A program made the position numbers and the translations under genes. From the NCBI RefSeq assembly GCF_003387475.1, contig NZ_QUNO01000009.1, positions 248,001 to 312,000 on the forward strand: a stretch of DNA of 64,000 nucleotides, given 5' to 3'. Source of the stretch: Kutzneria buriramensis (GTDB taxonomy: Bacteria; Actinomycetota; Actinomycetes; Mycobacteriales; Pseudonocardiaceae). Positions 1 through 64,000 of the stretch are shown piece after piece; within the stretch, counting starts at the first letter, position 1, and the number at the start of each line of letters is the position of its first letter. The notes below the pieces were generated by a model. It was not told where the DNA came from. It searched no databases and worked only from the letters and a program-made list of their open reading frames with translations.

Positions 1-2
1 CC

Positions 3-1385
3 GCCGCGCCGAATGCCACCGCGGCCACCAACCTCGTCGCCGATCCCGGCTTCGAATCCGGCCTCACCGGCTGGACCTGCGACGCCGGCACCGCGACCGT
101 GGTGTCCTCGCCGGTGCACGCCGGCACGAAGGCGCTCTCCGGCACGCCGTCCAGCGCCGCCGACGCCCAGTGCACGCAGACGATCAGCGTCGCTCCGAAC
201 AGCGCGTACACCCTGACCGCGTTCGTCCAGGGCTCCTACGTCTACCTGGGCGCCACCGGAACCGGCGTCAACGCCAGCACCTGGACCGCGTCCGCGCCGT
301 CGTACCAACAACTCAGCACCACCTTCACCACCGGCGCGTCGACCACGAGCGTCACGGTGTTCGTGCACGGCTGGTACGGCCAACCCGCCTACTACGCCGA
401 CGACGTCAGCCTCACCGGCCCGGCCGGCACGCCGCCGACGAGCACCACCGACACCACCACGACGACCACCACGGTCACGCCGCCGCCGAACACCGGCTGG
501 ACCCACCCGGTCTACCTGATGCCGCTGGACAACAACCCGCCGTCGATCAGCGCCATCGTCGCCGGCTCGGGCGAGAAGGAGTTCAACCTCGCCTTCGTGC
601 TGGACTCTGGCGGCTGCACGCCGGCGTGGGACGGCAGCAGCACCCAGCTCGTCAGCAACGACACCGCGGTGGCCGGGCAGATCAACGCCATTCGCGCGGC
701 CGGCGGCGACGCGGCCGTCTCCTTCGGCGGCTACAACGGCACCGAGCTCGGCACCACCTGCGGCAGCGCGGCCGCACTGGCCGCCGCCTACCAGCAAGTG
801 ATCACCAAGTACCAGCTCAAGCACGTCGACTTCGACTACGAGAACGGCGCTCTGGACGCCAACACCGCCGTCCGCTTCGGGGCCATCGCCACCCTGGAGC
901 GCAACAATCCGAACCTGGTGGTGTCGCTGACGATTCCGATGACCACCGTCGGCTTCCCGGGCAGCGGCACGGACGAGATCCGCGCCGCGGTCGCCGCCGG
1001 CGCGCGGCTGGACATCGTCAACATCATGGACTTCGACACCGGCCTCACCAGCGGCACCGAGGTGGCGCAGACCGAGAACATCGCCACCACAGCGGCCTCG
1101 CAGCTGGCCTCCATCTACGGCTGGAGCACCGCCACCGCGTGGGCGCACCTGGGCCTCCAGCTGATGAACGGGCACAGCGACCAGCCCAGCGAGCTGTTCA
1201 CCCAGGACACCTTCACCCAGCTGCTGTCCTTCGCGCAGGCGAACCATCCCGCCTGGTTCTCCTACTGGTCGGTCAACCGGGACTTCCAGTGCCCGGCGGG
1301 CGTGCCCGAGAACTGGGCGCCCGGCACCTGCAGCAACATCACGCAGGCCGCCTACGACTTCACCAAGATCATCGTTCGGTACTGA
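3..1385 (+). CDS. GH18 chitinase-like secreted glycosidase with N-terminal carbohydrate-binding domain (5' truncated)
   Basis: The reading frame is open through the left window edge, so the signal peptide and start lie outside; about 460 residues are visible. The first ~135 residues resemble a CBM4/9-type beta-sandwich (NLVADPGFESGLTGW). A Thr/Pro linker follows, then a GH18-type barrel. The catalytic signature is HVDFDYENG with the acid Glu near visible residue 280, matching the family DxxDxDxE pattern. It probably hydrolyses chitin or a related GlcNAc polymer outside the cell. It is followed 18 bp later by a second GH18 gene whose catalytic domain is similar, so the two look like a tandem duplication with different binding modules. 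Activity is inferred from the family. Confidence 0.85.
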   Translation, partial: AAPNATAATNLVADPGFESGLTGWTCDAGTATVVSSPVHAGTKALSGTPSSAADAQCTQTISVAPNSAYTLTAFVQGSYVYLGATGTGVNASTWTASAPSYQQLSTTFTTGASTTSVTVFVHGWYGQPAYYADDVSLTGPAGTPPTSTTDTTTTTTTVTPPPNTGWTHPVYLMPLDNNPPSISAIVAGSGEKEFNLAFVLDSGGCTPAWDGSSTQLVSNDTAVAGQINAIRAAGGDAAVSFGGYNGTELGTTCGSAAALAAAYQQVITKYQLKHVDFDYENGALDANTAVRFGAIATLERNNPNLVVSLTIPMTTVGFPGSGTDEIRAAVAAGARLDIVNIMDFDTGLTSGTEVAQTENIATTAASQLASIYGWSTATAWAHLGLQLMNGHSDQPSELFTQDTFTQLLSFAQANHPAWFSYWSVNRDFQCPAGVPENWAPGTCSNITQAAYDFTKIIVRY

Positions 1386-1403
1386 CACCCCTGCGAGGCA
1401 ACG

Positions 1404-2633
1404 ATGAAACTCTTACGTCCCAAGGCGGCCTGGCCGGCGGCGGCTGCCGGGCTGTTGCTCACCGTCGGTTTGGTCGGCTATGCCGGCGCAGCCAACAACA
1501 CCGTCGCCACACCGGCGGCAACGGGCTTCGGCGTCGCGCCGTACGTGGACATGACCAACAACCAGGAGCCGATGCTGAACGCCGCGATCAGCGGCGCCGG
1601 CCTCAAGGCGTTCACCGCCGCGTTCGTGATCGGCAGCGGCTGCACCCCGATCTGGGGTGACACGCTGCCCGTCAGCAACGACCCCACGGTGAACGGTGAG
1701 ATCAGCGCGGCGGTGTCGTCCGGCGCGCAGGCGATCGTGTCCTTCGGCGGCGCCGGCGGCGTCGAGCTGGCGCAGTCCTGCACCAACACCAGCTCGCTCA
1801 CCGCGGCGTACCAGTCGGTGATAAACACCCTGCACGTCAACCACATCGACTTCGACGTGGAGGGTGCGTCGATCGCCGACCCGACCTCGATCAACAACCG
1901 CTTCGCGGCGATCAAGAACCTGGAGAGCGCCAACCCCGGGCTCGTGGTGTCGGTGACGATTCCGGTGCTGCCCAACGGTCCCGACAACAACGGGCAGACC
2001 TTCCTCCAGTCCGCCAAGAACGACGGCGCGCGCATCGACCTGATCAACATCATGACCATGGACTACTACGGCTCCTGGGACAGCAACCCGCAGATGGGGT
2101 CGTACGCCACCCAGGCCGCCACCGCCACGCTGAACGTCGCCCGCGGCCTCTGGCCGTCGGACACCTACGGCAACATCGGCATCACGCCGATGATCGGCCA
2201 GAACGACGACGCCGCCGAGGTGTTCAGCGAGAACGACGCGCACACCGTGGTGAACTTCGCCAATGCCAACGGGATCGGCCGGCTCGCGTTCTGGTCGGTC
2301 GACCGCGACCAGCCGTGCGGCGGCGGCGTGAGCGGCCTGCCGTCGTGCACCAACATCAGTCAGTCCAAACTGGACTTCAGCAAGATCTTCGACGGCTTCA
2401 ACGGCGGGGGCGGCACCACGCCGCCGACCACCACCACGACAACGACGACCACCACGACCACCCCGCCGACGGGGTGCAACGGGATCGCCGCGTGGAACGC
2501 GAACACCTCCTACGTGCCGGGCAACGTCGTCTCCTACAACGGGCACAAGTGGACCGCGACCTACTGGTCGACCGGCGTGACGCCGGGGTCGGCGATCGCC
2601 TGGAACATCTGGCAGGACAACGGCGCCTGCTGA
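1404..2633 (+). CDS. secreted GH18 chitinase with C-terminal CBM5/12
   Basis: A 409-residue protein. It has an N-terminal signal peptide (Lys/Arg, then a hydrophobic stretch ending AGAA near residue 30), a GH18 barrel with HIDFDVEG (catalytic Glu153), a Gly/Pro/Thr linker, and a C-terminal ~45-residue chitin-binding module rich in Trp (WNANTSYVPGNVVSYNG, typical CBM5/12). The start at 1404 has a GAGG element 6 bp upstream. Codon 4 is the rare leucine codon TTA (1413-1415), so translation may depend on the bldA tRNA as for many secreted enzymes of sporulating actinomycetes. It probably shares a transcript with the preceding GH18 gene. A strong hairpin follows the stop codon. Confidence 0.9.
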   Translation: MKLLRPKAAWPAAAAGLLLTVGLVGYAGAANNTVATPAATGFGVAPYVDMTNNQEPMLNAAISGAGLKAFTAAFVIGSGCTPIWGDTLPVSNDPTVNGEISAAVSSGAQAIVSFGGAGGVELAQSCTNTSSLTAAYQSVINTLHVNHIDFDVEGASIADPTSINNRFAAIKNLESANPGLVVSVTIPVLPNGPDNNGQTFLQSAKNDGARIDLINIMTMDYYGSWDSNPQMGSYATQAATATLNVARGLWPSDTYGNIGITPMIGQNDDAAEVFSENDAHTVVNFANANGIGRLAFWSVDRDQPCGGGVSGLPSCTNISQSKLDFSKIFDGFNGGGGTTPPTTTTTTTTTTTTPPTGCNGIAAWNANTSYVPGNVVSYNGHKWTATYWSTGVTPGSAIAWNIWQDNGAC

Positions 2634-2647
2634 GCACGTCTTGCAAC

Positions 2648-2687
2648 TCGGGACTCAACTGAAATTACGATTTCAGTTGAGTCCCGA
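2648..2687 (+). terminator. 18-bp perfect hairpin with TACG loop after the chitinase gene
   Basis: An 18-bp perfect inverted repeat with a 4-nt loop (TACG) begins 14 bp after the chitinase stop. There is no T-run, as is common for actinomycete terminators. It probably ends the chitinase transcript. Confidence 0.8.
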
Positions 2688-2819
2688 CTGCGAGATCAGC
2701 ACAGGCAGCATCCCAATCTTGGCGAGATCACCTCAAGCATTCGCCACGGATCCGACGTCCCGGTTATTGATCCGGGGCCACAACGAATCGCGAGGTCAAA
2801 GAATTACCGACCTGACGCA

Positions 2820-3170
2820 CTAACACCATGCAGCGGTCTGATACCTCACCCCCGACAGTTGTGTCACAGCCCGCATGCACACCCGAACGTCGTTGGTCGT
2901 TCGTTGGGCGTCGGTATAGTTCCGCCCTCCCGCCTGAATGGTACGCCTGTCGCACTGTATCCAGGTCTTGCCTCCGTCACCGGAGATTTCGAGCCACACG
3001 ACGTCGCCGTCGTGCGCACTGGTCAGACGTGCCCATGCGTGCTGCACACCACTGATGTCCCCCTGACGGAGTTCCAGCGTCCTCCCCTCCACGACCGCGG
3101 ACTGGACGTTCGACTTGTTGACCGCATTAACAGGATCAACCATTCCCGCACACGACACCTGAACGGACAT
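2820..3170 (-). CDS. hypothetical 116-residue protein
   Basis: I do not recognise the family. The ATG at 3170 is chosen because a GAGGAGG ribosome-binding site lies just upstream. The protein has no signal peptide or membrane segment and has four Cys residues (positions 7, 78 and 98 by eye, plus the C-terminal residue). The segment WLEISGDGGKTWIQCDRRT resembles a short beta-sandwich with a BNR/Asp-box-like element (SxDGGxTW). It is convergent with the chitinase gene and separated from it by 186 bp. It could be a small carbohydrate-related protein, but that is only a guess. Confidence 0.5.
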   Translation of the reverse strand: MSVQVSCAGMVDPVNAVNKSNVQSAVVEGRTLELRQGDISGVQHAWARLTSAHDGDVVWLEISGDGGKTWIQCDRRTIQAGGRNYTDAQRTTNDVRVCMRAVTQLSGVRYQTAAWC

Positions 3171-3557
3171 GTTCCTCCTCGTTCCTTCACGCAGTTGTGA
3201 ACGCCTCTCCAAGGAAAACCACGGCCTGGTCGCAACAGTGCAGTCGTCCGGCCAGTCGCGTCCCACCCAAAGGCGCGAACCGGTTCCTTCGCCCTTTACG
3301 CCAACGGTCAACCCTCGCCAGTGTCGCGCCCTCCATGGGCCGTCCGGAAGGGGCCATGGAGCTGCCACTCACTCATTCCGAACGCGCCGACTCACATGAA
3401 CGTCATCGGAACCATTTCAGCGACCAACGCGATCGCCCCCGGTACCCGCTTCGTCGCCCCGTCCGGCGCGGTCGGAGAGACGCTGGCCACATCGCCGACC
3501 TTCCGGAAATTCGTTCACGGACGGTGCCGTTGACCTGGGTGGACGAGGGAGGCGGCG
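3171..3557. other. 387-bp intergenic region
   Basis: This is a divergent spacer between a minus-strand small gene and the plus-strand flippase-like gene, so it should hold promoters for both. I see no convincing coding frame with a ribosome-binding site. The only structure I noticed is an imperfect inverted repeat around two CCATGG sites (about 3333-3359). Confidence 0.4.
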
Positions 3558-4598
3558 ATGGCGGCTATCGAGTGGACTCACGAACACCGGCCGTTCGTCT
3601 TCCCGTGGCGTGCGGTGCTGCACTGGGCCGTCGTCGGGGCCGCGCTGGGGTGGGTGGCGTGGCGGATCCCCGGTATGGTCGCCCAGTTCACCGACACCGG
3701 CGTGCACGTCGACCACGTGCAGTGGGGTTGGCTGCTGGTGGCGGTGCTGAGCGGCGCCGGGGCGCTCGCGGCGTACGGAGAGCTGCACCGGCAGCTGCTG
3801 GTCGTCGGCGGCGTCGACGTGCCGGCGAGCACGGTTCAGGGCATCAACTTCGCGCAGAACGCGGTCTCGACGACGGTGCCGGTGGTCGGCGGCGCGGGGT
3901 CGCTGGGTTACGGCATCACCCAGCTGCGCAGGCGCGGCGTGAACGGGCCGGTCGCGGCCTGGTCGGTGCTGATGGCCGGCCTGATCACCACCGTCACGCT
4001 GATCGTCATCGGCTCACTGGGGCTGGCCATTGCCGGCGAGATCCCGTCCGGCGTGGCGGTCCCCATCGCGTTGATCGTCGGTCTCGGCACCGCCGGGTCG
4101 TGGCAGCTGCTCACGCATCCGGCAGTGCTCCGGCGCGGGGTCCACGCGGTGCTGCGGATCGCTCCTCGTAAGTGGGCGAACCGCGCCGAGTCGTCGGCGC
4201 TGGCGCTGTCCGAGAACGTGGCTTCGCTGCGCCCCAGCGGGCGGCAATGGCTGGCCCTGGTCGCAGTGGCCCTGTTGAGCTGGGTCCTGGACTTCGTGAC
4301 GCTGGTCGCCAGCGTCCTCAGCGTGGACGTCGACATCCCGTGGGCCGCGCTGGTCGTCGGCTTCCTGATCGTGCAGGGCAGCATCGCCCTCCAGATCCTG
4401 CCCGGCGGCGCGGGCCTCGCCGAGACGGGCCTGCTCGGCGTGCTGCTCAGCGCCGGCATCGCCGCCGCCCCGGCCGGCGCGATCGTCCTCTTCTACCGCG
4501 CCATCACCTGGCTGGGCCTGGCCGTCATCGGCTGGGTCGTCTACGCCCTGCTCCCCCACCTGCGCCGCCGCGACGAGCTCCAGCCGGCACTCGTCTGA
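3558..4598 (+). CDS. lysylphosphatidylglycerol synthase TM-region / YbhN-like (UPF0104) membrane protein
   Basis: A 346-residue polytopic membrane protein with about seven or eight hydrophobic segments. The family hallmark regions are visible: INFAQNAVSTTVPVVGGAGS in the first third and a late LPGGAGLAETGLLGVLLSAGI segment (first 20 residues shown in part). Members are flippase-like integral membrane proteins related to the N-terminal part of MprF. GAGGGAGG precedes the start by 7 bp. It stands alone, convergent with the PIG-L gene 21 bp downstream. The substrate is unknown. Confidence 0.8.
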   Translation: MAAIEWTHEHRPFVFPWRAVLHWAVVGAALGWVAWRIPGMVAQFTDTGVHVDHVQWGWLLVAVLSGAGALAAYGELHRQLLVVGGVDVPASTVQGINFAQNAVSTTVPVVGGAGSLGYGITQLRRRGVNGPVAAWSVLMAGLITTVTLIVIGSLGLAIAGEIPSGVAVPIALIVGLGTAGSWQLLTHPAVLRRGVHAVLRIAPRKWANRAESSALALSENVASLRPSGRQWLALVAVALLSWVLDFVTLVASVLSVDVDIPWAALVVGFLIVQGSIALQILPGGAGLAETGLLGVLLSAGIAAAPAGAIVLFYRAITWLGLAVIGWVVYALLPHLRRRDELQPALV

Positions 4599-4619
4599 CG
4601 CCCGCCGGTCGTCCCTGCG

Positions 4620-5363
4620 TCAGCTCTCCTCGATGAACCACTCGTAACCGAACAGCAGCCCGAACACGCCGCTGGGCACGCGCACCAGCACCCGCATGAT
4701 CGCGGACATCCGCCCGCTGCCGTAGACCTGCGACCGGTGCATGGCCAGCGCGGCCTGCTTCTGCGCGGCGAACTGCCGCACGGGGATCCGGTGGGTGATG
4801 GCCGACGACGGGCTGTACGCGGTGGCCAGGTCCTCGGGGTCGTAGCGGAAGGGCAGCCGGAGCTTGCGGATCACCGTGCTCACCCGCACCACGAGATCGC
4901 GCGGCATCGTCGCCTCCAGCACCCGGACCCCGCCGGCCAGCTCGGCCGCCCGCTTGCCGACGACGTGCACCTTGATGTGGTCGCGGTGCCGGTAGCCGCC
5001 ATTGACGTCGTAGCTGAGCAGGAGGTCGGCGTTCTCCTCCCGGAGCAGCTCGGCCAGCCGTCCGGCCGCCTCCTCGACGTCGGCGCGGGCGAAGCGCTGG
5101 CGGTCCGGCGGGTCGGGGTAGAGCACCGGCCCGTGCCCGCTGTCGGCGTAGCCGAGGTGCTCGACCCGGTGCGCGCCCAGCACCTGGGCGCTCGCGCGCA
5201 GTTCGGCCATCCGCCGTGGCTGGCCCTCGTCGGCGGCGACCATCGAGTCCGTCGCGACGACGATCACCACGCGGTGTCCCTCGGCCGCCGCGCGGGCCAG
5301 CGTGCCGCCGGTCAGCAGGGCCTCGTCGTCGGGATGCGCGTGGAACGCCACCAGGGTCGCCAT
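4620..5363 (-). CDS. PIG-L (LmbE-like) deacetylase
   Basis: A 247-residue member of the zinc-dependent PIG-L/MshB de-N-acetylase family. The N-terminal metal motif AHPDDE (residues ~9-14) is intact, and a second His region is present at HRDHIKVH. Family members remove acetyl groups from GlcNAc-containing substrates such as mycothiol precursors or glycolipids. Here the substrate cannot be read from sequence. The gene is next to a small unknown gene on the same strand and is outside the obvious biosynthetic cluster. Confidence 0.85.
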   Translation of the reverse strand: MATLVAFHAHPDDEALLTGGTLARAAAEGHRVVIVVATDSMVAADEGQPRRMAELRASAQVLGAHRVEHLGYADSGHGPVLYPDPPDRQRFARADVEEAAGRLAELLREENADLLLSYDVNGGYRHRDHIKVHVVGKRAAELAGGVRVLEATMPRDLVVRVSTVIRKLRLPFRYDPEDLATAYSPSSAITHRIPVRQFAAQKQAALAMHRSQVYGSGRMSAIMRVLVRVPSGVFGLLFGYEWFIEES

Positions 5364-5382
5364 CGCGCCAGTCTGCCAGGCG

Positions 5383-5685
5383 TCACCATTCGGGCTCGGG
5401 CAACTCGTCCTCGAAGTCGCACGCCGCCACCGCCGGCACGCCGGCGGCCCACATCTGCCGCAACAGCGCCGTCACCAGGCCGACGATCGCCTGTTGGCCC
5501 TCCTGCCCGTCGGCGTACACGTCGACGAGGGTCGGCCAGTTGGGGAAGTCGTCGCCGAGCCGCTCGAGGCGCCGGTTGTTGTGGTGCGGCTCCACCGCCA
5601 CGCCCGGCGCGGACGGCAGATCCGCCACCGCCGGCACCGGTCCCCGGAGATAGACCTGGCAGTACTCGTACCCCCAATGCCCCAT
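5383..5685 (-). CDS. hypothetical 100-residue protein
   Basis: I do not recognise it. It is acidic at the C-terminus (ends DFEDELPEPEW) with no membrane segment. I chose the ATG at 5685; a GTG two codons upstream is also possible. No clear ribosome-binding site is present, but TAGACT, a plausible -10 element, lies only about 7 bp upstream, so the transcript may be leaderless. It lies 19 bp upstream of the PIG-L gene on the same strand. Confidence 0.55.
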   Translation of the reverse strand: MGHWGYEYCQVYLRGPVPAVADLPSAPGVAVEPHHNNRRLERLGDDFPNWPTLVDVYADGQEGQQAIVGLVTALLRQMWAAGVPAVAACDFEDELPEPEW

Positions 5686-5781
5686 CCGCACAGTCTAGAT
5701 TCGACACCCGGCGGGTTTGGGCCGCGGTCGTAGAATCGACTCACCAGCGCTGCGCGTCTCAACCATGAGAGGTGGGGCAGC

Positions 5782-6042
5782 ATGTTCTCGGAGCGAGTCG
5801 TCGAAAGGTATCGGTTCACCTGCGCCCGGTGCGGCGAGCACTCGGACGACGTCTTCCAGGTGACGCACGTGACCGACGCCGAAGGGGATCTGTTCTCCTA
5901 CTACAGCCACGGCGGATTCCCCTGTGAGGCGCCGGTGGCAGCCGAGAACCTGTGTTCCGGCTGCCACTGCGGCCCCGTTCACGTGGAGATGCTCTCCAGC
6001 GCGCCCTGGCGCCCGGCCGAGGGCATCGTGCCCGGCGGCTGA
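5782..6042 (+). CDS. hypothetical 86-residue protein with two CxxC-type pairs
   Basis: A small soluble protein with CARCGEH near residues 14-20, a lone Cys in GGFPCEAP, and a C-terminal CSGCHC cluster, suggesting a zinc-binding fold. GAGGTGGGG precedes the start by about 6 bp. TAGAAT at 5731-5736 is a possible -10 box. It is convergent with the phosphatase gene (3-bp gap). Function unknown. Confidence 0.55.
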   Translation: MFSERVVERYRFTCARCGEHSDDVFQVTHVTDAEGDLFSYYSHGGFPCEAPVAAENLCSGCHCGPVHVEMLSSAPWRPAEGIVPGG

Positions 6043-6045
6043 CCG

Positions 6046-7635
6046 CTAGCGCAGGCCCGGCAGGACCTGCGTGTGCTCGGCCCGGACCGCCCGCAACGCG
6101 TTGGGGTCGAGGCAAAGCAGCGCCAGGATGCTCGGCGCGATCTGGGTGGTTTCGACGCTCGCGTCCACCGTGCGGTGTCCGTGCACGCCCGCCCCGGAGA
6201 CCACCAGCGCGACGTCGCGGTCGTCGGGCGCGGCCCCGCCGTGCTCGGCGATCTTCGACTTCTTGCCGGTGTAGACCACGCCGTACTGGGCGACGCCCAT
6301 CAGGTCCGGCACCCGCGGGTCATTGGCGGCCGTGTGGAAGTACGACTGTCCGGTGTGGACCTCGGCCAGGCCGGACGCGGTGAACGGCTTGGCGGCGCCG
6401 GTGATCCCGTTGCCGGTGCCGTTCTGCGCGAGCAGGTAGTCCTTGGCGAACTGGAACGCGGCGGCGGAGCGGTCGTTGAGCCACAACAGCATCGCGTCGT
6501 CGTCGGTGGAGAACGCCACGAGGTCGCCGCTGCCGGGGTGGGCCGCCTTCCACGCCGCGTTCAGGCCGTCCAGGATCGGGCCGTCGGCGATGCGGGTCAG
6601 CGCGTTCGGGTCGGTCGGCGACTGGCCGTGCTTGGCCGAGAGGATCACCGTGGTCCGGTCGGCGAGGTGCTGCTTGGCCAGTTCCGTTGTCAGGGAACCG
6701 ATCTCGGAATTCACGGAGTCCAGTGCGCTGGACAGCAGCGGGCCGGGCGTGCCGTCCGCGTTGTAGCCGCCGGCCGGCAGCTTCTGCGCGGTGGACACCG
6801 TCTGGAAGTTCATGCCGAAGACCGCCGGCGTGCCGACCCTGGTCGTGCCGGAGTGGTCGTAGCCGTCGATCTCGTTGCGCACGGCCAGCACCTTGTAGTG
6901 GTCGTACTGGCGGGTCGCGGTGTTGTCGGTGGTCCAGTCGCCGGCGCCGAAGTTCGAGTTGATCTCCGGCGTGAACAGGTCCTGCACGCCGTCGCCGGAC
7001 GGGCCGTCCAGGATGTCGTAGGCGGCATGCTTGTCCGACCACGCGGTGCGCAGGCCGGCCGAGCGGGCCACCTCGAAGACGGTGTTGACCTTGAGGTACT
7101 GGTTGGGCAGCACCGGCTTGCAGGTCGCCGGGTCGACCGGCAGCTTCGACGCCTGGATCAGCGTCTGCGGCGTGCCGGTCATGCCGAGGATCGAGTTCGG
7201 CAGGCCGGCGAGGCCCTGGCCGGCGTCCAGCGCCGTCTTGTCCTTGTCCAGGTCCTCGGTGAGGTCGACCTCCGCGCCGGGCGTGGCGCCCTTGCACTCG
7301 GTGGTGCCGGCCGGCAGCAACGCGTGGTTGAACGTGTCGTCGTAGTAGATGCCCGTGGTGGCGGGATTTCCGCCCGTGAGCTGGCCGACCATACCCGGGA
7401 ACGAATCGGACGGAACCGGCGTTTTCGCATGGCTGTAGTCGATTCCGCCGTGCACCAGCCGCGCCAGCGCCGAGGCCGGGTGCTGGCGGACGTACCAGGC
7501 CAGGTCGGTCGCGTGCAGGCCGTCCACCGAGATCAGCAGCACGTGGTGGTCCGGCGCCGCCGCCGAGGCCGGCCCCACCGCCGTCGCGCCCAGCAGTCCC
7601 GCCATCGAGGCGGCCAGTAACACCGTTCTCCGCAT
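6046..7635 (-). CDS. secreted alkaline phosphatase superfamily (nucleotide pyrophosphatase/phosphodiesterase-like) protein
   Basis: A 529-residue protein. The ATG at 7635 gives a typical signal peptide (MRRTVLLAAS... ending ASAAAPDHH). The mature domain starts with VLLISVDGLHATDL, whose Asp is a metal ligand. The likely nucleophile loop is PVPSDSFPGM, and a late GGAAPDDRDVALVVSGAGV segment carries further metal ligands. Members hydrolyse phosphodiesters or pyrophosphates outside the membrane. Codon 6 is TTA (7618-7620), suggesting possible bldA control. It sits just outside the left edge of the cluster, 87 bp from the A-PCP-C gene. Confidence 0.8.
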   Translation of the reverse strand: MRRTVLLAASMAGLLGATAVGPASAAAPDHHVLLISVDGLHATDLAWYVRQHPASALARLVHGGIDYSHAKTPVPSDSFPGMVGQLTGGNPATTGIYYDDTFNHALLPAGTTECKGATPGAEVDLTEDLDKDKTALDAGQGLAGLPNSILGMTGTPQTLIQASKLPVDPATCKPVLPNQYLKVNTVFEVARSAGLRTAWSDKHAAYDILDGPSGDGVQDLFTPEINSNFGAGDWTTDNTATRQYDHYKVLAVRNEIDGYDHSGTTRVGTPAVFGMNFQTVSTAQKLPAGGYNADGTPGPLLSSALDSVNSEIGSLTTELAKQHLADRTTVILSAKHGQSPTDPNALTRIADGPILDGLNAAWKAAHPGSGDLVAFSTDDDAMLLWLNDRSAAAFQFAKDYLLAQNGTGNGITGAAKPFTASGLAEVHTGQSYFHTAANDPRVPDLMGVAQYGVVYTGKKSKIAEHGGAAPDDRDVALVVSGAGVHGHRTVDASVETTQIAPSILALLCLDPNALRAVRAEHTQVLPGLR

Positions 7636-7722
7636 TCGCCCACTCCCGTCACCGGTTCCTCTACAGAGCCGTAGAAGTAGTAGGCGATGCGGATGAACGG
7701 CGCGTGAACCTGAGCTCAAGGG

Positions 7723-10554
7723 TCAGTCCTCGACAAGCCCCAGTCGCGCGGCGAGGTCGTCGATGAGCTCCGCCGGCAGGAGATCGGTACGGATGCCGAT
7801 GCGGAGTTCATGATTGGGGACGACCTCGATGAGCAGGGGGCAGGCCATCTCCAGCGCGCCAACGTCGTCGATGGGCTCGGTGGCGCAGCCGGTGAGGCGC
7901 AGCGGGGTGCGGTCGTCGTCCTGGACGAGTAGGACCGGCAGGGTGCCGAGCACGGGGGCCAGGCCCGGAGTGGTCATGGCGACCTCGGTGAAGGCTAGGT
8001 CCTGGGCGGCGAGGGCGTCGGCGACGGTCCGGGCCTCGGATCCCGGCTGGAGGCGCAGGCAGAGGGGGTTGGCGCGGTAGGTGATGGCGGCGTCGAGCAC
8101 GGGGTTGCCGCGGACGGAGACGGGGGCGAGTAGGGCGACGTCCTTGACGAACGACCGCAGGGCGTCAGCGACGGCGGCGACCAGCTCGGGGAAGGTGCCG
8201 GCGGCGAGGGGAGGAAAGCTGTGGAGCAGGGCGGGGCCGACGGAATGACCGGCGGGGATGTCGAGGCACGCGGGGAGGTCGGAGAGCTGGGAACGCCAGT
8301 AGCGGCGCTGGGCGGCGAGGTCGGTGGCGCCGAGGTGGCTGCGATGCGCGGCGGAGACCTCGGCGAGAGTGGGCGCGGGAACGGTCCATACGGGAGCGAC
8401 GCCGCGAACCCGTGACGCGTACGCGGTGGCGAGGTCGTTGAGCAGCAACGAGCGGGAGTGGCCGTCGTAAGCGATGTGGTGCACGGCGATGCCGAAGGCG
8501 GTGCGAGATCCGTCGGAAACGGTCAAAGCACGCCAGACGCGGCCGGCGGCCAGCGACAGGGGCTCGTGCAGGTGCTTGGTGAGGCTGAGGACGGCGGCCT
8601 CGGCGTCGGGGGTAGCGGGCAGGGTGGCGAACTCGACGCAGCCGGGATCGCCGACGGTCACGGACGTGCGCTGGTAGCGGGCATGCAGGGTCTGATGCCG
8701 AAGGTGCACGTCGTTCAGCGCCGTCTCCAGGGCCTCGACATCGAGCGGACCGTCAACCCACCAGGTGAGCATGAGAATGTCGTTGCTGTCGACGTACGTG
8801 GCCTGGCCGGCGGTGAGCGGGAAGCGGTTGGAACGCGAGACGACGACGGGCCGGCGAGCGGCGGAGTCGATCCACGCGGCGAGGTCGGCGACGCGAGGGG
8901 TGCGGTAGAGCTGCGAGAGCGGCAAGGTGACGCCGGTGGCGGTGACCAGGCGCGTACAGATCCGCGCCAGCTCGAGGGAATTGGCGCCGAGCAGGGCGAG
9001 CGAGGTGTCGGCGGAGATGTCCGGGATGCCCAGGACTTGGGCGCAGGTGGAGGCGACCAGGGACCGAGTGTTGTCGGTGACGATCTCCACGGCGATCCGC
9101 GACGGGCCGCCGGCGAGCGCCTTGCGGTCGACCTTGCCGTTGCGGGTCAAGGGAATCGCGTCGAGGCGCTCGATCTGGCGCGGTATCAGGTAAGCGGGGA
9201 GGCGCGAGGCCAGCGAGGACCTCAACGCCGACGGGGACACCTCGACAGCGACAAAGCTGAGCCGGAGATCGGTGTAAGCGCCGTCGGGTCCCTTGATCGG
9301 CACGACGACGGCCTGCCGGATCCCGGGCACCTGCTCGGCGACACGCTCGATCTCGCCAGGCTCGATCCGGTGCCCACGCACCTTGACCTGCAGGTCGTTG
9401 CGCGCCACGTAGTGCAGCACGCCGTCGGCGGTGACGTAGCCGAGATCGCCGGTGCGGTACACCAGCTGCGGGCCGCCGGCCGTCTCCAAGGTGACGAACT
9501 GGCGGGCGGTCAGCTCGGGATCGTCGAGGTAGCCGAGGGCGAGGCCGTCGCCGGACAGGCACAGTTCACCGACCTGGCCCGGCGCACACGGCCGCGTGCC
9601 ATCGAAGACGTGCACGTCGCTGTCGGTCACCGGCACACCGATCGGGACATCAGCCCTGGTGTCCTCAATGGACACCCGGCGGTAGGAGACGATGCCGGCC
9701 GATTCCACGGGGCCGTAGGCGTTGGTCAGGGTCATCGTCGGAAAGCGCTCCAGCAGGCGCCGGCAGTGCGCGTCGGAAGCCTTCTCCCCCACGATGAACG
9801 CGTACCGAATGCCCTCGAACGCGTCCACCCCCTCGTCCACCAACAGGTTGAACACGGCGGTCGGCAGGCACAGCGTGTTCAACCCGTGCGCGGAGACCAG
9901 ATCTCGCACCAGGGACGGCAGCAGCACGTCGTCGACGAAGACCGAGGTTCCGCCGGACAGCAAGGCGCTCCACAGGTCCAGCAGCGAGCCGTCCCAGTGG
10001 GTCGGCATGGTCTGGGTCTGCACCGCGCCCGGGCCGAAGTCGCCGAACGCGCAGTCGTCGTACAACCGCACGGTGCCGCGATGCGCCACCACAACGCCCT
10101 TCGGCTCGCCGGTGGAGCCGGACGTGAAGAAGATGTGCGCCGGGTCGTCCCTGGACACGGCGACCGGCGGCACCGAGCGGCCCGAAGAAGCGCCAGGCGT
10201 CCAGGACGGAACGTCCCAACCGTCCAAAGGAGACACGACGAGACGCGCGTGCAGCCGTCGAACCAGGGACGCCGAGCGCTCGCGCGGCCAGCGCGGATCG
10301 ATGCCGGCGTACACCGCGCCCCGCATCATGATCGCCAGTAGTGCGGCGACCATCTCGGGATCACGTTTCATCACAACGGCGACGTGTTCGCCGGGCCCGA
10401 CACCGCGCGCGGCTAGCTCCGCGGCGTAGTCCTCGGACAGCGCGGCCAGCTCACGGTAGGTGAGCCGGCGGTCGCCGTGCACGATGGCGGTGGCGTCGGG
10501 CCACCGCCGCGCGCAGTCGGCGAACAGGCCATGCACGGTGTCGGCGCGTCTCAT
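7723..10554 (-). CDS. stand-alone NRPS, adenylation-PCP-condensation
   Basis: A 943-residue protein with a complete adenylation domain (A3 FFTSGSTGEPKG near 145, NAYGPVE near 280, NGKVDRKAL near 472), a PCP with phosphopantetheine Ser in LGANSLEL (~523), and a C-terminal condensation domain with an intact HHIAYDG motif (~695). The by-eye ten-residue specificity code is DGLCIGAGIK, which I cannot assign to a substrate. There is no thioesterase and no N-terminal condensation domain, so it should activate one acid, hold it on its own carrier, and transfer it to a soluble acceptor or another carrier. It is the last gene of a seven-gene operon with exporter, aminotransferase, glycosyltransferase and P450 genes, 9 bp after the permease. 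A GAGGTG site precedes the ATG. Acylation of a sugar amine or hydroxyl is my inference. Confidence 0.9.
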   Translation of the reverse strand: MRRADTVHGLFADCARRWPDATAIVHGDRRLTYRELAALSEDYAAELAARGVGPGEHVAVVMKRDPEMVAALLAIMMRGAVYAGIDPRWPRERSASLVRRLHARLVVSPLDGWDVPSWTPGASSGRSVPPVAVSRDDPAHIFFTSGSTGEPKGVVVAHRGTVRLYDDCAFGDFGPGAVQTQTMPTHWDGSLLDLWSALLSGGTSVFVDDVLLPSLVRDLVSAHGLNTLCLPTAVFNLLVDEGVDAFEGIRYAFIVGEKASDAHCRRLLERFPTMTLTNAYGPVESAGIVSYRRVSIEDTRADVPIGVPVTDSDVHVFDGTRPCAPGQVGELCLSGDGLALGYLDDPELTARQFVTLETAGGPQLVYRTGDLGYVTADGVLHYVARNDLQVKVRGHRIEPGEIERVAEQVPGIRQAVVVPIKGPDGAYTDLRLSFVAVEVSPSALRSSLASRLPAYLIPRQIERLDAIPLTRNGKVDRKALAGGPSRIAVEIVTDNTRSLVASTCAQVLGIPDISADTSLALLGANSLELARICTRLVTATGVTLPLSQLYRTPRVADLAAWIDSAARRPVVVSRSNRFPLTAGQATYVDSNDILMLTWWVDGPLDVEALETALNDVHLRHQTLHARYQRTSVTVGDPGCVEFATLPATPDAEAAVLSLTKHLHEPLSLAAGRVWRALTVSDGSRTAFGIAVHHIAYDGHSRSLLLNDLATAYASRVRGVAPVWTVPAPTLAEVSAAHRSHLGATDLAAQRRYWRSQLSDLPACLDIPAGHSVGPALLHSFPPLAAGTFPELVAAVADALRSFVKDVALLAPVSVRGNPVLDAAITYRANPLCLRLQPGSEARTVADALAAQDLAFTEVAMTTPGLAPVLGTLPVLLVQDDDRTPLRLTGCATEPIDDVGALEMACPLLIEVVPNHELRIGIRTDLLPAELIDDLAARLGLVED

Positions 10555-10563
10555 CAGGTCACC

Positions 10564-11337
10564 TCACTGCGATCGTAAGTACGAACGGAAAGCCCGGGTC
10601 GCCACCCAGAGGGCGAAACCCAGCAACACCGACAACATCCCGAGATACAGGCCGATCTGACCCCAGTCCGGCGAGGCCCCCAGGGCCTCCCGGGCGGCCT
10701 CTACCGACCAGTTCAGCGGATTCACCTTCGACACGGCCTGGATCCAGCCCGGGGCGAGGTTCAGCTGCATGTACGCGGAGGAGGTGAAGGTCAACGGCAG
10801 CACCAGGAACTGCACGGCGACCACCAGTACATTGATCTTCCGCACGATCACCGCCAGCGCATTGGACAACGCCCCGATCAGGCAGCTCAGCAGCGCCACC
10901 GACACCAGCATCACCAGATACCCCGGCACGCCGCCGGCGAAGGACACGCCCTTCACCCACGCCAGGCAGAGGATCAGGATGCTCTGTGCCAGCACGACAA
11001 CCGCCTGCTGCGCCAGCGGTCCGAGCAGGATCGCCAACCGCTGCATGGGCGAGGCCAGCAGCCGGTCCAGCAGCCCGTTGTCGATGTCGATGATCGTGTA
11101 CATGCCGTTCCAGCCGCCGGCGTAGAGCCCGGTCATGGCCAGCACGCCGGGCGTCAGGAACGCCAGGTACATGCCGCCGGTGAAGCCCGGGATCCGGCTG
11201 ACCGCGCTGAACAGCGAGCCGAAGATCAGCAGCCACACGATCGGCTGCACCAGCGAGATGATCGTGGTCCACGGCGAGCGGACCACGCCCCGGATGTGCC
11301 TGGCCGAGCTGAGCCAGACCGCACTGGCCAGAGTCAC
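10564..11337 (-). CDS. ABC-2 type exporter permease (DrrB-like)
   Basis: A 257-residue permease with about six hydrophobic segments and the ABC-2 layout of daunorubicin-type exporters. It overlaps the ATPase gene by 4 bp (ATGA), so the two form one transporter, presumably exporting the cluster product and giving self-resistance. Codon 254 is TTA (10576-10578), a second bldA-type codon within the cluster. Confidence 0.9.
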   Translation of the reverse strand: MTLASAVWLSSARHIRGVVRSPWTTIISLVQPIVWLLIFGSLFSAVSRIPGFTGGMYLAFLTPGVLAMTGLYAGGWNGMYTIIDIDNGLLDRLLASPMQRLAILLGPLAQQAVVVLAQSILILCLAWVKGVSFAGGVPGYLVMLVSVALLSCLIGALSNALAVIVRKINVLVVAVQFLVLPLTFTSSAYMQLNLAPGWIQAVSKVNPLNWSVEAAREALGASPDWGQIGLYLGMLSVLLGFALWVATRAFRSYLRSQ

Positions 11338-12335
11338 GAGGCCTCTCCTTCCGCGTTGCCGCGCCGGAAGGCGCGTCCGGTGTGCCGCAGGTACACGTCG
11401 TCCAGCGACGGACGGTTGACGGTCGCCGACACGACGCCGTCTACAGTGGACAGCAGCCGAGGCAGGGCCCGGGCGCCGTCGGCGGTTCGCAGGTGCACCA
11501 CCGCGTCCTCGGCCTGCACGTCCCAGACGTCCTCGTCGGCCAGCTGGGCAGCCGCTCGAACGGCCGCCTCCGCGCTGTCGAGTCCGATGTGGACGGCGTC
11601 GCCGCGCAGCTCGCCCTTGAGCTCGGCCGGCGTGCCGCTGGCCACCACCCGGCCGCGGTCGACGATCGCCAGCTGGTTCGCCAGCAGGTCGGCCTCCTCC
11701 AGGTAGTGCGTGGTGAGCAGCACCGTAAGGCCGTCCTCACGGGTCAGCGTGCGGATCTCGTCCCACAGGCCGATCCGCGCCTCCGGGTCCAGCCCGGTCG
11801 TCGGCTCGTCCAGGAACAGCACCCGCGGCCGGTGCACCAGCCCCATCGCCAGGTCCAGCCGGCGGCGCTGGCCGCCGGAGTAGTTGTACGGCGTGAGCTT
11901 CGCCTTCTCCCCCAGCCCGAACCGCTCCACCTGCTCGTCGACCCGGGTACGCAGCTCGCGGCCGCGCAGCCCGTGGATACGGGCCATCATCGCCAGGTTC
12001 TCGATGCCGGTGGCCATCTGGTCCACGGCGGTGCGCTGGGCCACCACGCCGATCGCCCGCCGCACCTCGCTCGCCTCGGCCAGCACGTCGAAGCCGGCCA
12101 CCCGAGCGGTTCCCGAATCCGGAATGGACAGTGTGGTGAGGATCTTGACGGTGGTGGACTTGCCGGCGCCGTTCGGGCCGAGCAGGCCGAACACCTTGCC
12201 CGGCTCGGCGGCGAAGCTCAGGCCGTCCAGCGCCCGCACGTCCCTGCCGTACGTCTTGACCAGCCCGGCCACCTCGATGGCGGGCCGCGCGGCGGCGGTG
12301 TCCCGCACCGCAACCGCCGCTTCTGCTTGCGTCAC
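11334..12335 (-). CDS. ABC exporter ATP-binding protein (DrrA-like)
   Basis: A 333-residue ATPase. Walker A is GPNGAGKSTTVK, the signature is YSGGQRRRLDLAM, and Walker B is RVLFLDEPTTGLDP. The C-terminal ~90-residue extension is typical of DrrA-type ATPases. The start is the GTG at 12335, which overlaps the aminotransferase stop by 4 bp (GTGA); longer frames upstream lack support. It pairs with the permease immediately downstream for drug efflux. Confidence 0.92.
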   Translation of the reverse strand: MTQAEAAVAVRDTAAARPAIEVAGLVKTYGRDVRALDGLSFAAEPGKVFGLLGPNGAGKSTTVKILTTLSIPDSGTARVAGFDVLAEASEVRRAIGVVAQRTAVDQMATGIENLAMMARIHGLRGRELRTRVDEQVERFGLGEKAKLTPYNYSGGQRRRLDLAMGLVHRPRVLFLDEPTTGLDPEARIGLWDEIRTLTREDGLTVLLTTHYLEEADLLANQLAIVDRGRVVASGTPAELKGELRGDAVHIGLDSAEAAVRAAAQLADEDVWDVQAEDAVVHLRTADGARALPRLLSTVDGVVSATVNRPSLDDVYLRHTGRAFRRGNAEGEAS

Positions 12336-13543
12336 AACGCCTCCACTCCAGCTCTCACCTGATCCGACATGGACGCGGCGACCTCGGCCGCATGGCTGAC
12401 GACGAACCGGACCACCTGGCACAGCACGGCGATGTCCCGCGGCGTCGTCGCGGTTCCGCTCGGCAGCACGACCAGGCGTTCGGCGAGCTCCTCGGTGCCC
12501 GGCATCGGGGCGTGCACGCGGTCGCGGTATGCCGCGGTCCGGTGGCAGCCCGGCGTGAAATACCGGCGCCCCATGATGTTCTCCGCGCGCAACGCATCCG
12601 TCAGCACGTCCCGGCTCACGCCGGCGATCGCGACGTCCACGTCCAGCACGACGTACTGGTAGTTGTTGCGCTCGCGGTGGTCGAAGTCCAGCACCCGAAG
12701 CCCGGGAACGCCGGCCAGCTCCGCCTGGTACGCCTCATGGTTCTCACGGTTGCGGGCCACGAACGCCGGCATCGCGGCCAGCGACGCCAGCCCCATCGCG
12801 GCGGCGACCTCGCTCATCTTCGCGTTGGTGCCGGGCTCGGCCACCTCCGACTCGGAGACGATGCCGAAGTTCGACAGCGAGCGGGCCCGCTCGGCGAGCG
12901 AGTCGTCGTTGGTGACGAGCGCCCCTCCCTCGAACGAGTTGACGACCTTGGTGGCATGGAAGGAGAACACCTCCGCGTCGCCGAAGCCGCCGATCATCCG
13001 GCCGCCGGCGCTGCACCCGAAGGCGTGCGCCGAGTCGTAGAGCAGCTTCAGGCCGTGGGCTGCGGCGAACTCGGCGAGGCGGTCCACATTGCACGGCCGG
13101 CCCCACAGGTGCACCGCCATGATGCCACTGGCCCGCCGGGTCAACACGCTGCCCAACCGGTCGACGTCGATGTTGCCGGACGGGTCCACATCACAGAACA
13201 CCGGCGTCAATCCCAGCCAGTGCACGGAATGCGGCGTGGCCGGGAAGGTGAACGACGGCACGATCACCTCGCCGGTCAGCCCGGCGGCGCGGATCGCCAG
13301 CTGGAGCGCGGCGGTCGCGTTGCAGGTGGCGACGCAGTGCTCCACCTCGACCAGCTCGGCGACCTGGCGCTCGAACTCGCGGGCCACCGGGCCCCGGTTG
13401 CTCAGGTAGCGGCGGTCGAGAATGTCGTTGACGGACTTGAGGAAACGCTTGCGGTCGCCGATGTTCGGCACGCCGATGTGCACGGGCGCCGGGAACGCCG
13501 GTCTGCCGCCGAACAGCGCGAGATCGTCCAGACGGAGCTTCAC
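12332..13543 (-). CDS. DegT/DnrJ/EryC1 sugar aminotransferase (SpnR/DesI-like)
   Basis: A 403-residue PLP enzyme. The internal aldimine Lys is in FSFHATKVVNSFEGG near residue 197, a sequence form typical of 4-aminotransferases such as DesI and SpnR. It would convert an NDP-4-keto-deoxyhexose to the 4-amino sugar using glutamate or glutamine as donor. It is translationally coupled on both sides (ATGA with the glycosyltransferase, GTGA with the ABC ATPase). Together with the 2,3-dehydratase, 3-ketoreductase and 3-dehydratase elsewhere in the cluster it completes a forosamine-type set. A C3 amination role is a less likely alternative. Confidence 0.88.
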   Translation of the reverse strand: MKLRLDDLALFGGRPAFPAPVHIGVPNIGDRKRFLKSVNDILDRRYLSNRGPVAREFERQVAELVEVEHCVATCNATAALQLAIRAAGLTGEVIVPSFTFPATPHSVHWLGLTPVFCDVDPSGNIDVDRLGSVLTRRASGIMAVHLWGRPCNVDRLAEFAAAHGLKLLYDSAHAFGCSAGGRMIGGFGDAEVFSFHATKVVNSFEGGALVTNDDSLAERARSLSNFGIVSESEVAEPGTNAKMSEVAAAMGLASLAAMPAFVARNRENHEAYQAELAGVPGLRVLDFDHRERNNYQYVVLDVDVAIAGVSRDVLTDALRAENIMGRRYFTPGCHRTAAYRDRVHAPMPGTEELAERLVVLPSGTATTPRDIAVLCQVVRFVVSHAAEVAASMSDQVRAGVEAL

Positions 13544-14643
13544 GCGACCCCCTCAAGCATGCCGACCACGGCGGCCGGTTCCGGCTGCGCCAGCAACTCG
13601 TCCCGCATCCAGGCCGCCGCCTCGCGGTACTTCGGCTCCGTGAGGAGATCCGCCAGTGCGGTCTTCAGCTCCTCCGACGACGGTTCGGCGACGTCGAGGT
13701 TGATGCCGACGCCGGTGTCGTGGATCCGGCCGGCGGTGCGGTACTGCTCCCCCATCTGCGGCAACATCAGCTGCGGCACGCCGGCGCGGGCGGCAGTCAG
13801 CGTCCCACCGAGCCCGCCTTGGCTGATGAACAGGTCGGAACGCGGCACGACCTCGCTCAGCGGCAGCCACGCCGCGACGATCGACCCTTCGGGCAGCCTG
13901 GGCTTGGCCGCCAGCTGCCCGACGGCGACCACGAGTTCGACGTCGAACTCCCCCACCACGGCGGCGACCGATTCCAGCACCTGCTTGGCGCGCGGGTTGT
14001 GGATCGACCCCAGCGTCAGCACGACCCGCTTGCGGCTCAACGGCTCGTAACACCAGCGCGGGGCCGGCCGGGACCCGGTGAACGGGACGTAAGCGACGGG
14101 CGTCGTCGGGGTGGCGTCGAGCAGCTGAAGGCTCGGCGGCACCGGGTCCAGCTCCATCAGCGGCGGCGCCGGCGAGATGTGAAAGCGCTCATACAACGGC
14201 CTGAGCTGCTCAGATGCCACCTCGGCGACAGCCGAGGGCAGGTGTAGCACGCATCGCACGGACACCGCCGGCACGCCGGTGAGCGCGGCGACGAAGGGCC
14301 CGGTGTAGTCCAGGCTCTCGTGCAGCACCAGGTCCGGACGCCAGTCCCGGGCCAGCGCGGCCAGGTCGTCGGCGGCATGGGCCGCCGCCAGCGACCAGCC
14401 GCGACCGGCGGCGAGGACCAGCTTCTCCTCACGGCCGGCGTCCGGCGCGGGCTGCGGCCACTCCCCCGGCAGCAGTTCCCGCCCGACGGCGACGCCGGCC
14501 AGCCCGGTCTCCTTCACCACCGAGCAGAACGTCGGCGCGACCGCGACCAGCACCTCGTGGCCGGCGGCGCGCAGCGCCCAGCCGTAGGGCACGAGCTGGT
14601 AGAAGTGCCCGTGCGCGGCGTTGGAGGTGATCAGTACCCGCAC
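13540..14643 (-). CDS. GT1-family glycosyltransferase with altered donor motif
   Basis: A 367-residue GT-B enzyme of the EryCIII/UrdGT2 type. The N-terminal acceptor side has NAAHGHFYQLVPYGWALRAAG with a retained His. The usual donor-binding HHGGxG is replaced by SQGGLGG (near residue 270), unlike the other four GT1 enzymes here. The GTG start at 14643 is chosen for its AAGGGGG site. It overlaps the aminotransferase gene by 4 bp, so its donor is plausibly the amino sugar. Loss of both His residues could mean altered donor recognition or low intrinsic activity. Confidence 0.85.
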   Translation of the reverse strand: MRVLITSNAAHGHFYQLVPYGWALRAAGHEVLVAVAPTFCSVVKETGLAGVAVGRELLPGEWPQPAPDAGREEKLVLAAGRGWSLAAAHAADDLAALARDWRPDLVLHESLDYTGPFVAALTGVPAVSVRCVLHLPSAVAEVASEQLRPLYERFHISPAPPLMELDPVPPSLQLLDATPTTPVAYVPFTGSRPAPRWCYEPLSRKRVVLTLGSIHNPRAKQVLESVAAVVGEFDVELVVAVGQLAAKPRLPEGSIVAAWLPLSEVVPRSDLFISQGGLGGTLTAARAGVPQLMLPQMGEQYRTAGRIHDTGVGINLDVAEPSSEELKTALADLLTEPKYREAAAWMRDELLAQPEPAAVVGMLEGVA

Positions 14644-14656
14644 GCGAATGCCCCCT

Positions 14657-15814
14657 TCATGTCCACCGCACCGGAACGCGGGCCGGGCCACGGAAGCCGG
14701 GCGCGGACCGCCACGGCACGTCGTGCTCGGCGAGTTCCAGGCGGGGGAACCGCGCCAGCACCATCGGCAGCGCCACGCGCGCCTCCAGCCGGGCCAGGCC
14801 GGCGCCGAGGCAGAAGTGCGCGCCGAAGCCGAAACCCAGGTGCGGATTGGGATCCCTGGTGATGTCGAAGGTGTCCGGGTCCTCGAACACCGCCGGGTCG
14901 CGGTTGGCCGCGCCGATCAGGAGGTTCACCAGCCGGCCCTCGCGCAGCACGCGACCGCCGATCGTGACGTCCACGCGCGGCACGCGGCCCACGTTCTGCA
15001 GCGGGCTCTCGTACCGGAACACCTCTTCCACCGCGCCGTCGATCAGACTCGGATCGGCGCGGAGCGCGGCGAGCTGCGAGGGATGCCGCAGCAGCGTGAG
15101 GATCCCGCTGGCCAACAGGTCGGTGGACGTCTCGTGGCCGGCGGTGACCATGAAGAGCACGTTCGCCGCCAGCTCGTCGAAGCTCAGCGTCTCGTCGCCC
15201 ATCTCCAGCAGCGAGCTGATCAGGTCGTCCCGCGGCTCGCGCCGACGGTCCGAACACAGCTGGGAGACCAGGTCCCGCATGTCCGCCATCTGCTGTTCCC
15301 ACACCACGGCCGTCGCCGGCTCGATCGTGCCGGCCGACATGATCCGCACCAGTGTGTCGGACCAGGCCAGGAGCTTGTCCACATGGGACCACTCGATGCC
15401 GAGCAGGTTCGAGATCACTCTGGCCGGCAAGGGGTACGCGAGTTCGCGAACGACATCGCCCTCGCCGCCGACCTCGTCGAGCAGCTCGGCGGTGAACCGC
15501 TCGATGGTGTCCCGCTGGCCGTCGATCTGCTTGCCCACCAGTCGCTTCGCCAGCACGCGGCGCAGCCGCCGATGCCCGTCGCCCTCCTGGAACGCCAGGA
15601 TCGACCGCAGCGTCCGGGCGAGCGCGCCGTCTGCCAGCTCGGCCGGCAGCACGCGGCGCAGGTCGTTCAGCTTGTCCACCACCAGGTCCGGGTGGTTGAG
15701 GGCCTCCCGGACCTCGGCGTGCGACACCAGGTTCGGGCCCGGATTCGGGAGCTTGCGCAGCTGGGCGTACAGCGGATACGGATTGGCCGCCAGCTGCGTG
15801 AGGACGCCGGTCAT
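14657..15814 (-). CDS. cytochrome P450
   Basis: A 385-residue P450 with canonical motifs: I-helix VTAGHETSTDLL with the acid-alcohol pair, K-helix VEEVFRYESP (ExxR), and heme loop GFGFGAHFCLGAGLARLEA with the axial Cys. It probably hydroxylates or oxidatively tailors the aglycone or a sugar. The ATG at 15814 overlaps the GT2 stop (ATGA). It is in the operon with the amino-sugar and exporter genes. The heme Cys is present, so this is not a DesVIII-type glycosyltransferase activator. Confidence 0.92.
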   Translation of the reverse strand: MTGVLTQLAANPYPLYAQLRKLPNPGPNLVSHAEVREALNHPDLVVDKLNDLRRVLPAELADGALARTLRSILAFQEGDGHRRLRRVLAKRLVGKQIDGQRDTIERFTAELLDEVGGEGDVVRELAYPLPARVISNLLGIEWSHVDKLLAWSDTLVRIMSAGTIEPATAVVWEQQMADMRDLVSQLCSDRRREPRDDLISSLLEMGDETLSFDELAANVLFMVTAGHETSTDLLASGILTLLRHPSQLAALRADPSLIDGAVEEVFRYESPLQNVGRVPRVDVTIGGRVLREGRLVNLLIGAANRDPAVFEDPDTFDITRDPNPHLGFGFGAHFCLGAGLARLEARVALPMVLARFPRLELAEHDVPWRSAPGFRGPARVPVRWT

Positions 15815-16710
15815 GACGTGACGGCGTCGAGGTTCCACTCGCCGCGGCGCACCATCATGAACACCTGGGCGGCCATGCCGTGCTCCTCGACCTTCGCGGC
15901 GAGATCGACCGGCTGGCGGTTCGACGAGGTCGTGTCCTTGGGGTGCCACAGGTGCAGCGCCCACAGCTCGGGCCGGGCCAGCACGTACACGCCGGCCTGC
16001 TCCATCCGCACGCCCAGCGCGAAGTCGTGCTCGCCGTAGCCGTGCAGCTCCTCGTCGAAGCCGCCGAGCTGCCAGAACGTGCCCACGGGCCACACCGAGT
16101 TCGGCGGGATCACCCAGTACGGGCGGACCGCGACCGGCTCCTCCGGGTCGACCGGCGCGACGCCGCCGAACAGGCTGAACCGGATCTCCGGGCCGACCAG
16201 CGTGCCCTCGTCCTGGTCGGGCATCGGCACCGGGGCCTCGCTGTCCAGGATCAGCGCCGAGTCACGCAGCTCCGCGATCCGGCCGGCGTCGACCTCGGCG
16301 CGCACCTCGTCGTGCTCCAGCCGCGGCAGCCAGTGCACCGGCCCGAGCAGCACCGAGTCCGGGTGGCTGCGGGTCAGCTCGCTGATCATGGCGAAGGCCT
16401 CGGGCTGGAGCACCAGGTCGCTGTCCAGCATCACCATCGAGGTCACGCCGGCGGGCAGGTTGGCGGCGCCGATGTTGCGCGCCCGTCCGATCCGGATGCC
16501 CTGGTGCGGGCCGGCCTTCACCACGCGCAGCCGGTCCTGCCAGAACGGCGACGACGCCGCCTGCTCCAGCAGCTGGTCCGTGCCGTCCGTGCAGCCGTCG
16601 TCCACGACCACCAGCACGAAATCGTCGTCGGTCTGTTTCTCCAGGCTGGCAAGGAGAATCTCCAGGTTCGCCCGGCGGTTGTAGACGGGGACCACGGCAC
16701 CGAGAGTCAT
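15811..16710 (-). CDS. GT2-family glycosyltransferase
   Basis: A 299-residue GT-A enzyme. The N-terminus is GAVVPVYNRRANLEILLASL, the metal site is MLDSDLVL (DxD-like), and a C-terminal GTFWQLGGFDEELHGYGEHD segment matches the galactosyltransferase-7C-like region. The start at ATG 16710 gives the correct GT2 N-terminus. It is the first gene of the operon running to 7723. GT2 enzymes are unusual for decorating aromatic polyketides, so its acceptor is unclear; a sugar-on-sugar or N-glycosyl step is possible. Confidence 0.85.
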   Translation of the reverse strand: MTLGAVVPVYNRRANLEILLASLEKQTDDDFVLVVVDDGCTDGTDQLLEQAASSPFWQDRLRVVKAGPHQGIRIGRARNIGAANLPAGVTSMVMLDSDLVLQPEAFAMISELTRSHPDSVLLGPVHWLPRLEHDEVRAEVDAGRIAELRDSALILDSEAPVPMPDQDEGTLVGPEIRFSLFGGVAPVDPEEPVAVRPYWVIPPNSVWPVGTFWQLGGFDEELHGYGEHDFALGVRMEQAGVYVLARPELWALHLWHPKDTTSSNRQPVDLAAKVEEHGMAAQVFMMVRRGEWNLDAVTS

Positions 16711-16777
16711 GGCGGTATCGACCTTTCTGCTCGCCGGACTTGTGGCCGAAATGCTGCTGGCCGCCTCTCGCAAGCCG

Positions 16778-16795
16778 CTGGACGCCGACTGGGAC
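16778..16795 (+). promoter_or_regulatory. SARP-type direct repeat, CTGGACG-N4-CTGGGAC
   Basis: Two heptamers start at 16778 and 16789, an 11-bp period, in the divergent spacer between the GT2 operon and a small membrane-protein gene. The same CTGG pattern recurs at four other divergent promoters of the cluster. The candidate binding protein is the SARP at 50610-52427. Confidence 0.5.
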
Positions 16796-16894
16796 ATGAC
16801 AACCGTCATGCGGGGGTCCGGAAGCTCGACACTGCCGGCCGGGCCGCCGCGGATCCTAGGGTCGTTGCCGACAAGGAGCTTCCGAGGAGGAACC

Positions 16895-17059
16895 ATGAAC
16901 GCGGTCGGCAAGACCATCTCCACCGTCATCTACCTGATCGCGCTGCTGATCACCTACCTGGTGGCCAAGGACGCGCTGCCCGTGGTGGCCATCGTCGGCG
17001 TGGTCCTGTTCTTCGCCGTGCACCTGACGCTGCGCTCCCGCCAGGGTTCGAAGCGCTGA
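16895..17059 (+). CDS. 54-residue membrane protein
   Basis: A small protein with two adjoining hydrophobic segments (IYLIALLITYLVA and VVAIVGVVLFFAVHLTL) and a basic C-terminus, likely a two-helix hairpin in the membrane. The ATG at 16895 has GAGGAGG about 5 bp upstream, which is strong support for translation. It sits inside the cluster between divergent glycosyltransferase genes. Function unknown. Confidence 0.65.
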   Translation: MNAVGKTISTVIYLIALLITYLVAKDALPVVAIVGVVLFFAVHLTLRSRQGSKR

Positions 17060-17099
17060 GTTCCAGCGGGCTTCGACCGGCGGGCCGGACAGTGGGCGC

Positions 17100-18242
17100 A
17101 TGCGACTGCTGTTCACCACGCTGATCTCGCCGGGCCACCTGCGCCCGATGGTGCCGCTGGCCTGGGCGTTGCGGGCCGACGGGCACGACGTGGTCGTCAC
17201 CTGCCCGCCCAACATGGTCCAGTGGCCGCAGGCCGCCGGCCTGTCCGCGCGGCCGGTCGGCGAGGCGCTCGACCCCGTCGGGCAGGTCCGGGACCGGCGC
17301 GAGCCCGGCGCCCGGACCGGCGGCCGGGTCGACGAGGACAAGTACTTCCGCATCGGCCGCGGCGTCTCCCGCTGGGCCTCGGCGTACGTGCACGGCCTGC
17401 TGGAGTTCGCCCGCGACTGGCGGCCGGACGCCGTCGTGCACGAGCCGATGGAGCTCACCGGCCGGTTGGCGGCCGCCGCGCTGGGCGTCCCGATCATCCG
17501 ACACCGTTGGGGCATCGAGACGTTCGACGCCTACGACCGTGGCGCGGCGGAGGGTCTGGCGGACACGTGCGCACGGCTGGGCGTGACCGTCGAGGAACTG
17601 CTGCCGTACCGGATCGTGGATCCGTGCCCGCCGAGCCTACAGGATGCCGGCGTGTCACCGGGGATGCCGATGCGGTACGTGCCGGACAACGGGGCTGCCG
17701 TGGTGCCGGACTGGGTTCTGCGCCGGCCGGCACGGCCCCGGGTGTTGGTCACGCTGGGCACGATGACCGTCGCGGTCGCCGGCGCCAGCCTGCTGGACCG
17801 GGTCGTCGAGGCGCTGCGCGGACTGGACGTGGAGATCGTCGTCGCCATGCGGGAAGAGGACCGGGACCAGCTCGGCACCGGCGAGGTGCGGGTCTCGTCG
17901 CTGCCGCTGAGCCTGTACGCCGACACCTGTGATCTCGTTATCCACCACGGTGGTTCGGGTAGCACGATGTCCACTGTGGTGGCGGGCAAGTCGCATCTGG
18001 TGCTGCCGCAGCTGATCGACGGCTACGACCACGCCGACGCGCTGCACCGGATCGGCGCCGGCATCAGCATCGAGGATCCGGATGAGCAGCGGGACGTGGA
18101 GCTGCTTCGCGAGTCCGTGACGGCTCTGTTGAACGAGCCCGGATATGGGAAGACCGCTTGGGGGTTGGCCGAGGAGAACGCTGCCCGGCCGTCGCCGCGA
18201 GCGGTGGCCGGCGAATTGGTCGACGCGATAAAGAGGTACTGA
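17100..18242 (+). CDS. GT1-family glycosyltransferase
   Basis: A 380-residue GT-B enzyme. The N-terminus is LISPGHLRPMVPLAWALRA, the inner WGIETFDAYDR segment follows the conserved HRWG, and the donor motif VIHHGGSGSTMST is intact. It closely resembles the enzyme at 37462 in domain layout (both start MRxLFTxLxSPGHLRPMVPL), so the two are probably paralogues that add related deoxysugars. It is monocistronic with a strong hairpin just after the stop. Its ribosome-binding site is weak. Confidence 0.9.
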   Translation: MRLLFTTLISPGHLRPMVPLAWALRADGHDVVVTCPPNMVQWPQAAGLSARPVGEALDPVGQVRDRREPGARTGGRVDEDKYFRIGRGVSRWASAYVHGLLEFARDWRPDAVVHEPMELTGRLAAAALGVPIIRHRWGIETFDAYDRGAAEGLADTCARLGVTVEELLPYRIVDPCPPSLQDAGVSPGMPMRYVPDNGAAVVPDWVLRRPARPRVLVTLGTMTVAVAGASLLDRVVEALRGLDVEIVVAMREEDRDQLGTGEVRVSSLPLSLYADTCDLVIHHGGSGSTMSTVVAGKSHLVLPQLIDGYDHADALHRIGAGISIEDPDEQRDVELLRESVTALLNEPGYGKTAWGLAEENAARPSPRAVAGELVDAIKRY

Positions 18243-18246
18243 CGGA

Positions 18247-18275
18247 AAAGGGGCCGCCCTGGGGGCGGCCCCTTT
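18247..18275. terminator. bidirectional hairpin terminator
   Basis: A 13-bp perfect stem (AAAGGGGCCGCCC and its complement) with a TGG loop fills the 35-bp space between two convergent genes. A-tracts and T-tracts flank both arms, so it can end transcription in both directions. Confidence 0.85.
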
Positions 18276-18277
18276 CG

Positions 18278-19381
18278 CTATGCGATGGGTTTTCCGGCGA
18301 CGAAGCCCGGCAGGCTGCCCTCGTCGTTGACGGCCTTCTGCACGAAGACCAGGTTGTGGAAGAAGGACATGCCGGCGATCTGCTTCTCGAAGCCGGTGGA
18401 CGTGAAGTCGTCGGGGTCGAACTCGCTGTGGTTCAAGCCGTCCAGCAGCGACTTGAAATACCCCATGGAGGTATCCACATCGGACAGTCGCGATGCGCTG
18501 CCGCCGAAGGACTCCCAGTACGAGGTCTGCGTGTCCTCGACGACGTAGATGCCGCCGGGGGCCAGGCGAGGAAAGAGGTGCTGGAAGGAGGCGATGACGT
18601 GGTCGCAGCGGTGGCTGCCGTCATCGATGACGATGTCGGGGGCGCCGGTCTCGGCGATGAGGGCGTCCAGAAACGCCTTGTCGCTCTGGTCGCCGCGACG
18701 GGTGGTGCGGCGCTGGCCGTCGAGCGGGCTCTTGTCGACGATGTCGACGCCGAACACCAGGCCCCGGTGGAAGTAACGCTGCCACGCCTTCAGCGAGCCG
18801 CCGCCGGAGGTGGGTGAGCCGTAGCCGCCGATGCCGAGCTCCAGCACGGTCAACGGCAGGTCCCGCAGCGGCTCGAAGAACCGGGCGTAGTGGCCGGTGT
18901 AGTGGTGGAAGCCCCACTTGTCGGAGCCGAAGCGCAGGATCAGCTCGGTCAGGTCGACGGGCGCGGCGGTGCTGCCGGCCAGCAGGCGGTGCAGGAAGTG
19001 CGCGACCTGACCGAAGCGGCCGGCGGAGTCACGGCCCACCGCGGGGCTGTCGGGCCAGCGGATGCTGCGCGTGCAGTTCGTACGGGCAGCGGCCGGCCCG
19101 AAGACGCCCCGCAGCAGATCCCACAGCTCCTGCCGGACGGTGACCTCGCAGTCGGTGCGCCCGGGGGCGAAGCCGGCGGCGGTGATCGTCCAGCACTGGT
19201 CGTCCAGCTCGAACAGGACGGTGGCGGTGGTGTCGACGCCGCCGAAGTCGGCCCGCTCCAGCAGCTCCCGCAGCAGCACGGGCACGACGGCATCCGGCCC
19301 GATCTCCTTGACGGCGATCTCCGCGTCGGCCACTCCGCCGCCGGCGGCGACGATCAGCCTGCGCAGGCACTCGTTGTCCAC
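18278..19381 (-). CDS. MycE/ElmMI-like sugar O-methyltransferase
   Basis: A 367-residue two-domain SAM enzyme. The C-terminal catalytic half has VLELGIGGYGSPTSGGGSLK (SAM loop), LVFGVDIVDKS and the metal-binding DIVIDDGSHRCDH, which together are characteristic of the Mg-dependent MycE family that methylates sugar hydroxyls, including ElmMI on a tetracenomycin-bound rhamnose. The N-terminal ~140 residues are the family's auxiliary domain. The GTG start at 19381 has GAAGGGG upstream and overlaps the preceding glycosyltransferase by 28 bp, so the two are coupled. It likely methylates a sugar placed by that transferase. Confidence 0.88.
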   Translation of the reverse strand: MDNECLRRLIVAAGGGVADAEIAVKEIGPDAVVPVLLRELLERADFGGVDTTATVLFELDDQCWTITAAGFAPGRTDCEVTVRQELWDLLRGVFGPAAARTNCTRSIRWPDSPAVGRDSAGRFGQVAHFLHRLLAGSTAAPVDLTELILRFGSDKWGFHHYTGHYARFFEPLRDLPLTVLELGIGGYGSPTSGGGSLKAWQRYFHRGLVFGVDIVDKSPLDGQRRTTRRGDQSDKAFLDALIAETGAPDIVIDDGSHRCDHVIASFQHLFPRLAPGGIYVVEDTQTSYWESFGGSASRLSDVDTSMGYFKSLLDGLNHSEFDPDDFTSTGFEKQIAGMSFFHNLVFVQKAVNDEGSLPGFVAGKPIA

Positions 19382-20550
19382 GTCCGTTCCCCTTCTCGAT
19401 AGCTCGACACCCACTTCGGCACATTTTCCGCGACCTCGGCGACGGTCGGCGCGGACCGCATCTCCCGGCGCAGCCGGTCGGCCGCCTCGCGGTAGCCGGT
19501 GTTTGCCGACAGGTCCTGGACCGCGGCCTCGATCCGTTCGGGTGAGCAGTCGCGGATTGGCACTCGCAGGCCCGCGCCGGCGGCCTCGACTCGCGCGGCC
19601 GTCACGAAGCTGTCGCCGACGTACGGCACGACGAGCTGCGGCACGCCATGGGCGACACAGGTCATGGTGGTGCCGGCACCGCCGTGGTGGGCGACGAGGT
19701 CGGCGTCGGCGATCAGGTCCTCCAAGGGGTACGACGCCAGCGCGACGGCGCCCTCGGGCACGTACCCCAGCTCGGCACGCTGCTCGGCGAGGACCGCGAT
19801 GACGACCTGCATCCCCATGCCGAGCAGCACGTCCATCAGGCCCCGTACCACGTCCATGCCGCCGAGAGCCCCGGCGATGGTGCCCATCGTCAGCACCACG
19901 CGGGGCCGCCCGGGCACGAACGGGATGCGTGGTGGCACCCGGCCGCCACCGCCGTAGCTCACGTAACGAACATGTTCGCCCGGCGGGACCGACGGGTCCT
20001 GGAGCGACGGTGGGCAGGGGTCCACCACGAAGTCCGAGTCCACACCCTTGTATCTGATATTGTATGCCAAATACAGCTGTCGCAATGCCGGCACAGCCGC
20101 CTCGATCACCGCCCGGCCGACGTCCACGCCCCATCGGTGACACACCGACGGCACGTCCAGGGCGCTGGCCACCAGCGGCCCCGCCACGGCGGTCGGCTCG
20201 TGCACGACCAGATCCGGCCGCCACTGCCGACAAGCCGCGAGCAACTCACCGGCCATGGCACCGGCGTGCTGGATGAACCGGCCGCCGGTCTGCGCCATCC
20301 GGGCCCGGGCGGCGTCGCCGGTGGTGCCGGCGACCGCGGTCGCGCCGCTGCGGGGAATCGGCCCCAGGTCGAGGTCCTCCCCCAGCGGCCACGCCACCAA
20401 GCCGCTCTCCCGCACGGCGTCGGCCAGCCGCGGCGGCACCGCGACCCGGACCTCATGCCCGGCGGCCCGCAGCGCCCACGCGAACGGCACCATGCAGTAG
20501 TAGTGCGAACTGGCCGCGTTCGCGGTCACCAGCACCCGCAACGGATCCAC
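19354..20550 (-). CDS. GT1-family glycosyltransferase
   Basis: A 398-residue GT-B enzyme with N-terminus VLVTANAASSHYYCMVPFAW and an intact donor motif VAHHGGAGTTMT. The start is GTG at 20550, 4 bp after the upstream ABM gene. The 3' end overlaps the sugar O-methyltransferase gene by 28 bp. It probably adds the sugar later methylated by that enzyme. Confidence 0.9.
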   Translation of the reverse strand: MDPLRVLVTANAASSHYYCMVPFAWALRAAGHEVRVAVPPRLADAVRESGLVAWPLGEDLDLGPIPRSGATAVAGTTGDAARARMAQTGGRFIQHAGAMAGELLAACRQWRPDLVVHEPTAVAGPLVASALDVPSVCHRWGVDVGRAVIEAAVPALRQLYLAYNIRYKGVDSDFVVDPCPPSLQDPSVPPGEHVRYVSYGGGGRVPPRIPFVPGRPRVVLTMGTIAGALGGMDVVRGLMDVLLGMGMQVVIAVLAEQRAELGYVPEGAVALASYPLEDLIADADLVAHHGGAGTTMTCVAHGVPQLVVPYVGDSFVTAARVEAAGAGLRVPIRDCSPERIEAAVQDLSANTGYREAADRLRREMRSAPTVAEVAENVPKWVSSYREGERTWTTSACAG

Positions 20551-20554
20551 CGCC

Positions 20555-20854
20555 TCAGTAGGACGCGACGACTTCGTAGATGCCGTAGTGCCGGCCGTTG
20601 CCGCGATCCTGATACGGGCGCAGCGGCGAGGTCTTGCTCTGGTGCGACGGCCCCTGCTCCCACGCCTGGAACGCGGCGATGTCCTGCCACTCGCTGAGCA
20701 CCGCGAACGAATCGCCCTCCAGCACCGAGTGCAGCAGCTCGTTGCCCAACATGCCCGGCGTGGCCGACAGCTCGGTGCTGATCTGGTGGTAGGCCTGACG
20801 CACCTCGCCGCCCTCCGGCGACTTCAGAAACAGGATCACGCGCACCTTGTTCAC
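20555..20854 (-). CDS. ABM-fold monooxygenase/cyclase-like protein
   Basis: A 99-residue small protein of the antibiotic-biosynthesis-monooxygenase fold (VRVILFLKSPEGGEVRQAY at the N-terminus, LSEWQDIAAFQAWE in the middle). Family members oxidise anthrones to quinones without cofactor or help cyclise polyketides. It overlaps the next ABM gene by 4 bp (GTGA), so the two may work as a pair, as in pentangular pathways with two such proteins. Confidence 0.75.
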   Translation of the reverse strand: MNKVRVILFLKSPEGGEVRQAYHQISTELSATPGMLGNELLHSVLEGDSFAVLSEWQDIAAFQAWEQGPSHQSKTSPLRPYQDRGNGRHYGIYEVVASY

Positions 20855-21165
20855 GCCGCCACCGCCGGCAGGTGGTGCACGACGGTCATGGTCGCCATCG
20901 AGCCGCCGGACCGGTAGGGGTGCAGCTTCTGCCGGTGCGCCACGTGCCCGTCGCTGTGCTCGAACTCGCGGAAGCCGGGCTCGTCGGTCCAGTCACTGAT
21001 GATGTAGTAGACGCCGTCCTCCTCGGTGCTGCGCTGGAGCCACTGGCCGCGGTTGGCCGGGTGGTCGGTGACCGAGGTGCCGACCTCCAGCCACACCCGC
21101 TCGAAGTCCGGCCCAGCGCCCGGGTGCGTCTCGATCCGAAGCATCACGCGGAAAGTGGTGGTCAT
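20851..21165 (-). CDS. ABM-fold monooxygenase
   Basis: A 104-residue protein with the ABM fold (FRVMLRIETHPGAGPDFER, then YYIISDWTDEPGFREFEHSD), related to TcmH/ActVA-Orf6-type quinone-forming oxygenases. It lies 2 bp after the ketoreductase gene and 4 bp overlapping the second ABM gene. A quinone-forming or carbon-oxygenating step on the polycyclic intermediate is the likely role. Confidence 0.8.
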   Translation of the reverse strand: MTTTFRVMLRIETHPGAGPDFERVWLEVGTSVTDHPANRGQWLQRSTEEDGVYYIISDWTDEPGFREFEHSDGHVAHRQKLHPYRSGGSMATMTVVHHLPAVAA

Positions 21166-21167
21166 GC

Positions 21168-21911
21168 TCAGATGCCCCCGTCCACCGTGACGATCTCGCC
21201 GGTCATGTACTTGGACAGGTCGCTGGCCAGGAACAGCACGACGCCGGCGACGTCGTCGGTCTGGCCGAGGCGGCCCAGCGCCGTGAGGTTGCTGTACTTC
21301 TCGCGCATCGCGGCCAGCACCTTCGGGTCGGTCACGGCCTCGGTCTCGATCACGCCCGGCGCGACCAGGTTGACCCGGATCTGCTTGGGGCCCAGCTCCT
21401 TGGCCAGCGACCGGTTGAGCCCCTCCATGCCGGCCTTGCTGGCGATGTAGTGCGTGCGCAGCGGCAGGCCGACGCGGGCCAGCTTGGAGCCGATGTTGAT
21501 GATCGAGCCGCCGGCCGGGATCAGCGGGATCGCCCGCTGCGACACCAGGAACGGCGCGGTGAGGTTGGTGTCCAGCACCCGCCGCCACTCGGCCTCGGTC
21601 AGCTCCTGGAACGGGATGTGCGAGATGGTGCCGGCGTTGTTCACCAGCACGTCGACGGTGTCGGCGAACTCGGCGTACTCGGCGAACATCTGCTCCACGG
21701 CGGCCGAGTCCGACACGTCGGCCTGGATCAGCGTGGACTTGCCGCCGATCTCCTTGAGCTCGCGCTCCAGCTGGTCGACGGCCTCGCTGCGGGTGCGGTA
21801 GACGGCCGCGACGTTGGCGCCGGCGGTGGCCAGCGCGTGCACGATCCCGCGGCCGATGCCCCGGCTGCCGCCGGTCACCAGTACGTTCTTGCCTTCCAGT
21901 CCCAGGCTCAT
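21168..21911 (-). CDS. SDR ketoreductase (FabG-like)
   Basis: A 247-residue classical SDR: VTGGSRGIGRGI cofactor loop, NNAGT, catalytic Ser in INIGSKLARVG, and HYIASKAGMEGL with Tyr and Lys. The C-terminus ends in the GGI typical of FabG-like enzymes. AAGGAGA precedes the ATG. It heads the operon of two ABM oxygenases, a glycosyltransferase and a sugar methyltransferase. It may be the polyketide ketoreductase, as PdmG is in pradimicin, but a tailoring role is equally possible because a second SDR (32017) sits in the PKS operon. Confidence 0.85.
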   Translation of the reverse strand: MSLGLEGKNVLVTGGSRGIGRGIVHALATAGANVAAVYRTRSEAVDQLERELKEIGGKSTLIQADVSDSAAVEQMFAEYAEFADTVDVLVNNAGTISHIPFQELTEAEWRRVLDTNLTAPFLVSQRAIPLIPAGGSIINIGSKLARVGLPLRTHYIASKAGMEGLNRSLAKELGPKQIRVNLVAPGVIETEAVTDPKVLAAMREKYSNLTALGRLGQTDDVAGVVLFLASDLSKYMTGEIVTVDGGI

Positions 21912-21994
21912 CGTCTCTCCTTGCGTTGGGCTGTCCGCACCGCAGCCTGGCGAGCCCGTCTCGCAGTCCGATCGACGACACGTAGACGGGCCGG

Positions 21995-22023
21995 GCTCCA
22001 CCGGGCGACCAGCCGATTGCCAG
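21995..22023 (-). promoter_or_regulatory. SARP-type triple direct repeat
   Basis: On the minus strand three heptamers, CTGGCAA, CTGGTCG and GTGGAGC, start at 22023, 22012 and 22001, a strict 11-bp period. They lie 84 bp upstream of the SDR start and just upstream of the divergent A-PCP-C gene. This is one of the clearest copies of the cluster-wide box. Confidence 0.55.
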
Positions 22024-22045
22024 TCGTGGCACGGACCATCCAGCC

Positions 22046-25045
22046 GTGACATCGAAACTGTCCGGGCCCCGGGTGGCCTGCACCGACGGACAACGGGTGG
22101 AGGCGCTGGTGCTCGGGCACGCCGCCGCCCGGCCCGCCGCGACGGCGCTGCTGACGGCCACGGGCGAGGTCAGCTACGCCGAACTGGCCGCCACGTCGGC
22201 GACGATCGCCGGTGGCCTGGCCGCTGCGGGCGTGCGACCCGGAGGCACCGTCGCCGTTCGGTTGCCGCGCGGATTGCCGATGGTCGCGACGATGCTGGCG
22301 GTGCTGCGCTGCGGTGCGGCCTACAGCGGGATTCCGCTGGAGTGGCCGCAGGCTCGCGCCGCCGAGGTGGTTCGGTTGGCGGACGTCTCTTTGTGTGTCA
22401 CGGATTCGGCATTCGATCCCGGGTGCCGAGTGGCCACAGTGGACTCGCTGACGGGCGAGCCGCCGGCGGTAGGTGGCAGCGTCGATGATCCGTGCTGCGT
22501 GTTCATGACGTCCGGGAGCTCGGGACGTCCCAAGGCGGCCGTAGCGCCGCACAAGGCGCTGACCCGCATGGTCGGCGACCCGGCGCACGCCTTCGACCGG
22601 CAGACCGTGACGTTGCAGGCGGCACCGTCCAGTTGGGACGTTTTCGCGCTGGAACTGTGGCTCCCGCTCATGTCCGGCGGCGCTTGCCTGCTGTTCGAGG
22701 GTGCCCATCTCACCGCACAGGACATCCGCATGGCGTGCGATCGAGGCGTGAACACGCTCGCGCCGCCGGCCGCGCTGTTCAACGGCGTGGTGGAGGACGA
22801 CCTCGACTGCCTGGCGAAGATCCGGACCATCGTCTCCGGCGGCGAACGCGCGTCGGCGATCCACATGTCGTCCGCGCTGGAACGCTTTCCCGACCTGCGG
22901 CTGGTGCACGCGTACGGTCCGGTCGAGACGGCGATCGCCGCCACCGCGCATGTCGTCGAGCCCGGTCCCCGCGCCGCCGGTTCGGACGTGCCGATCGGTA
23001 GGCCGGTCGCCAACACCACCGTCTACCTGCTCGACGAGCACCTGAACCTCGTGCCCGACGGCGAGGTCGGCCAACTGGCGACCGCCGGCGACGGGCTGGC
23101 GCTGGAGTACGTCGGCAACCCGGCGGCCACCGCCGAGAAGTTCCGGGTCGTCGACGGCGAACGCGTGTACCTGACCGGCGATCTGGCCCGGGTCGTGGAC
23201 GGCGAACTCGTGTTCGTCGGCCGGGCCGACCGGCAGATCAAGATCCGGGGAAACCGGGTCGAGCCGGCCGAGGTGGAGCGGGTGATCGAGGCGCTGCCGG
23301 GCGTCACCGCCGCGGCCGTCCTGCCGTTGCCGCCGGATTCACCCACCGTGCAGTGGCTTGCCGCCTGCTACACCGCCTTCGCCGACGCGCCGGACGTCCG
23401 TGCCGCGGTGCGGGCCGCCCTGCCGGCGGCGTTCGTGCCGGACATCGTCCGCCGGATGGACGAGCTTCCGTTGACGGACAACGGCAAGGTGGACCAGAGG
23501 GCACTGGCCGAGCGGCTGCGGGACTTCTGGGACCGCACCGGCGACACCACGGTCGAGGCAGATGGCCCGCTGCGGGCGGTGATCGAGGAATCCCTTGCGC
23601 TGCTGGGCATCGCGCCCACACCGGAGCGGGACCTGTTCGACATCGGCGCCACCTCGATGACGGCGATCCGGCTCGTGAACCGGCTGGCCAAACGCCTCGG
23701 CAAGCAGCTGCCGCCGGCCGACGTGATTCGGCTGCGCACGCCCCGGGCGGTCGCGGACGCGCTGGCGACCGCCCCACCGGTGCCGACGGCGACGCATCCC
23801 ACCGCCGCGTCGACCTGGCCCGGGCCGATCAAGCCGGCGCGGCAACAACTTCAGCACTGGTTCCACGACCGGATCGCCCCCGGCTCCGCCGAGGCGCTCA
23901 CCCCGCTGCTGCTCCGCCTGCACGGGCCGCTCAACCGCGCCCGGCTCCAGGCCGCCGTGCGCGCGGTGGTCGCCCGGCACGAGGCGCTCCGCACCTACTT
24001 CCCGGTCGAGCGCGGCCGCTCGCAGTGTGACATCGCACCGCCGGAGGACCTGTCGGCACTGCTGGACGTCACGTCCACAATGGATGTCGACAAGGCCATG
24101 GCCACCGCCAGGGAATTTCTGTCCCGGCGGTTCCACCTGGATCGCGAGATCCCGGCGCGCACGCTGCTGATCCCCCTGGCCGACGACGACCACCTGCTCG
24201 CCTGCTCCTTCCACCACGTCGGCTTCGACGGCTGGTCGGTGCAGGTGTTCCTGTCCGATCTCGCGGTGGCGTACGAGAATTCGGGTGCGCTGGCGCCCCC
24301 GACCAGTTTCATCGAGACCGCCCGGCGACAGGACGCCTCCGTGTCGCCGGGTGAGCAGCAAGAGGCGATCGCGTACTGGGCGAACCGGCTCCGGGGCATC
24401 GAACCGTTGCCGCTGCCCAAGGTCGCGAAGTCCACCGCCGGCGCGACGCGGCAGCTGGAGATCCCGCTCCCCACGGAGCTCACCGACGCCGCCGAGACCG
24501 CCGCCGCAACTGTGGGCGCCACCGCGACCGCGGTGTTCATGGCCGCCTACGCCGGCGCGCTGATGGCCGAACTCGACGTGCCGGCGACAGCTCTGGCGGT
24601 GCCGGTGGCGGGACGACGTACCGCCGACGCCGACGACGTGATCGGCTGTTTCGCGGAGAGCCAGCTTTTCGGCTTCACCGCCGTAGATCGTCTGGTGAGC
24701 GCGGCCGCCGACCAGCTCGGGACGGCGCTGTCCCGGCCGACGGTGTCGCAGGAGGACCTGTTCCGGAAGCTGCGCTCGCCGCTGACGGGCTGGCTGGGCT
24801 TCAGCCAGGCGCGGTTCTCCGTGCAGGACGCGGGGTTGTCCGAGCGCGGGCTGCCCGGCATGCGGGTGGAGCGGCTGCTGCTGGACGAGGACCGCTCCAC
24901 CGTCGCCATGACGATGGAGCTGTGGCCGTGCCGCCGCACCGGGACCTTCCGCTACCGCACCGACGTGGTGTCCGACGAGCTGGCTGCCCGGTTGGTGGCC
25001 CGCTGGCACGCCGAGATCGACCGGATCCGATTGGAGTTGCGATGA
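22046..25045 (+). CDS. stand-alone NRPS, adenylation-PCP-condensation
   Basis: A 999-residue protein with the same layout as the one at 7723: adenylation domain ([12 protein letters not shown] near 152, HAYGPVET near 288, NGKVDQRAL near 479), PCP with Ser in IGATSMTA (~534), and a C-terminal condensation domain with HHVGFDG (~722). The by-eye specificity code is DVLLVGAIAK, resembling its partner at several positions but not identical, so the two may load different or related acids. It is followed by the RmlC-like epimerase with an ATGA overlap, tying it to sugar chemistry. The GTG at 22046 has a weak ribosome-binding site; a GTG nine codons later is an alternative. Confidence 0.88.
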
Positions 25046-25662
25046 AGGTTCGCGAGCTGGCGGTCGCCGGCGCACTCGAGTTCACCCCGACCGTGCTGCC
25101 CGACCACCGCGGCGCGTTCTTCGAGATCCTGCGCCAGGAGTGGTGGGAGGAGGCGCTCGGCCGGCGCCTGCCGGTGGCCCAGGTCAATTCCACCGTCAAT
25201 CACAAGAACGTGGTGCGGGGCGTACACTTCACCGGCCTGGTCGGGCAGGCGAAGTACGTGTGCTGCCTGGCCGGCACGATGATCGACGTCATCGTCGACA
25301 CCCGCCCCGGCTCCCCCACCTTCGGCCGGCACGACACGGTCCGGTTGGACACCGAGCACTACCGGATCGTCTACCTGCCCGAGGGCGTCGGCCACGGCAT
25401 CGCCTCTCTGGAGGACCAGACCACCGCGTTCTACCTGTGCTCGGCGACGTACGACGCGGGCAACGAGTTCGGCGTGCACCCGCTCGACCCCGACCTCGGC
25501 ATCGACTGGCGCGGGATGCTCGGCGGCGCCGAGCCGATCCTGTCGGAACGGGACAGCACGGCGCCGTCGTTCGCGTCGGTGCGGGATTCGGGACGGATGC
25601 CGCGGTACGAGGACTGCCTGGAGGTGTACCGGACCGTCGGCCGTCTCCAAGCGACGGTCTAA
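25042..25662 (+). CDS. dTDP-4-keto-6-deoxyhexose 3,5-epimerase (RmlC-like)
   Basis: A 206-residue cupin-fold epimerase. Catalytic His62 (VVRGVHFTG) and Lys71 (GQAKYV) are present, with the family GSPTFGRHDTVRLD and LPEGVGHGIASLEDQT segments. It should epimerise C3 and/or C5 of an NDP-4-keto sugar, giving L-configured products. Its start overlaps the A-PCP-C stop (ATGA), and its end overlaps the convergent MerR gene by 4 bp. Confidence 0.88.
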   Translation: MKVRELAVAGALEFTPTVLPDHRGAFFEILRQEWWEEALGRRLPVAQVNSTVNHKNVVRGVHFTGLVGQAKYVCCLAGTMIDVIVDTRPGSPTFGRHDTVRLDTEHYRIVYLPEGVGHGIASLEDQTTAFYLCSATYDAGNEFGVHPLDPDLGIDWRGMLGGAEPILSERDSTAPSFASVRDSGRMPRYEDCLEVYRTVGRLQATV

Positions 25663-26645
25663 CGCCGCAGGGCGGCGGCCATCCACTTCTGGACGGCCGC
25701 CGCCTTCTCCGGATCCGGCCTGGGTGTGCCGTTGATCGTCGCCACCAGGGTGAGGTACCTGACCGACAGCGGCAGCCCGGTCATCTTGGCCCGCACCTCC
25801 ACCATCTTGCTCGGGTCGTAGTCGACCATGCTGCGTCGCATCTTCTCGACGTCGTGCTCCCCGGTCATGGCGGCGATCATCTCGGCCCGGGCGGCGGCCG
25901 TGCGTTCGGCGATGTCCCGCGCCTGCGGGGAGTCCGCGGGCACGCCGGCCTGCTGCGCCGCCCGTGCCTCCAGGTAGAGGGTCCGCTGCCGCTCGGCCCG
26001 CGCCACCATCTCCGGCGTGGCCATCAGACGGCCCTTCTCGTTGTTGAAGGCGCGGTGGTAGTAGTCCCGCATCGCGGTCCGGAAGTCCTCGTCCCGCACC
26101 AGGTCGGCGAGCTCGATCCACGCCTCGAGCTGCTCGGTGGACGGCTCGTCGGGAAGGTGCGGCCGCTGGTTGCGCAGCCGCTCGACATAGCCGGGATCGA
26201 TGTCCAGGCCCTCGGTGACGAAATCCCAGAACTCGGTGATGAGCCGGTCCCGGTCGTCGTCGGACATCGACACGAGCTTGTGCATGAGGCTCACCTGTTC
26301 TGTTGTGGTGTGTTGACGGACGATGGTCCGGAGCACGGCCCGCCGCGCGCCGAACTGCCGCAGCTGCTGCTCGACGAGTTCGAGATGGGCGGCGGCGAGT
26401 TCGGCGAGTGTCTTCTTCGACGACAGCACGTCCCGGATGTCGTCCAGGCCGGCGCCGAGCTCGCGCAGCGTGCGCACGACCTCCAGCCGGGCGATGGCGT
26501 GGACGTCGTAGCGGCGGAAACCGCCGTCGGTGTGCTCGGTCGGCGTGACGACGCCGGCGTCCGCGTAGAACCTGATGGCGCTCACGCTGAGGCCGGTGCG
26601 GCGGGCCACGTCCCCGATGGGATAGAGCTCGTTCACACCGGCCAC
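25659..26645 (-). CDS. MerR-family regulator (TipA-like)
   Basis: A 328-residue protein. Residues ~8-75 are a MerR DNA-binding domain (YPIGDVARRTGLSVSAIRFY, GGFRRYDVHAIARL) followed by a coiled-coil, and the long C-terminal ~200 residues resemble a TipAS-type ligand-binding domain. Such proteins act as drug-responsive activators, so it may sense the product and control the operon or the exporter. It starts 25 bp after the DUF1772 gene and may be the last gene of the PKS operon. The GTG at 26645 or the GTG three codons later could be used. Confidence 0.82.
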   Translation of the reverse strand: MAGVNELYPIGDVARRTGLSVSAIRFYADAGVVTPTEHTDGGFRRYDVHAIARLEVVRTLRELGAGLDDIRDVLSSKKTLAELAAAHLELVEQQLRQFGARRAVLRTIVRQHTTTEQVSLMHKLVSMSDDDRDRLITEFWDFVTEGLDIDPGYVERLRNQRPHLPDEPSTEQLEAWIELADLVRDEDFRTAMRDYYHRAFNNEKGRLMATPEMVARAERQRTLYLEARAAQQAGVPADSPQARDIAERTAAARAEMIAAMTGEHDVEKMRRSMVDYDPSKMVEVRAKMTGLPLSVRYLTLVATINGTPRPDPEKAAAVQKWMAAALRR

Positions 26646-26670
26646 TATGCGGTCTCAAGCGGGTTGAGAG

Positions 26671-27117
26671 TCAAGCGATCATCGTCGCCACGGCGACGAC
26701 GTTGCACAGCAGGGCGGCCACCGCGCAGGCGGTGCGGGCGTCGTTGGACCGCTTCCACCTGGTGCGCGGGTCGTCGAAGTCTCCGGGCAGGTCGTCCGGG
26801 TCCAGGGACCGCACCCACTTGTTGATCGGCACGTTCCGGGTCAGCGAGATGATCACCGTGACCAGCGCGAACGCCGCCGCCAGCGCGGTGACCACGCCGC
26901 CGGTGACGAAGGTCAGCACCACGTCGCCGAGCACCGTCAGCAACAGACAGGCCGGCATGAACGGGTCGTACCGGGTGGCGAAGAAGGCGTGCGCGTGCAC
27001 GTATCGGGACGGAGGCAGCGCCAGCAGCAGCGGGACGCCACCGAGCACGGTGCCCATGAGCACCCCGGCGGCGAGCCCGTTGGCCACCAGCACCACCGCG
27101 ACCAGCGCCGCGGTCAT
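26671..27117 (-). CDS. DUF1772 / anthrone-oxygenase-like membrane protein
   Basis: A 148-residue protein with about four membrane segments and the family features LLALPPSRYVHAHAFF and NVPINKWVRSLDPDDLP near the C-terminus. The DUF1772 family includes fungal anthrone oxygenases. It is coupled to the aromatase gene (ATGA). A second member is at 32886. A role in oxidising or protecting a polyketide intermediate at the membrane is inferred. Confidence 0.8.
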   Translation of the reverse strand: MTAALVAVVLVANGLAAGVLMGTVLGGVPLLLALPPSRYVHAHAFFATRYDPFMPACLLLTVLGDVVLTFVTGGVVTALAAAFALVTVIISLTRNVPINKWVRSLDPDDLPGDFDDPRTRWKRSNDARTACAVAALLCNVVAVATMIA

Positions 27118-27566
27118 CCCGCCACACCAGCCTCGATCTGCTCCTTGATCCGCGCCATCTGCACCTTCGTGTTGGCGTTCATCCGCTCGGCCATCGCCTC
27201 GGACGTGATCGGCGCGGTCGGCTTCATCTCGAAGTCCTGCACCCACCGCATCTCGGTGCCGCCGTCCACCTCGCGATAGGCCCAGTGGATCATCATGTAC
27301 GTGAAGTTGCCCGGCTCGACCCGGTGCGAGTGCACGACGTGCCGCGCCGGATCGGGCGTGCGGTCGGAGACCCAGCTCCACGACACGCCGTTGGCGTCCG
27401 GGTGCATGGTCAGCCGGAACCGGACGGCGTCGCCGCGGTGCTCGATCACCTCGGCCTTGGCGTACTCGCTGAACAGCGTCGGCCACGAGTCGATGTCGTT
27501 CGTCTTCTCCCACACCACGGCCAGCGGCGCGGCGATGACGACGGTGTTGTCGGTGTGCCCGGCCAC
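27114..27566 (-). CDS. type II polyketide aromatase/cyclase (SRPBCC, TcmN/WhiE-ORFVI type)
   Basis: A 150-residue single-domain START/Bet v1-like protein (VVIAAPLAVVWEKTNDIDSW at the N-terminus, GTEMRWVQDFEMKP in the middle). Mono-domain aromatase/cyclases of this type catalyse first-ring cyclisation, often C9-C14, in long-chain unreduced or pentangular pathways. It starts at GTG 27566, 2 bp after the ACP gene. The type of cyclisation is inferred from the family. Confidence 0.9.
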   Translation of the reverse strand: MAGHTDNTVVIAAPLAVVWEKTNDIDSWPTLFSEYAKAEVIEHRGDAVRFRLTMHPDANGVSWSWVSDRTPDPARHVVHSHRVEPGNFTYMMIHWAYREVDGGTEMRWVQDFEMKPTAPITSEAMAERMNANTKVQMARIKEQIEAGVAG

Positions 27567-27568
27567 GG

Positions 27569-27823
27569 TCAGACCCCCACGGCCAGCGAGTTCACGTGGT
27601 CGATGGCGTCCTGCGGGGTCTCCAGGTCGAACACGACGTTCTCGTCGATGACCACGCCGTAGCGCCGCTGCACCTCCGACATCATCTCCAGCACCGCCAG
27701 CGAGTCGTAGCCCAGCTCCGCGAAGGGCACGGCGGCGATCTCGCCGTCCAGGTCGACGCCCTCCGCACTGCCGGCCGAACCGCGCATGATCGTCCTGAGC
27801 TCACCGATGCCGAACCCGGCCAT
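27569..27823 (-). CDS. type II PKS acyl carrier protein
   Basis: An 84-residue ACP with phosphopantetheine attachment Ser41 in FAELGYDSLAVLEMM. The ATG at 27823 has an AAGGGAG ribosome-binding site. The frame stays open upstream through three more in-frame ATG-rich units (M-K-M-A-T, twice, then M-K-G-A-T), and the first of these ATGs (27868) overlaps the CLF stop as ATGA, so a form 15 residues longer could also be made. It carries the growing chain between KS-alpha/CLF and the cyclases. Confidence 0.93.
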   Translation of the reverse strand: MAGFGIGELRTIMRGSAGSAEGVDLDGEIAAVPFAELGYDSLAVLEMMSEVQRRYGVVIDENVVFDLETPQDAIDHVNSLAVGV

Positions 27824-27832
27824 TGTCGCTCC

Positions 27833-27872
27833 CTTCATCGTCGCCATCTTCATCGTCGCCATCTTCATCGTC
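27833..27872 (-). repeat. 15-nt tandem repeat at the CLF-ACP junction
   Basis: The 15-nt unit CTTCATCGTCGCCAT (plus strand) occurs twice in full and once in part across the CLF stop and the ACP leader. Each unit supplies in-frame ATG codons for the ACP. It probably arose by slippage and may multiply initiation sites for the ACP. Confidence 0.85.
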
Positions 27873-29088
27873 TCTGGGCCGCGCCGAGCACGACCGCGGC
27901 GTTGAAACCGCCATAACCCCTGGCCACCACCAGCGCCCGGCGCAACGGGAGCTCGCGGGGCTGGTCGCCGACCAGGTCGATCCGGTGCCTCGGGTCGACG
28001 TCCTCGACGCCGACCGTCGGCGGTATCACGCCGTCCCGCAGCGCCAGCAGCGCGGTGGCGACGTCGAGCGAGCTGCCGCCGCCGTAGAGGCGGCCGGTCA
28101 GCGTCTTGGGCGCGGTGACCGACACCCCGTGCGGGCCGAACACCGCAGCCAGGGCGGCACTTTCGGCCAGGTCGGCGTCCGGCCGGCCGGCGGCGTCGGC
28201 GAACACCACGTCGATGTCCTGCGGCGCGACGCGGGCGTCGGCCAGCGCCTTCTCGATCGCCCGCTTGAGCGCAGGCGGACGGCCGGAACCCGGGACGGGG
28301 TCGAAGGTCGCCGCGTGGCCGAGCAGTTCGCCGTAGACCTGGGCTCCTCGGGCTGCCGCCGATTCGCCGCGTTCGGCGATGAGGATCGCGCCGCCCTCGC
28401 CGGGGACGTGCCCGTTGGCGTTGCGGTCGAACGGGAGATAGGCCCTCAAGGGATCGTCCACAGTGGAAAGCAGGCCGGAGCTCATCTGCGCCACCAGTCC
28501 GTACGGGCAGAGCGAGGCGTCGGTGCCGCCGGTGACGACGACCTGGCTGGTCTCGCTCAGCGCCCGCCGCGCCTGGGCGATCGCGTCCAGGCCGCCGGCC
28601 TGTTCGGACACCACGACGCCGCAGGGTCCGCGCATGCCGTGCCGGATGGAGATCTGGCCGGTGGTGGCCGCGTAGAACCACGCCACCGACTGGTAGACGC
28701 CGACGTGGTCGCTGCCCTTGCTCCACAGCCGTTCGATCTCGCGCTGGCCGAACTCGGTGCCGCCGGAGGAGCTGGCAGTGATCACCGCCAGCTCGTATTC
28801 GTCCATTTCGGACGGTGTGACGCCGGCGTCGGCCAGCGCCAGGTCGGCGGCCACCAGGCCCATGTGCGTCCAGTGGTCGGTCTGCACCGAGATCCGGCTG
28901 GACAGGTGGTCGCCGACCGCGAAGTCCGACACCTCGCCGCCCACCTTGACCGGGTAGCCGTCGGTGTCGAAGCGGGAGATCCGGTCCAGGCCGGACTTGC
29001 CGGCCAGCACCGCCTCCCAGTGCGCCTCGGTGCCGAGCCCGGTCGGAGCCACCACGCCGATACCCGTGAACACGGTCCTGTCGCTCAT
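27865..29088 (-). CDS. type II PKS chain-length factor (KS-beta)
   Basis: A 407-residue ketosynthase-like protein with Gln163 (VVSEQAGGLDA) in place of the active-site Cys, the defining CLF change that supports malonyl decarboxylation. Aligned by eye to the actinorhodin CLF, the chain-length gate positions 109/112/116 read Thr, Gly and Ile (in SGGTEFGQREIERLW) instead of Phe, Thr, Phe. These are smaller residues that should open a longer channel, at least C20 and plausibly C24 or more. It is coupled to KS-alpha by a TGATG overlap. Confidence 0.95.
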   Translation of the reverse strand: MSDRTVFTGIGVVAPTGLGTEAHWEAVLAGKSGLDRISRFDTDGYPVKVGGEVSDFAVGDHLSSRISVQTDHWTHMGLVAADLALADAGVTPSEMDEYELAVITASSSGGTEFGQREIERLWSKGSDHVGVYQSVAWFYAATTGQISIRHGMRGPCGVVVSEQAGGLDAIAQARRALSETSQVVVTGGTDASLCPYGLVAQMSSGLLSTVDDPLRAYLPFDRNANGHVPGEGGAILIAERGESAAARGAQVYGELLGHAATFDPVPGSGRPPALKRAIEKALADARVAPQDIDVVFADAAGRPDADLAESAALAAVFGPHGVSVTAPKTLTGRLYGGGSSLDVATALLALRDGVIPPTVGVEDVDPRHRIDLVGDQPRELPLRRALVVARGYGGFNAAVVLGAAQRR

Positions 29089-30344
29089 CAGCTCACTCCT
29101 GCCAGCACCATCGCGCTCTGGAAACCGCCGAAGCCGCTGCCGACCGTCAGCACGGCGTCAAGCTTGCGTTCCCTGGCCTGCAACGGCACATAGTCCAGGT
29201 CGCATTGCGGGTCGGACACCTGGAGGTTGGCCGTCGGCGGCACCACGTCGTTGGTCAGCGCCAGCACGCAGGCCGCGATCTCGATGGACCCGATCGCGCC
29301 CAGCGAGTGCCCCACCATGGACTTGATGGAACTGACGGGAGTCCGGTACGCGTGCTCGCCGAGGCTGGCCTTGAACGCGGCGGTCTCGTGCCGGTCGTTC
29401 TGTTTGGTGCCGGAGCCGTGCGCGTTGATGTAGTCGATGTCGGTCGGGTTCAGCCGGGCCCGGTCCAGCGCGACCCGGATGGCCTCGGCCATCTCCCGGC
29501 CGTCCGGCTTGAGCCCGGTCATGTGGAAGGCGTTGCTGCGGCTGGCGAATCCGGCGATCTCGGCCAGGATCACCGCGCCACGCGCCCGTGCCCGCTCGTA
29601 CTCCTCCAGCACGAACACCGCGGCGCCCTCACCCATCACGAAGCCGCGGCGGGTCAGGTCGAACGGGCGGGAGGCGTGCTCCGGATCGTCGTTGTCCGGG
29701 GAGGTCGCCTTGATCGCGTCGAAGCAGGCCATGGTGATCGGCGAGATCGGCGCGTCCGACGCGCCGGCCACCATCACCTCGGCACTGCCCTCGGCGATCA
29801 GACCGACGGCGTGCCCCACCGAGTCCAGCCCGGACGTGCAGCCGGTGGAGATCAGGTTCACCGGCCCCTCGGCGCCTACCTGGTAGGCCACTTCACACGC
29901 GATCGTGCTGGGCACCATGTGGCCGTACAGGAATTCCGGCGCGACCGCGTCGACCAGCCAGCGGCGGCCGGCGTCGGACAGCGCGACGTACTGCTCCTCC
30001 AGGCCGGTGGTGCAGCCGACGGCGCTGCCCATCGTGACGCCGACCTGCTCGGGCGGCAGCGCGTCCAGGTCGATGCCGCTGGAGTCGACGGCCTCGCGGG
30101 CGGCGGCCAGGGCGAGCAGCACGGCCCGGTCCAGCCGCTGCACCTGATCGGTGGTGAGGCCGTGCCGGGCGGGCCGGAAGTCGCACTCGGCGGCGATCTG
30201 CGAGCGCAGACCCTGGGGGTCGAACAGGCTGATCCGGCGGGTCGCGGTGCGCCCCTGCGTGATCATCTCCCAGAAGGCCGCGGCGCCGGCACGACCGGGC
30301 GCCATCACGCCGACGCCCGTCACCACCACGCGCCTGCGGGTCAT
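29088..30344 (-). CDS. type II PKS ketosynthase KS-alpha
   Basis: A 418-residue ketosynthase. Active-site Cys169 lies in [14 protein letters not shown], with His residues in [14 protein letters not shown] and [13 protein letters not shown]. It condenses malonyl units with the CLF as a heterodimer. The ATG at 30344 overlaps the upstream cupin gene (ATGA), and the stop overlaps the CLF start. Gene order KS-alpha, CLF, ACP, aromatase is classical. Confidence 0.96.
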
Positions 30345-30763
30345 GTGGTCCCGCCCACCTGCACGCCCGGTTCGGCCGGCCGCGGCGGCTCCTCGGTGTC
30401 CACGTGGCCCAGCTCCGGCCGCGGCGCGAGCGGCGCCAGCTGGAACACCGCGCGGGCCGGCTCGTCGCCGTTGTTCTCCAGCCGGTGCGCCACGTTCTTC
30501 GGCACCATCAGGGCGTCGTCCGGTCCAAGCTCGATCCGCTCGCCGTCCGGCCCGCCGAGCCGCATCTCCAGCCGCCCGGACACCACGTACAGGTACTCCT
30601 CGGAGTACGGGTGGTAGTGCTCGCTGACCCACTCGCCCGGGTTCAGCACCAGCGAGCCCATGAAGCCGGCGGTGCTGCCGCAGGTCTTGGGGCTCAGCAT
30701 GACCCGGAGATCGCCGCCGCGCCTGGTGTTCGGCGCGACCTGGTCGTAGGCGACCTTGCTCAT
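30341..30763 (-). CDS. cupin polyketide cyclase (TcmJ-like)
   Basis: A 140-residue single cupin with metal ligands in [13 protein letters not shown] and [10 protein letters not shown]. TcmJ/PdmL-like cupins assist ring closure of tetracenomycin and pentangular polyketides, usually together with a TcmI-type cyclase. The upstream neighbour here is exactly that, with an ATGA overlap, and KS-alpha follows with another. Confidence 0.88.
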
Positions 30764-31089
30764 TCGGCACCCCCGGGGACCCAGCTGTAGAACGACTGCG
30801 CCATGGCGTCCTTCGGCTCTTTCCAGTTCGGGTCGTAGGGCCGGATGTGCGCGGCCAGCTTGGTGTTGATGTCCTGGTACAGCTCGGACTTGCGGGCCTG
30901 GTAGAGGTTCGGCGTGATGTCGTCGTCCGCCTCGACCAGGTGGAAGTACAGGTCGTGGAAGCGGAACAGGGTGCGTCGGGTGACGCCGATCCGGTGGGGC
31001 AGCTCGGTCTCGTCCGACTCGGCGAAGATGCGCGCGACGGCATCGGCCTCGGAGGGTTCCATTCGAGCCACGATCAGGGTACGAGCCAC
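30760..31089 (-). CDS. TcmI-family polyketide cyclase
   Basis: A 109-residue protein of the TcmI ferredoxin-like fold ([38 protein letters not shown]). TcmI/PdmK-type proteins close the last ring in tetracenomycin and pentangular biosynthesis. The GTG at 31089 has GAGAGGAG upstream. The TcmI-TcmJ-KS-CLF-ACP-aromatase order supports a pentangular or tetracenomycin-type product. Confidence 0.88.
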
Positions 31090-31141
31090 CGCACGTGCTC
31101 CTCTCGGTGAATTCCCAGTGGTGTCAGGGTGTTCGAGCGGG

Positions 31142-32017
31142 CTAGAACTGGCCTGGTAGATCGCTGGTCCGCACGTCGGCTACGACGGCGGCGTCCTCGT
31201 CGCCGCGGCCGGCGGCGATCGCGGCCTCGTAGCGCCGCGCGGCCAGTCCCGTCAACGGAAGCGGGACCGCCACCGCGTCCTGCGCCAGCTTGATGTCCTT
31301 GTGCATCAACACCGTCCGGAAGCCGGCGGGCGTGTAGTCGCCGGTCTTCATGAACTGGCTGCGGAAGCTCAGGACCGGGGAACGCCAGCCGCTGTTGTCC
31401 AGGGCGTCCAGCAGCATCACCCGGTCCAGGCCGACGCCCTCGGCGAACTGGACCGTCTCGGCCAGCGCGGCGGTTTGCAGGCCCAGCAACAGGTTGAAGG
31501 CGAGCTTGAGCGTGGTGGCGTGCCCGGGCGGGCCGAGATAGCGGACCTCTTGCGTGAACGCTTCGAGCACGTCGTTGACTTCATCCACATCGGACTCTCG
31601 ACCGGCGGCGAAGACCCGCAGCTGCCCGGCCTTGGCCATCATCGGGTTGCCGATCACGCAGGCCTCGACCCGCTTGAGCCCCAGGCCGTCCAGCCGCCTG
31701 GCCGCTTCCTGGGCGTAGGCAACGGAAACCGTGGAGGTGTCCACGACGGTGGTTCCCGGCGCCAACACGGGAGCCATCTCCCCGAACAGCACCTCCTCGA
31801 CGGCCTTCTCGTCGCTCAGGCTCAGCAGCACGACCTCGGCGTCCTTCGCCGCCGCAGCGGCGGAATCCACCACCGTGGCACCAGCCTCCGCGAGAGGTGC
31901 GGCCTTCGCGGCGGTCCGGTTGAACACCGTGACCGGGAAACCCTTGGCCACCAACGCGTGCGCGAGGCCGGAGCCCATGCCGCCGAGCCCGACGACCGAG
32001 ACCTTGCGTGCGGGCAT
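31142..32017 (-). CDS. 6PGDH/beta-hydroxyacid-dehydrogenase-type NAD(P)-dependent oxidoreductase
   Basis: A 291-residue protein with VSVVGLGGMGSGLAHALV (Rossmann loop), a conserved NRT, and a late Lys in TTLKLAFNLLLG, the catalytic Lys position of beta-hydroxyacid dehydrogenases and related imine reductases. It is coupled to the SDR gene by TGATG and sits at the head of the PKS operon, so it presumably acts on the polyketide or a starter/tailoring acid. The exact substrate is not readable. Confidence 0.82.
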   Translation of the reverse strand: MPARKVSVVGLGGMGSGLAHALVAKGFPVTVFNRTAAKAAPLAEAGATVVDSAAAAAKDAEVVLLSLSDEKAVEEVLFGEMAPVLAPGTTVVDTSTVSVAYAQEAARRLDGLGLKRVEACVIGNPMMAKAGQLRVFAAGRESDVDEVNDVLEAFTQEVRYLGPPGHATTLKLAFNLLLGLQTAALAETVQFAEGVGLDRVMLLDALDNSGWRSPVLSFRSQFMKTGDYTPAGFRTVLMHKDIKLAQDAVAVPLPLTGLAARRYEAAIAAGRGDEDAAVVADVRTSDLPGQF

Positions 32018-32754
32018 CAGACTCCCCCATCCACGTTGAGCGTGACACCGCTGATGAACTTCGACTGATCGCCGGCCAGGAACAGCACCGCCTCGGCGAC
32101 GTCCTCCGGCTGGCAGATCCGGCCGAGCGGCGTCATCGCGACGATCCGCTCCAGCACCTGCGGCGGCAGCCCGCCGCCGGGCTCGGTCTCGGTCACGCCG
32201 GGAGCGACGGTGTTGACGCGGATCCGGCGCGCGCCGACTTCCTTGCACAGCGCGCGGGTGAAGCCGATCAGCGCCGCCTTCGACGCCGAGTAGTGCACGC
32301 CGGCGGGGCGACCGCGCAGCGCAACCGAGGAGCCGACGTTCACCACGGATCCACCGTCCGTCAACACTTCCAGCGCCGCCTGCGTGACCAGGTAGGCGGA
32401 AGTCACGTTGTGGTCCAGCACACGGTGCCACTCGTCCTCGGGCAGCCGGCCGAACGGCGCATGGCCGTCCACGCCGACGTTGTTCACCAGCACGTCCAGG
32501 CCGCCGAGCCGCTCGGCGCAGGCCTCGACCAGCTCGGCCACCTCGGACTTCACGGTCACATCGGCCCGGATCACGTGGTGCCCCTCGCCGAGCTCCTTCA
32601 GCTCACGGGCGAGGCTGTCCGCGTTGTCGCCGGGCGAACGGTGGCAGGCGACGACCCGCGCGCCGGCCCGGGCCAGTGCCAGCGTGGTGGTCCGCCCGAT
32701 GCCGGCGGTGCCGCCAGTGACGAGCACTCGTTTGCCGTACACACCTGTCTGCAT
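32017..32754 (-). CDS. SDR ketoreductase in the PKS operon
   Basis: A 245-residue classical SDR: VTGGTAGIGRTTT, NNVGVDG, Ser in VNVGSSVALRG, and HYSASKAALIGF. It is the first gene of the PKS operon and could be the polyketide ketoreductase; the SDR at 21168 is a rival candidate. No strong ribosome-binding site is visible at 32754. Confidence 0.85.
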   Translation of the reverse strand: MQTGVYGKRVLVTGGTAGIGRTTTLALARAGARVVACHRSPGDNADSLARELKELGEGHHVIRADVTVKSEVAELVEACAERLGGLDVLVNNVGVDGHAPFGRLPEDEWHRVLDHNVTSAYLVTQAALEVLTDGGSVVNVGSSVALRGRPAGVHYSASKAALIGFTRALCKEVGARRIRVNTVAPGVTETEPGGGLPPQVLERIVAMTPLGRICQPEDVAEAVLFLAGDQSKFISGVTLNVDGGV

Positions 32755-32788
32755 GGGACGGACGGTAGGCAGCGTCGATCGCAGCCGG

Positions 32789-32806
32789 CTGGTGCCTCGG
32801 TGGTCG
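32789..32806 (+). promoter_or_regulatory. SARP-type direct repeat, CTGGTGC-N4-GTGGTCG
   Basis: Heptamers start at 32789 and 32800 (11-bp period) in the spacer between the divergent PKS operon and the DUF1772/P450 operon, so one box could control the core of the pathway on both sides. Confidence 0.5.
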
Positions 32807-32885
32807 GGGCGCCGGTCAGCCGTCTTCGATGCCGTCTCCAGTCCCGGTCGCGAAGGTGTGCGCGACCGACTTCCTGGGAGGGGCG

Positions 32886-33338
32886 ATGGCCGAGGCGTTG
32901 CAACTGGTCGCACTGCTGTCCACCGGGCTGGTCTGCGGGGTCTTCTTCGCGATCGCGGTGAGCGTGCTGCCGACGCTGTTCGCGCTGCCGCCCGGCCAGT
33001 ACGTCACCGTGCATCGGCTGCTGGGCAAGGGGTATCACCCGGCGATGCCGCTGATCGTGAACGCCGGCACGCTCGCCGACCTGGCGCTGGCCGTCCTGCG
33101 GGACGGCCCGGCGCGCGGGCTGTGGGCGCTGGCGTTCGTCGCGATGGTGGCCGTGCAGGGCGTCTCGCACCTGTGCAACGTGCCGATCAACCGCACCCTC
33201 GTCGGCCTCGACCCGGACGCGATCGGTCCGGAGTGGACTGACCCGCGCCCGAAGTGGCGCGGCTACCACCTGATCCGCACCGCGGCCGCCGCGGTCGCGC
33301 TGCTGGTGACCTGCCTGGCCACCGTGCTACCCCTCTGA
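32886..33338 (+). CDS. DUF1772 / anthrone-oxygenase-like membrane protein
   Basis: A 150-residue protein with about four membrane segments, paralogous to the one at 26671 (shared ALPPGQYVTVHRLL and NVPINRTLVGLDPDAIGPEW features). The ATG at 32886 is preferred over 32829 because GGGAGGGG precedes it. It is the first gene of the plus arm divergent from the PKS operon. Confidence 0.8.
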   Translation: MAEALQLVALLSTGLVCGVFFAIAVSVLPTLFALPPGQYVTVHRLLGKGYHPAMPLIVNAGTLADLALAVLRDGPARGLWALAFVAMVAVQGVSHLCNVPINRTLVGLDPDAIGPEWTDPRPKWRGYHLIRTAAAAVALLVTCLATVLPL

Positions 33339-33357
33339 CGAACAAGGAGCGCCCACC

Positions 33358-34110
33358 ATGCCGTTGTCGGCCATCAGCTACGGGATCAAGCCGGGTCACG
33401 AGGAGGAGATCGCCGAGATCTTCTCGCCGCGCAACTTCCGCCGGGTGGACTCGGCCGAGATCCTCGGCGAGGACGGCGAGGTGGCCGGCAGGCTGCTCGC
33501 CACCGGCGTGTTCATCCAGGACACCGCCATGATCCGCGTCATCGAGTACGAGGGCGACATCCGCCGCATCGGCGCGCACATGGGCCGCCAGGAGGGCGTG
33601 CAGGAGGCAGAGCGCAAGATCGCGCCGTACCTGTTGGAGCAGCGCGACACCCGCGACGTGGCCGCCTTCACCCAGCACATGCGCAACTCCGCCATGCGTT
33701 GCCTGATGCAGCGCCAGATCCCGGGCGCGGTGGGCACCACCCTGCTGGCGCTGCGGTACCGGATCAAGCCGGGCTGCGAGGACCAGTTGGCCGAGCTGTT
33801 CGGCCAGGTGCAGGGCGAGGCCCGCCCGGTGCTGCGCGGGAACGACCAGCAGGAGACCGGGGTTCTGGCCGGCATCGCGCTGTTCGTCCACGGCGGCAAC
33901 ATGTTCCGGGTCGTGCAGTACGACGGCGAGGTCGCCGACGTCGCCCGCTACATGGCCACTCGCGGCCAGCGGCCGGAGATGGAGCGCAAGCTGGCGCCGT
34001 TCCTGGCCGAGGAGCGGCACGTGGAGACCGAGGCCGACTTCCTGGCGGAGTTCGAGAAGGCCAACATGCGGTGCATCTCCCAGCTGTCGCTGGCGACCCT
34101 GAACGCGTGA
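33358..34110 (+). CDS. SchA/CurD-like two-domain protein
   Basis: A 250-residue protein built from two similar ABM-like halves (ISYGIKPGHEEEIAEIFSP at 4-22 in part, and LRYRIKPGCEDQLAELFGQ near 133-151). SchA/CurD-like proteins are typical of spore-pigment-type type II PKS clusters, where their step is poorly defined. AAGGAGCG precedes the ATG. The stop overlaps the P450 start (TGATG). Confidence 0.82.
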   Translation: MPLSAISYGIKPGHEEEIAEIFSPRNFRRVDSAEILGEDGEVAGRLLATGVFIQDTAMIRVIEYEGDIRRIGAHMGRQEGVQEAERKIAPYLLEQRDTRDVAAFTQHMRNSAMRCLMQRQIPGAVGTTLLALRYRIKPGCEDQLAELFGQVQGEARPVLRGNDQQETGVLAGIALFVHGGNMFRVVQYDGEVADVARYMATRGQRPEMERKLAPFLAEERHVETEADFLAEFEKANMRCISQLSLATLNA

Positions 34111-35288
34111 TGGAGGGGTTGCGCTACCCGCTCGCGCCGGCCGTCGGATGGCGGCCGGCCGAGCAGTTTCTGCGGTTGCGGCAGGAGGAGCCGGTCGTCC
34201 GCGTGAACTTGCCGTCCGGCGACGAGGGCTGGCTGGTCACGCGGTACGAGGACAACAAGGCGTTGCTGGCCGATCCCCGGTTCAGCCGCGCCCTGGCGGC
34301 CCGCGCCCGGGCGCCGCGGGCGAGGCTGGCGTCGCTGGAGCAGGACGCCGTCACCACGACGGACCCGCCTCAGCACACCCGCCTGCGACGACTGGCCGTG
34401 TCGGCCTTCACCACCGGCCGGGTGACCGCGCTGAGCCCCGTGATCAGGGGTTTCATCGCCGACGGGATCGACGAACTGGTCAAGTCCGGCACAGCCGGCG
34501 ATCTTGTGCAGCACGTGTCCGAGCCGGTGCCGATGCGGGTCATCTGCGCCCTGCTGGGGCTGCCCTCGGCCGATCACGACTGGTTTCGCGACCGGGCCCG
34601 GACGTATCTGAGCGCCGGTGCTCATGGCGCGGCGGATGTCGAGCGGGCCGGGGCCGAGCTGCGCTGGTATCTCGGCGACGCGGTGGCCGAGCGGCGGCTT
34701 CATCCCGGCGAGGACCTGCTCAGCGGGCTCGTTGCGGCCGGTGACGACGACAAGCTGACCGACGGCGAGATCGTCGCCTTCGGAGTGACGCTGCTGATGG
34801 CGGGCTACTCCCCCACCTCGCACCAGATCGCCGGCTCCGTCTTCGCCCTGCTGCACGAGCCCTCGAACTGGCAACGCCTCACCGCCGAGTTGCTGCCGAC
34901 GGCCGTGGAGGAGCTGCTGCGGTACTGCCCGATGCCGGCCAGCGGCGGCACCGTCCGCATCGCCACCGAGGACGTGTCGCTGGGCGGGGTGCTGATCAGG
35001 GCCGGCGAGGCCGTGCTGCCGGCGCTGGTGTCGGCCAACCGTGACGAGACGGTGTTCGCCGACGCCGACCGGCTGGTGATCGACCGCGCCGACAACCCGC
35101 ACGTGGCGTTCGGGCACGGCATTCACCGCTGCCTCGGCGCGCAGCTGGCCCGGGCCGAGCTGCGGCTCACGCTGGAGGCGCTGCGGGAACGGTTGCCGGG
35201 CCTGCGGTTGGCCGTGCCGGCCGCGGAGATTCGTTGGCAGCTGGGCGGCATGCAGCGCGGCCCCGCCGAACTGCCCGTGACCTGGTGA
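34110..35288 (+). CDS. cytochrome P450 with atypical I-helix
   Basis: A 392-residue P450 with ExxR (VEELLRYCPM) and heme loop [19 protein letters not shown]. The I-helix reads LLMAGYSPTSHQIAG: the usual Glu/Asp of the oxygen-activating acid-alcohol pair is Ser, and Pro stands where the first Thr is usual. This may change oxygen activation or the reaction type. It is coupled to the SchA/CurD-like gene and followed by a methyltransferase, so it acts on the aglycone most likely. Confidence 0.92.
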   Translation: MEGLRYPLAPAVGWRPAEQFLRLRQEEPVVRVNLPSGDEGWLVTRYEDNKALLADPRFSRALAARARAPRARLASLEQDAVTTTDPPQHTRLRRLAVSAFTTGRVTALSPVIRGFIADGIDELVKSGTAGDLVQHVSEPVPMRVICALLGLPSADHDWFRDRARTYLSAGAHGAADVERAGAELRWYLGDAVAERRLHPGEDLLSGLVAAGDDDKLTDGEIVAFGVTLLMAGYSPTSHQIAGSVFALLHEPSNWQRLTAELLPTAVEELLRYCPMPASGGTVRIATEDVSLGGVLIRAGEAVLPALVSANRDETVFADADRLVIDRADNPHVAFGHGIHRCLGAQLARAELRLTLEALRERLPGLRLAVPAAEIRWQLGGMQRGPAELPVTW

Positions 35289-35300
35289 AAGGGAGGAAAG

Positions 35301-35918
35301 ATGCGACCGTGGCTGTACACGCGCCTGTACGAGAAGGGCGCGCCGTGGGAGCGGTACGGCGTCGGGCAGGAGGTCATCGACCTGGTGGAGGGCGGCCGGG
35401 TCAGCCCGAAGACGCATCCGCGGGTGCTGGACCTGGGCTGCGGCACCGGCGCGACCACCGTCTACCTGGCCAAGCTGGGGTATGACGTGGTGGGCGTGGA
35501 CTTCACGCCGATCGCGTTGGAGCGGGCCGAGAAGCGTGCCGCGGACGAGGGCGTGGCGGACCGCTGCCGGTTCGTGCACGGCGACCTGACCGCGTCGCAG
35601 ATCCCCGACCTGACCGGGCCGTTCGACCTGCTGATCGACTACAGCACCATCGACGACGCCCGGCGGCCGCAGCGGCGGTTGATGGCCCGGACGGTGCAGC
35701 GCCTGAGCCGGCCCGGTTCGCTGTACTTCCTGTGGTGCTTCAGCGCCCGCAAGCGGGATCTGCCGCTGGTGGCGCGGGGGCGGATGTCCGCGTTGCTGCA
35801 CACCGTGATGCGGCCCGGTGAGGAGCGGGAGCTGTTCGGCCACTCGTTCGACATCGAACAGCTCCCGTCCCCGGCGCGTCCCGCGCACGCCAAGGTCTTC
35901 CTGCTCACCCGCCGTTGA
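35301..35918 (+). CDS. class I SAM-dependent methyltransferase
   Basis: A 205-residue methyltransferase with SAM motif I VLDLGCGTGATTVYLA and the acidic ribose-binding residue in VVGVDFTP. It is a small single-domain enzyme; O-, N- or C-methylation cannot be told apart. It follows the P450 by 12 bp with AGGGAGG as ribosome-binding site. The 3' end overlaps the convergent flavoprotein gene by 14 bp. Confidence 0.88.
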   Translation: MRPWLYTRLYEKGAPWERYGVGQEVIDLVEGGRVSPKTHPRVLDLGCGTGATTVYLAKLGYDVVGVDFTPIALERAEKRAADEGVADRCRFVHGDLTASQIPDLTGPFDLLIDYSTIDDARRPQRRLMARTVQRLSRPGSLYFLWCFSARKRDLPLVARGRMSALLHTVMRPGEERELFGHSFDIEQLPSPARPAHAKVFLLTRR

Positions 35919-37335
35919 GAATCTTCCGGAGCGCGTCGGCCGGGTCGTGCGACGACCCGGCCGACGTCCAGGCCACGAAGCCGTCCGGCCGGATCAGCAC
36001 CGACTCCGCGAACCCCGGGTCGGCCTTGACGCGCTTCACGCCCTCGATCTCCGGCCACTGCTTGGTGCTCACCAGCTGGAACTCGGTAGCATCCACTGTG
36101 GACACATTGTCGCCGATCCAGACGTGCGGCACCCGACCACCGGGTTGACCGTCCGGCTCTCGGAAATCGCCGTCCGGATAGGTGTATCCCAGCTGCACCA
36201 GGTGATCCGGCACGATCGTGGCGGCGGCGTTCGCCTCTTCCTCACGGCCCACCCGCGGTCGGTCCTTGGACCGCGCAACCGCTTGCTGCATGGTGTGGAC
36301 GCCCACCGGCCTGCGCTCGGCCTCGTAGCCGTCGAGCAGCTTGGGATCGGCACCCTTGGTGACCAGCGCCAGCCGCCAGGCGAGGTTGTGCACGTCCTGG
36401 ATGCCCGTGTTGGAGCCGAAAGCGCCGCTGGGCGGCATCACGTGCGCCGCGTCGCCGGCCAGGAACGCCCGGCCGTGCCGATATGTGTCCGCGACCCGGC
36501 CCGCCGCCTCCCACTCCAGGACCTGCACGATTTCCACGTCCAGGTCCGGGATGCCGGCCGCGGCGCGAACCAGCTCCGCGCAGCGCCGCTCGTCGAACTG
36601 CTCCGGCGACTGGCCCTTGTCCGGGAAGTACGGCACGTGCAGCAGCCAGCGGTGGGCGTTGTCCACCGGCGCCAGCGCGGCGCGGACCTCGGCATTGTTC
36701 ACGTAGGCAAGGATGAACCGGCGATCGCCGAGCGCCTCCCGGAGATCGGCCTTGAAGTACACGCTGATCGTCCGGCTCAGGGTGCCCGGGCCCGAACTCG
36801 TGATGCCCCAACGCTCCCGCAGCCGGCTGTGCGCGCCGTCCGCGACGATCAGGCAGTCCGCACGGATCTGGCCAGTCGAAAGTGTCGCCACCGCGCCACT
36901 CTCGTCCTCGACGACGTCCAGCACCTCGGTGCCGAACCGGATGTCGGCGCCCAGCTCGACCGCTCGCTTGGCCAGCAGCGGCTCCACCTCGTCCTGGTCA
37001 CACAGGCACCAGCCGGTCGGGCTGACCTCCGCGCCACCGGACATGTACTCCTGCCGGAACGGCGCAAGTTCCTTGCCGGACAGCGACTCCAGCACCGCGA
37101 AACCGTTGTTGGCGGCCAGCGTCCGCGCCGAGTCGGTGCCGCGGATCGCGTCCTCCAGGCCGACCTGCCGGTACAGCTCCATGGTGCGGATGTTCAGTCC
37201 TCGGGCCTTGGGGTGCAGCGAGGTGGTCGGCCGGCGCTCGGCCAGCACCACGTCGACGCCTTGGTGGGCGAGAAACACGGCGGCGGACAGGCCGACCAGG
37301 CCCCCACCGACGACGAGCACGGACGTGCGCTCCAC
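35905..37335 (-). CDS. class A FAD-dependent aromatic monooxygenase
   Basis: A 476-residue flavoprotein with VLVVGGGLVGLSAAVFLA (FAD loop), LIVADGAHSRLRE (DG motif) and RAFLAGDAAHVMPPSG (GD motif). Enzymes of this type hydroxylate polycyclic aromatic polyketides or carry out Baeyer-Villiger chemistry. I chose the GTG at 37335 because AGGAGG lies 4 bp upstream; an ATG at 37356 has no such site. It is monocistronic, divergent from a glycosyltransferase, with a SARP-type repeat in the spacer. Confidence 0.9.
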   Translation of the reverse strand: MERTSVLVVGGGLVGLSAAVFLAHQGVDVVLAERRPTTSLHPKARGLNIRTMELYRQVGLEDAIRGTDSARTLAANNGFAVLESLSGKELAPFRQEYMSGGAEVSPTGWCLCDQDEVEPLLAKRAVELGADIRFGTEVLDVVEDESGAVATLSTGQIRADCLIVADGAHSRLRERWGITSSGPGTLSRTISVYFKADLREALGDRRFILAYVNNAEVRAALAPVDNAHRWLLHVPYFPDKGQSPEQFDERRCAELVRAAAGIPDLDVEIVQVLEWEAAGRVADTYRHGRAFLAGDAAHVMPPSGAFGSNTGIQDVHNLAWRLALVTKGADPKLLDGYEAERRPVGVHTMQQAVARSKDRPRVGREEEANAAATIVPDHLVQLGYTYPDGDFREPDGQPGGRVPHVWIGDNVSTVDATEFQLVSTKQWPEIEGVKRVKADPGFAESVLIRPDGFVAWTSAGSSHDPADALRKILNGG

Positions 37336-37396
37336 GAGACCTCCTGGGTCGGACATACGGTCGGCCCCGAGTTTTTCGGTCTCGGCTCGCAGGGTT

Positions 37397-37414
37397 CTGG
37401 AACCGACCTGGACG
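37397..37414 (+). promoter_or_regulatory. SARP-type direct repeat, CTGGAAC-N4-CTGGACG
   Basis: Heptamers at 37397 and 37408 (11-bp period), 48 bp upstream of the glycosyltransferase start and oriented toward it. Confidence 0.55.
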
Positions 37415-37420
37415 AGCGCG

Positions 37421-37438
37421 CTTCCAGCGAGATGCCAG
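37421..37438 (-). promoter_or_regulatory. opposing SARP-type direct repeat, CTGGCAT-N4-CTGGAAG
   Basis: On the minus strand heptamers start at 37438 and 37427 (11-bp period), facing the flavoprotein gene. This spacer therefore holds two opposing boxes, one pointing toward each divergent gene. Confidence 0.5.
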
Positions 37439-37461
37439 GCACGGCCCCGATGCTGGGTCGC

Positions 37462-38625
37462 ATGCGCGTGCTGTTCACCAGTCTGGTCAGTCCCGGCCAC
37501 TTGCGTCCGATGGTGCCGCTGGCGTGGGCGCTGCGCGCCGGCGGTCACGACGTCGCCGTCGCGAGCGCGCCCAACATGACCAAGTGGGCCCAGTCCGTCG
37601 GCCTCTGGTCGGTTCCGTTCGGCGAGATCGTCGATCCCATCGCCTCGATGCGCAAACGTATGCCCAAGGACACCAAGGCGTACGTCGACCAGTTCCACGG
37701 CCGTCCCAGCGCCGAACGGCACCACGCCACCGGCCGCCGCCTGGGCGCGATGGCCGGTCGCAATGTCGACGAGCTGCTGGCCTTCGCCCGTGCCTGGCGG
37801 CCCGATGTCGTTGTGTACGAACCCATGGAGCTCACCGGCCGCGTCGTCGCCGCCGTGCTGGGCGTTCCGTCCGTGCAACACCGTTGGGGCGTCGATCACC
37901 TGACGGCGTACAACGCGGGTGCCGTCGAGGGCCTCGTCGACACTCTCGCCCGCTTCGACCTTGCTGGAGTTTCGCCGGCCGTGGTGATCGACCCGTGCCC
38001 GACCAGCCTGCAACTGCCGGATGTCCGTCCCGGCTGGCCCATGCGTTACGTACCGTTCAACGGCGCTGCGGACGTTCCGTCCTGGGTGTTGTCTCCGGCT
38101 TCTCGGAGCCGGGTCTGTGTGACTTTCGGCAACGACAGCCTGCAACTCGGCTCCGCCGGCACCCTCACCGCCACCCTGGCCGCTCTCGGCGACTTCGACA
38201 TCGACGTGCTCGCCACGGTGCCCGCCCAGTACCAGTCGATGTTCCCCTCGCTACCACCCAATGTGGAGCTCATCGACTCCGTTCCCATCGGCATGTTCCT
38301 GCACACCTGTGACCTCGTCGTGCACCACGGCGGCAGCGGGAGCTCGTTCTCCGCCCTGGAGGCCGGCTGCCCGCAGCTCGTGCTGGCCCAGCCCGACGGT
38401 TTCGAGTACGGCGACGCCATCGAACGCGTCGGCGCCGGGCACCTGCTGGAGTTCGCCGAGGAGCAGCGGGATTCGTCCGTCATCGCGGATCGGGTGCAGA
38501 AGGTCCTGGGCCAGGCCACCTATCGCGAGGCCGCTGTGGAGTTGGCGGCGGAAACCCGTCGCCGGCCGTCCCCCGTCGCCGTTGCGGCCCAGCTGGCGGC
38601 CTTCGTCGAGGAGGCACGCCGATGA
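37462..38625 (+). CDS. GT1-family glycosyltransferase
   Basis: A 387-residue GT-B enzyme. The N-terminus is VLFTSLVSPGHLRPMVPLAW and the donor motif VVHHGGSGSSFSA is intact. It is close in layout to the enzyme at 17100. The ATG at 37462 gives the canonical N-terminus; an ATG four codons earlier is possible. It is followed by another glycosyltransferase after 40 bp. Confidence 0.9.
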   Translation: MRVLFTSLVSPGHLRPMVPLAWALRAGGHDVAVASAPNMTKWAQSVGLWSVPFGEIVDPIASMRKRMPKDTKAYVDQFHGRPSAERHHATGRRLGAMAGRNVDELLAFARAWRPDVVVYEPMELTGRVVAAVLGVPSVQHRWGVDHLTAYNAGAVEGLVDTLARFDLAGVSPAVVIDPCPTSLQLPDVRPGWPMRYVPFNGAADVPSWVLSPASRSRVCVTFGNDSLQLGSAGTLTATLAALGDFDIDVLATVPAQYQSMFPSLPPNVELIDSVPIGMFLHTCDLVVHHGGSGSSFSALEAGCPQLVLAQPDGFEYGDAIERVGAGHLLEFAEEQRDSSVIADRVQKVLGQATYREAAVELAAETRRRPSPVAVAAQLAAFVEEARR

Positions 38626-38665
38626 TCAGCCCCACTGGTTTCCGTCCTGGGCCGGAGGTCCGCTG

Positions 38666-39874
38666 ATGCGCGTCCTGTTCGGGCTGCCGCCGATGGCCGG
38701 TCACGCCCGCTCCATCGCCCCACTGGCCGCCGCGCTGCGTTCCGCCGGCCATGACATCGTCGCCGTCGGACGGCCCAACGTCGTGCCCGGCATCCTGTCC
38801 CGGCACATCCCCGCCTTTCCCGTGGGACAGCCGGTGGATGTCGTCGGGGGCATCCTCAAGGCCCTGCCCGCCGGCTCGTCCGTGCAGGAGATGTGGGGTC
38901 GGTCCGACGGTCCCGAGCACCTGGTCGGCGTCGCCCATCACTACGTCGCCTACGCCGAGGAGGTCCTCGACGAGGTGCTGGACTTCACCCGCGCCTGGCG
39001 TCCCGATGTCGTCGTCTACGACCCCCTGGACTTCGCCGCCCGCATCGCCGCCGCCGAGCTCGGCGTGCCCACGGTCCGCCACCGCTGGGCGACCGACCCG
39101 TACGGGACGATCACCGAGTCCGAGGCCCTTGCCCGCCTGGGCTCTCTGGAACCGGCGCTGGTCCTCGACCCGTGCCCGCCCAGCCTGCAACTTCCCGGTG
39201 TCGCCCCCGGCATGCCCGTCCGCTACGTCCAGGACAACGGCGTCGGAGTCGTGCCGCCGTGGACCCTGGTTCCCCCGTCCCGGCCCACCGTCTGCGTCTG
39301 CCCCGGCACCGAGGCCCTCACCCTCGGCGGCGCCCCCGGCTTCCGCAACGCCCTGCTGGCCCTCGCCCAGCTCGACGTCGACGTCATCGCCGCCGTCAAC
39401 GCCGCCAACCTCGACCTGCTCGGCCCCCTGCCCGCCAGCATCCGGGTCGTCGACATGGTGCCCTTGCACATGTTCCTGCACCACTGCACCGCCATCGTCC
39501 ACCACGGCGGCGCCGGCTGCCTGCTCACGTCCATCGCCGCCGGCCTCCCCCAGCTCGTGCTGCCCGTCATCGCCGACCAGTACGCCAACGGCGACCAGAT
39601 CGCCGCCTACGGCGCCGGGCTCACCCTGTCCACCATGGTCGAGCAGCGGGACCCCGAGGCCGTCGCCACCGCCGTCAAACGGTTGATCACCGACGACTCC
39701 CTCACCGCCCGCGCCCTCACCCTCCGTGCCGAGCACGAGTCTCAACCCGATGTCTTCGACTCCGTCGCCGCCCTGGCCCAGGTCGCGCACCACAACCCGC
39801 GCACACGCCTGTCCGCCGACGGAAATCCGCCGCACGGACGGGCGCCCGCTCAACCCCAGACCCGAGCCTGCTAG
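38666..39874 (+). CDS. GT1-family glycosyltransferase
   Basis: A 402-residue GT-B enzyme (VLFGLPPMAGHARSIAPLAA at the N-terminus; donor motif VHHGGAGCLLTS). CGGAGG precedes the ATG. The C-terminal ~25 residues (Pro/Arg-rich, ending in Cys) extend beyond the usual family end and overlap the convergent lectin gene by 4 bp. It probably works in series with the preceding transferase. Confidence 0.9.
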   Translation: MRVLFGLPPMAGHARSIAPLAAALRSAGHDIVAVGRPNVVPGILSRHIPAFPVGQPVDVVGGILKALPAGSSVQEMWGRSDGPEHLVGVAHHYVAYAEEVLDEVLDFTRAWRPDVVVYDPLDFAARIAAAELGVPTVRHRWATDPYGTITESEALARLGSLEPALVLDPCPPSLQLPGVAPGMPVRYVQDNGVGVVPPWTLVPPSRPTVCVCPGTEALTLGGAPGFRNALLALAQLDVDVIAAVNAANLDLLGPLPASIRVVDMVPLHMFLHHCTAIVHHGGAGCLLTSIAAGLPQLVLPVIADQYANGDQIAAYGAGLTLSTMVEQRDPEAVATAVKRLITDDSLTARALTLRAEHESQPDVFDSVAALAQVAHHNPRTRLSADGNPPHGRAPAQPQTRAC

Positions 39875-40353
39875 TTGCTGTGACCGGTACCCGTGGACCA
39901 GATGGCATGGCCCGCGAGGTCGTAGAGGACGAGGTTGCCGTCGCTCTGGAACTTGAGCTGAGCACCGGAGCCCGTGGTAGCCGACTCCCAGACCCCACGG
40001 CCGAAGCCGTCGTAGATGACGAAGTTGCCGTCGCTCTGGAAGACGGCGGACTTGCCGAGGAACTGGGTGCGGGAGTCCCACAGGGCGACGCCGGCCTGCG
40101 AGTAGACGACGAGGTTCCCGTCGGACTGGAACACGAGCGTGCCGGCGGGGGTGCTGTAGAGCTTGTTCACCTCCAGGCTCGAGTTCCAGTTGAACACGAA
40201 CTCCTGCTGGAAGTCCGCGGGCGCGGCGACGACGGCGCCGTGACGCGGCTGCGTCGCGGCGGACGCCGGCGCGGCCGTCACGAGCGCGGTCGCGGCGCCG
40301 AGTGACACGGCGACTGCCGCGATCCGCATGGTCCTTGATTCGATCTTCGACAC
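39871..40353 (-). CDS. secreted bulb-type (B-lectin) mannose-binding-like protein
   Basis: A 160-residue protein with a signal peptide (MRIAAVAVSLGAATALVTAA ending ASA near residue 33) and a beta-prism lectin domain that contains the three QxDxNxVxY sugar-binding motifs intact (QSDGNLVVY, QSDGNFVIY, QSDGNLVLY). Such lectins bind mannose or related sugars outside the cell. The GTG at 40353 follows GGGGAG. It is convergent with the glycosyltransferase pair. Whether it serves the glycosylated product or is unrelated is unknown. Confidence 0.88.
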   Translation of the reverse strand: MSKIESRTMRIAAVAVSLGAATALVTAAPASAATQPRHGAVVAAPADFQQEFVFNWNSSLEVNKLYSTPAGTLVFQSDGNLVVYSQAGVALWDSRTQFLGKSAVFQSDGNFVIYDGFGRGVWESATTGSGAQLKFQSDGNLVLYDLAGHAIWSTGTGHSN

Positions 40354-40557
40354 GGCTGACTTCTCCCCTGTCGACTACATGACGTCCCCACTATCGGCAG
40401 CCACCACGCGCACCAGCTGTCAACGACGGTGATTCGAGCGCGATCGGGCGGGAGTTCGGGCACTCGACGGAGCCCGGACTCGACATCAAGCCTCGCCCAA
40501 TTCTGCGCGCCCACGGCCCACCCGCTCCCATACTGACCACACCAGAGAGGGGGCGAC

Positions 40558-41331
40558 ATGCGTGGGGAGCGACTGAACGACGGGCTCAGCGTGGCGGCGG
40601 TGGGCCAGGGCGAGCCGCTGGTGACCCTGCCGGGTCTGGGCACCGGCGCGGACCTGTCGGTCAAGGTCCCATCCACGACGGCGTTCTTCGCGAACATCCT
40701 GGCAGCCGGCTACAAGCGCCGGGTGCACGTGATCAACCGGCCGGTCACGGTACCGGCGAACACAACGCTCCCCGACCTGGCCGGCTGGCACGCGGAGGCG
40801 CTGCGGGGGCGGTTCAACGGGCCGGTGGACGTGATGGGAACCTCCGGCGGCGGGGCGACCGCCCTGCAACTGGCCATCGACCACCCGGACGTGGTGCGAC
40901 GCCTGATCCTCTGCACGATCGCGAGCCGCCCGGGCGATCACGGCAGAGAACGACTCCTGAACCTGATCCGAGCCGAGCAGCGAGGCCGCCGCGATCCGTG
41001 GGCGGCGAGCGGGCTGGTCACGCGGGGACCACTGCGGTTGCTGACGTTCGCGGCGTACGCGTTCGGCGCCAGGGGCAAGCGGGCGCAGGGTGAAACCTCA
41101 TTGGTCGAAGCCATCCAGGACTGGGACGTCACCGACCGCCTCGGCGAAGTCAGCGCGCCAACGCTGCTGATCGCCGGCGGCAGGGACGAGATCATCCCGG
41201 CCGAATTCGCCCGCGCCACCGCGGCCGGCATCGCACAAGCACAGCTGCTGATGATCGAGCGGGGCGATCACGTGACGACGATGTTCGACCGCCGCGTGTC
41301 ACCGGCGATCCGAGAATTCCTGAACGGCTGA
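40558..41331 (+). CDS. alpha/beta-hydrolase
   Basis: A 257-residue hydrolase with nucleophile Ser in VMGTSGGGATALQ, acid Asp in IAGGRDEIIP and His in ERGDHVTTM. GAGAGGGGG precedes the ATG. It could remove an acyl group or close a ring. The 3' end overlaps the convergent ketoreductase gene by 33 bp. The substrate is unknown. Confidence 0.85.
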   Translation: MRGERLNDGLSVAAVGQGEPLVTLPGLGTGADLSVKVPSTTAFFANILAAGYKRRVHVINRPVTVPANTTLPDLAGWHAEALRGRFNGPVDVMGTSGGGATALQLAIDHPDVVRRLILCTIASRPGDHGRERLLNLIRAEQRGRRDPWAASGLVTRGPLRLLTFAAYAFGARGKRAQGETSLVEAIQDWDVTDRLGEVSAPTLLIAGGRDEIIPAEFARATAAGIAQAQLLMIERGDHVTTMFDRRVSPAIREFLNG

Positions 41332-42237
41332 CACCAACGCGGCTTGGCGGAGGACTTCGCCATGGGCATGCTCGCCGGTGCGGACGACACGGGCGAAGTC
41401 CTCGACCATGTTGCGGAACTGGTCGTCCGCGGGCAGTTCCAGCCGCGAATTCCCACTGGGCTGCTCCACCAACACGTTCGGGGCCATCCCGGCCGGCGTG
41501 GTGAACGCACGGTCGACGGTGATCCGCCCGTGCGAACCCCACAGCGAGTACGAGCACTGGTAACCGTGCTGCATCCCATACGCCAGCCGGCCGATTCGAC
41601 CGTCACCTTCGACAAGAACCGCACCGCCGACATCGACGCCATCCACAGTGGACACGGCGCCCGCCACCGAGACGTCACCAAGGAAGAACTGGGCCGCCCG
41701 CAACGGATAAACGCCGAGGTCGAGCAGCGCGCCGCCGCCAAGAGACGAAGAATACCGGATGTTGTCCGCCGGCAGGCCAGGAATGCCGAACACCGCGGAG
41801 AACTCCCGCACCGCACCGATCCGCCCGCTGGCGACAACCTCGGCGACGGCCCGGTGCTGACTGTGGTGCAGGAACATGAATCCCTCCACCACGACCACAC
41901 CGCACGTCTCAGCCAGCTCCACCAGCGATCGAGCCTCGGCCAGCGACGGCGCCAGGGGCTTCTCCACCAGCAAATGCTTGCCGGCCTTGACCGCCTCGAC
42001 CGCCCACGGCACGTGCAGGGCGTTCGGCAACGGTATGTAGACGGCGTCCACATCGGACCGTTCGAGCAAGGACTCATAGCCGACAACGGCGTCACACTCG
42101 AACCGCCGAGCGAACTTGCCAGCCTTGTCCGCATCCCGACTGGCAACGGCGGCAACCCGAATCCCCGAGGCGCGCTCCACCGCCGGCAACACCATGCGCC
42201 ACGCGATGTCGGCGCACCCCAGCACGCCGAGGTTCAC
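41299..42237 (-). CDS. NDP-hexose 3-ketoreductase (Gfo/Idh/MocA family, SpnN-like)
   Basis: A 312-residue oxidoreductase with GVLGCADIAWRMVLPAV (cofactor loop) and HLLVEKPLAPS (catalytic Lys in EKP). This family reduces the 3-keto group formed by NDP-hexose 2,3-dehydratase, giving 2-deoxy-4-ketohexoses. The GTG at 42237 overlaps the 2,3-dehydratase stop (GTGA), a classic functional pair. Confidence 0.9.
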   Translation of the reverse strand: MNLGVLGCADIAWRMVLPAVERASGIRVAAVASRDADKAGKFARRFECDAVVGYESLLERSDVDAVYIPLPNALHVPWAVEAVKAGKHLLVEKPLAPSLAEARSLVELAETCGVVVVEGFMFLHHSQHRAVAEVVASGRIGAVREFSAVFGIPGLPADNIRYSSSLGGGALLDLGVYPLRAAQFFLGDVSVAGAVSTVDGVDVGGAVLVEGDGRIGRLAYGMQHGYQCSYSLWGSHGRITVDRAFTTPAGMAPNVLVEQPSGNSRLELPADDQFRNMVEDFARVVRTGEHAHGEVLRQAALVSAVQEFSDRR

Positions 42238-43637
42238 CACAGCGAGGCCAGGCAGGTCAGCAGGGTCCGTGCCTCCACGTTGACGCAGTTGCTCAGGGAC
42301 GCGAGCTTGCGGAGCTGGTACGGCGTCACCCACCGGTAGTTCTTGCCCTCGTCGTCGGGGAAGTCGTCACCGGCCTCGACGATCATGTACCGGTTCTCCC
42401 GGTTCAGGAACCGGCCACCCTCCTCGGAGTGCAGGACGCTGTAGCGCGCCGGCGCCTCGAGGACGTACTCCAGGTACGGCGGCCACACCGACCGCGGCAG
42501 GTTGCGGTAGTCCGCATTGACGCAGTGGACGGTCGGGGCGACCTCGAAGAAGTCGAACAGGCCCGGCTGTGGCTTGCCCTGCACCAGAATGTGCGGCACG
42601 CCGTCGATGTGCCGCATCACGAACGCGGCGATGCCCGGCCGCGCCGGGGTGAGCATCGGCTGCGTCCAGCTGACGACCTCGCGCGTCTCGGCCTGCACGG
42701 AGACCGCGACCACGCTGAAGAACTTGCCCTCCACGTGGGAGATCTCGTACTCGGTGCGCTTCCAGTCGGCGACCTCGCGCAGCGGCATCCGCTCGGCGGT
42801 CATCTCGTAGTGGCACTTCAAGCCGGTGAGCCAGCTCAGCAGCTCGTCGAAACCGTACCGCGCCGGGACATTCACCGACAGGGCGGTGCGCAGAGTGGAC
42901 TGATCGTCGTCCTCGGTGGACATCGGCAGCGTGGACAGCACCGTGCGGATGTCCATGTTGACGGTGCTGTCCCTGGCCAGGAAACGGTTGATCTGGGCCA
43001 GGGTCAGCCAGCGGAAGTCCTCGTGCTCCTCGACGTCCCCGGTGACCTCGACGACCATGTTCCGGTTCCGCTTGTGGTAGAAGCTGTCGCCCTGCTCGGA
43101 CTGGAGCACGTCGGTGATCACCCGCCCGCGGCCCGGCCCGGCGAAGTGCTCGAAGTAGCGGATCTTCGCGCCCTGGTGCACCCGGGTGAAGTTGCTGCGG
43201 GTGGCCTGCACGGTCGGGCTGAGCTCGATGGTGTGCGGGTTGCCGGGCTCCATCTTGGCCTGCACGAGGAAGTGCGGCACGCCGTCGATCTCCCGCACGA
43301 GCAGGCCCAGCAGGCCGTTCTCGGGCTGGTTGATGATCGGCTGCTGCCAGGCGTGCACGGGCCCGAACTGGCTCGTCACGGTCAGGCCCTGGATGGCGAA
43401 GAACCGGCCGCTGTCGTGCGCGAGATCGCCGGTGGACGCGGCGAACGACCACTTGTCCAGCTCGCCGAACGCGATCCGGTCCACCGCGAACTGGTTCACG
43501 ACCTTGCGGCGGCGCAGCCACGCGACGACCTCCTCGTCGGAGATCAGCGACCCGGTCGCCTCCGCCGAGCGCGCGAACCGGGCGCCGTCGTGCTGTCGCA
43601 GGCCGCCGAGCCGGCCTGGTCCCAGTCGTCGGTCCAT
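42234..43637 (-). CDS. NDP-hexose 2,3-dehydratase (SpnO/TylX3/EvaA-like)
   Basis: A 467-residue protein with the internal duplication typical of the family (GVPHFLVQAKMEPG in the first half, GVPHILVQGKPQPG in the second). It removes the C2 hydroxyl of NDP-4-keto-6-deoxyglucose, starting 2-deoxygenation. It is coupled to the 3-ketoreductase. Its presence shows that at least one 2-deoxysugar is made. Confidence 0.92.
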   Translation of the reverse strand: MDRRLGPGRLGGLRQHDGARFARSAEATGSLISDEEVVAWLRRRKVVNQFAVDRIAFGELDKWSFAASTGDLAHDSGRFFAIQGLTVTSQFGPVHAWQQPIINQPENGLLGLLVREIDGVPHFLVQAKMEPGNPHTIELSPTVQATRSNFTRVHQGAKIRYFEHFAGPGRGRVITDVLQSEQGDSFYHKRNRNMVVEVTGDVEEHEDFRWLTLAQINRFLARDSTVNMDIRTVLSTLPMSTEDDDQSTLRTALSVNVPARYGFDELLSWLTGLKCHYEMTAERMPLREVADWKRTEYEISHVEGKFFSVVAVSVQAETREVVSWTQPMLTPARPGIAAFVMRHIDGVPHILVQGKPQPGLFDFFEVAPTVHCVNADYRNLPRSVWPPYLEYVLEAPARYSVLHSEEGGRFLNRENRYMIVEAGDDFPDDEGKNYRWVTPYQLRKLASLSNCVNVEARTLLTCLASLW

Positions 43638-43689
43638 CTCTCACCCCGAAGTGGTCGAAGAACTCGCAGCGACACCAGTGTCGACCGGC

Positions 43690-43707
43690 CCGGTCGACGA
43701 TCGGTCG
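43690..43707 (+). promoter_or_regulatory. degenerate direct repeat, CCGGTCG-N4-TCGGTCG
   Basis: Heptamers at 43690 and 43701 (11-bp period) in the spacer between the divergent 2,3-dehydratase and SDR genes. They share the GGTCG core but not the CTGG of the other boxes, so this is a weaker candidate site. Confidence 0.35.
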
Positions 43708-43786
43708 AAACGGGACGGGCGAGCGCGCTGCGACCGGCCGACCACCGGCGCCGGAGATCCTGCGTGCACCGGAGAAGGAGGACACC

Positions 43787-44578
43787 GTGAAGGCGACTTA
43801 CCGTTCGGCCCTGGTCACCGGCGCGTCCGGCGGCATCGGCGAGATCTTCGCCCGCCAGCTGGCGGCGGTCGGCTGTGACCTGGTGCTGGTGGCCCGCCGG
43901 GCCGAGCCGATGGAGAAGCTGGCCGCCGGCCTGGCGGAGCGGCACGGCGTGCACGTCGAGGTGATCGCCGCCGACCTGACCGTGGACGGCGATCTCGAAC
44001 GGGTGGCGCGGCGGCTGGCCGATCCGGAGCGGCCGATCGAGCTGCTGGTGAACAACGCCGGCGCGGGATCCCGGCCGCCGCGGCCGTTCCACCAGCAGGA
44101 TCCGGCCGGCGAGGAGGTCAAGGTGGCGCTGAACGTGATCGCGCCGCTGCGGCTGACCCGCGCCGCGCTGCCCGGCATGGTCGCGCGTGATCACGGTGGC
44201 GTGCTCACGGTGTCGTCGATCGCCGCGTACTGGCCGCAGCCCCACGGCGCGACTTATGCCGCCACCAAGGCGTTTCTGAGCTCCTTCGGCGACACACTGG
44301 CGTGTGAGCTGGCCGGCACGAACGTGCACGTCACGACCGTGGTGCCGGGATTCACCAAGCGCGGCAACGGGGTCGCGAAGGGCGGCCCGAAGAGCTTCAC
44401 GCTGCCGGAGTTCGCCTGGCTGGAGCGGGAAGACGTGGCCGCGCAAGGGCTTGCCGCGGTGCACGCGGGCGTGCCGATCTGCATTCCGGGCGCCACCTAT
44501 CAGGCGGCGCTCGGCCTCACGCGTCTGCTCCCACGGTCAGTGCTGCGCGACCTTTTCCGCCGCGTCTGGGGCAGCTGA
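43787..44578 (+). CDS. short-chain dehydrogenase
   Basis: A 263-residue SDR (VTGASGGIGEIFARQLA, NNAGAGS, SSIAAYWPQPHGATYAATKAF). The C-terminal region is longer than in FabG-like enzymes and resembles DltE-type SDRs. GAAGGAGG precedes the GTG. The 3' end overlaps the convergent amidohydrolase gene by 42 bp. Reduction of a sugar ketone or an aglycone carbonyl is possible. Confidence 0.82.
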   Translation: MKATYRSALVTGASGGIGEIFARQLAAVGCDLVLVARRAEPMEKLAAGLAERHGVHVEVIAADLTVDGDLERVARRLADPERPIELLVNNAGAGSRPPRPFHQQDPAGEEVKVALNVIAPLRLTRAALPGMVARDHGGVLTVSSIAAYWPQPHGATYAATKAFLSSFGDTLACELAGTNVHVTTVVPGFTKRGNGVAKGGPKSFTLPEFAWLEREDVAAQGLAAVHAGVPICIPGATYQAALGLTRLLPRSVLRDLFRRVWGS

Positions 44579-46621
44579 CCGGCTCGCCTGCTGCTGGTCG
44601 AACCGCTTGCGGGCAACGGCTTCCCAGATCCCCAGGTCGCCGAACACCCGCGAGCCGTCGGCCAGCACGGGCAGGCCGGCCCAGCTGGCCTTGTCCCGGT
44701 CCCGGTAGTACGGCAGCAGCACGCCGTCGGCGGTCCGCGCCACCAGCTCCAGGTTCCCGAAGGTGCTGGCGATCATCGCGACGGACACCGGCCGCCCCCG
44801 GCCACCGGGCAGCAACCCCGCCTGTCGCCACTCCCCCGCCTCGCGGTGGTAGTGCACGAGCCGGCCGTCGTACGGCACGACCAGGTCGTCCCCGACCAGA
44901 GTGGGGTCTCCGTCCGCCGAGCCGATCAGCGTCAACGATCCGTCCAGCCTACCGAATGCCAGTTCACCGGCGTTCGTCCGGACGGCTAACTCGTCACCCG
45001 AGAGCGCGACACCGGCGGCGGAGATCGGCAGCTCGGCGGCCTTGCGCCAACCGACGGCGAGCCGGCGGTAGTGCGCCAGCGCTTCCCCGCACGGCACCAG
45101 CATGTTCGAACCGTGCACGGCGGGATCGCCGGTGGCATCACCGATCGTCACGGCGTCGCCGGCGCCCAGCCGGTACGTCAGCAACAGCCCGTCGGCCGAC
45201 CGCGCCACCACCTCTACCGCGCCAGGGATCACCGCCACCGCCCCGCCGACCGCCTCGAACGGCAGCGCGCCAACACGACGCCATGGATATCCCCACTGGT
45301 CGTTGAGACGCTCGTAGTGGACCAATGCCGGCCCATCCGGCGCGACCAGAACGAAGTCGCCACGGACCGTCTCGGCTAGAAATCCGCTGCCACGCCCGGC
45401 CGCGAAAGCGGTGCCGACAACCTCTATCGACTCCACCGACGGCCGCCGGCGCTCGATCCGCTCGCCGCCCTTCCACACGCCGACGAGATCGACCAAACAG
45501 GACACATCGGCGGTCGGGTCACCGTCCACCAGCATGAGATCCGCCCGCAGCCCCGCGGCGATGCGCCCACGGTCGACCAGGCCGAAGGCATCCGCCGGCA
45601 CGGAGGTCGCGGCGGCCAACGCCTCGACGCCAGAGAGCCCCGCCTGGACGAGGAGTTCCAGCTCGCGCCACAACGCCACGCCATGCAGGTACATCGTCGG
45701 ATCGGACCCGGCCAGCAGTGGAACGCCCGCCTCCCGGAACGCCCGCACCGCCGCCGCGGCCGCCTCGGTGTCGACCGGCAGGCAGCCGGCGTGCCCGTCG
45801 TACTCGGCGACGGCGAGATCCTCGGGCCGCAGGTACGGGGCGATCCGCGAGTCGGCGGCCAGGCCGCTCCGCCAGGCCGAACCGCCGGAGATCAGCTCGA
45901 ACACGTTCAGCGTCGGCACCACGAACGTGCCCAGCTCCTTGGCCCGCAACGCAATCGACGCATCCGGCACCCGGTCCACGAACACGTGTGCCAGCCCGTC
46001 GACCCCGGCGTCCAAGGCGTCGTGCGCGGCCTGCAGGGTGCCGATGTGCACCATCGTCTTCAGCCCGCGCCGATGCGACTCCGCCACGATCGCCGCCATC
46101 GTCTCCTTGCTGACGAAGGGAAGCGTGTGCCCCGCCGCCGCGCTGAGCAGGTCGCCGTCGTCGTAGCGGATCTTGATGTAGTCGGAGCCGTCGGCGATCC
46201 GCGCCGCCACGAAGCGTTCCGCGTCCTCCGGCCCCGTGACGAACGGAACCGCCGCCCCCGCCGCCGTCGTGCCCCGGCTGCCCGGCGCCTTCGCGGACAC
46301 GCCCGCCGACCGGATGTCCGCGATCGGCTCGCCGGACGACCGCAGCCGCGCGACCTCCGCCGGATCGTCGCCCATGCTGAGCACGGTCGTGGTGCCGAAG
46401 GTGATCGCCTGCCGCAGCGAATCCTCGCCCAGCAGGTGGAAGTGGGCGTCGATCAGACCGGGCAGCAGCGTCATCCGGCCCTCGCCGTCGACGATCTCGG
46501 CCCCGGCCGGCTCGTCCGACCCGATGGTCGTGATCACCCCGTCGGTCACGACGACCGAGCACACCGGCAGGCGCCGCTCCCCGTCGAACACCCGGACCCG
46601 GCGGAAGACAACGGAAGGCAT
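44537..46621 (-). CDS. amidohydrolase fused to a lectin-like propeller region
   Basis: A 694-residue protein. Residues ~1-390 are a metal-dependent amidohydrolase of the imidazolonepropionase/prolidase type (LLPGLIDAHFHLLG HxH motif, TMVHIGTL, GLAHVFVD, LLAGSDPTMY). Residues ~400-680 form a second domain with four repeats around L-x-HY-x-R followed by a Trp (ALVHYERLNDQWGY, ALAHYRRLAVGW, RLVHYHREAGEW, VLLPYYRDRDKASW), resembling sugar-binding propellers of the PLL type. There is no signal peptide. The ATG at 46621 has AAGGAG upstream. The combination suggests a hydrolase aimed at a glycosylated amide, inferred only. Confidence 0.8.
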   Translation of the reverse strand: MPSVVFRRVRVFDGERRLPVCSVVVTDGVITTIGSDEPAGAEIVDGEGRMTLLPGLIDAHFHLLGEDSLRQAITFGTTTVLSMGDDPAEVARLRSSGEPIADIRSAGVSAKAPGSRGTTAAGAAVPFVTGPEDAERFVAARIADGSDYIKIRYDDGDLLSAAAGHTLPFVSKETMAAIVAESHRRGLKTMVHIGTLQAAHDALDAGVDGLAHVFVDRVPDASIALRAKELGTFVVPTLNVFELISGGSAWRSGLAADSRIAPYLRPEDLAVAEYDGHAGCLPVDTEAAAAAVRAFREAGVPLLAGSDPTMYLHGVALWRELELLVQAGLSGVEALAAATSVPADAFGLVDRGRIAAGLRADLMLVDGDPTADVSCLVDLVGVWKGGERIERRRPSVESIEVVGTAFAAGRGSGFLAETVRGDFVLVAPDGPALVHYERLNDQWGYPWRRVGALPFEAVGGAVAVIPGAVEVVARSADGLLLTYRLGAGDAVTIGDATGDPAVHGSNMLVPCGEALAHYRRLAVGWRKAAELPISAAGVALSGDELAVRTNAGELAFGRLDGSLTLIGSADGDPTLVGDDLVVPYDGRLVHYHREAGEWRQAGLLPGGRGRPVSVAMIASTFGNLELVARTADGVLLPYYRDRDKASWAGLPVLADGSRVFGDLGIWEAVARKRFDQQQASRSAAPDAAEKVAQH

Positions 46622-46630
46622 CAAGGCTCC

Positions 46631-47818
46631 TTAGAAGCTCACCGGCAGGCTGGTGAGGTTGCGGATCACCGATCCGGTCGTGGTCAACGACGACTCGGGC
46701 ACCGCCAGCCGCAGCACGCCGAACCGCGCGAACAGCGCTCCCAGGGCGATCTCCAGCTCGGCCCGGGCGAGCTGGGCGCCGATGCAGTAGTGCGCGCCGG
46801 CCCCGAACGCCAGGTTCGGCTCCGTCCGAGCGGGCCGGAACTCGTCGGGGTCGGTGAACACACCCGGATCCCGGTTCGCGCCGACCGTCGACGGCAGCAC
46901 GGCCTCGCCGGCGCGGATCAGCACCCCGCCGAGCTCCACGTCCTCAGTCACCACCCGCAGATTGCCGCCGGTCACCGGCGCCGCCGAGAACCGCAGCACC
47001 TCCTGCGCGGTCTCGCGGATCAGCTCCGGCCGCGCCACCAACTCGGCCATCCGGTCCGGGTTTCGCAGCAACGTCAGCACGCCGCTGGTGATCGCGCTGG
47101 CCGTGGTGTGGTAGCCGGCGATCAACAGGGTCGCGCCGAACACCACCAGCTCCTCGTCGCTCAGCGCCCCGTCGATGTCCCGGGCGTTGACCAGGTCGGT
47201 GAGCAGGTCGTCGGTGGTGGCCCCGTGCTTGTGCGCCACCAGCCCGGCCAGATAGCGGTTCAGCGAGCTCCGGGCGTCCCGAATGGACTCCGGCGAGTGC
47301 CCGGACAGGCTCAGCATCACGTCCGTCCACCGCCCGAAGCGGGCCCGGTCCTCGAACGGCACGCCCAGCAGCTCGCAGATCACCGCGATCGGCAGCGGCA
47401 GCGCCAGCGCCGACACGATGTCCACGGGGGACTCGGCGACCTGATCGAGCAGATCGTCGGTCACGCGCTGGATGTACGGCCGCAGCGAGGCGACGCGGCG
47501 CGCGGTGAAGGCGCGGATCACCAGGCGGTGCAAGCGGGTGTGCTGCGGCGGGTCCATCGCCAGGATCGTCGAGCGGTCCGGCGGCAGCGGCCGCATGCGC
47601 GGCGCGCCCTCCCGGCACGCGGCCGCCCGGCTGAACCTGTTGTCCGTCAACACGGTCCGCACCTCGTCGTGCCCGATGACCAGCCACGCCTCGTCGCCGG
47701 TGGGCAGCCGCACGCGGCACACCGGCCGCCGGTCGGGCGTGCCCGCCATCAGGTCCGGCACGCCCAGCACGCGGTCGGTCGGCACCGGGAAGTCCACCAC
47801 CACATCGGTCTCGGCCAT
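46631..47818 (-). CDS. cytochrome P450 with His in the I-helix motif
   Basis: A 395-residue P450 with heme loop [19 protein letters not shown] and ExxR in QEVLRFSA. The I-helix is [13 protein letters not shown], where His takes the place of the usual Glu/Asp before the Thr pair. It is 9 bp upstream of the amidohydrolase gene on the same strand, so the two are probably co-transcribed. A tailoring oxidation is likely. Confidence 0.92.
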
Positions 47819-47841
47819 GCCGGCGATGCTGCCGGCCGCCG

Positions 47842-47870
47842 CTGGTAACGCGCTGGACGCCCGGTGTCCA
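47842..47870 (+). promoter_or_regulatory. SARP-type triple direct repeat
   Basis: Heptamers CTGGTAA, CTGGACG and GTGTCCA start at 47842, 47853 and 47864, an exact 11-bp period, 71 bp upstream of the 3-dehydratase start and oriented toward it. Confidence 0.55.
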
Positions 47871-47940
47871 CGGTCCTTCGATCCGCCTTCCAGGCCCGGG
47901 CCGCAGACTCGCTGCCGTCGACTTGCGGAGGCGAGGATCC

Positions 47941-49278
47941 ATGGCGCAGCAGGCCAGAGAGCTGCTCATCGAGCAAGTGCGGGACTATCACCGGCGGCGC
48001 GCCGGCGACACCGGCTTCGAGCCGGGCGTGACGTGGATCAAGTCCACCGGGGCCGTGCTCGACGACGACGACGTCGCCGCGCTCGTGGGCGCCGCGATGG
48101 ACCTGCGGATCGCGGCGGGCCCGAGCGCGCGCACGTTCGAGTCGAGATTCGCGAAGCTGCTGGGCGCGCGCAAGGCGCACCTGTGCAACTCGGGGTCGTC
48201 GGCCAACCTGCTGGCGCTCAGCGCCCTGACCGCGCCGGCGGTGGGCCGCCGGCGGCTCCAGCCGGGCGACGAGGTGATCACGGTGGCGACCGGGTTCCCC
48301 ACCACGGTCAACCCCATCCTGCAGAACGGCCTGGTGCCGGTGTTCGTGGACGTGCAGCTGGGCACCTACAACGTGCAGCCGGAACTGCTCGAGGGAGCGC
48401 TCTCCAACCGCACGAAGGCCGTGGTGCTGGCGCACGCGCTGGGCAACCCGTTCGACGTCGCCGCGGTGAAGGCGTTCTGCGACGAGCACGGGCTCTGGCT
48501 GATCGAGGACAACTGCGACGCCGTCGGCAGCACGTACGACGGCCAGGTCACGGGCACCTTCGGCGACCTGTCCACGGTCAGCTTCTACCCGGCCCACCAC
48601 CTCACCATGGGCGAGGGCGGCTGCGTGGTGACCAACAGCCTGCTGCTGGCCCGGCTGGTGGAGACGTTCCGGGACTGGGGCCGGGACTGCTGGTGCGAGC
48701 CGGGCGAGGACGACAAGTGCCTCAAGCGGTTCGACTGGCAGCTGGGCGGCCTGCCGCACGGCTACGACCACAAGTACACGTTCTCCGAGGTCGGCTACAA
48801 CCTGAAGACCACCGACCTCCAGGCGTCGCTGGGCCTGAGCCAGCTGGACAAGCTGCCGGCGTTCGGCGCGGCCCGGCGGCGCAACTGGGACCGACTGCGG
48901 AGAGCGCTATCCGACGTGGACGGCATCCTGTTGCCCGAGGCCACGCCCCGCAGCGACCCGAGCTGGTTCGGTTTCGCCATCACGGTGCTGCCCGACGCCG
49001 GTTTCACCCGCGACGAGTTCACCGCGCACCTGGAATCGCGGCGGATCGGCACCCGGCTGTTGTTCGCCGGCAACCTCACCCGCCAGCCCGCCTACCGGGG
49101 CAAGAACTGGCGGGTCGCCGGCGCGCTGGCCAACAGCGACATCGTCACCGAGCGGACCTGCTGGATCGGCGTGTTCCCGGGCATCACCGACGAGATGATC
49201 GACTACATGGCGGCGACCATCCGGGAGTTCGCCGCCGACCGGCAGCGGATCGGCGCCGGCGTGCCCGTGGCCACATGA
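47941..49278 (+). CDS. NDP-4-keto-6-deoxyhexose 3-dehydratase (E1/SpnQ-like, iron-sulfur PMP enzyme)
   Basis: A 445-residue DegT-fold enzyme in which the PLP Lys is replaced by His ([11 protein letters not shown], His219/220). Cys192, 250, 252 and 260 fit the C-x57-C-x-C-x7-C [2Fe-2S] motif of E1. It removes the C3 hydroxyl of the sugar by a PMP-dependent radical route and needs an electron donor, which is not encoded in the window. GGAGGCGAGGATCC precedes the ATG. With the 2,3-dehydratase it leads to 2,3,6-trideoxy sugars. Confidence 0.93.
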
Positions 49279-49367
49279 CAAACGTCATCAGGATGTGCGT
49301 ACGGCATTCACTACTGACCGGCACGCGGCCTGACTAGCGTTGGTGTCACGACGAAGGAGGACGTGAA

Positions 49368-49559
49368 ATGGCTAAGGACGAGAAGATCGACCGTCGCGGC
49401 CGCGAATCGGCCGTCAACTCCGCGGTCGGCGGCCTGCTGTCGTGGGTGGCCGGCAAGGACTCCGTCAAGCGCGGCACCTCCCCCGCCGACGGCGCCGCCG
49501 GCGAGCTGCTGTCGTGGATCACCGGCAAGGGCGGCAAGAAGGACAAGCGCGTGCGCTGA
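49368..49559 (+). CDS. 63-residue basic protein with internal duplication
   Basis: A Lys/Arg-rich small protein with two copies of a LLSW-x-x-GK element (GGLLSWVAGKD and GELLSWITGKGG), suggesting two short amphipathic helices. GAAGGAGG lies about 8 bp upstream of the ATG, strong evidence for translation. A 17-bp hairpin follows. I do not recognise the family; a small DNA- or membrane-associating protein is conceivable. Confidence 0.65.
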   Translation: MAKDEKIDRRGRESAVNSAVGGLLSWVAGKDSVKRGTSPADGAAGELLSWITGKGGKKDKRVR

Positions 49560-49606
49560 CTTCCGCCTCGACGGCCACGGCACTCCCCCTCACCGACCGT
49601 GGCCCG

Positions 49607-49642
49607 AGCGACCGGCCTCCGGCTCGCCGGAGGCCGGTCGCT
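49607..49642 (+). terminator. 17-bp perfect hairpin
   Basis: A 17-bp perfect inverted repeat with a 2-nt loop between the 63-residue gene and the membrane-protein gene. It probably terminates the small gene, and because it ends only about 20 bp before the next start it may also attenuate it. Confidence 0.75.
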
Positions 49643-49662
49643 TGCCGGAAGGAAGTTCTCCG

Positions 49663-50634
49663 ATGCGCAGGTTCGCGCCCGCGGTCGTGCTGTCCGTGCT
49701 CGCCCCGGTGATCGCCGAGTACGTCTCCGGCGACATCGCGCTGGACGCTTTCCCGGCGCTGCTGGGATTCGTCTGCCTGAACGGATGTTGGGCCGTGCTG
49801 GCCCGGGAACTGGTGGTGCGCCGCGGCGGCGGTTGGCCGGGGCTGGTGTTCCTGGCGCTGGCGATCGGCGTGGTCGAGGAGGGGCTGCTCGACCAGTCCC
49901 TGTTCAACCCGCACTTCGCGGGGTCACCGCAGTGGCTCGCCTACGGTTTCGTGCCGGCGCTGGGCACGTCGCCGATCGTGGTGGTGTTCATGGTGGTGCT
50001 GGACGCCGTGTGGAGCGTGCTGGTTCCCGTGGCGTTGACGGAAACCCTGTTCCCGCACCGTCGGGCGAAGCCCTGGCTGGGCCGCACGGGCCTGCTGCTG
50101 GTCGGCATCGCGTTCCTGCTCGGCGCCGCGGCGACATGGATGATCAACTACCGGATCGCCGGCTTCCGGGCGTCGCCGGGACAGCTGGAAGCCGCCGTCG
50201 TCACCGCGATCGTGTTGGTGGCGCTGGGTGCGCGGCCGTCACCGGAGCCACTGCCGTCGGAACGGTTGGCCCCCAGTGCCTTCACGGTCGGCGTTACGGC
50301 TTTCCTCGCCTCGAGCGCGTTCCAGGTGCTGAAGCTGATCACGGATCCGCCGGCCTGGATCGTCCTACTGGGAATGCTGGCGCTGCTGGCCGGTTCGCTG
50401 GTGTTGTTCTCGCGATGGGCTCGCCGCCCGGGTTGGGGTGAGCGGCACCGGTTCGCGCTGCCGGCCGGCGCGGTGGTGACGTACTGCTGGTTCGGGCCGA
50501 TGTTGATGCTGTACAAGGGAAACATGGGCCACGTGGCCGAGCAGCTGGTGCTGGTCGCCGTGACCCTGCTGACCATGGGGGCGCTGGCCAGCAGGGTTCG
50601 GCACGGGTGTCAGCTCAGCGACACCAGGCCCTGA
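49663..50634 (+). CDS. polytopic membrane protein of unknown function
   Basis: A 323-residue protein with about eight or nine hydrophobic segments. An acidic EEG pair in a membrane context (GVVEEGLLDQSLFNPHF) is the only conspicuous polar motif and vaguely recalls CPBP-type membrane proteases, but the full motif is absent. GGAAGGAAG precedes the ATG. It is convergent with the SARP gene, overlapping by 25 bp. Confidence 0.7.
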   Translation: MRRFAPAVVLSVLAPVIAEYVSGDIALDAFPALLGFVCLNGCWAVLARELVVRRGGGWPGLVFLALAIGVVEEGLLDQSLFNPHFAGSPQWLAYGFVPALGTSPIVVVFMVVLDAVWSVLVPVALTETLFPHRRAKPWLGRTGLLLVGIAFLLGAAATWMINYRIAGFRASPGQLEAAVVTAIVLVALGARPSPEPLPSERLAPSAFTVGVTAFLASSAFQVLKLITDPPAWIVLLGMLALLAGSLVLFSRWARRPGWGERHRFALPAGAVVTYCWFGPMLMLYKGNMGHVAEQLVLVAVTLLTMGALASRVRHGCQLSDTRP

Positions 50635-52427
50635 TCGGCCGTCTGTGCCTCGTAGCACTCGCGGGCGAAGGACCGCACCAGCTCGTGCTGCACGTAGACG
50701 GGATCCTCGTGATCGCCGTCGAGACGACGCAGCAGGCTCTGACCGACCAGCTCCCGCATCGCCATCTCGACCTCCCAGTCCGCGCAGGTGAGCAGCTGGC
50801 AGGCGTGGCTGGTGGCGAAGCGGGCGGGCAGCAGACCCAGCGACCGGAACGTGCTGCGGCCGACCTCGGTGAGCCGGTCGTAGTGGCTGGCCAGCCGCTG
50901 CCGGATCTCGTCCGCCTGAAGGACTTCGAGCAGGCGGCCGGCCTGCTCGGCCCGGTCGGCGAGGGTGGTGACGGCGTGCGGACCGGACATCGCCAACCGC
51001 GAGCCCACGCAGCGAATCGCCAGCGGCAACCGTCCACACAGCATCGCCAGGCGTTCCGGCGCGCGGTCGCCGGGCGTCCGGTCCAGGCCCATGGTGCGGC
51101 ACAGGAGCTTGACCGCGTCCTCCATCGGCAGCGGCGCGAGGTCGATCTGGACGGTGCCGCCCAGGCCGGTCAGGCGGCCCCGGCTGGTGATGACGACGGC
51201 GCTGCGGGAGTTGGCCGGCAGCAGGGGCATCACCTGCGCCGCCGACGCGGCATCGTCCAACAGCACCAGCACCGGGTTGGCGGCACTCCACGACCGGAAC
51301 AGCTTCGCGCGTTCCTCCACCGAGGCCGGCACCCGGTCCATCGGGAAGCCGGTGGCGTGCAGGAACTCGCCGAGCACCTCGCCCGGCTCGCGCGGCGTCG
51401 CCGTGCTGCCGCGCAGGTTGGCGACGAGCTGCCCGCCGGGGAAGTGGTCGGCGGCGCGGTGCGCGGCCTCCACCGCGAGCTCGGTCTTGCCGACGCCGGC
51501 CATGCCGGCGATCCGCACCATGCGGACGGCGCTGCGGCGATCGCCCGCCTCGGTGAGCAGACGCTCCATGAGGGACAGTTCCGGGCCGCGGCCGGTGAAC
51601 TCGAAGATCGTCGGCGGCAGCTGGGCGGGGCTGCACAGCGGCGCGGTCCGCGCCGGCGCCTGGGGACGGCGGTCGAGCGCCGGATCCGAGTTGATCATCG
51701 CCCGTTGCAGCTGGCGCAGCGCCGGCGAGGGCTCCAGGCCCAGCTCGTCGATCATGTTCTCGCGCAGCCGGCGGTACACCTCCAGCGCCTCGAAGCAGCG
51801 GCCCGACCGGTAGAGGGCGAGCATCAGGCTGGAGTGGAATCCCTCGTGGAACAGGTGGATCGCGGTCAGCTCGCGCAGCTTGCTGACCAGTTCCGCGTGC
51901 CGGCCCAGCTTCAGGTCCGCCTCGACGCGCAGCTGCACGGCCCGCAGCCGCTGCTCCTCCAGCAGGTGCGCGTAGGCCGTCAGCGCCTCGCCGAGTTCGA
52001 CGTCGGCCAGCGTCGGGCCCCGCCACAGGTCCAGCGCCTCACTGAGCACATCGGACGCCTGCTGCGGGTCGGTGTCCATAATGTCCTCGGCGCGGCGCAG
52101 CAGCCGCTCGAACACGTGCAGATCGATGGCGTCCGCCGGAATGTTCACCTGGTAGCCACCCGGCTTGGTGAGCAGGTAGCCGCCCGCGCCGTCGCAGTCC
52201 CGGAACGGGCCGAGCTTGCGCAGCTTGTAGATGTAGGTCTGGAGCGTGGCCGCGGCGCTGACCGGCGGATTGCCGCGCCACAGCTCATCGATGAACTCGT
52301 TGGTGCGGACCAGGCGGTTGGCGTGCAGCACCAGCAGTGCCAGCACCTCGCGTAGTTTCGGCGCGGACGGCGTGAGGTCGACGGCGCCGTCGGTGACCTC
52401 GATCGGGCCTAACACACGGAAGAACAC
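50610..52427 (-). CDS. SARP-family pathway regulator (AfsR-like, with NB-ARC domain)
   Basis: A 605-residue regulator: N-terminal OmpR-like winged helix (residues ~1-95, VLGPIEVTDG, TLQTYIYKLRKLG), bacterial transcriptional activation domain (~100-245), then an NB-ARC ATPase (P-loop GMAGVGKTE near 310, LVLLDDAAS near 386). The GTG at 52427 is chosen because it starts directly at the winged helix. Codon 6 is TTA (52410-52412), implying control by the bldA leucyl-tRNA. It is the likely activator of the cluster, binding the 11-bp-period repeats. Confidence 0.92.
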   Translation of the reverse strand: MFFRVLGPIEVTDGAVDLTPSAPKLREVLALLVLHANRLVRTNEFIDELWRGNPPVSAAATLQTYIYKLRKLGPFRDCDGAGGYLLTKPGGYQVNIPADAIDLHVFERLLRRAEDIMDTDPQQASDVLSEALDLWRGPTLADVELGEALTAYAHLLEEQRLRAVQLRVEADLKLGRHAELVSKLRELTAIHLFHEGFHSSLMLALYRSGRCFEALEVYRRLRENMIDELGLEPSPALRQLQRAMINSDPALDRRPQAPARTAPLCSPAQLPPTIFEFTGRGPELSLMERLLTEAGDRRSAVRMVRIAGMAGVGKTELAVEAAHRAADHFPGGQLVANLRGSTATPREPGEVLGEFLHATGFPMDRVPASVEERAKLFRSWSAANPVLVLLDDAASAAQVMPLLPANSRSAVVITSRGRLTGLGGTVQIDLAPLPMEDAVKLLCRTMGLDRTPGDRAPERLAMLCGRLPLAIRCVGSRLAMSGPHAVTTLADRAEQAGRLLEVLQADEIRQRLASHYDRLTEVGRSTFRSLGLLPARFATSHACQLLTCADWEVEMAMRELVGQSLLRRLDGDHEDPVYVQHELVRSFARECYEAQTADQGLVSLS

Positions 52428-52639
52428 AAGCGCCCCCAGGACGATTCGCTCATGAGCCCGTCGCCGGCGAGGCTTCCCCCCATCGCCGGCCACGGGAAGT
52501 TGGGTGACGGGCGCGGCGGCCCGCCGATCTGTCGTCGACCGGAAAACCGGCCCCCGACCGTTCGTTCCGACCGTCCCGGATTGCCTCGATCCGAGCCCCG
52601 AAACGAATAACCAATCCATTTACCCGTTAATAGCTCGAT

Positions 52640-52667
52640 ACGCTAGCACCGCGCCGACCACTGTCAA
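52640..52667 (-). promoter_or_regulatory. promoter for the SARP gene
   Basis: On the minus strand TTGACA (52667-52662) and TAGCGT (52645-52640) are separated by 16 bp, a close match to the vegetative consensus within an unusually AT-rich patch. It would give a leader of about 200 nt before the SARP start. Confidence 0.5.
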
Positions 52668-52837
52668 GAACTCCGGGGATTTGGTCCCCGTTCCGACGTG
52701 ACCACCGCCGACCGTAATGCGTCCAGCACGCGCTGCGAGCAGTATTCGACGGGGGCTCCGCACTCGTCGCAGCGGACCACACCGTGACCCGCCCAAACCG
52801 GACACAAGAGGCTCAACAGGTCGATAAAACCGAGCAT
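52664..52837 (-). CDS. 57-residue protein with CxxC motif
   Basis: A small protein with a hydrophobic N-terminus (MLGFIDLLSLLCPVWAGHG) and RCDECGAPVEYC, a possible zinc-binding knuckle. The ATG at 52837 has GGAGGT 9 bp upstream; an ATG six codons earlier is an alternative. It lies directly upstream of the SARP promoter. Function unknown. Confidence 0.45.
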   Translation of the reverse strand: MLGFIDLLSLLCPVWAGHGVVRCDECGAPVEYCSQRVLDALRSAVVTSERGPNPRSS

Positions 52838-53073
52838 TTCGGACACACCTCCCATGTGACATGCGGGTTCCCGACGGGCCGGATGCTAGGAATGGACGCT
52901 GGAAGACCGCTGGCGGCGCGCTGGTTGTTCACCCACGCGGAAGACCCGTGACTTCTCCCGCCCGACCGGTAACGAGTCCGTCACGACGACACCGACGGTA
53001 GAACGGTCACGGGTATCCGAATCATCTTCACGAGTCACGGACTAACGGGACGTGAATTGCCAGGAACCGATTA

Positions 53074-54435
53074 TCAACGGTGATGGGCGAGCGTCTCGTG
53101 GGCGTCGGCGGCGCGGGCGGCCGGCTCGGTGTGCACGGTGGCGGCCGCGAGGCGGGGAACGGCGTGCACCAGTTCGTGCTCGACATCGTGGGCAATGCGA
53201 TGGGCCTGCTCCACCGTCAAACCGGCGTCCACGACAACGGCGAGTTCCGCGCGCAGGGTGTGGCCGATCCAGCGCATTCGCAGGTCGTTCACGGACAGCA
53301 CGTCGGGAATGCCGCCGGCGGTCCGTTCCGCGAGGTCGATGGTCGCCGGGTCGACCGCGTCCATGAGGCGGCGGAAGACCTCGCGGGCGGCGTCGCGGAG
53401 GACCAGCAGGATCGCGACGGTGATGGCGAGGCCGATGATCGGGTCGGCGATGGCGAAACCGAGGGCCGCTCCGATCGCGCTGACGACGACCGCGAGGGAG
53501 GTGAAGCCGTCGGTGCGGGCGTGCAGGCCGTCCGCGACGAGGGCGGCCGAGCCGATGCGGCGGCCGACGGTGATGCGGTAGCGGGCGACGAACTCGTTGC
53601 CCAGGAAGCCGATCACGCCGGCGGCGGCGAGGATCCAGAGGTTGCCGACCGGGTGCGGGTGGAGCAGGCGGTCGACCGCCTGCCACGCCGCGATCACGGC
53701 GGAGGCGGCGATGATCAGCACCACCACGACGCCGGCGAGGTCCTCCGCGCGACCGAGGCCGTAGGTGTAGCGGCGGGTGGCGGCGCGGCGGCCGAGCAGG
53801 AAGGCGACGCCCAGCGGCAGCGCGGTCAGGGCGTCGGCGAAGTTGTGGATCGTGTCGCCGAGCAGGGCCACGGAGCTCGTCGCCGCGACGACGGCGAGCT
53901 GGGCCAGGGCGGTGACGAAGAGGGCGACGAAGGACCAGACGAGGGTGCGGATGCCCTGGCGGCTGGTTTCGAGGGCGGTGTCGACCCGGTCGGCGCTGTC
54001 GTGGCTGTGCGGGGTGAAGAGGTGCAGGAGGGAACGAAGGGGGTTGCGGTGACCGGCGTGGTTGTGACCGTGGCCATGACCGGTGTGGCCGGGGTCGGCG
54101 TGGGCATGACTGTGGCCGGTACCGGCATGGCGAGTGTCGGCGTGGCCGGTCTCGTTGTGGCGGTGACCGGCGCGGTTGCCGGCGTGGCCGGGGTCGGCGT
54201 GGCCGGTCTCGTTGTGGCGGTGACCGGCGCGGTTGCCGGCGTGGCCGGGGTCGGCGTGGCCGGTCTCGTTGTGGCGGTGACCGGCGCGGTTGCCGGCGTG
54301 GCCGGGGTCAGCGTGGTCGGGGTCAGGGTCGGGGTCGGCGTGAGCGTGGCCGTGACTGTCGCGGCCGGCGGCGCCATGGTCGTGACCAGCGGTTTCGTGG
54401 CCGTGACCATGGCCGTGGCGGTGCTGCTCCGACAT
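53074..54435 (-). CDS. cation diffusion facilitator metal exporter with His-rich N-terminus
   Basis: A 453-residue protein. Residues ~1-140 are His/Asp/Gly-rich and include three identical 19-residue units (HADPGHAGNRAGHRHNETG). The rest is a CDF transporter with six membrane segments and metal sites GDTIHNFADALT and ADGLHARTDGF, plus a C-terminal cytoplasmic domain. It exports zinc or a similar divalent metal in exchange for protons. GAGAGGAGG precedes the ATG. It is divergent from the ArsR gene, its likely repressor. Confidence 0.92.
   Translation of the reverse strand: MSEQHRHGHGHGHETAGHDHGAAGRDSHGHAHADPDPDPDHADPGHAGNRAGHRHNETGHADPGHAGNRAGHRHNETGHADPGHAGNRAGHRHNETGHADTRHAGTGHSHAHADPGHTGHGHGHNHAGHRNPLRSLLHLFTPHSHDSADRVDTALETSRQGIRTLVWSFVALFVTALAQLAVVAATSSVALLGDTIHNFADALTALPLGVAFLLGRRAATRRYTYGLGRAEDLAGVVVVLIIAASAVIAAWQAVDRLLHPHPVGNLWILAAAGVIGFLGNEFVARYRITVGRRIGSAALVADGLHARTDGFTSLAVVVSAIGAALGFAIADPIIGLAITVAILLVLRDAAREVFRRLMDAVDPATIDLAERTAGGIPDVLSVNDLRMRWIGHTLRAELAVVVDAGLTVEQAHRIAHDVEHELVHAVPRLAAATVHTEPAARAADAHETLAHHR
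54136..54306 (-). repeat. three perfect 57-bp tandem repeats in the CDF gene
   Basis: Three identical 57-bp units (54136-54192, 54193-54249, 54250-54306) encode the His-rich 19-residue unit. Their identity at DNA level implies recent expansion, and copy number may vary between strains. Confidence 0.92.
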
Positions 54436-54490
54436 GGCACCCTCCTCTCGTCTGTTGCCAGGATGCGCTGGTCAGGAGCAATATGCAACC

Positions 54491-54853
54491 ATGTGCGCGC
54501 ACAATAACGTGGCAGGTGCAAGTGGGTCGCACCAGCAGGTGGACGGCGAGCGGCTCGGCATCGCCGCCGATGTGCTGCGTCACCTGGCCGATCCGACCCG
54601 GCTGCACCTGCTGTGGCTGCTCGGCGCGGGCGAGCGGGACGTGAGCACGCTCACCGAGCAGGTGGAGGCGTCACGGTCGTCGGTGTCGCAGCACCTGGGC
54701 CGGCTGCGGCTCGCGGGGCTGGTGCAGGCCCGCCGCGACGGCCGCCGCATGGTGTACCGGATCACCAGCGACCACCTGAAGGCCCTGGTGGACGAGGCGC
54801 TGGGCTTCGCGGACCACGCGGTGCTGGGGATTCCCCATCACGGGTTCAGCTGA
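54491..54853 (+). CDS. ArsR/SmtB-family metal-responsive repressor
   Basis: A 120-residue winged-helix protein (LADPTRLHLLWLLGAGERDV, SRSSVSQHLGRLRLAGLV, RRDGRRMVYRI). His residues at both ends (MCAHNN, HHGFS) could bind metal. The start at 54491 lies 55 bp from the divergent CDF gene, and a palindrome covers the start. It probably represses the exporter until zinc-like metals accumulate. Confidence 0.88.
   Translation: MCAHNNVAGASGSHQQVDGERLGIAADVLRHLADPTRLHLLWLLGAGERDVSTLTEQVEASRSSVSQHLGRLRLAGLVQARRDGRRMVYRITSDHLKALVDEALGFADHAVLGIPHHGFS
54492..54503. promoter_or_regulatory. palindromic operator candidate
   Basis: TGTGCGCGCACA is a perfect 12-bp palindrome overlapping the ArsR start codon, within the CDF-ArsR divergent spacer. 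It is a candidate ArsR binding site. Confidence 0.4.
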
Positions 54854-55919
54854 CCGGCACCCGCAGCACGAGCCGGAACCCGCCGTCGGCCGTCGGCCCG
54901 GCGGTCACGGTGCCACCGAGCAGCGCGGCGCGTTCCTGGAGGCCGACGAGCCCGTGCCGCGCGGACGGCAGGGCCAGCACGGGTCGTGACGGCGCGGTGT
55001 TGGTCACGGTCACCACCACATCGCCGTCCGAACGCTCGAACTCGACCGTCGCGACGCCGCCGGGGGCGTGCTTGCGGACGTTGGTCAACGCCTCCTGGAT
55101 CGTGCGATAAATGGTCCGCTGCGCCGGCGCGTCCATCCCCGCCGGGACCTCCCCCGCCAGCCGCGCCTCGATGCCGCTGCCCGATACCAAACGGTCGAGG
55201 TCGGACAGCGTCGGCTGCGGCGTCAGCTCGGTCGCGGCGCTTCCATTGGCCCGCAAGAGGTTCACCATGTGCCGGAGCTCATCCAAGGTGTTCACGGACA
55301 GCCGGCGGATGTTCTCCGCGGCGTCCCGCGCGCCCGGATCGACGGTGCTGACCTGAAGCGCCCCGGCCTGCACCGCGATCAACGAAACCTGGTGCGACAC
55401 GACGTCGTGCATCTCGCGGGCGAGCTGGTTGCGTTCCTTGGCCAGCACGGCCTGGGCGTCCAGCTCCCGCTCATGCTCCCGCGCCTGCCGGACATCCTCC
55501 AGCCGCAGCGCCAGTTCGCGCTGACTGCGCACGAACTGCCCAAGGAACAGCGGCGCCGCGGCGGTCATCGTCGCGTAGATCACCCCGAGCACCGCATCGG
55601 ACGTCACCAGGTCGAAATCCAATCCGGGGAACAGGTAAGCGGTCGCCGCCAGCAGCCCGCACGCCACCAGCAGCGGCCGGTTCACGTACCGAATCGCCAC
55701 CGCGTACAGTGCGATCAGCGTCGCGACGACGGACCCCGACACCACCAGGGCCGGCAGGGTCAGCAGGAACACCGGCACCGGCCAGCGCCGCCGCACGACC
55801 AGCACCACCACGGCCACCACCGCGTACAGGATCGTGTCCCAGTCGGTGGTCGCGTTCAACCAGGCGTCGACGGCCGCGACCGCCAGCAGCCCGGCCTCCG
55901 CCAGGTGCCGAAGCCTCAC
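54846..55919 (-). CDS. NarL-type sensor histidine kinase
   Basis: A 357-residue kinase with four to five N-terminal membrane segments, a HisKA_3 dimerisation helix with phospho-acceptor His in LAREMHDVVSHQVSLIA, and a HATPase region (LTNVRKHAPGG, RHGLVGLQERAALLGG). The GTG at 55919 overlaps the regulator stop (GTGA). Its signal is unknown. It converges with the ArsR gene, overlapping by 8 bp. Confidence 0.9.
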   Translation of the reverse strand: MRLRHLAEAGLLAVAAVDAWLNATTDWDTILYAVVAVVVLVVRRRWPVPVFLLTLPALVVSGSVVATLIALYAVAIRYVNRPLLVACGLLAATAYLFPGLDFDLVTSDAVLGVIYATMTAAAPLFLGQFVRSQRELALRLEDVRQAREHERELDAQAVLAKERNQLAREMHDVVSHQVSLIAVQAGALQVSTVDPGARDAAENIRRLSVNTLDELRHMVNLLRANGSAATELTPQPTLSDLDRLVSGSGIEARLAGEVPAGMDAPAQRTIYRTIQEALTNVRKHAPGGVATVEFERSDGDVVVTVTNTAPSRPVLALPSARHGLVGLQERAALLGGTVTAGPTADGGFRLVLRVPVS

Positions 55920-56554
55920 GGGATCAGCCCGGCCCGCTGCGCCACCAGCGCGGCCTGCACCCGGCTGCCCACGCCCAGCTTCGTCAGGATCGCGCTCACG
56001 TGATCCTTCACCGTGCCGACGCTGACGTGGATCCGCGTCCCGATGTCCGAATTGGACAGTCCGTCGGCGATCAGCACCAGCACCGCCCGCTCCCGCTCGG
56101 TCAGCTTGTCCACCTGCGCCGCGGCCTCCACGCCGCCGCCGGACAGGTAGCCGTCGACGACGGTGCGGGTGACCTTGGGCGACAGCACGACCCCGCCGGC
56201 GGCCAGCGTCCGCACGACCTGGGCCAGCTGGTCGGGGCCGGTGTCCTTGAGGATGAACCCGGCCGCGCCGGAGCGCAGCGCGGCGGCGATGTACTCGTCT
56301 GAGTCGAACGTCGTGAGCATCGCCACCACGGGCGGGTTGCGCAGGCCCCGCACCTCCCGCAGCACGGTGAGGCCGTCCACGTCCGGCATCCGGATGTCGA
56401 GCAGCACGACGTCGGGCCCGTGCAGGCCGATCTCCCGCACCGCCTGCCCGCCGGTCGCGGTGGCGACCACCTCGATGTCGCCGGCGGCCTGCAGGATGAG
56501 CCGGAATCCCGACCGCACCAGCTCCTCGTCGTCCACGACGACCACCCGAATCAT
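55916..56554 (-). CDS. NarL/LuxR-type response regulator
   Basis: A 212-residue regulator: receiver domain with phospho-Asp in VVLLDIRMPDVDG and conserved Lys in FILKDTGPDQ, then a LuxR helix-turn-helix (KLTERERAVLVLIADGLSN, HVSVGTVKDHVSAIL). It is the partner of the adjoining kinase. Confidence 0.93.
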   Translation of the reverse strand: MIRVVVVDDEELVRSGFRLILQAAGDIEVVATATGGQAVREIGLHGPDVVLLDIRMPDVDGLTVLREVRGLRNPPVVAMLTTFDSDEYIAAALRSGAAGFILKDTGPDQLAQVVRTLAAGGVVLSPKVTRTVVDGYLSGGGVEAAAQVDKLTERERAVLVLIADGLSNSDIGTRIHVSVGTVKDHVSAILTKLGVGSRVQAALVAQRAGLIP

Positions 56555-56694
56555 GTGTCCAGTGTGGCCCGAGCCGGCCGGCGCCGACATCCGACCCACC
56601 CCCGCCGACCGGCTGCCGCGGTCCAGCCGGTCGGCTGGCCACGGGGGCCGGTCCGCCGATGCCGGCCGCCCCGCGCCTCCGGAGCATGGACGGT

Positions 56695-57828
56695 ATGGAC
56701 AGCCCGACCGTCCCGGACGAGGTGGCGGACCACGCCCGGGCGACCGGCCCGCTGGAATCCCCCTGGATCTGGATCATCCTCACCGCACTGGCCCTGACCG
56801 CGCTCGTGCTCACGATCGTGTTCCGCCGCCGCAAGGCGCGCCGCCGGATCGGCATCGCCCTCACCCTGTGCCTGGCGCTGCTGGCCGGCGTCACCGGCCT
56901 CAACTCCTACGTCGGCTACGTCCGCACCCGGCACGACTTCGCCCTGCTGCTGCAACGCGGCGGCTGGCCGTTCGACTCCCTCGGCAGGTCCATCGACGGC
57001 GGCCAGGTCGACCCGCAGCGGGTGGCCATCGACACCGCCCCCAGCGACCCGAACGCGCCGACCGTCGACCGGTTCGACCTGCCCGATCCGGGCAACGGCG
57101 TGCCCGCCGGGCGGACCTTCGTGCTGTTACCCCCGGGGTACGCCCACGAGACGCGCCGCTATCCCGTGGTGTACCTCGTGCACGGCTACCCCTACGGCGG
57201 TCCCGAGGACTGGCTGGCCGCCGGCGACGCGGCCGGCACCCTGCGCCTGCTCAACCAGTACAAGAGCGTCGGGCCGATGATCGTGGTGAGCGTCGATCTC
57301 ACCGCCGGCAACCCCGGCAAGTCCTGGGACGGCCTCGACATCCCGAACGGCCCGCGGTTGGAGACGTATCTCGCGCACACGGTGGTCACCGCCGTCGATC
57401 ACCGCTACCGCACCGTCTCCGACCGCGGTCACCGCGCCCTGGGCGGCATGTCCGGCGGAGCCTTCGCGGCGCTGAACATCGGCCTGCACCATCTCGACGC
57501 GTTCGGCGCGCTGCTGATCACGTTGCCGTACGACACCTTGGACGGCAACGAACCCCTGCTCGGCGGCGACCGGAAGCTGGTGTCCGCCAACACTCCCCGG
57601 AACTACATCCCCACAATGCCGTTCCCCCAACCGGTTTCGGTGATGCTCACCGCCGGTTCCGGCGCACCCACCGACTGCGCGTCGGCCGACCGGGTGGCCG
57701 CCGCGCTGCGGGCCCGTGGCCAGCGTGTGGTCGTCCGCGTCGAGCACGGTTTCAACCACACCTGGCACACCGCCCGCGCGACGCTGCCCTACCTGCTCGC
57801 CTTCGCCGATGGCGTGTTCGGCCGCTGA
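56695..57828 (+). CDS. membrane-anchored esterase (alpha/beta-hydrolase, esterase D/mycolyltransferase-like)
   Basis: A 377-residue protein with two N-terminal membrane segments (IWIILTALALTALVLTIVF and IALTLCLALLAGVTGL) and an extracellular hydrolase domain: YPVVYLVHGYPYGG and nucleophile Ser in ALGGMSGGAFAALN. A late HGFNHTWHT supplies the His. The ATG at 56695 is favoured by CGGAG 10 bp upstream. One TTA codon occurs near 57126. Confidence 0.85.
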   Translation: MDSPTVPDEVADHARATGPLESPWIWIILTALALTALVLTIVFRRRKARRRIGIALTLCLALLAGVTGLNSYVGYVRTRHDFALLLQRGGWPFDSLGRSIDGGQVDPQRVAIDTAPSDPNAPTVDRFDLPDPGNGVPAGRTFVLLPPGYAHETRRYPVVYLVHGYPYGGPEDWLAAGDAAGTLRLLNQYKSVGPMIVVSVDLTAGNPGKSWDGLDIPNGPRLETYLAHTVVTAVDHRYRTVSDRGHRALGGMSGGAFAALNIGLHHLDAFGALLITLPYDTLDGNEPLLGGDRKLVSANTPRNYIPTMPFPQPVSVMLTAGSGAPTDCASADRVAAALRARGQRVVVRVEHGFNHTWHTARATLPYLLAFADGVFGR

Positions 57829-57829
57829 C

Positions 57830-58291
57830 TCAGTGCGCGGCGCCGGCGGGCTGCCGGATCGTGACGTTGAGACGGTTGAAGAAGTTCGTGAGCGCGGTCA
57901 TCAGGATGACCGCGGCCAGGGCCTTCTCGTCGAAGTGCTTCGCGGCGTTCTCCCACACCTCGTCCGACACCGCGTCCGGGTTGTCGGCCATCCGGGTCGC
58001 CTCCTCGGCCAGCGCCAGCGCCGCGCGCTCGGCGTCGGTGAAGATGTCGGTCTCCCGCCACGCCGCCACCCGCAGCAGCCGGCCGATGGCCGCGCTGTCG
58101 CCGGACTTCTCGGCGGCGGTCACGCCCGAGTCGACGCAGTAGCCGCAGCCGTTGATCTGGCTGATCCGCAGGTGCACCAGCTCCAGCGTGGACTGCGGCA
58201 CACCGCCCTGGTGCATCGCCTTGAACATGTCCTGCACCGCCGGCTGGACGCCGGGCAGCAGTCGGGCCGGGTTGGTCATGCGAGCCGTCAT
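57830..58291 (-). CDS. AhpD/carboxymuconolactone-decarboxylase-like protein
   Basis: A 153-residue protein with the AhpD-type redox pair CGYC in SQINGCGYCVDSG followed by a helix rich in Ala. Members act as alkylhydroperoxidase or thiol-redox proteins. It is convergent with the esterase gene, 1 bp apart. Confidence 0.88.
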   Translation of the reverse strand: MTARMTNPARLLPGVQPAVQDMFKAMHQGGVPQSTLELVHLRISQINGCGYCVDSGVTAAEKSGDSAAIGRLLRVAAWRETDIFTDAERAALALAEEATRMADNPDAVSDEVWENAAKHFDEKALAAVILMTALTNFFNRLNVTIRQPAGAAH

Positions 58292-58369
58292 GATGTCGCT
58301 CCCTCAAAGGCTTTTCGATCTGACACCTCCTTGACGAGCGGGCCGCCGAGAACATGACAGGACGTTGAC

Positions 58370-58383
58370 GTGACGGCCGTCAC
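58370..58383. promoter_or_regulatory. 14-bp palindrome in a divergent promoter
   Basis: GTGACGGCCGTCAC is perfectly palindromic and lies between the divergent AhpD-like and LCP genes, 36 bp before the LCP start. It is a likely operator for an unidentified regulator. Confidence 0.4.
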
Positions 58384-58419
58384 ATGCAACCCGCCGGTCC
58401 GGTTCGGCGTAGGGACAGC

Positions 58420-59916
58420 ATGGGGAATCGTGTTGCCGTCGTGGTCGGCAAGACCGTGGCGGCCGTCGCCTCGGTCGCGGTGCTGGCGAGCGTGGGCGTG
58501 GCGTGGGGCACCTACCGGCAGCTCCAGGGCCTGGGATCGTCCTCGGCGCTCGGCGCGGACTCGCCGAAGTCCAAGGACGGCGCGCAGAACATCCTGGTCA
58601 TGGGGCTGACCACCCGGCTGGACCGGGACGGCAACCCGCTGCCTCAGGCAGTCCAGGACGCGCTGCACGCCGGGGACGGCACCCGCGGCGGCTACAACAC
58701 CAACACGATGATCGTCATCCACGTGCCCAACGACGGCAGCCGGGCGATGGCGGTGTCGGTGCCGCGCGACGACGAGGTGACCTTCGTCGACGACCCGCTG
58801 GGCCAGCACACCGGCAAGCTCAAGGAGGCGTACGGGCTGGCCAAGGAGCAGAAGCAGGAGGAGCTCTACGCCCAGGGCGAGCGGAATCAGTCCACTTTGG
58901 AGCAGCAGAGCCGGGAGGCCGGCCGCAAGTCCACCATCCTCAACGTGTCGCACCTGCTGGACATCACGATCGACCACTTCGCGGAGGTCAGCCTGGCCGG
59001 CTTCTACGACCTGGCCACGCAGCTCGACGGCATCGACGTCTGCCTCAACCACGCCACCTCCGACACCAACGCCGGCGCGAACTTCCGGGCCGGACCGCAG
59101 CATCTCGACGGCGCACAGGCGCTGGCGTTCGTGCGGCAGCGGGACAATCTGCCCAACAACGACCTGGACCGTACCCACCGGCAGCAGGCCTTCCTGGCCG
59201 CCGTCACGACCAAGCTCAAGACCAAGGGCGTGTTCGGCAGCCTGGGCCAGATGCAGGACCTGATCACCGTCGCGTCCAAGGACGTCGTCATCGACAAGGA
59301 CTGGGACCTGCTGGCCTTCGCGCAGCAGGCGTCCGCGCTGACCTCGGGCAACATCGAGTTCCACACGCTGCCGATCAAGAGCTACAGCCAGGACTCCGAC
59401 GGCTCGGACATCAACGTCATCGACGTGCCCTACGTGCAGGCCGTCGTGCACACCCTGTTCAACCCGCCGGCCGCGACCTCCAGCGCGCCCGCCCCGACGA
59501 CCACCAGGCCCGCGCCGCCGCCCGTCAAGGGCCAGGGGTCCACTGTGGACATTCGCAACGCCGGTGCGCCGGACGGCACCGCGAAGAGGCTGTCCGACGC
59601 GCTGGGGGCCGTCGGCTTCACGCCCGGCGAGAAGACCACCGTCGACGACCAGCCGACCACGGTGATCTACTACGGCAGCGCGGCCAAGGACGACGCCACC
59701 ACGCTGGCGACCCTGCTGGGCAACGCCAAGCTCGTCGCCAGCAGCGTCGCCTCCGCCCACCACGTGGCCGTCTACCTCGGCAAGGACTTCGCGTGGCCGG
59801 CCGGCCTGGCCGGCGGCGCCGCGCCGCCGCCGTCGACGCCGACCTCGGTGGCCATCCCGACCGAAGGGCCGCAGGGCGGGGCCGTCACCGGCGGCGGCAT
59901 CCCCTGCGTGGACTAG
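58420..59916 (+). CDS. LytR-CpsA-Psr (LCP) family protein with LytR_C domain
   Basis: A 498-residue protein: N-terminal membrane anchor (VVVGKTVAAVASVAVLASVG), extracellular LCP domain (NILVMGLTTRLDRDG, AVSVPRDDEV, LDRTHRQQAFLAAV), a Pro/Ala/Thr linker, and a C-terminal LytR_C domain (STVDIRNAGAPDGTAKRL). LCP enzymes attach cell-wall glycopolymers to peptidoglycan. The ATG at 58420 is favoured by AGGGA upstream over the ATG at 58384. Confidence 0.9.
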   Translation: MGNRVAVVVGKTVAAVASVAVLASVGVAWGTYRQLQGLGSSSALGADSPKSKDGAQNILVMGLTTRLDRDGNPLPQAVQDALHAGDGTRGGYNTNTMIVIHVPNDGSRAMAVSVPRDDEVTFVDDPLGQHTGKLKEAYGLAKEQKQEELYAQGERNQSTLEQQSREAGRKSTILNVSHLLDITIDHFAEVSLAGFYDLATQLDGIDVCLNHATSDTNAGANFRAGPQHLDGAQALAFVRQRDNLPNNDLDRTHRQQAFLAAVTTKLKTKGVFGSLGQMQDLITVASKDVVIDKDWDLLAFAQQASALTSGNIEFHTLPIKSYSQDSDGSDINVIDVPYVQAVVHTLFNPPAATSSAPAPTTTRPAPPPVKGQGSTVDIRNAGAPDGTAKRLSDALGAVGFTPGEKTTVDDQPTTVIYYGSAAKDDATTLATLLGNAKLVASSVASAHHVAVYLGKDFAWPAGLAGGAAPPPSTPTSVAIPTEGPQGGAVTGGGIPCVD

Positions 59917-60142
59917 GGGATGTCCCGTGAATCACGACCGCGATAGCCGCGCCGCCGCGGCCCCTGACGACACAGCGAAAACGTGCAAATACGCCCGGTA
60001 TGAGGCCGTTTTCGCAGCGCCGCCAGGGAACCACCTCGATCCCGACTCTCATCGACCACGATCCACGGGACACCCCCCAGGGCCGTCACGTATCAGACGC
60101 CGCCGCGACACCTCCTAGGGCAAAACGGACCAGGAGGACGGA

Positions 60143-60901
60143 ATGGCGGCCGAGCAGTCCCAGAGTTGGCGGTTGACCGACGACGAGCGCCGGAAGGCGG
60201 TCAGCTCCGCCGCGTCGTTCGTGGCGTCGCTGATCGGCCCTGGAGCGGAGTTCCTCGTCTGGGGCTTCGAGTACTTCTACAACCGGCGTGACCTGATCTT
60301 CAACGGCAGCGGTGCGCCCGCGCAGGCCTTCACCGCCCAAGCGACGCCGGTGCGGCTGTCCGCCCTGGCCAGCAACACCTCCGGCGGCCGGTTGTCGATC
60401 AACACCCCACTGACCGCCGCCGCGCAGCGGGCCGGTCTGCGCACCGGCGACCCGGTCAGCGTGGTGCTGTCCGGCCACCAGTTCACGCAGAGCCGCAGCG
60501 GCTTGGTCGTGCCGACCCGGATCGGCGACCGGGTGCAGGTGTCGGTGCCGAACGGGACGTACTCGGCGGCGGCGTTCGGCAGCGGCCGGCAGGCCCTGTT
60601 CACCGCCAAGGACCCGTTCCAGACCGTCGCCGGCGGCAATGTGCTGCTGACCGGTCGCGGTGGGCTCGACCTCTCGCTGACCACCCGGACCCCCGTGCCT
60701 GCCAAGCTCACGTGGACATGCAGCCACTGCGGCCAGACCGCCACCGGCAATGCCTTCGCGCACTCGCTGATCTGCCCGGCGCGGCCGACCTCCTGCAACT
60801 GCGACCTGTGCCGGAGACGTCGGGCGCTCCCGCACCGACAGCCGAACCCACCGCCACCCGGGCTCTGGCAGCGCTTCCTCGACTTCCTCGACGACCTGTG
60901 A
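60143..60901 (+). CDS. hypothetical 252-residue protein with C-terminal Cys-rich segment
   Basis: I do not recognise it. The N-terminal ~50 residues are helical (FVASLIGPGAEFLVWGFEYF), the middle is beta-rich with Gly/Ser/Thr, and the C-terminus has CSHCG, then CPARPTSCNCDLCRRRR, likely one or two zinc-binding knuckles. AGGAGG precedes the ATG. It is convergent with the NmrA-like gene (3-bp gap). Confidence 0.65.
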   Translation: MAAEQSQSWRLTDDERRKAVSSAASFVASLIGPGAEFLVWGFEYFYNRRDLIFNGSGAPAQAFTAQATPVRLSALASNTSGGRLSINTPLTAAAQRAGLRTGDPVSVVLSGHQFTQSRSGLVVPTRIGDRVQVSVPNGTYSAAAFGSGRQALFTAKDPFQTVAGGNVLLTGRGGLDLSLTTRTPVPAKLTWTCSHCGQTATGNAFAHSLICPARPTSCNCDLCRRRRALPHRQPNPPPPGLWQRFLDFLDDL

Positions 60902-60904
60902 CCG

Positions 60905-61711
60905 TCAGCCGAAGACGTCCCGGTGCCGGCGGATGAACTCCGCCAGCCCGGTGGCGTCCCGGCCGGTGAGCTCCTTGACCGTGTTCGTCACGGTCTCCGC
61001 GCCGCCGTGCCGGTAGGCCCGGGCCACCTCGATCAGGGCCTCGACGTAGAACTCGGGCATGCCCCGGCCCAGCATCACCGCCCGCGCCTGCTCGTCGTCC
61101 CAGCCCTCGTACCGCACCGGCCGGCCGAGAACTTCCGTGAACACGGCGGCGGCCTCCTCGTACGTCAGCGCCTCCGGGCCGGTGATGTCGTAGACGCGCC
61201 CGTCGTGGCCGTCGGTGGTGAGCACGTGCGCGGCGACCTCGGCGATGTCGTTGGCGTCGACGAAACTGACCGGCGCCGTGATCAGCGGCGTGCCGAACCG
61301 GCCCTCCGCGCGGATACCCGGCTGGCGCAGGAAGTTCTGGAGGTAGAAGTTCGGCCGCAGCACCGTCCAGCGCAGCCCGTCCAGCGCCTCCTCGACCGGG
61401 CGGTGCGAGCGGGCGATCGGCGAGAGCCCCTCGTCCGCGCGCCAGACCGAGAGTTTCACGATCCGCGCCCCGGCCTCCCGGGCGGCCCGCACCATGTTCA
61501 ACTCGTGCTGCGTCTGATCCGGTCCCGTTGCGGCCAGCAGGAAGACGGTGTCGACGCCGTCCAGCACCAGCGTCTCGGGCTTGGCCAGATCCAGCGCGAC
61601 GCCGTCCGGCCCCGGATGGCGGCTTCCGGCGAGGACCGGCACACCATCGGCACGAAGTCGTCGCACCAGCGCGGTCCCCACGTTCCCGCTGGCACCCGTG
61701 ACCAGAATCAT
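60905..61711 (-). CDS. NmrA-like NAD(P)-binding protein
   Basis: A 268-residue atypical SDR with N-terminal LVTGASGNVGTALVRRL and no classical catalytic Tyr-Lys arrangement visible, typical of NmrA/HSCARG or quinone-reductase-like proteins. It overlaps the GntR gene by 4 bp (ATGA) and is the last gene of a three-gene operon. Confidence 0.85.
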   Translation of the reverse strand: MILVTGASGNVGTALVRRLRADGVPVLAGSRHPGPDGVALDLAKPETLVLDGVDTVFLLAATGPDQTQHELNMVRAAREAGARIVKLSVWRADEGLSPIARSHRPVEEALDGLRWTVLRPNFYLQNFLRQPGIRAEGRFGTPLITAPVSFVDANDIAEVAAHVLTTDGHDGRVYDITGPEALTYEEAAAVFTEVLGRPVRYEGWDDEQARAVMLGRGMPEFYVEALIEVARAYRHGGAETVTNTVKELTGRDATGLAEFIRRHRDVFG

Positions 61712-62091
61712 CGTTCCCCCTTGAACTGTGCCCGCACAGCGGCGACCGCCGCCTCCTCGTCATAACCTAGCGCCTGCACGGCGGTCACGTAGTTCGCCGC
61801 CGCGACCCGCAACTGCTCGGCCGCGTGATCGTGCGCGATCCGTTGCGCCACAACGGTCCCCTGCCGGCGTGCGGTCTGCAACACGCCGGCGGCCTCCAGC
61901 TCGCGATAGGCCCGCGCCACCGTGCCGGCGGCCAGGCCCAGATCCCGGGCGAGCTGCCGGATGGTCGGCAGCTTCGCCCCGACCGGCAGTTCGCCGGAGC
62001 CGATCCGCGCCGCGATCTGGTCCCGCACCTGCCGCCACGGGGCGACGCCGCTCTCCGGCTCCACCACGATCTGGGCGGCGGGATCAGCCAT
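61708..62091 (-). CDS. GntR-family regulator (YtrA-type)
   Basis: A 127-residue protein with a GntR winged helix (PWRQVRDQIAARIGSGELPV, KLPTIRQLARDLGLAAGTVA) and only a short C-terminal helical tail, as in the YtrA subfamily. YtrA-type proteins repress their own operon, here with a membrane protein upstream and an NmrA-like gene downstream. The inverted repeat at 62901 is its candidate operator. Confidence 0.88.
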   Translation of the reverse strand: MADPAAQIVVEPESGVAPWRQVRDQIAARIGSGELPVGAKLPTIRQLARDLGLAAGTVARAYRELEAAGVLQTARRQGTVVAQRIAHDHAAEQLRVAAANYVTAVQALGYDEEAAVAAVRAQFKGER

Positions 62092-62884
62092 TGCCGGCGG
62101 GCACCTGGCCGCGGAAACCCATCCAGAACGCCGACACGCTGACCATCACACCCCACAGCACCAGGCCGATTCCCTGCACGAACAGGGCGATCACCCCCAG
62201 GTCCGCGCTGTGCTGCCAGTCGCCGAGGATGCTCAGCGCGGCCCCGAGCACGGTCGCCGCGAACATCGTGCCGAGACCGATCGGCACCCGGGCGCTGCGC
62301 AGGCGGAGCGCCCGGTCGAGCTCCGCGTCGCTGCGGGCCGGCCGCGCCACCGCGCACCACGCCGCGGCGTAGACCGCCGCCGCGCTGGCGACGACTTCCG
62401 CCACCGCGACCCACGCGTCCGGCAGATTCCCCTCGACGCCCACGACCGTCATGACGGCCGCCGCCGCCACGACCATCACCAGGTGCGCCGCCATCATCCA
62501 GCGCGGCAGCACGTCGCCGACGCGTCGCCGGGCCAGTGTGGCCACCCGGACCTGGCCGCGCACCGGCCGCAGCACCGCGATCGCCTCCGCCGCCAGCAGC
62601 GCGAAGAGCAGCCAGCCCACGTAGGAGAAGTACGCGCGGCCCGAGTACAGGGAGGTCAGCAGGTCCAGCGGGACCGCCAGCACGAGGAACACCACGTACA
62701 GCACGCGGCGCTCGAGCAGGTAGAGCCGCGCGAGACGGCCCTGCTCCTGGGTGGCCTGCGCCACGCCCCAGTTGCGCAGCAGCCGCGGGCCGCTGCGGGC
62801 CGTGGGCCACAGCACCACCAGCAGCAGGGCGATGCCCACCACCAGGAAGCCGAACATCACTACCAGGTGTGCCAAGCCGATCAT
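62084..62884 (-). CDS. membrane protein in a GntR operon
   Basis: A 266-residue protein with about seven hydrophobic segments. I do not recognise a named family. It is the first gene of the operon, its 3' end overlapping the GntR gene by 8 bp. YtrA-type operons usually encode transporters, so a transport-related role is possible. Confidence 0.72.
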   Translation of the reverse strand: MIGLAHLVVMFGFLVVGIALLLVVLWPTARSGPRLLRNWGVAQATQEQGRLARLYLLERRVLYVVFLVLAVPLDLLTSLYSGRAYFSYVGWLLFALLAAEAIAVLRPVRGQVRVATLARRRVGDVLPRWMMAAHLVMVVAAAAVMTVVGVEGNLPDAWVAVAEVVASAAAVYAAAWCAVARPARSDAELDRALRLRSARVPIGLGTMFAATVLGAALSILGDWQHSADLGVIALFVQGIGLVLWGVMVSVSAFWMGFRGQVPAGNG

Positions 62885-62900
62885 GTGTCGTCCCTCGACT

Positions 62901-62922
62901 TTGTATCAAGTGGTCGACACAA
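62901..62922. promoter_or_regulatory. inverted repeat TTGTATC-N8-GACACAA
   Basis: A 7-bp imperfect inverted repeat (one mismatch) with an 8-bp spacer, 17 bp upstream of the membrane-protein start and between it and the L11-like gene. Position and size fit a GntR/YtrA operator that would control the divergent pair. Confidence 0.5.
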
Positions 62923-62956
62923 TGCTGGCACAAGCCGGCGGCGCCCGCAAATGGCG

Positions 62957-62987
62957 TTGACTCTCCAGTTACGTCAGTTCCTACCGT
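62957..62987 (+). promoter_or_regulatory. possible leaderless promoter for the L11-like gene
   Basis: TTGACT (62957-62962) and TACCGT (62982-62987) are 19 bp apart, the latter only 8 bp before the ATG at 62996. No Shine-Dalgarno sequence is present, which fits a leaderless transcript. Confidence 0.35.
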
Positions 62988-62995
62988 CTGCCGGC

Positions 62996-63424
62996 ATGGC
63001 ACGCTCGAAGAAGCAGACGCACCAGGTCACGCTGCACCTGGAGGGCGGCAACGCCGCCATGATGGACCTCGGCAAGATGCTGGGCCAGACCGGCGTCAAC
63101 CTGGTCGAGGTCAAGCGGAGCTACGACCAGGCCACCGCGGACCAGCGGGGCGACATCGTGCCGGTCGTCGTCAGCGTCGCCGACGACCGGTCGTTCGAGC
63201 TGCGCCTCAAGACGCCGCCGACGTCTCACCTGATCCGCAAGGCGTTGGGCGGCAAGGGATCCGCCCGCCCCGGCCACGTGACCGCCGGCCGGCTCAGCGC
63301 CGCCCAGCTCCGCACCGTCGCCCAGCGCAAGCTGCCCGACCTCAACACGACCGACGTCGCGGTCGCCATGCGCATCGTCGCGGGCACCGCCCGATCCATG
63401 GGAGTCGCCGTGGACGTCGAGTGA
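62996..63424 (+). CDS. divergent ribosomal protein L11 (uL11) paralogue
   Basis: A 142-residue protein aligned by eye over its full length to L11. The C-terminal rRNA-binding half is well kept (LKTPPTSHLIRKALGGKGS, RKLPDLNTTD, IVAGTARSMGVAVD). The N-terminal loop that in normal L11 reads PAPPVGPALGQHGVN is NAAMMDLGKMLGQTGVN here, so the conserved prolines that thiopeptides contact are gone. It is not in an rpl operon. It starts at ATG 62996 and overlaps the next gene by 4 bp. It could be a specialised or drug-tolerant ribosomal protein, or have left the ribosome altogether. Confidence 0.85.
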   Translation: MARSKKQTHQVTLHLEGGNAAMMDLGKMLGQTGVNLVEVKRSYDQATADQRGDIVPVVVSVADDRSFELRLKTPPTSHLIRKALGGKGSARPGHVTAGRLSAAQLRTVAQRKLPDLNTTDVAVAMRIVAGTARSMGVAVDVE

Positions 63425-63774
63425 GTACCCACGTGCCGCCCTTCCGGCTGCTCGAACCGGCCCTGACCGTCGCGGAAGCGCTGCTGGCGCGGGGGTTCCT
63501 GGCCGACGTCGCCGCCGCCCTGCCCGACGAGCGGGCGGCGGCGGCGCGGCTCAACGCCGCCTTGACCGGTTCCCTTCGTCTGCAACGGAATCCGTGGCGC
63601 CTCGCCGCCGACGGCGACCTCGCCACCGCCGCTCTCGGGCTCGCCCTGCTGGTGGTCGTCGACGGCTGGCGTCGGCTCAAACGCTGCGAGGTCTGCGCGG
63701 CGGCGTTCGTCGACCGCACCAACGGCTGCTCCCGTCGCCGGTGCACGGTGCACCGACACCTCACGCGCCGCTAG
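63421..63774 (+). CDS. CGNR-like zinc-finger protein
   Basis: A 117-residue protein starting at GTG 63421, overlapping the L11-like stop (GTGA). The C-terminus RLKRCEVCAAAFVDRTNG followed by CSRRRC matches the CGNR treble-clef-type zinc finger found in nucleic-acid-binding regulators, although the CGNR tail is altered. The N-terminal ~75 residues are helical and shorter than usual. Coupling to an L11 paralogue suggests a joint RNA- or ribosome-related role. Confidence 0.7.
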   Translation: MSTHVPPFRLLEPALTVAEALLARGFLADVAAALPDERAAAARLNAALTGSLRLQRNPWRLAADGDLATAALGLALLVVVDGWRRLKRCEVCAAAFVDRTNGCSRRRCTVHRHLTRR

Positions 63775-64000
63775 CGATCAGCTCCCGGATCACCGCCGCA
63801 TCCCGTTCCGCCGCCTCGATCTCGTCGGGAATGGCGGGTTCCAGGCGCACAGGCATGTCCTTGTGGTGCGGAGTGCCGGCGATCGGGTCGCGGTCGTGGG
63901 CGTCGGTGATGAGGTTGATGCGCGGGCCGTGCCAGACGCGGCCGCCGTGGCCGTCGGGCACGGACATGCCGAAACCGTGCGGCAACGCGACCTGGGCCTT
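63761..64000 (-). CDS. molybdopterin-dependent oxidoreductase, C-terminal fragment (cut by window edge)
   Basis: The frame is open to the right edge, so only the last 79 residues are seen. The segment ALPHGFGMSVPDGHGG followed by GPRINLITDAHDRDPIAGTP matches the molybdopterin-dinucleotide-binding C-terminus of DMSO-reductase-family enzymes. The 3' end overlaps the zinc-finger gene by 14 bp (convergent). Confidence 0.8.
   Translation of the reverse strand, partial: KAQVALPHGFGMSVPDGHGGRVWHGPRINLITDAHDRDPIAGTPHHKDMPVRLEPAIPDEIEAAERDAAVIRELIASGA

Follow-up and report, generated by a model that had tools for sequence, protein, structure and literature searches.

A pentangular type II polyketide cluster of Kutzneria buriramensis embedding two stand-alone A-PCP-C proteins, with an amino sugar as their possible acceptor

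Aromatic polyketide pathways and stand-alone A-PCP-C nonribosomal peptide synthetases (NRPSs) are encoded side by side in the 64,000-nucleotide stretch of Kutzneria buriramensis DNA analyzed here (hereafter, the window), which raises the question of what the latter might do for the former. The original prediction read positions 7723–52427 as a long-chain aromatic pathway of "tetracenomycin or pentangular" type, sharing coupled operons with sugar genes and two A-PCP-C proteins. Gene calling and Pfam and NCBIfam profile searches on the window proteins recovered every gene class that it had named, and overlaps of 1–4 bp between many neighboring genes agree with the coupled operons.

The polyketide class was assigned according to the gene criteria of PMC4383371. 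In the passages of that paper dealing with these subclasses, pentangular clusters are marked by TcmN-, TcmJ-, and TcmI-type cyclases, a pair of ABM genes, and a ketoreductase of the FkmD/PdmG/BenL type, whereas the tetracenomycin subclass has one ABM homologue and lacks the tailoring ketoreductase. The Pfam searches retrieved KS-alpha (29088–30344, minus strand; active-site Cys in TGCTSG), the chain length factor (CLF; 27865–29088, minus; SEQAGG), and the ACP (27569–27868, minus; GYDSL), as well as homologues of all three cyclases, that is, a TcmN-like aromatase/cyclase (27114–27566, minus), a TcmJ-like cupin cyclase (30341–30763, minus), and a TcmI-like cyclase (30760–31062, minus). Two adjacent ABM oxygenases (20555–20854 and 20851–21165, both minus), each matching PF03992 and overlapping by 4 bp, are PdmH/PdmI-like by family and arrangement. 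They adjoin SDR1 (21168–21911, minus; Pfam), a ketoreductase of the pentangular kind by its family and position rather than by a comparison with FkmD, PdmG, or BenL. Since the cluster has two ABM genes side by side in the same direction, along with a ketoreductase, the pentangular half of the prediction stands and the tetracenomycin half is ruled out; judged by its gene content, region 7723–52427 is a type II polyketide cluster of the pentangular subclass.

This core is an ordinary one, its genes recurring in many genomes of the host family, mostly at 40–75% identity. In tblastn comparisons, all six pentangular marker genes had homologues in 22 of the 27 related loci; TcmN, TcmJ, and TcmI homologues occur in 25, 22, and 23 of them, respectively, with 50–66% identity for TcmN, and SDR1 has homologues with 44–57% identity in 25. 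A HIBADH-like dehydrogenase (31142–32017, minus) and SDR2 (32017–32727, minus), both recognized by Pfam, have homologues in related loci as well. The only type II CLF among the PDB chains listed at E ≤ 1e-50 is that of actinorhodin, and the CLFs of a plasmid collection share 62.5% identity or less among the 20 of 97 records listed. Pfam also identified a DUF1772/anthrone-oxygenase-like protein (Anthrone_oxy; 26671–27117, minus), a second DUF1772 protein (32886–33338, plus), and a SchA/CurD protein (33358–34110, plus; two matched stretches). A spore pigment, which the last of these might suggest, is not favored, because SchA/CurD homologues are found in 20 of the 27 related loci, and no fewer than 15 of these 20 are bound to have the full set of six pentangular marks.

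Three cytochromes P450 were found, namely P450a (14657–15814, minus), P450b (34107–35288, plus), and P450c (46631–47818, minus), each with a Pfam match and the heme Cys motif; this motif rules out P450a as a heme-less glycosyltransferase activator. The only FAD monooxygenase (35905–37335, minus; FAD_binding_3, 309.6 bits) belongs to the RdmE/DnrF family, its nearest NCBIfam model being the RdmE hydroxylase, at 392 bits against a cut-off of 700. A Baeyer-Villiger FAD monooxygenase of the XanO4/PnxO4 type marks the polycyclic xanthones (xantholipin/kigamicin type), a group into which the product of the window might fall. Pfam also recognized a SAM methyltransferase (35301–35918, plus), an ABC-2 permease (10564–11337, minus), and a MerR-family regulator (25659–26636, minus). 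The permease lies beside a DrrA-like ABC ATPase (11334–12308, minus; TIGR01188 drrA, 313.6 bits, above the cut-off of 312.45), and a SARP/AfsR-type regulator is encoded at 50610–52427 (minus; Pfam/NCBIfam).

The predicted six glycosyltransferases were all recovered, five of them GT1 and one GT2. GT1a (13540–14643, minus) matches the EryCIII-like N and C domains of Pfam, which also recognized GT1b (17100–18242, plus), GT1c (19354–20541, minus), and, together with NCBIfam, GT1e (38666–39874, plus). GT1d (37462–38625, plus), absent from the first gene calling, came from frame analysis and is assigned by an NCBIfam match (TIGR04516, 260.3 bits, under the cut-off of 440) and 45% identity to GT1b. 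The GT2 enzyme (15811–16710, minus) matches Glycos_transf_2 with 57.7 bits.

The sugar genes code for an NDP-hexose 2,3-dehydratase (42234–43637, minus; PF03559, 489 bits in two stretches), a sugar 3-ketoreductase (41299–42240, minus; 281.6 bits to the sugar 3-ketoreductase 3rbv), an E1/RfbH-type 3-dehydrase (47941–49278, plus; 503.4 bits to 3bcx), a dTDP-4-keto-sugar epimerase of the RmlC/NovW/PCZA361.16 type (25042–25662, plus; Pfam), a DesI-like sugar 4-aminotransferase (12332–13543, minus; 443 bits to 2po3), and a TylE/MycE-like sugar O-methyltransferase (18278–19381, minus; MycE_N, 220.1 bits to 8ia9 and 218.5 bits to 3ssm). The dehydrase exceeds the cut-off of NF011936 (665.8 bits against 423), and a His in SFYPAHH, which we take to be the mark of this enzyme type, replaces the catalytic Lys; at the same position the DesI-like enzyme has the Lys of SFHATK. 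The latter scores 552.7 bits with the DesI equivalog TIGR04427, under the cut-off of 650; DesI itself is known to lead to a 4-amino-4,6-dideoxy sugar rather than to a tetradeoxy sugar. The whole of 39871–46621 may be part of the cluster.

Most of a 4-amino-2,3,4,6-tetradeoxyhexose route thus seems to be encoded, and the amino-tetradeoxysugar claim holds to that extent; neither a dTDP-glucose synthase nor a 4,6-dehydratase is among the proteins scanned in the 64-kb window. Elsewhere in the genome, a different contig encodes an RmlB with a full score (445.8 bits, cut-off 365.1), and none of the 16 RmlB matches listed falls on the contig of the window. Among the cluster proteins scanned, no sugar 4-ketoreductase was recognized; SDR3, a candidate for this role, is not supported, as it resembles a mycolate reductase (184.6 of 380 bits). 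Since no 4-ketoreductase was recognized, the simplest course for the 4-keto trideoxy sugar would be to pass to the aminotransferase. As the sole sugar aminotransferase in the cluster, this enzyme would provide one evident amine for two A-PCP-C proteins, a point against the amino sugar as their acceptor.

These two proteins are APC1 (7723–10554, minus; 943 aa) and APC2 (22046–25045, plus; 999 aa), the start of the latter being placed upstream to give a whole A domain. Both pass the gathering score of all four Pfam models, with 234.3 and 180.5 bits for AMP-binding, 50.7 and 125.7 for Condensation, 44.9 and 44.6 for PP-binding, and 30 and 31.6 for AMP-binding_C, respectively. TSGS and NGKVD are present in both, the PCP serine lies in GANS (APC1) and GATS (APC2), and both C domains keep HHxxxDG (HHIAYDG and HHVGFDG, respectively); A, PCP, and C are thus joined in one protein, without a following module. 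In APC1 the Condensation match covers profile positions 35–212 of 456, that is, only the N-terminal half, the C-terminal half being divergent; the relatives of APC1 still align through this half (45% over 5–934). The A-domain pocket residues, taken from the core motifs with PheA numbering and, for APC2, checked against an LgrA alignment, pointed to no confident amino acid. No MbtH-like protein is among the window proteins scanned, which comprised most but not all of the small gene calls and short reading frames.

APC1 is the last of a seven-gene run (GT2, P450a, GT1a, aminotransferase, ABC ATPase, ABC permease, and APC1) with gaps of −4, 13, −4, 23, −4, and 9 bp, and the APC2 gene, which separates the ABM/ketoreductase genes from the PKS operon, shares a 4-bp overlap with the sugar epimerase gene.

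The distribution of the two proteins was followed through APC1 genome searches and tblastn checks with APC1 and APC2; in the strict-threshold searches, two candidates per genome were scored (four in one search). Among 67 further type II PKS loci from the host family, viewed over 10–20 kb on each side, none showed an A-PCP-C protein. Conversely, the 20 APC1 relatives fetched showed no type II KS/CLF pair nearby; for 14 A-PCP-C-like relatives of APC1 in the host family, the 13–20 kb fetched lack such a pair; against the named genome contigs, APC1 gave only three distant NRPS matches (25–28% identity). A third stand-alone A-PCP-C protein, 38% identical to APC2, is encoded in the same genome (match at C9:380732–382999); the surrounding 40 kb that were fetched contain no type II PKS gene. 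The presence of A-PCP-C proteins away from type II PKSs, in the host and in its family, implies that they need no polyketide partner. The pair beside a type II PKS is thus not ordinary, and it is rare within the stretches searched, in keeping with the original prediction that the pairing is unusual. The nearest arrangement is that of three clusters (G166, G094, and G130), which share the pentangular core and, in G166 and G130, a sugar 3-ketoreductase homologue; in them an A-PCP-like protein, confirmed by Pfam for G166 only, adjoins a P450 and an SDR, but no C domain was found, unlike in APC1 and APC2.

Taken as a whole, these data would best be explained by a glycosylated pentangular polyketide whose amino sugar is aminoacylated by APC1 and APC2, a scenario to which we give an even chance. 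Its parts differ in strength: the product is very probably a glycosylated pentangular compound, and both A-PCP-C proteins probably act in the polyketide pathway, while the amino sugar as acceptor of their amino acids is a claim that could fall either way. The type II PKS would make a pentangular aromatic polyketide of about C24 or longer. From dTDP-4-keto-6-deoxyglucose, supplied by genes elsewhere in the genome, 2- and 3-deoxygenation, epimerization, and C4-amination would lead to 4-amino-2,3,4,6-tetradeoxyhexose, which a glycosyltransferase would add to the sugar chain. APC1 and APC2 would each activate an alpha-amino acid and hold the residue on their own PCP, and their C-terminal C domains would hand it to an amine outside any following module. 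The two proteins might each act alone; alternatively, the C domain of APC1 might use the aminoacyl group on the APC2 PCP, and that of APC2 release a dipeptide onto the amino sugar. A dipeptide in place of two separate acylations is doubtful, and the full form of this idea, a split two-module line off-loading the dipeptide onto the amine of the tetradeoxyhexose, is decidedly unlikely. The DrrA/B-like ABC pair would export the product, and the SARP and MerR proteins would regulate the cluster.

The route to the amino sugar might also be divided between two sugars, a neutral 2,3,6-trideoxyhexose of the amicetose/rhodinose type, to which the dehydratases would lead, and a 4-amino-4,6-dideoxyhexose formed through the DesI-like enzyme and acylated by the A-PCP-C proteins. 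We regard this as a tentative possibility: the aminotransferase is closest to DesI (443 bits) and five GT1 genes leave room for several sugars, while its score under the equivalog cut-off and the lack of a recognized 4-ketoreductase in the cluster, although one may lie elsewhere, speak against it. In the relevant passages, kigamicins bear amicetose or oleandrose (PMC9327801) and pradimicin bears 4-amino-4,6-dideoxygalactose (PMC10951976), which also favors two sugars. A different acceptor, namely the polyketide core or sugar hydroxyls, carrying amino acid esters or amides, seems rather unlikely. In its favor, C domains are able to use alcohols and form esters; against it, the run of genes that ends in APC1 also encodes the sugar aminotransferase and glycosyltransferases. 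Pentangular relatives with amino acids on the aglycone do exist, namely the pradimicins (PMC10951976) and arixanthomycin (PMC9327801), as described in parts of these papers, but they use a ligase or an amidotransferase, whereas an A-PCP-C protein activates the amino acid's own carboxyl, and no asparagine-synthetase-type domain is present among the window proteins scanned.

It is very unlikely that either A-PCP-C gene, or the two together, is part of some other pathway that adjoins the polyketide genes by chance; the third A-PCP-C protein and the 14 relatives, all without type II PKS genes in the stretches fetched, would fit it, but the places of APC2 amid the polyketide genes and of APC1 in the tight sugar run do not. 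An aminoacyl starter unit supplied to the type II PKS is most improbable. According to a passage of PMC4383371, non-acetate starters of the subclass are accompanied by a type III ketosynthase or by an adenylation domain standing alone. However, it is not evident what a terminal C domain would do in priming KS/CLF, the A-PCP-C genes have sugar genes as neighbors in their runs, and Pfam recognized neither a separate ketosynthase III nor an acyltransferase among the window proteins scanned.

Should APC1 and APC2 aminoacylate the amino sugar, free-standing A-PCP-C aminoacylation would offer a new handle for tailoring glycosylated pentangular polyphenols, and variation of these compounds by this means could be tested. 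The class includes antibacterial and cytotoxic compounds; parts of PMC10951976 and PMC9327801 indicate that sugars matter for the activity of pradimicins and arixanthomycin. With a dipeptide, an aromatic polyketide, an oligosaccharide, and a dipeptide would be joined in one molecule, a peptidyl-aminosugar pentangular glycoside. The prediction of the expected product class is precise enough to guide a targeted search.

No characterized cluster with this gene set was found in searches of the open-licence literature. The amexanthomycins and kigamicins of Amycolatopsis are glycosylated pentangular xanthones with a type II PKS core and several deoxysugars, and the same kind of core genes is found in host-family clusters; the passages of PMC8037709 and PMC9327801 describing them do not mention A-PCP-C proteins, of which the window has two, and the kigamicin sugars are neutral. 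Likewise, FD-594 (pnx cluster), ruskamycin, and a predicted glycosylated lysolipin-type cluster are pentangular-derived, with deoxysugars and glycosyltransferases, and the corresponding passages of PMC9327801 and PMC13200232 mention neither A-PCP-C proteins nor an amino sugar. Pradimicin/benanomicin, of the pentangular class in the pages of PMC4383371 on these compounds, come close in their core, 4-amino sugar, and amino acid (predicted for the window). In the account of PMC10951976, the pradimicin aglycone carries D-alanine, and a second sugar accompanies the amino sugar; the D-alanine is joined by a ligase, whereas the window has two A-PCP-C proteins and, in addition, the 2,3-dehydratase, the E1-type 3-dehydrase, and six glycosyltransferases. 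No asparagine-synthetase-like domain was retrieved by Pfam from the 50 window sequences scanned, and no XanA-type amide synthetase was recognized in the 64-kb window. The pradimicin amino acid ligase is asparagine-synthetase-like. Arixanthomycin, a glycosylated pentangular xanthone with serine on its terminal carboxyl, is thought to receive the serine via the amidotransferase Arx5 (in a passage of PMC9327801), of which no counterpart was recognized in the 64-kb window. The lincosamide synthetase of lincomycin/celesticetin, where NRPS elements help to form the amide bond between an amino acid and an amino sugar (PMC4351081), differs in its condensing system and in having no aromatic polyketide. 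Glycosylated pentangular polyphenols are thus known from Amycolatopsis, and the unusual addition in K. buriramensis, as read from its genes, is a pair of A-PCP-C proteins that probably attach amino acids.

The gene classes of the original prediction were all recovered, through gene calling and Pfam/NCBIfam scans, between position 7723 (the end of the APC1 gene) and position 52427 (the start of a SARP regulator gene) of the window, which lies at 248001-312000 of contig C9 of the own genome (11.97 Mb, 65 contigs); the class of the cluster, as assigned, is nearly certain. In the part of the window's genes that was scanned with Pfam, those flanking this region belong to the LPG_synthase_TM, PIG-L, phosphodiesterase, cation-efflux, and CMD families and look unrelated to the cluster.

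The motif check retrieved the active-site Cys of KS-alpha (29088-30344, minus strand) in TGCTSG, the CLF motif SEQAGG (27865-29088, minus strand), and the ACP motif GYDSL (27569-27868, minus strand). According to PMC4383371, a second ABM gene and a ketoreductase tell pentangular clusters apart from tetracenomycin ones. Since cyclases of the TcmN, TcmJ, and TcmI types are found here together with a ketoreductase and an adjacent, co-directional pair of ABM genes, the cluster is assigned to the pentangular class, and a chain of about C24 or longer is predicted from this membership. The cluster harbors a single FAD monooxygenase, of the RdmE/DnrF family (392 of 700 bits, NCBIfam); it might make a xanthone, as XanO4 does (PMC9327801). 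Moreover, a small protein within the cluster (39871-40329, minus strand) matches the bulb-lectin (D-mannose-binding) family with 35.4 bits (cut-off 32.4), its nearest NCBIfam model being the lectin-like bacteriocin putidacin L1 (100.7 of 275 bits). Pradimicins, a class related to this cluster, bind mannose (PMC10951976), and any connection between the two would be a speculation.

With CLF as the query and four candidates scored per genome, 146 of the 390 family genomes, own included, gave a match at E <= 1e-130; the best non-own identity was 67-68%. Of the 30 non-own loci ranking highest, 27 were compared (all but those of G377, G339, and G011) over up to 20 kb on each side, and the next 40 by rank over up to 10 kb on each side, for a total of 67. 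All six pentangular marker genes had a tblastn homologue in 22/27 and 7/40 loci, counts that may include paralogue cross-matches; with the same proviso, homologues of DUF1772, SchA/CurD, and HIBADH (31142-32017, minus strand) occur in 23, 20, and 15 of the 27, respectively, and SDR2 (32017-32727, minus strand) has one in 27/27, SDRs being prone to cross-match. Given that the core genes recur with identities mostly of 40-75% and in a rearranged order (in the eight loci inspected), the polyketide core is ordinary for the family; this includes the DUF1772 and SchA/CurD genes, which had been singled out beforehand and are indeed present, without being distinctive. A second type II PKS locus is embedded in the own genome (C21:111956-113143), with a CLF 57% identical to that of the window.

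APC1 (7723-10554, minus strand, 943 aa) and APC2 (22046-25045, plus strand, 999 aa) each score above the Pfam gathering thresholds for the A, PCP, and C domains and possess the core motifs, the C domain profile of APC1 being matched in the N-terminal half only. With an identity of 33-34% over about 720 residues, they are no recent duplication. Among the loci compared, APC2 has its closest relative in the own genome itself, which encodes one more stand-alone A-PCP-C protein, its third (993 aa; match at C9:380732-382999, gene at 14072-17053 of fetched locus L104), sharing 38% over about 1012 aa. It lies about 68 kb past the window end, and its gene overlaps an FAD monooxygenase gene and has an ABC transporter nearby.

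The phylogenetic distribution was probed with APC1. Across the genus (seven genomes, counting the own), no orthologue was seen: outside the own genome, the top-scoring match reaches 36% over residues 8-777, and no identity among the matches listed exceeds 40%. With two candidates scored per genome, 56 of the 390 family genomes reach E <= 1e-100, own included, the best other relatives (G076 and G067) sharing 45%. In both of these, the relative is a lone A-PCP-C-like gene followed by one whose 495-aa product shares this kind of N-terminus, and no PKS match was found in the fetched stretch. Out of 20 fetched loci, 14 encode proteins 837-1044 aa long whose alignment to APC1 spans 727-1021 residues (assigned by size and alignment), and six encode A-PCP-sized proteins of 570-589 aa. 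None harbors a type II KS/CLF pair within the 13-20 kb fetched; their KS-alpha matches (25-32%) fall within proteins resembling modular PKSs, 473-2572 aa in length. In the phylum sample (396 genomes), only one genome besides the own reaches 1e-120 (G517, 42%), and there the relative adjoins NRPS-like and PKS-like genes.

Conversely, A-domain homologues (E <= 1e-8) were retrieved from 2/27 and 7/40 type II PKS loci and C-domain homologues (E <= 1e-4) from 2/27 and 0/40. The C-domain matches are limited to G001b, from the same genus (56-69 bits; located in NRPS genes that other genes separate from its CLF, about 17 kb away), and G104 (a marginal 40 bits). Thus, on comparison with the 67 loci, the window was the only place where an A-PCP-C protein was seen within a type II PKS cluster; for the 40 loci, a view of 10 kb would catch a gene placed like APC2 and miss one as distant as APC1 (17 kb from the CLF). 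The pentangular clusters of G166, G094, and G130 have an A-PCP-like protein (L117:5932-7677, L168:2272-4032, and L170:15878-17638, respectively) adjoining a P450 and an SDR, a set reminiscent of beta-hydroxy-amino-acid cassettes; that of G166 also has DAP-epimerase-like and amidohydrolase genes (Pfam).

Concerning the sugar genes, the E1/RfbH-type dehydrase (665.8 bits, NCBIfam cut-off 423; best PDB match 3bcx, 503 bits) has the His in SFYPAHH, the 3-ketoreductase matches PDB 3rbv (281.6 bits), and the 2,3-dehydratase scores 489 bits (Pfam). The aminotransferase keeps the Lys in SFHATK and scores below the TIGR04427 equivalog cut-off; its 443-bit PDB match, 2po3 (named '4-dehydrase'), we take to be DesI, in agreement with TIGR04427. 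An epimerase similar to RmlC, NovW, and PCZA361.16 and a methyltransferase of the TylE/MycE kind are also present, and the dTDP-glucose 4,6-dehydratase lies outside the window (C1:820568-821527, 445.8 bits). This set is the one expected for a 4-amino-2,3,4,6-tetradeoxyhexose, following the SpnQ/SpnR logic; that the same genes make two sugars, one of the amicetose type and a separate 4-amino-4,6-dideoxy sugar, is a possible reading too. Amid the sugar genes lie also those for an amidohydrolase of 694 aa, extended considerably at its C-terminus (44537-46621, minus strand), and a mycolate-reductase-like SDR (43787-44578, plus strand).

The A-PCP-C enzymes are placed in the sugar branch mainly because of the gene run ending in APC1, that is, GT2, P450a (14657-15814, minus strand), GT1a, aminotransferase, ABC ATPase, ABC permease, and APC1, with gaps of -4, 13, -4, 23, -4, and 9 bp, and of the 4 bp overlap between APC2 and the epimerase. 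Since it is the amino acid's carboxyl that an A domain activates, the partner must supply an amine or a hydroxyl, and the amino sugar is the plainest predicted acceptor amine. The pair is likely to tailor the glycoside.

In titles and abstract openings of the open-licence literature, we found no description of a cluster pairing a pentangular type II PKS, NRPS/A-PCP-C proteins, and an amino/tetradeoxy sugar, nor of a type II or pentangular polyketide cluster of such a kind from Kutzneria; the interest resides in the pairing of A-PCP-C proteins with a pentangular cluster, not in the core. Amycolatopsis is a source of known glycosylated pentangular members, amexanthomycins and kigamicins (PMC8037709, PMC9327801), and PMC13200232 adds further variants, reported or predicted, such as ruskamycin and a cluster of the lysolipin type that includes sugar genes. 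The amino acid of pradimicin and arixanthomycin is described as joined by a ligase or an amidotransferase (PMC10951976, PMC9327801), whereas the window harbors A-PCP-C enzymes instead. The lincosamides, in which an amide between an amino acid and an amino sugar is formed with NRPS elements (PMC4351081), offer a precedent that is alike in the amide but different in the machinery.
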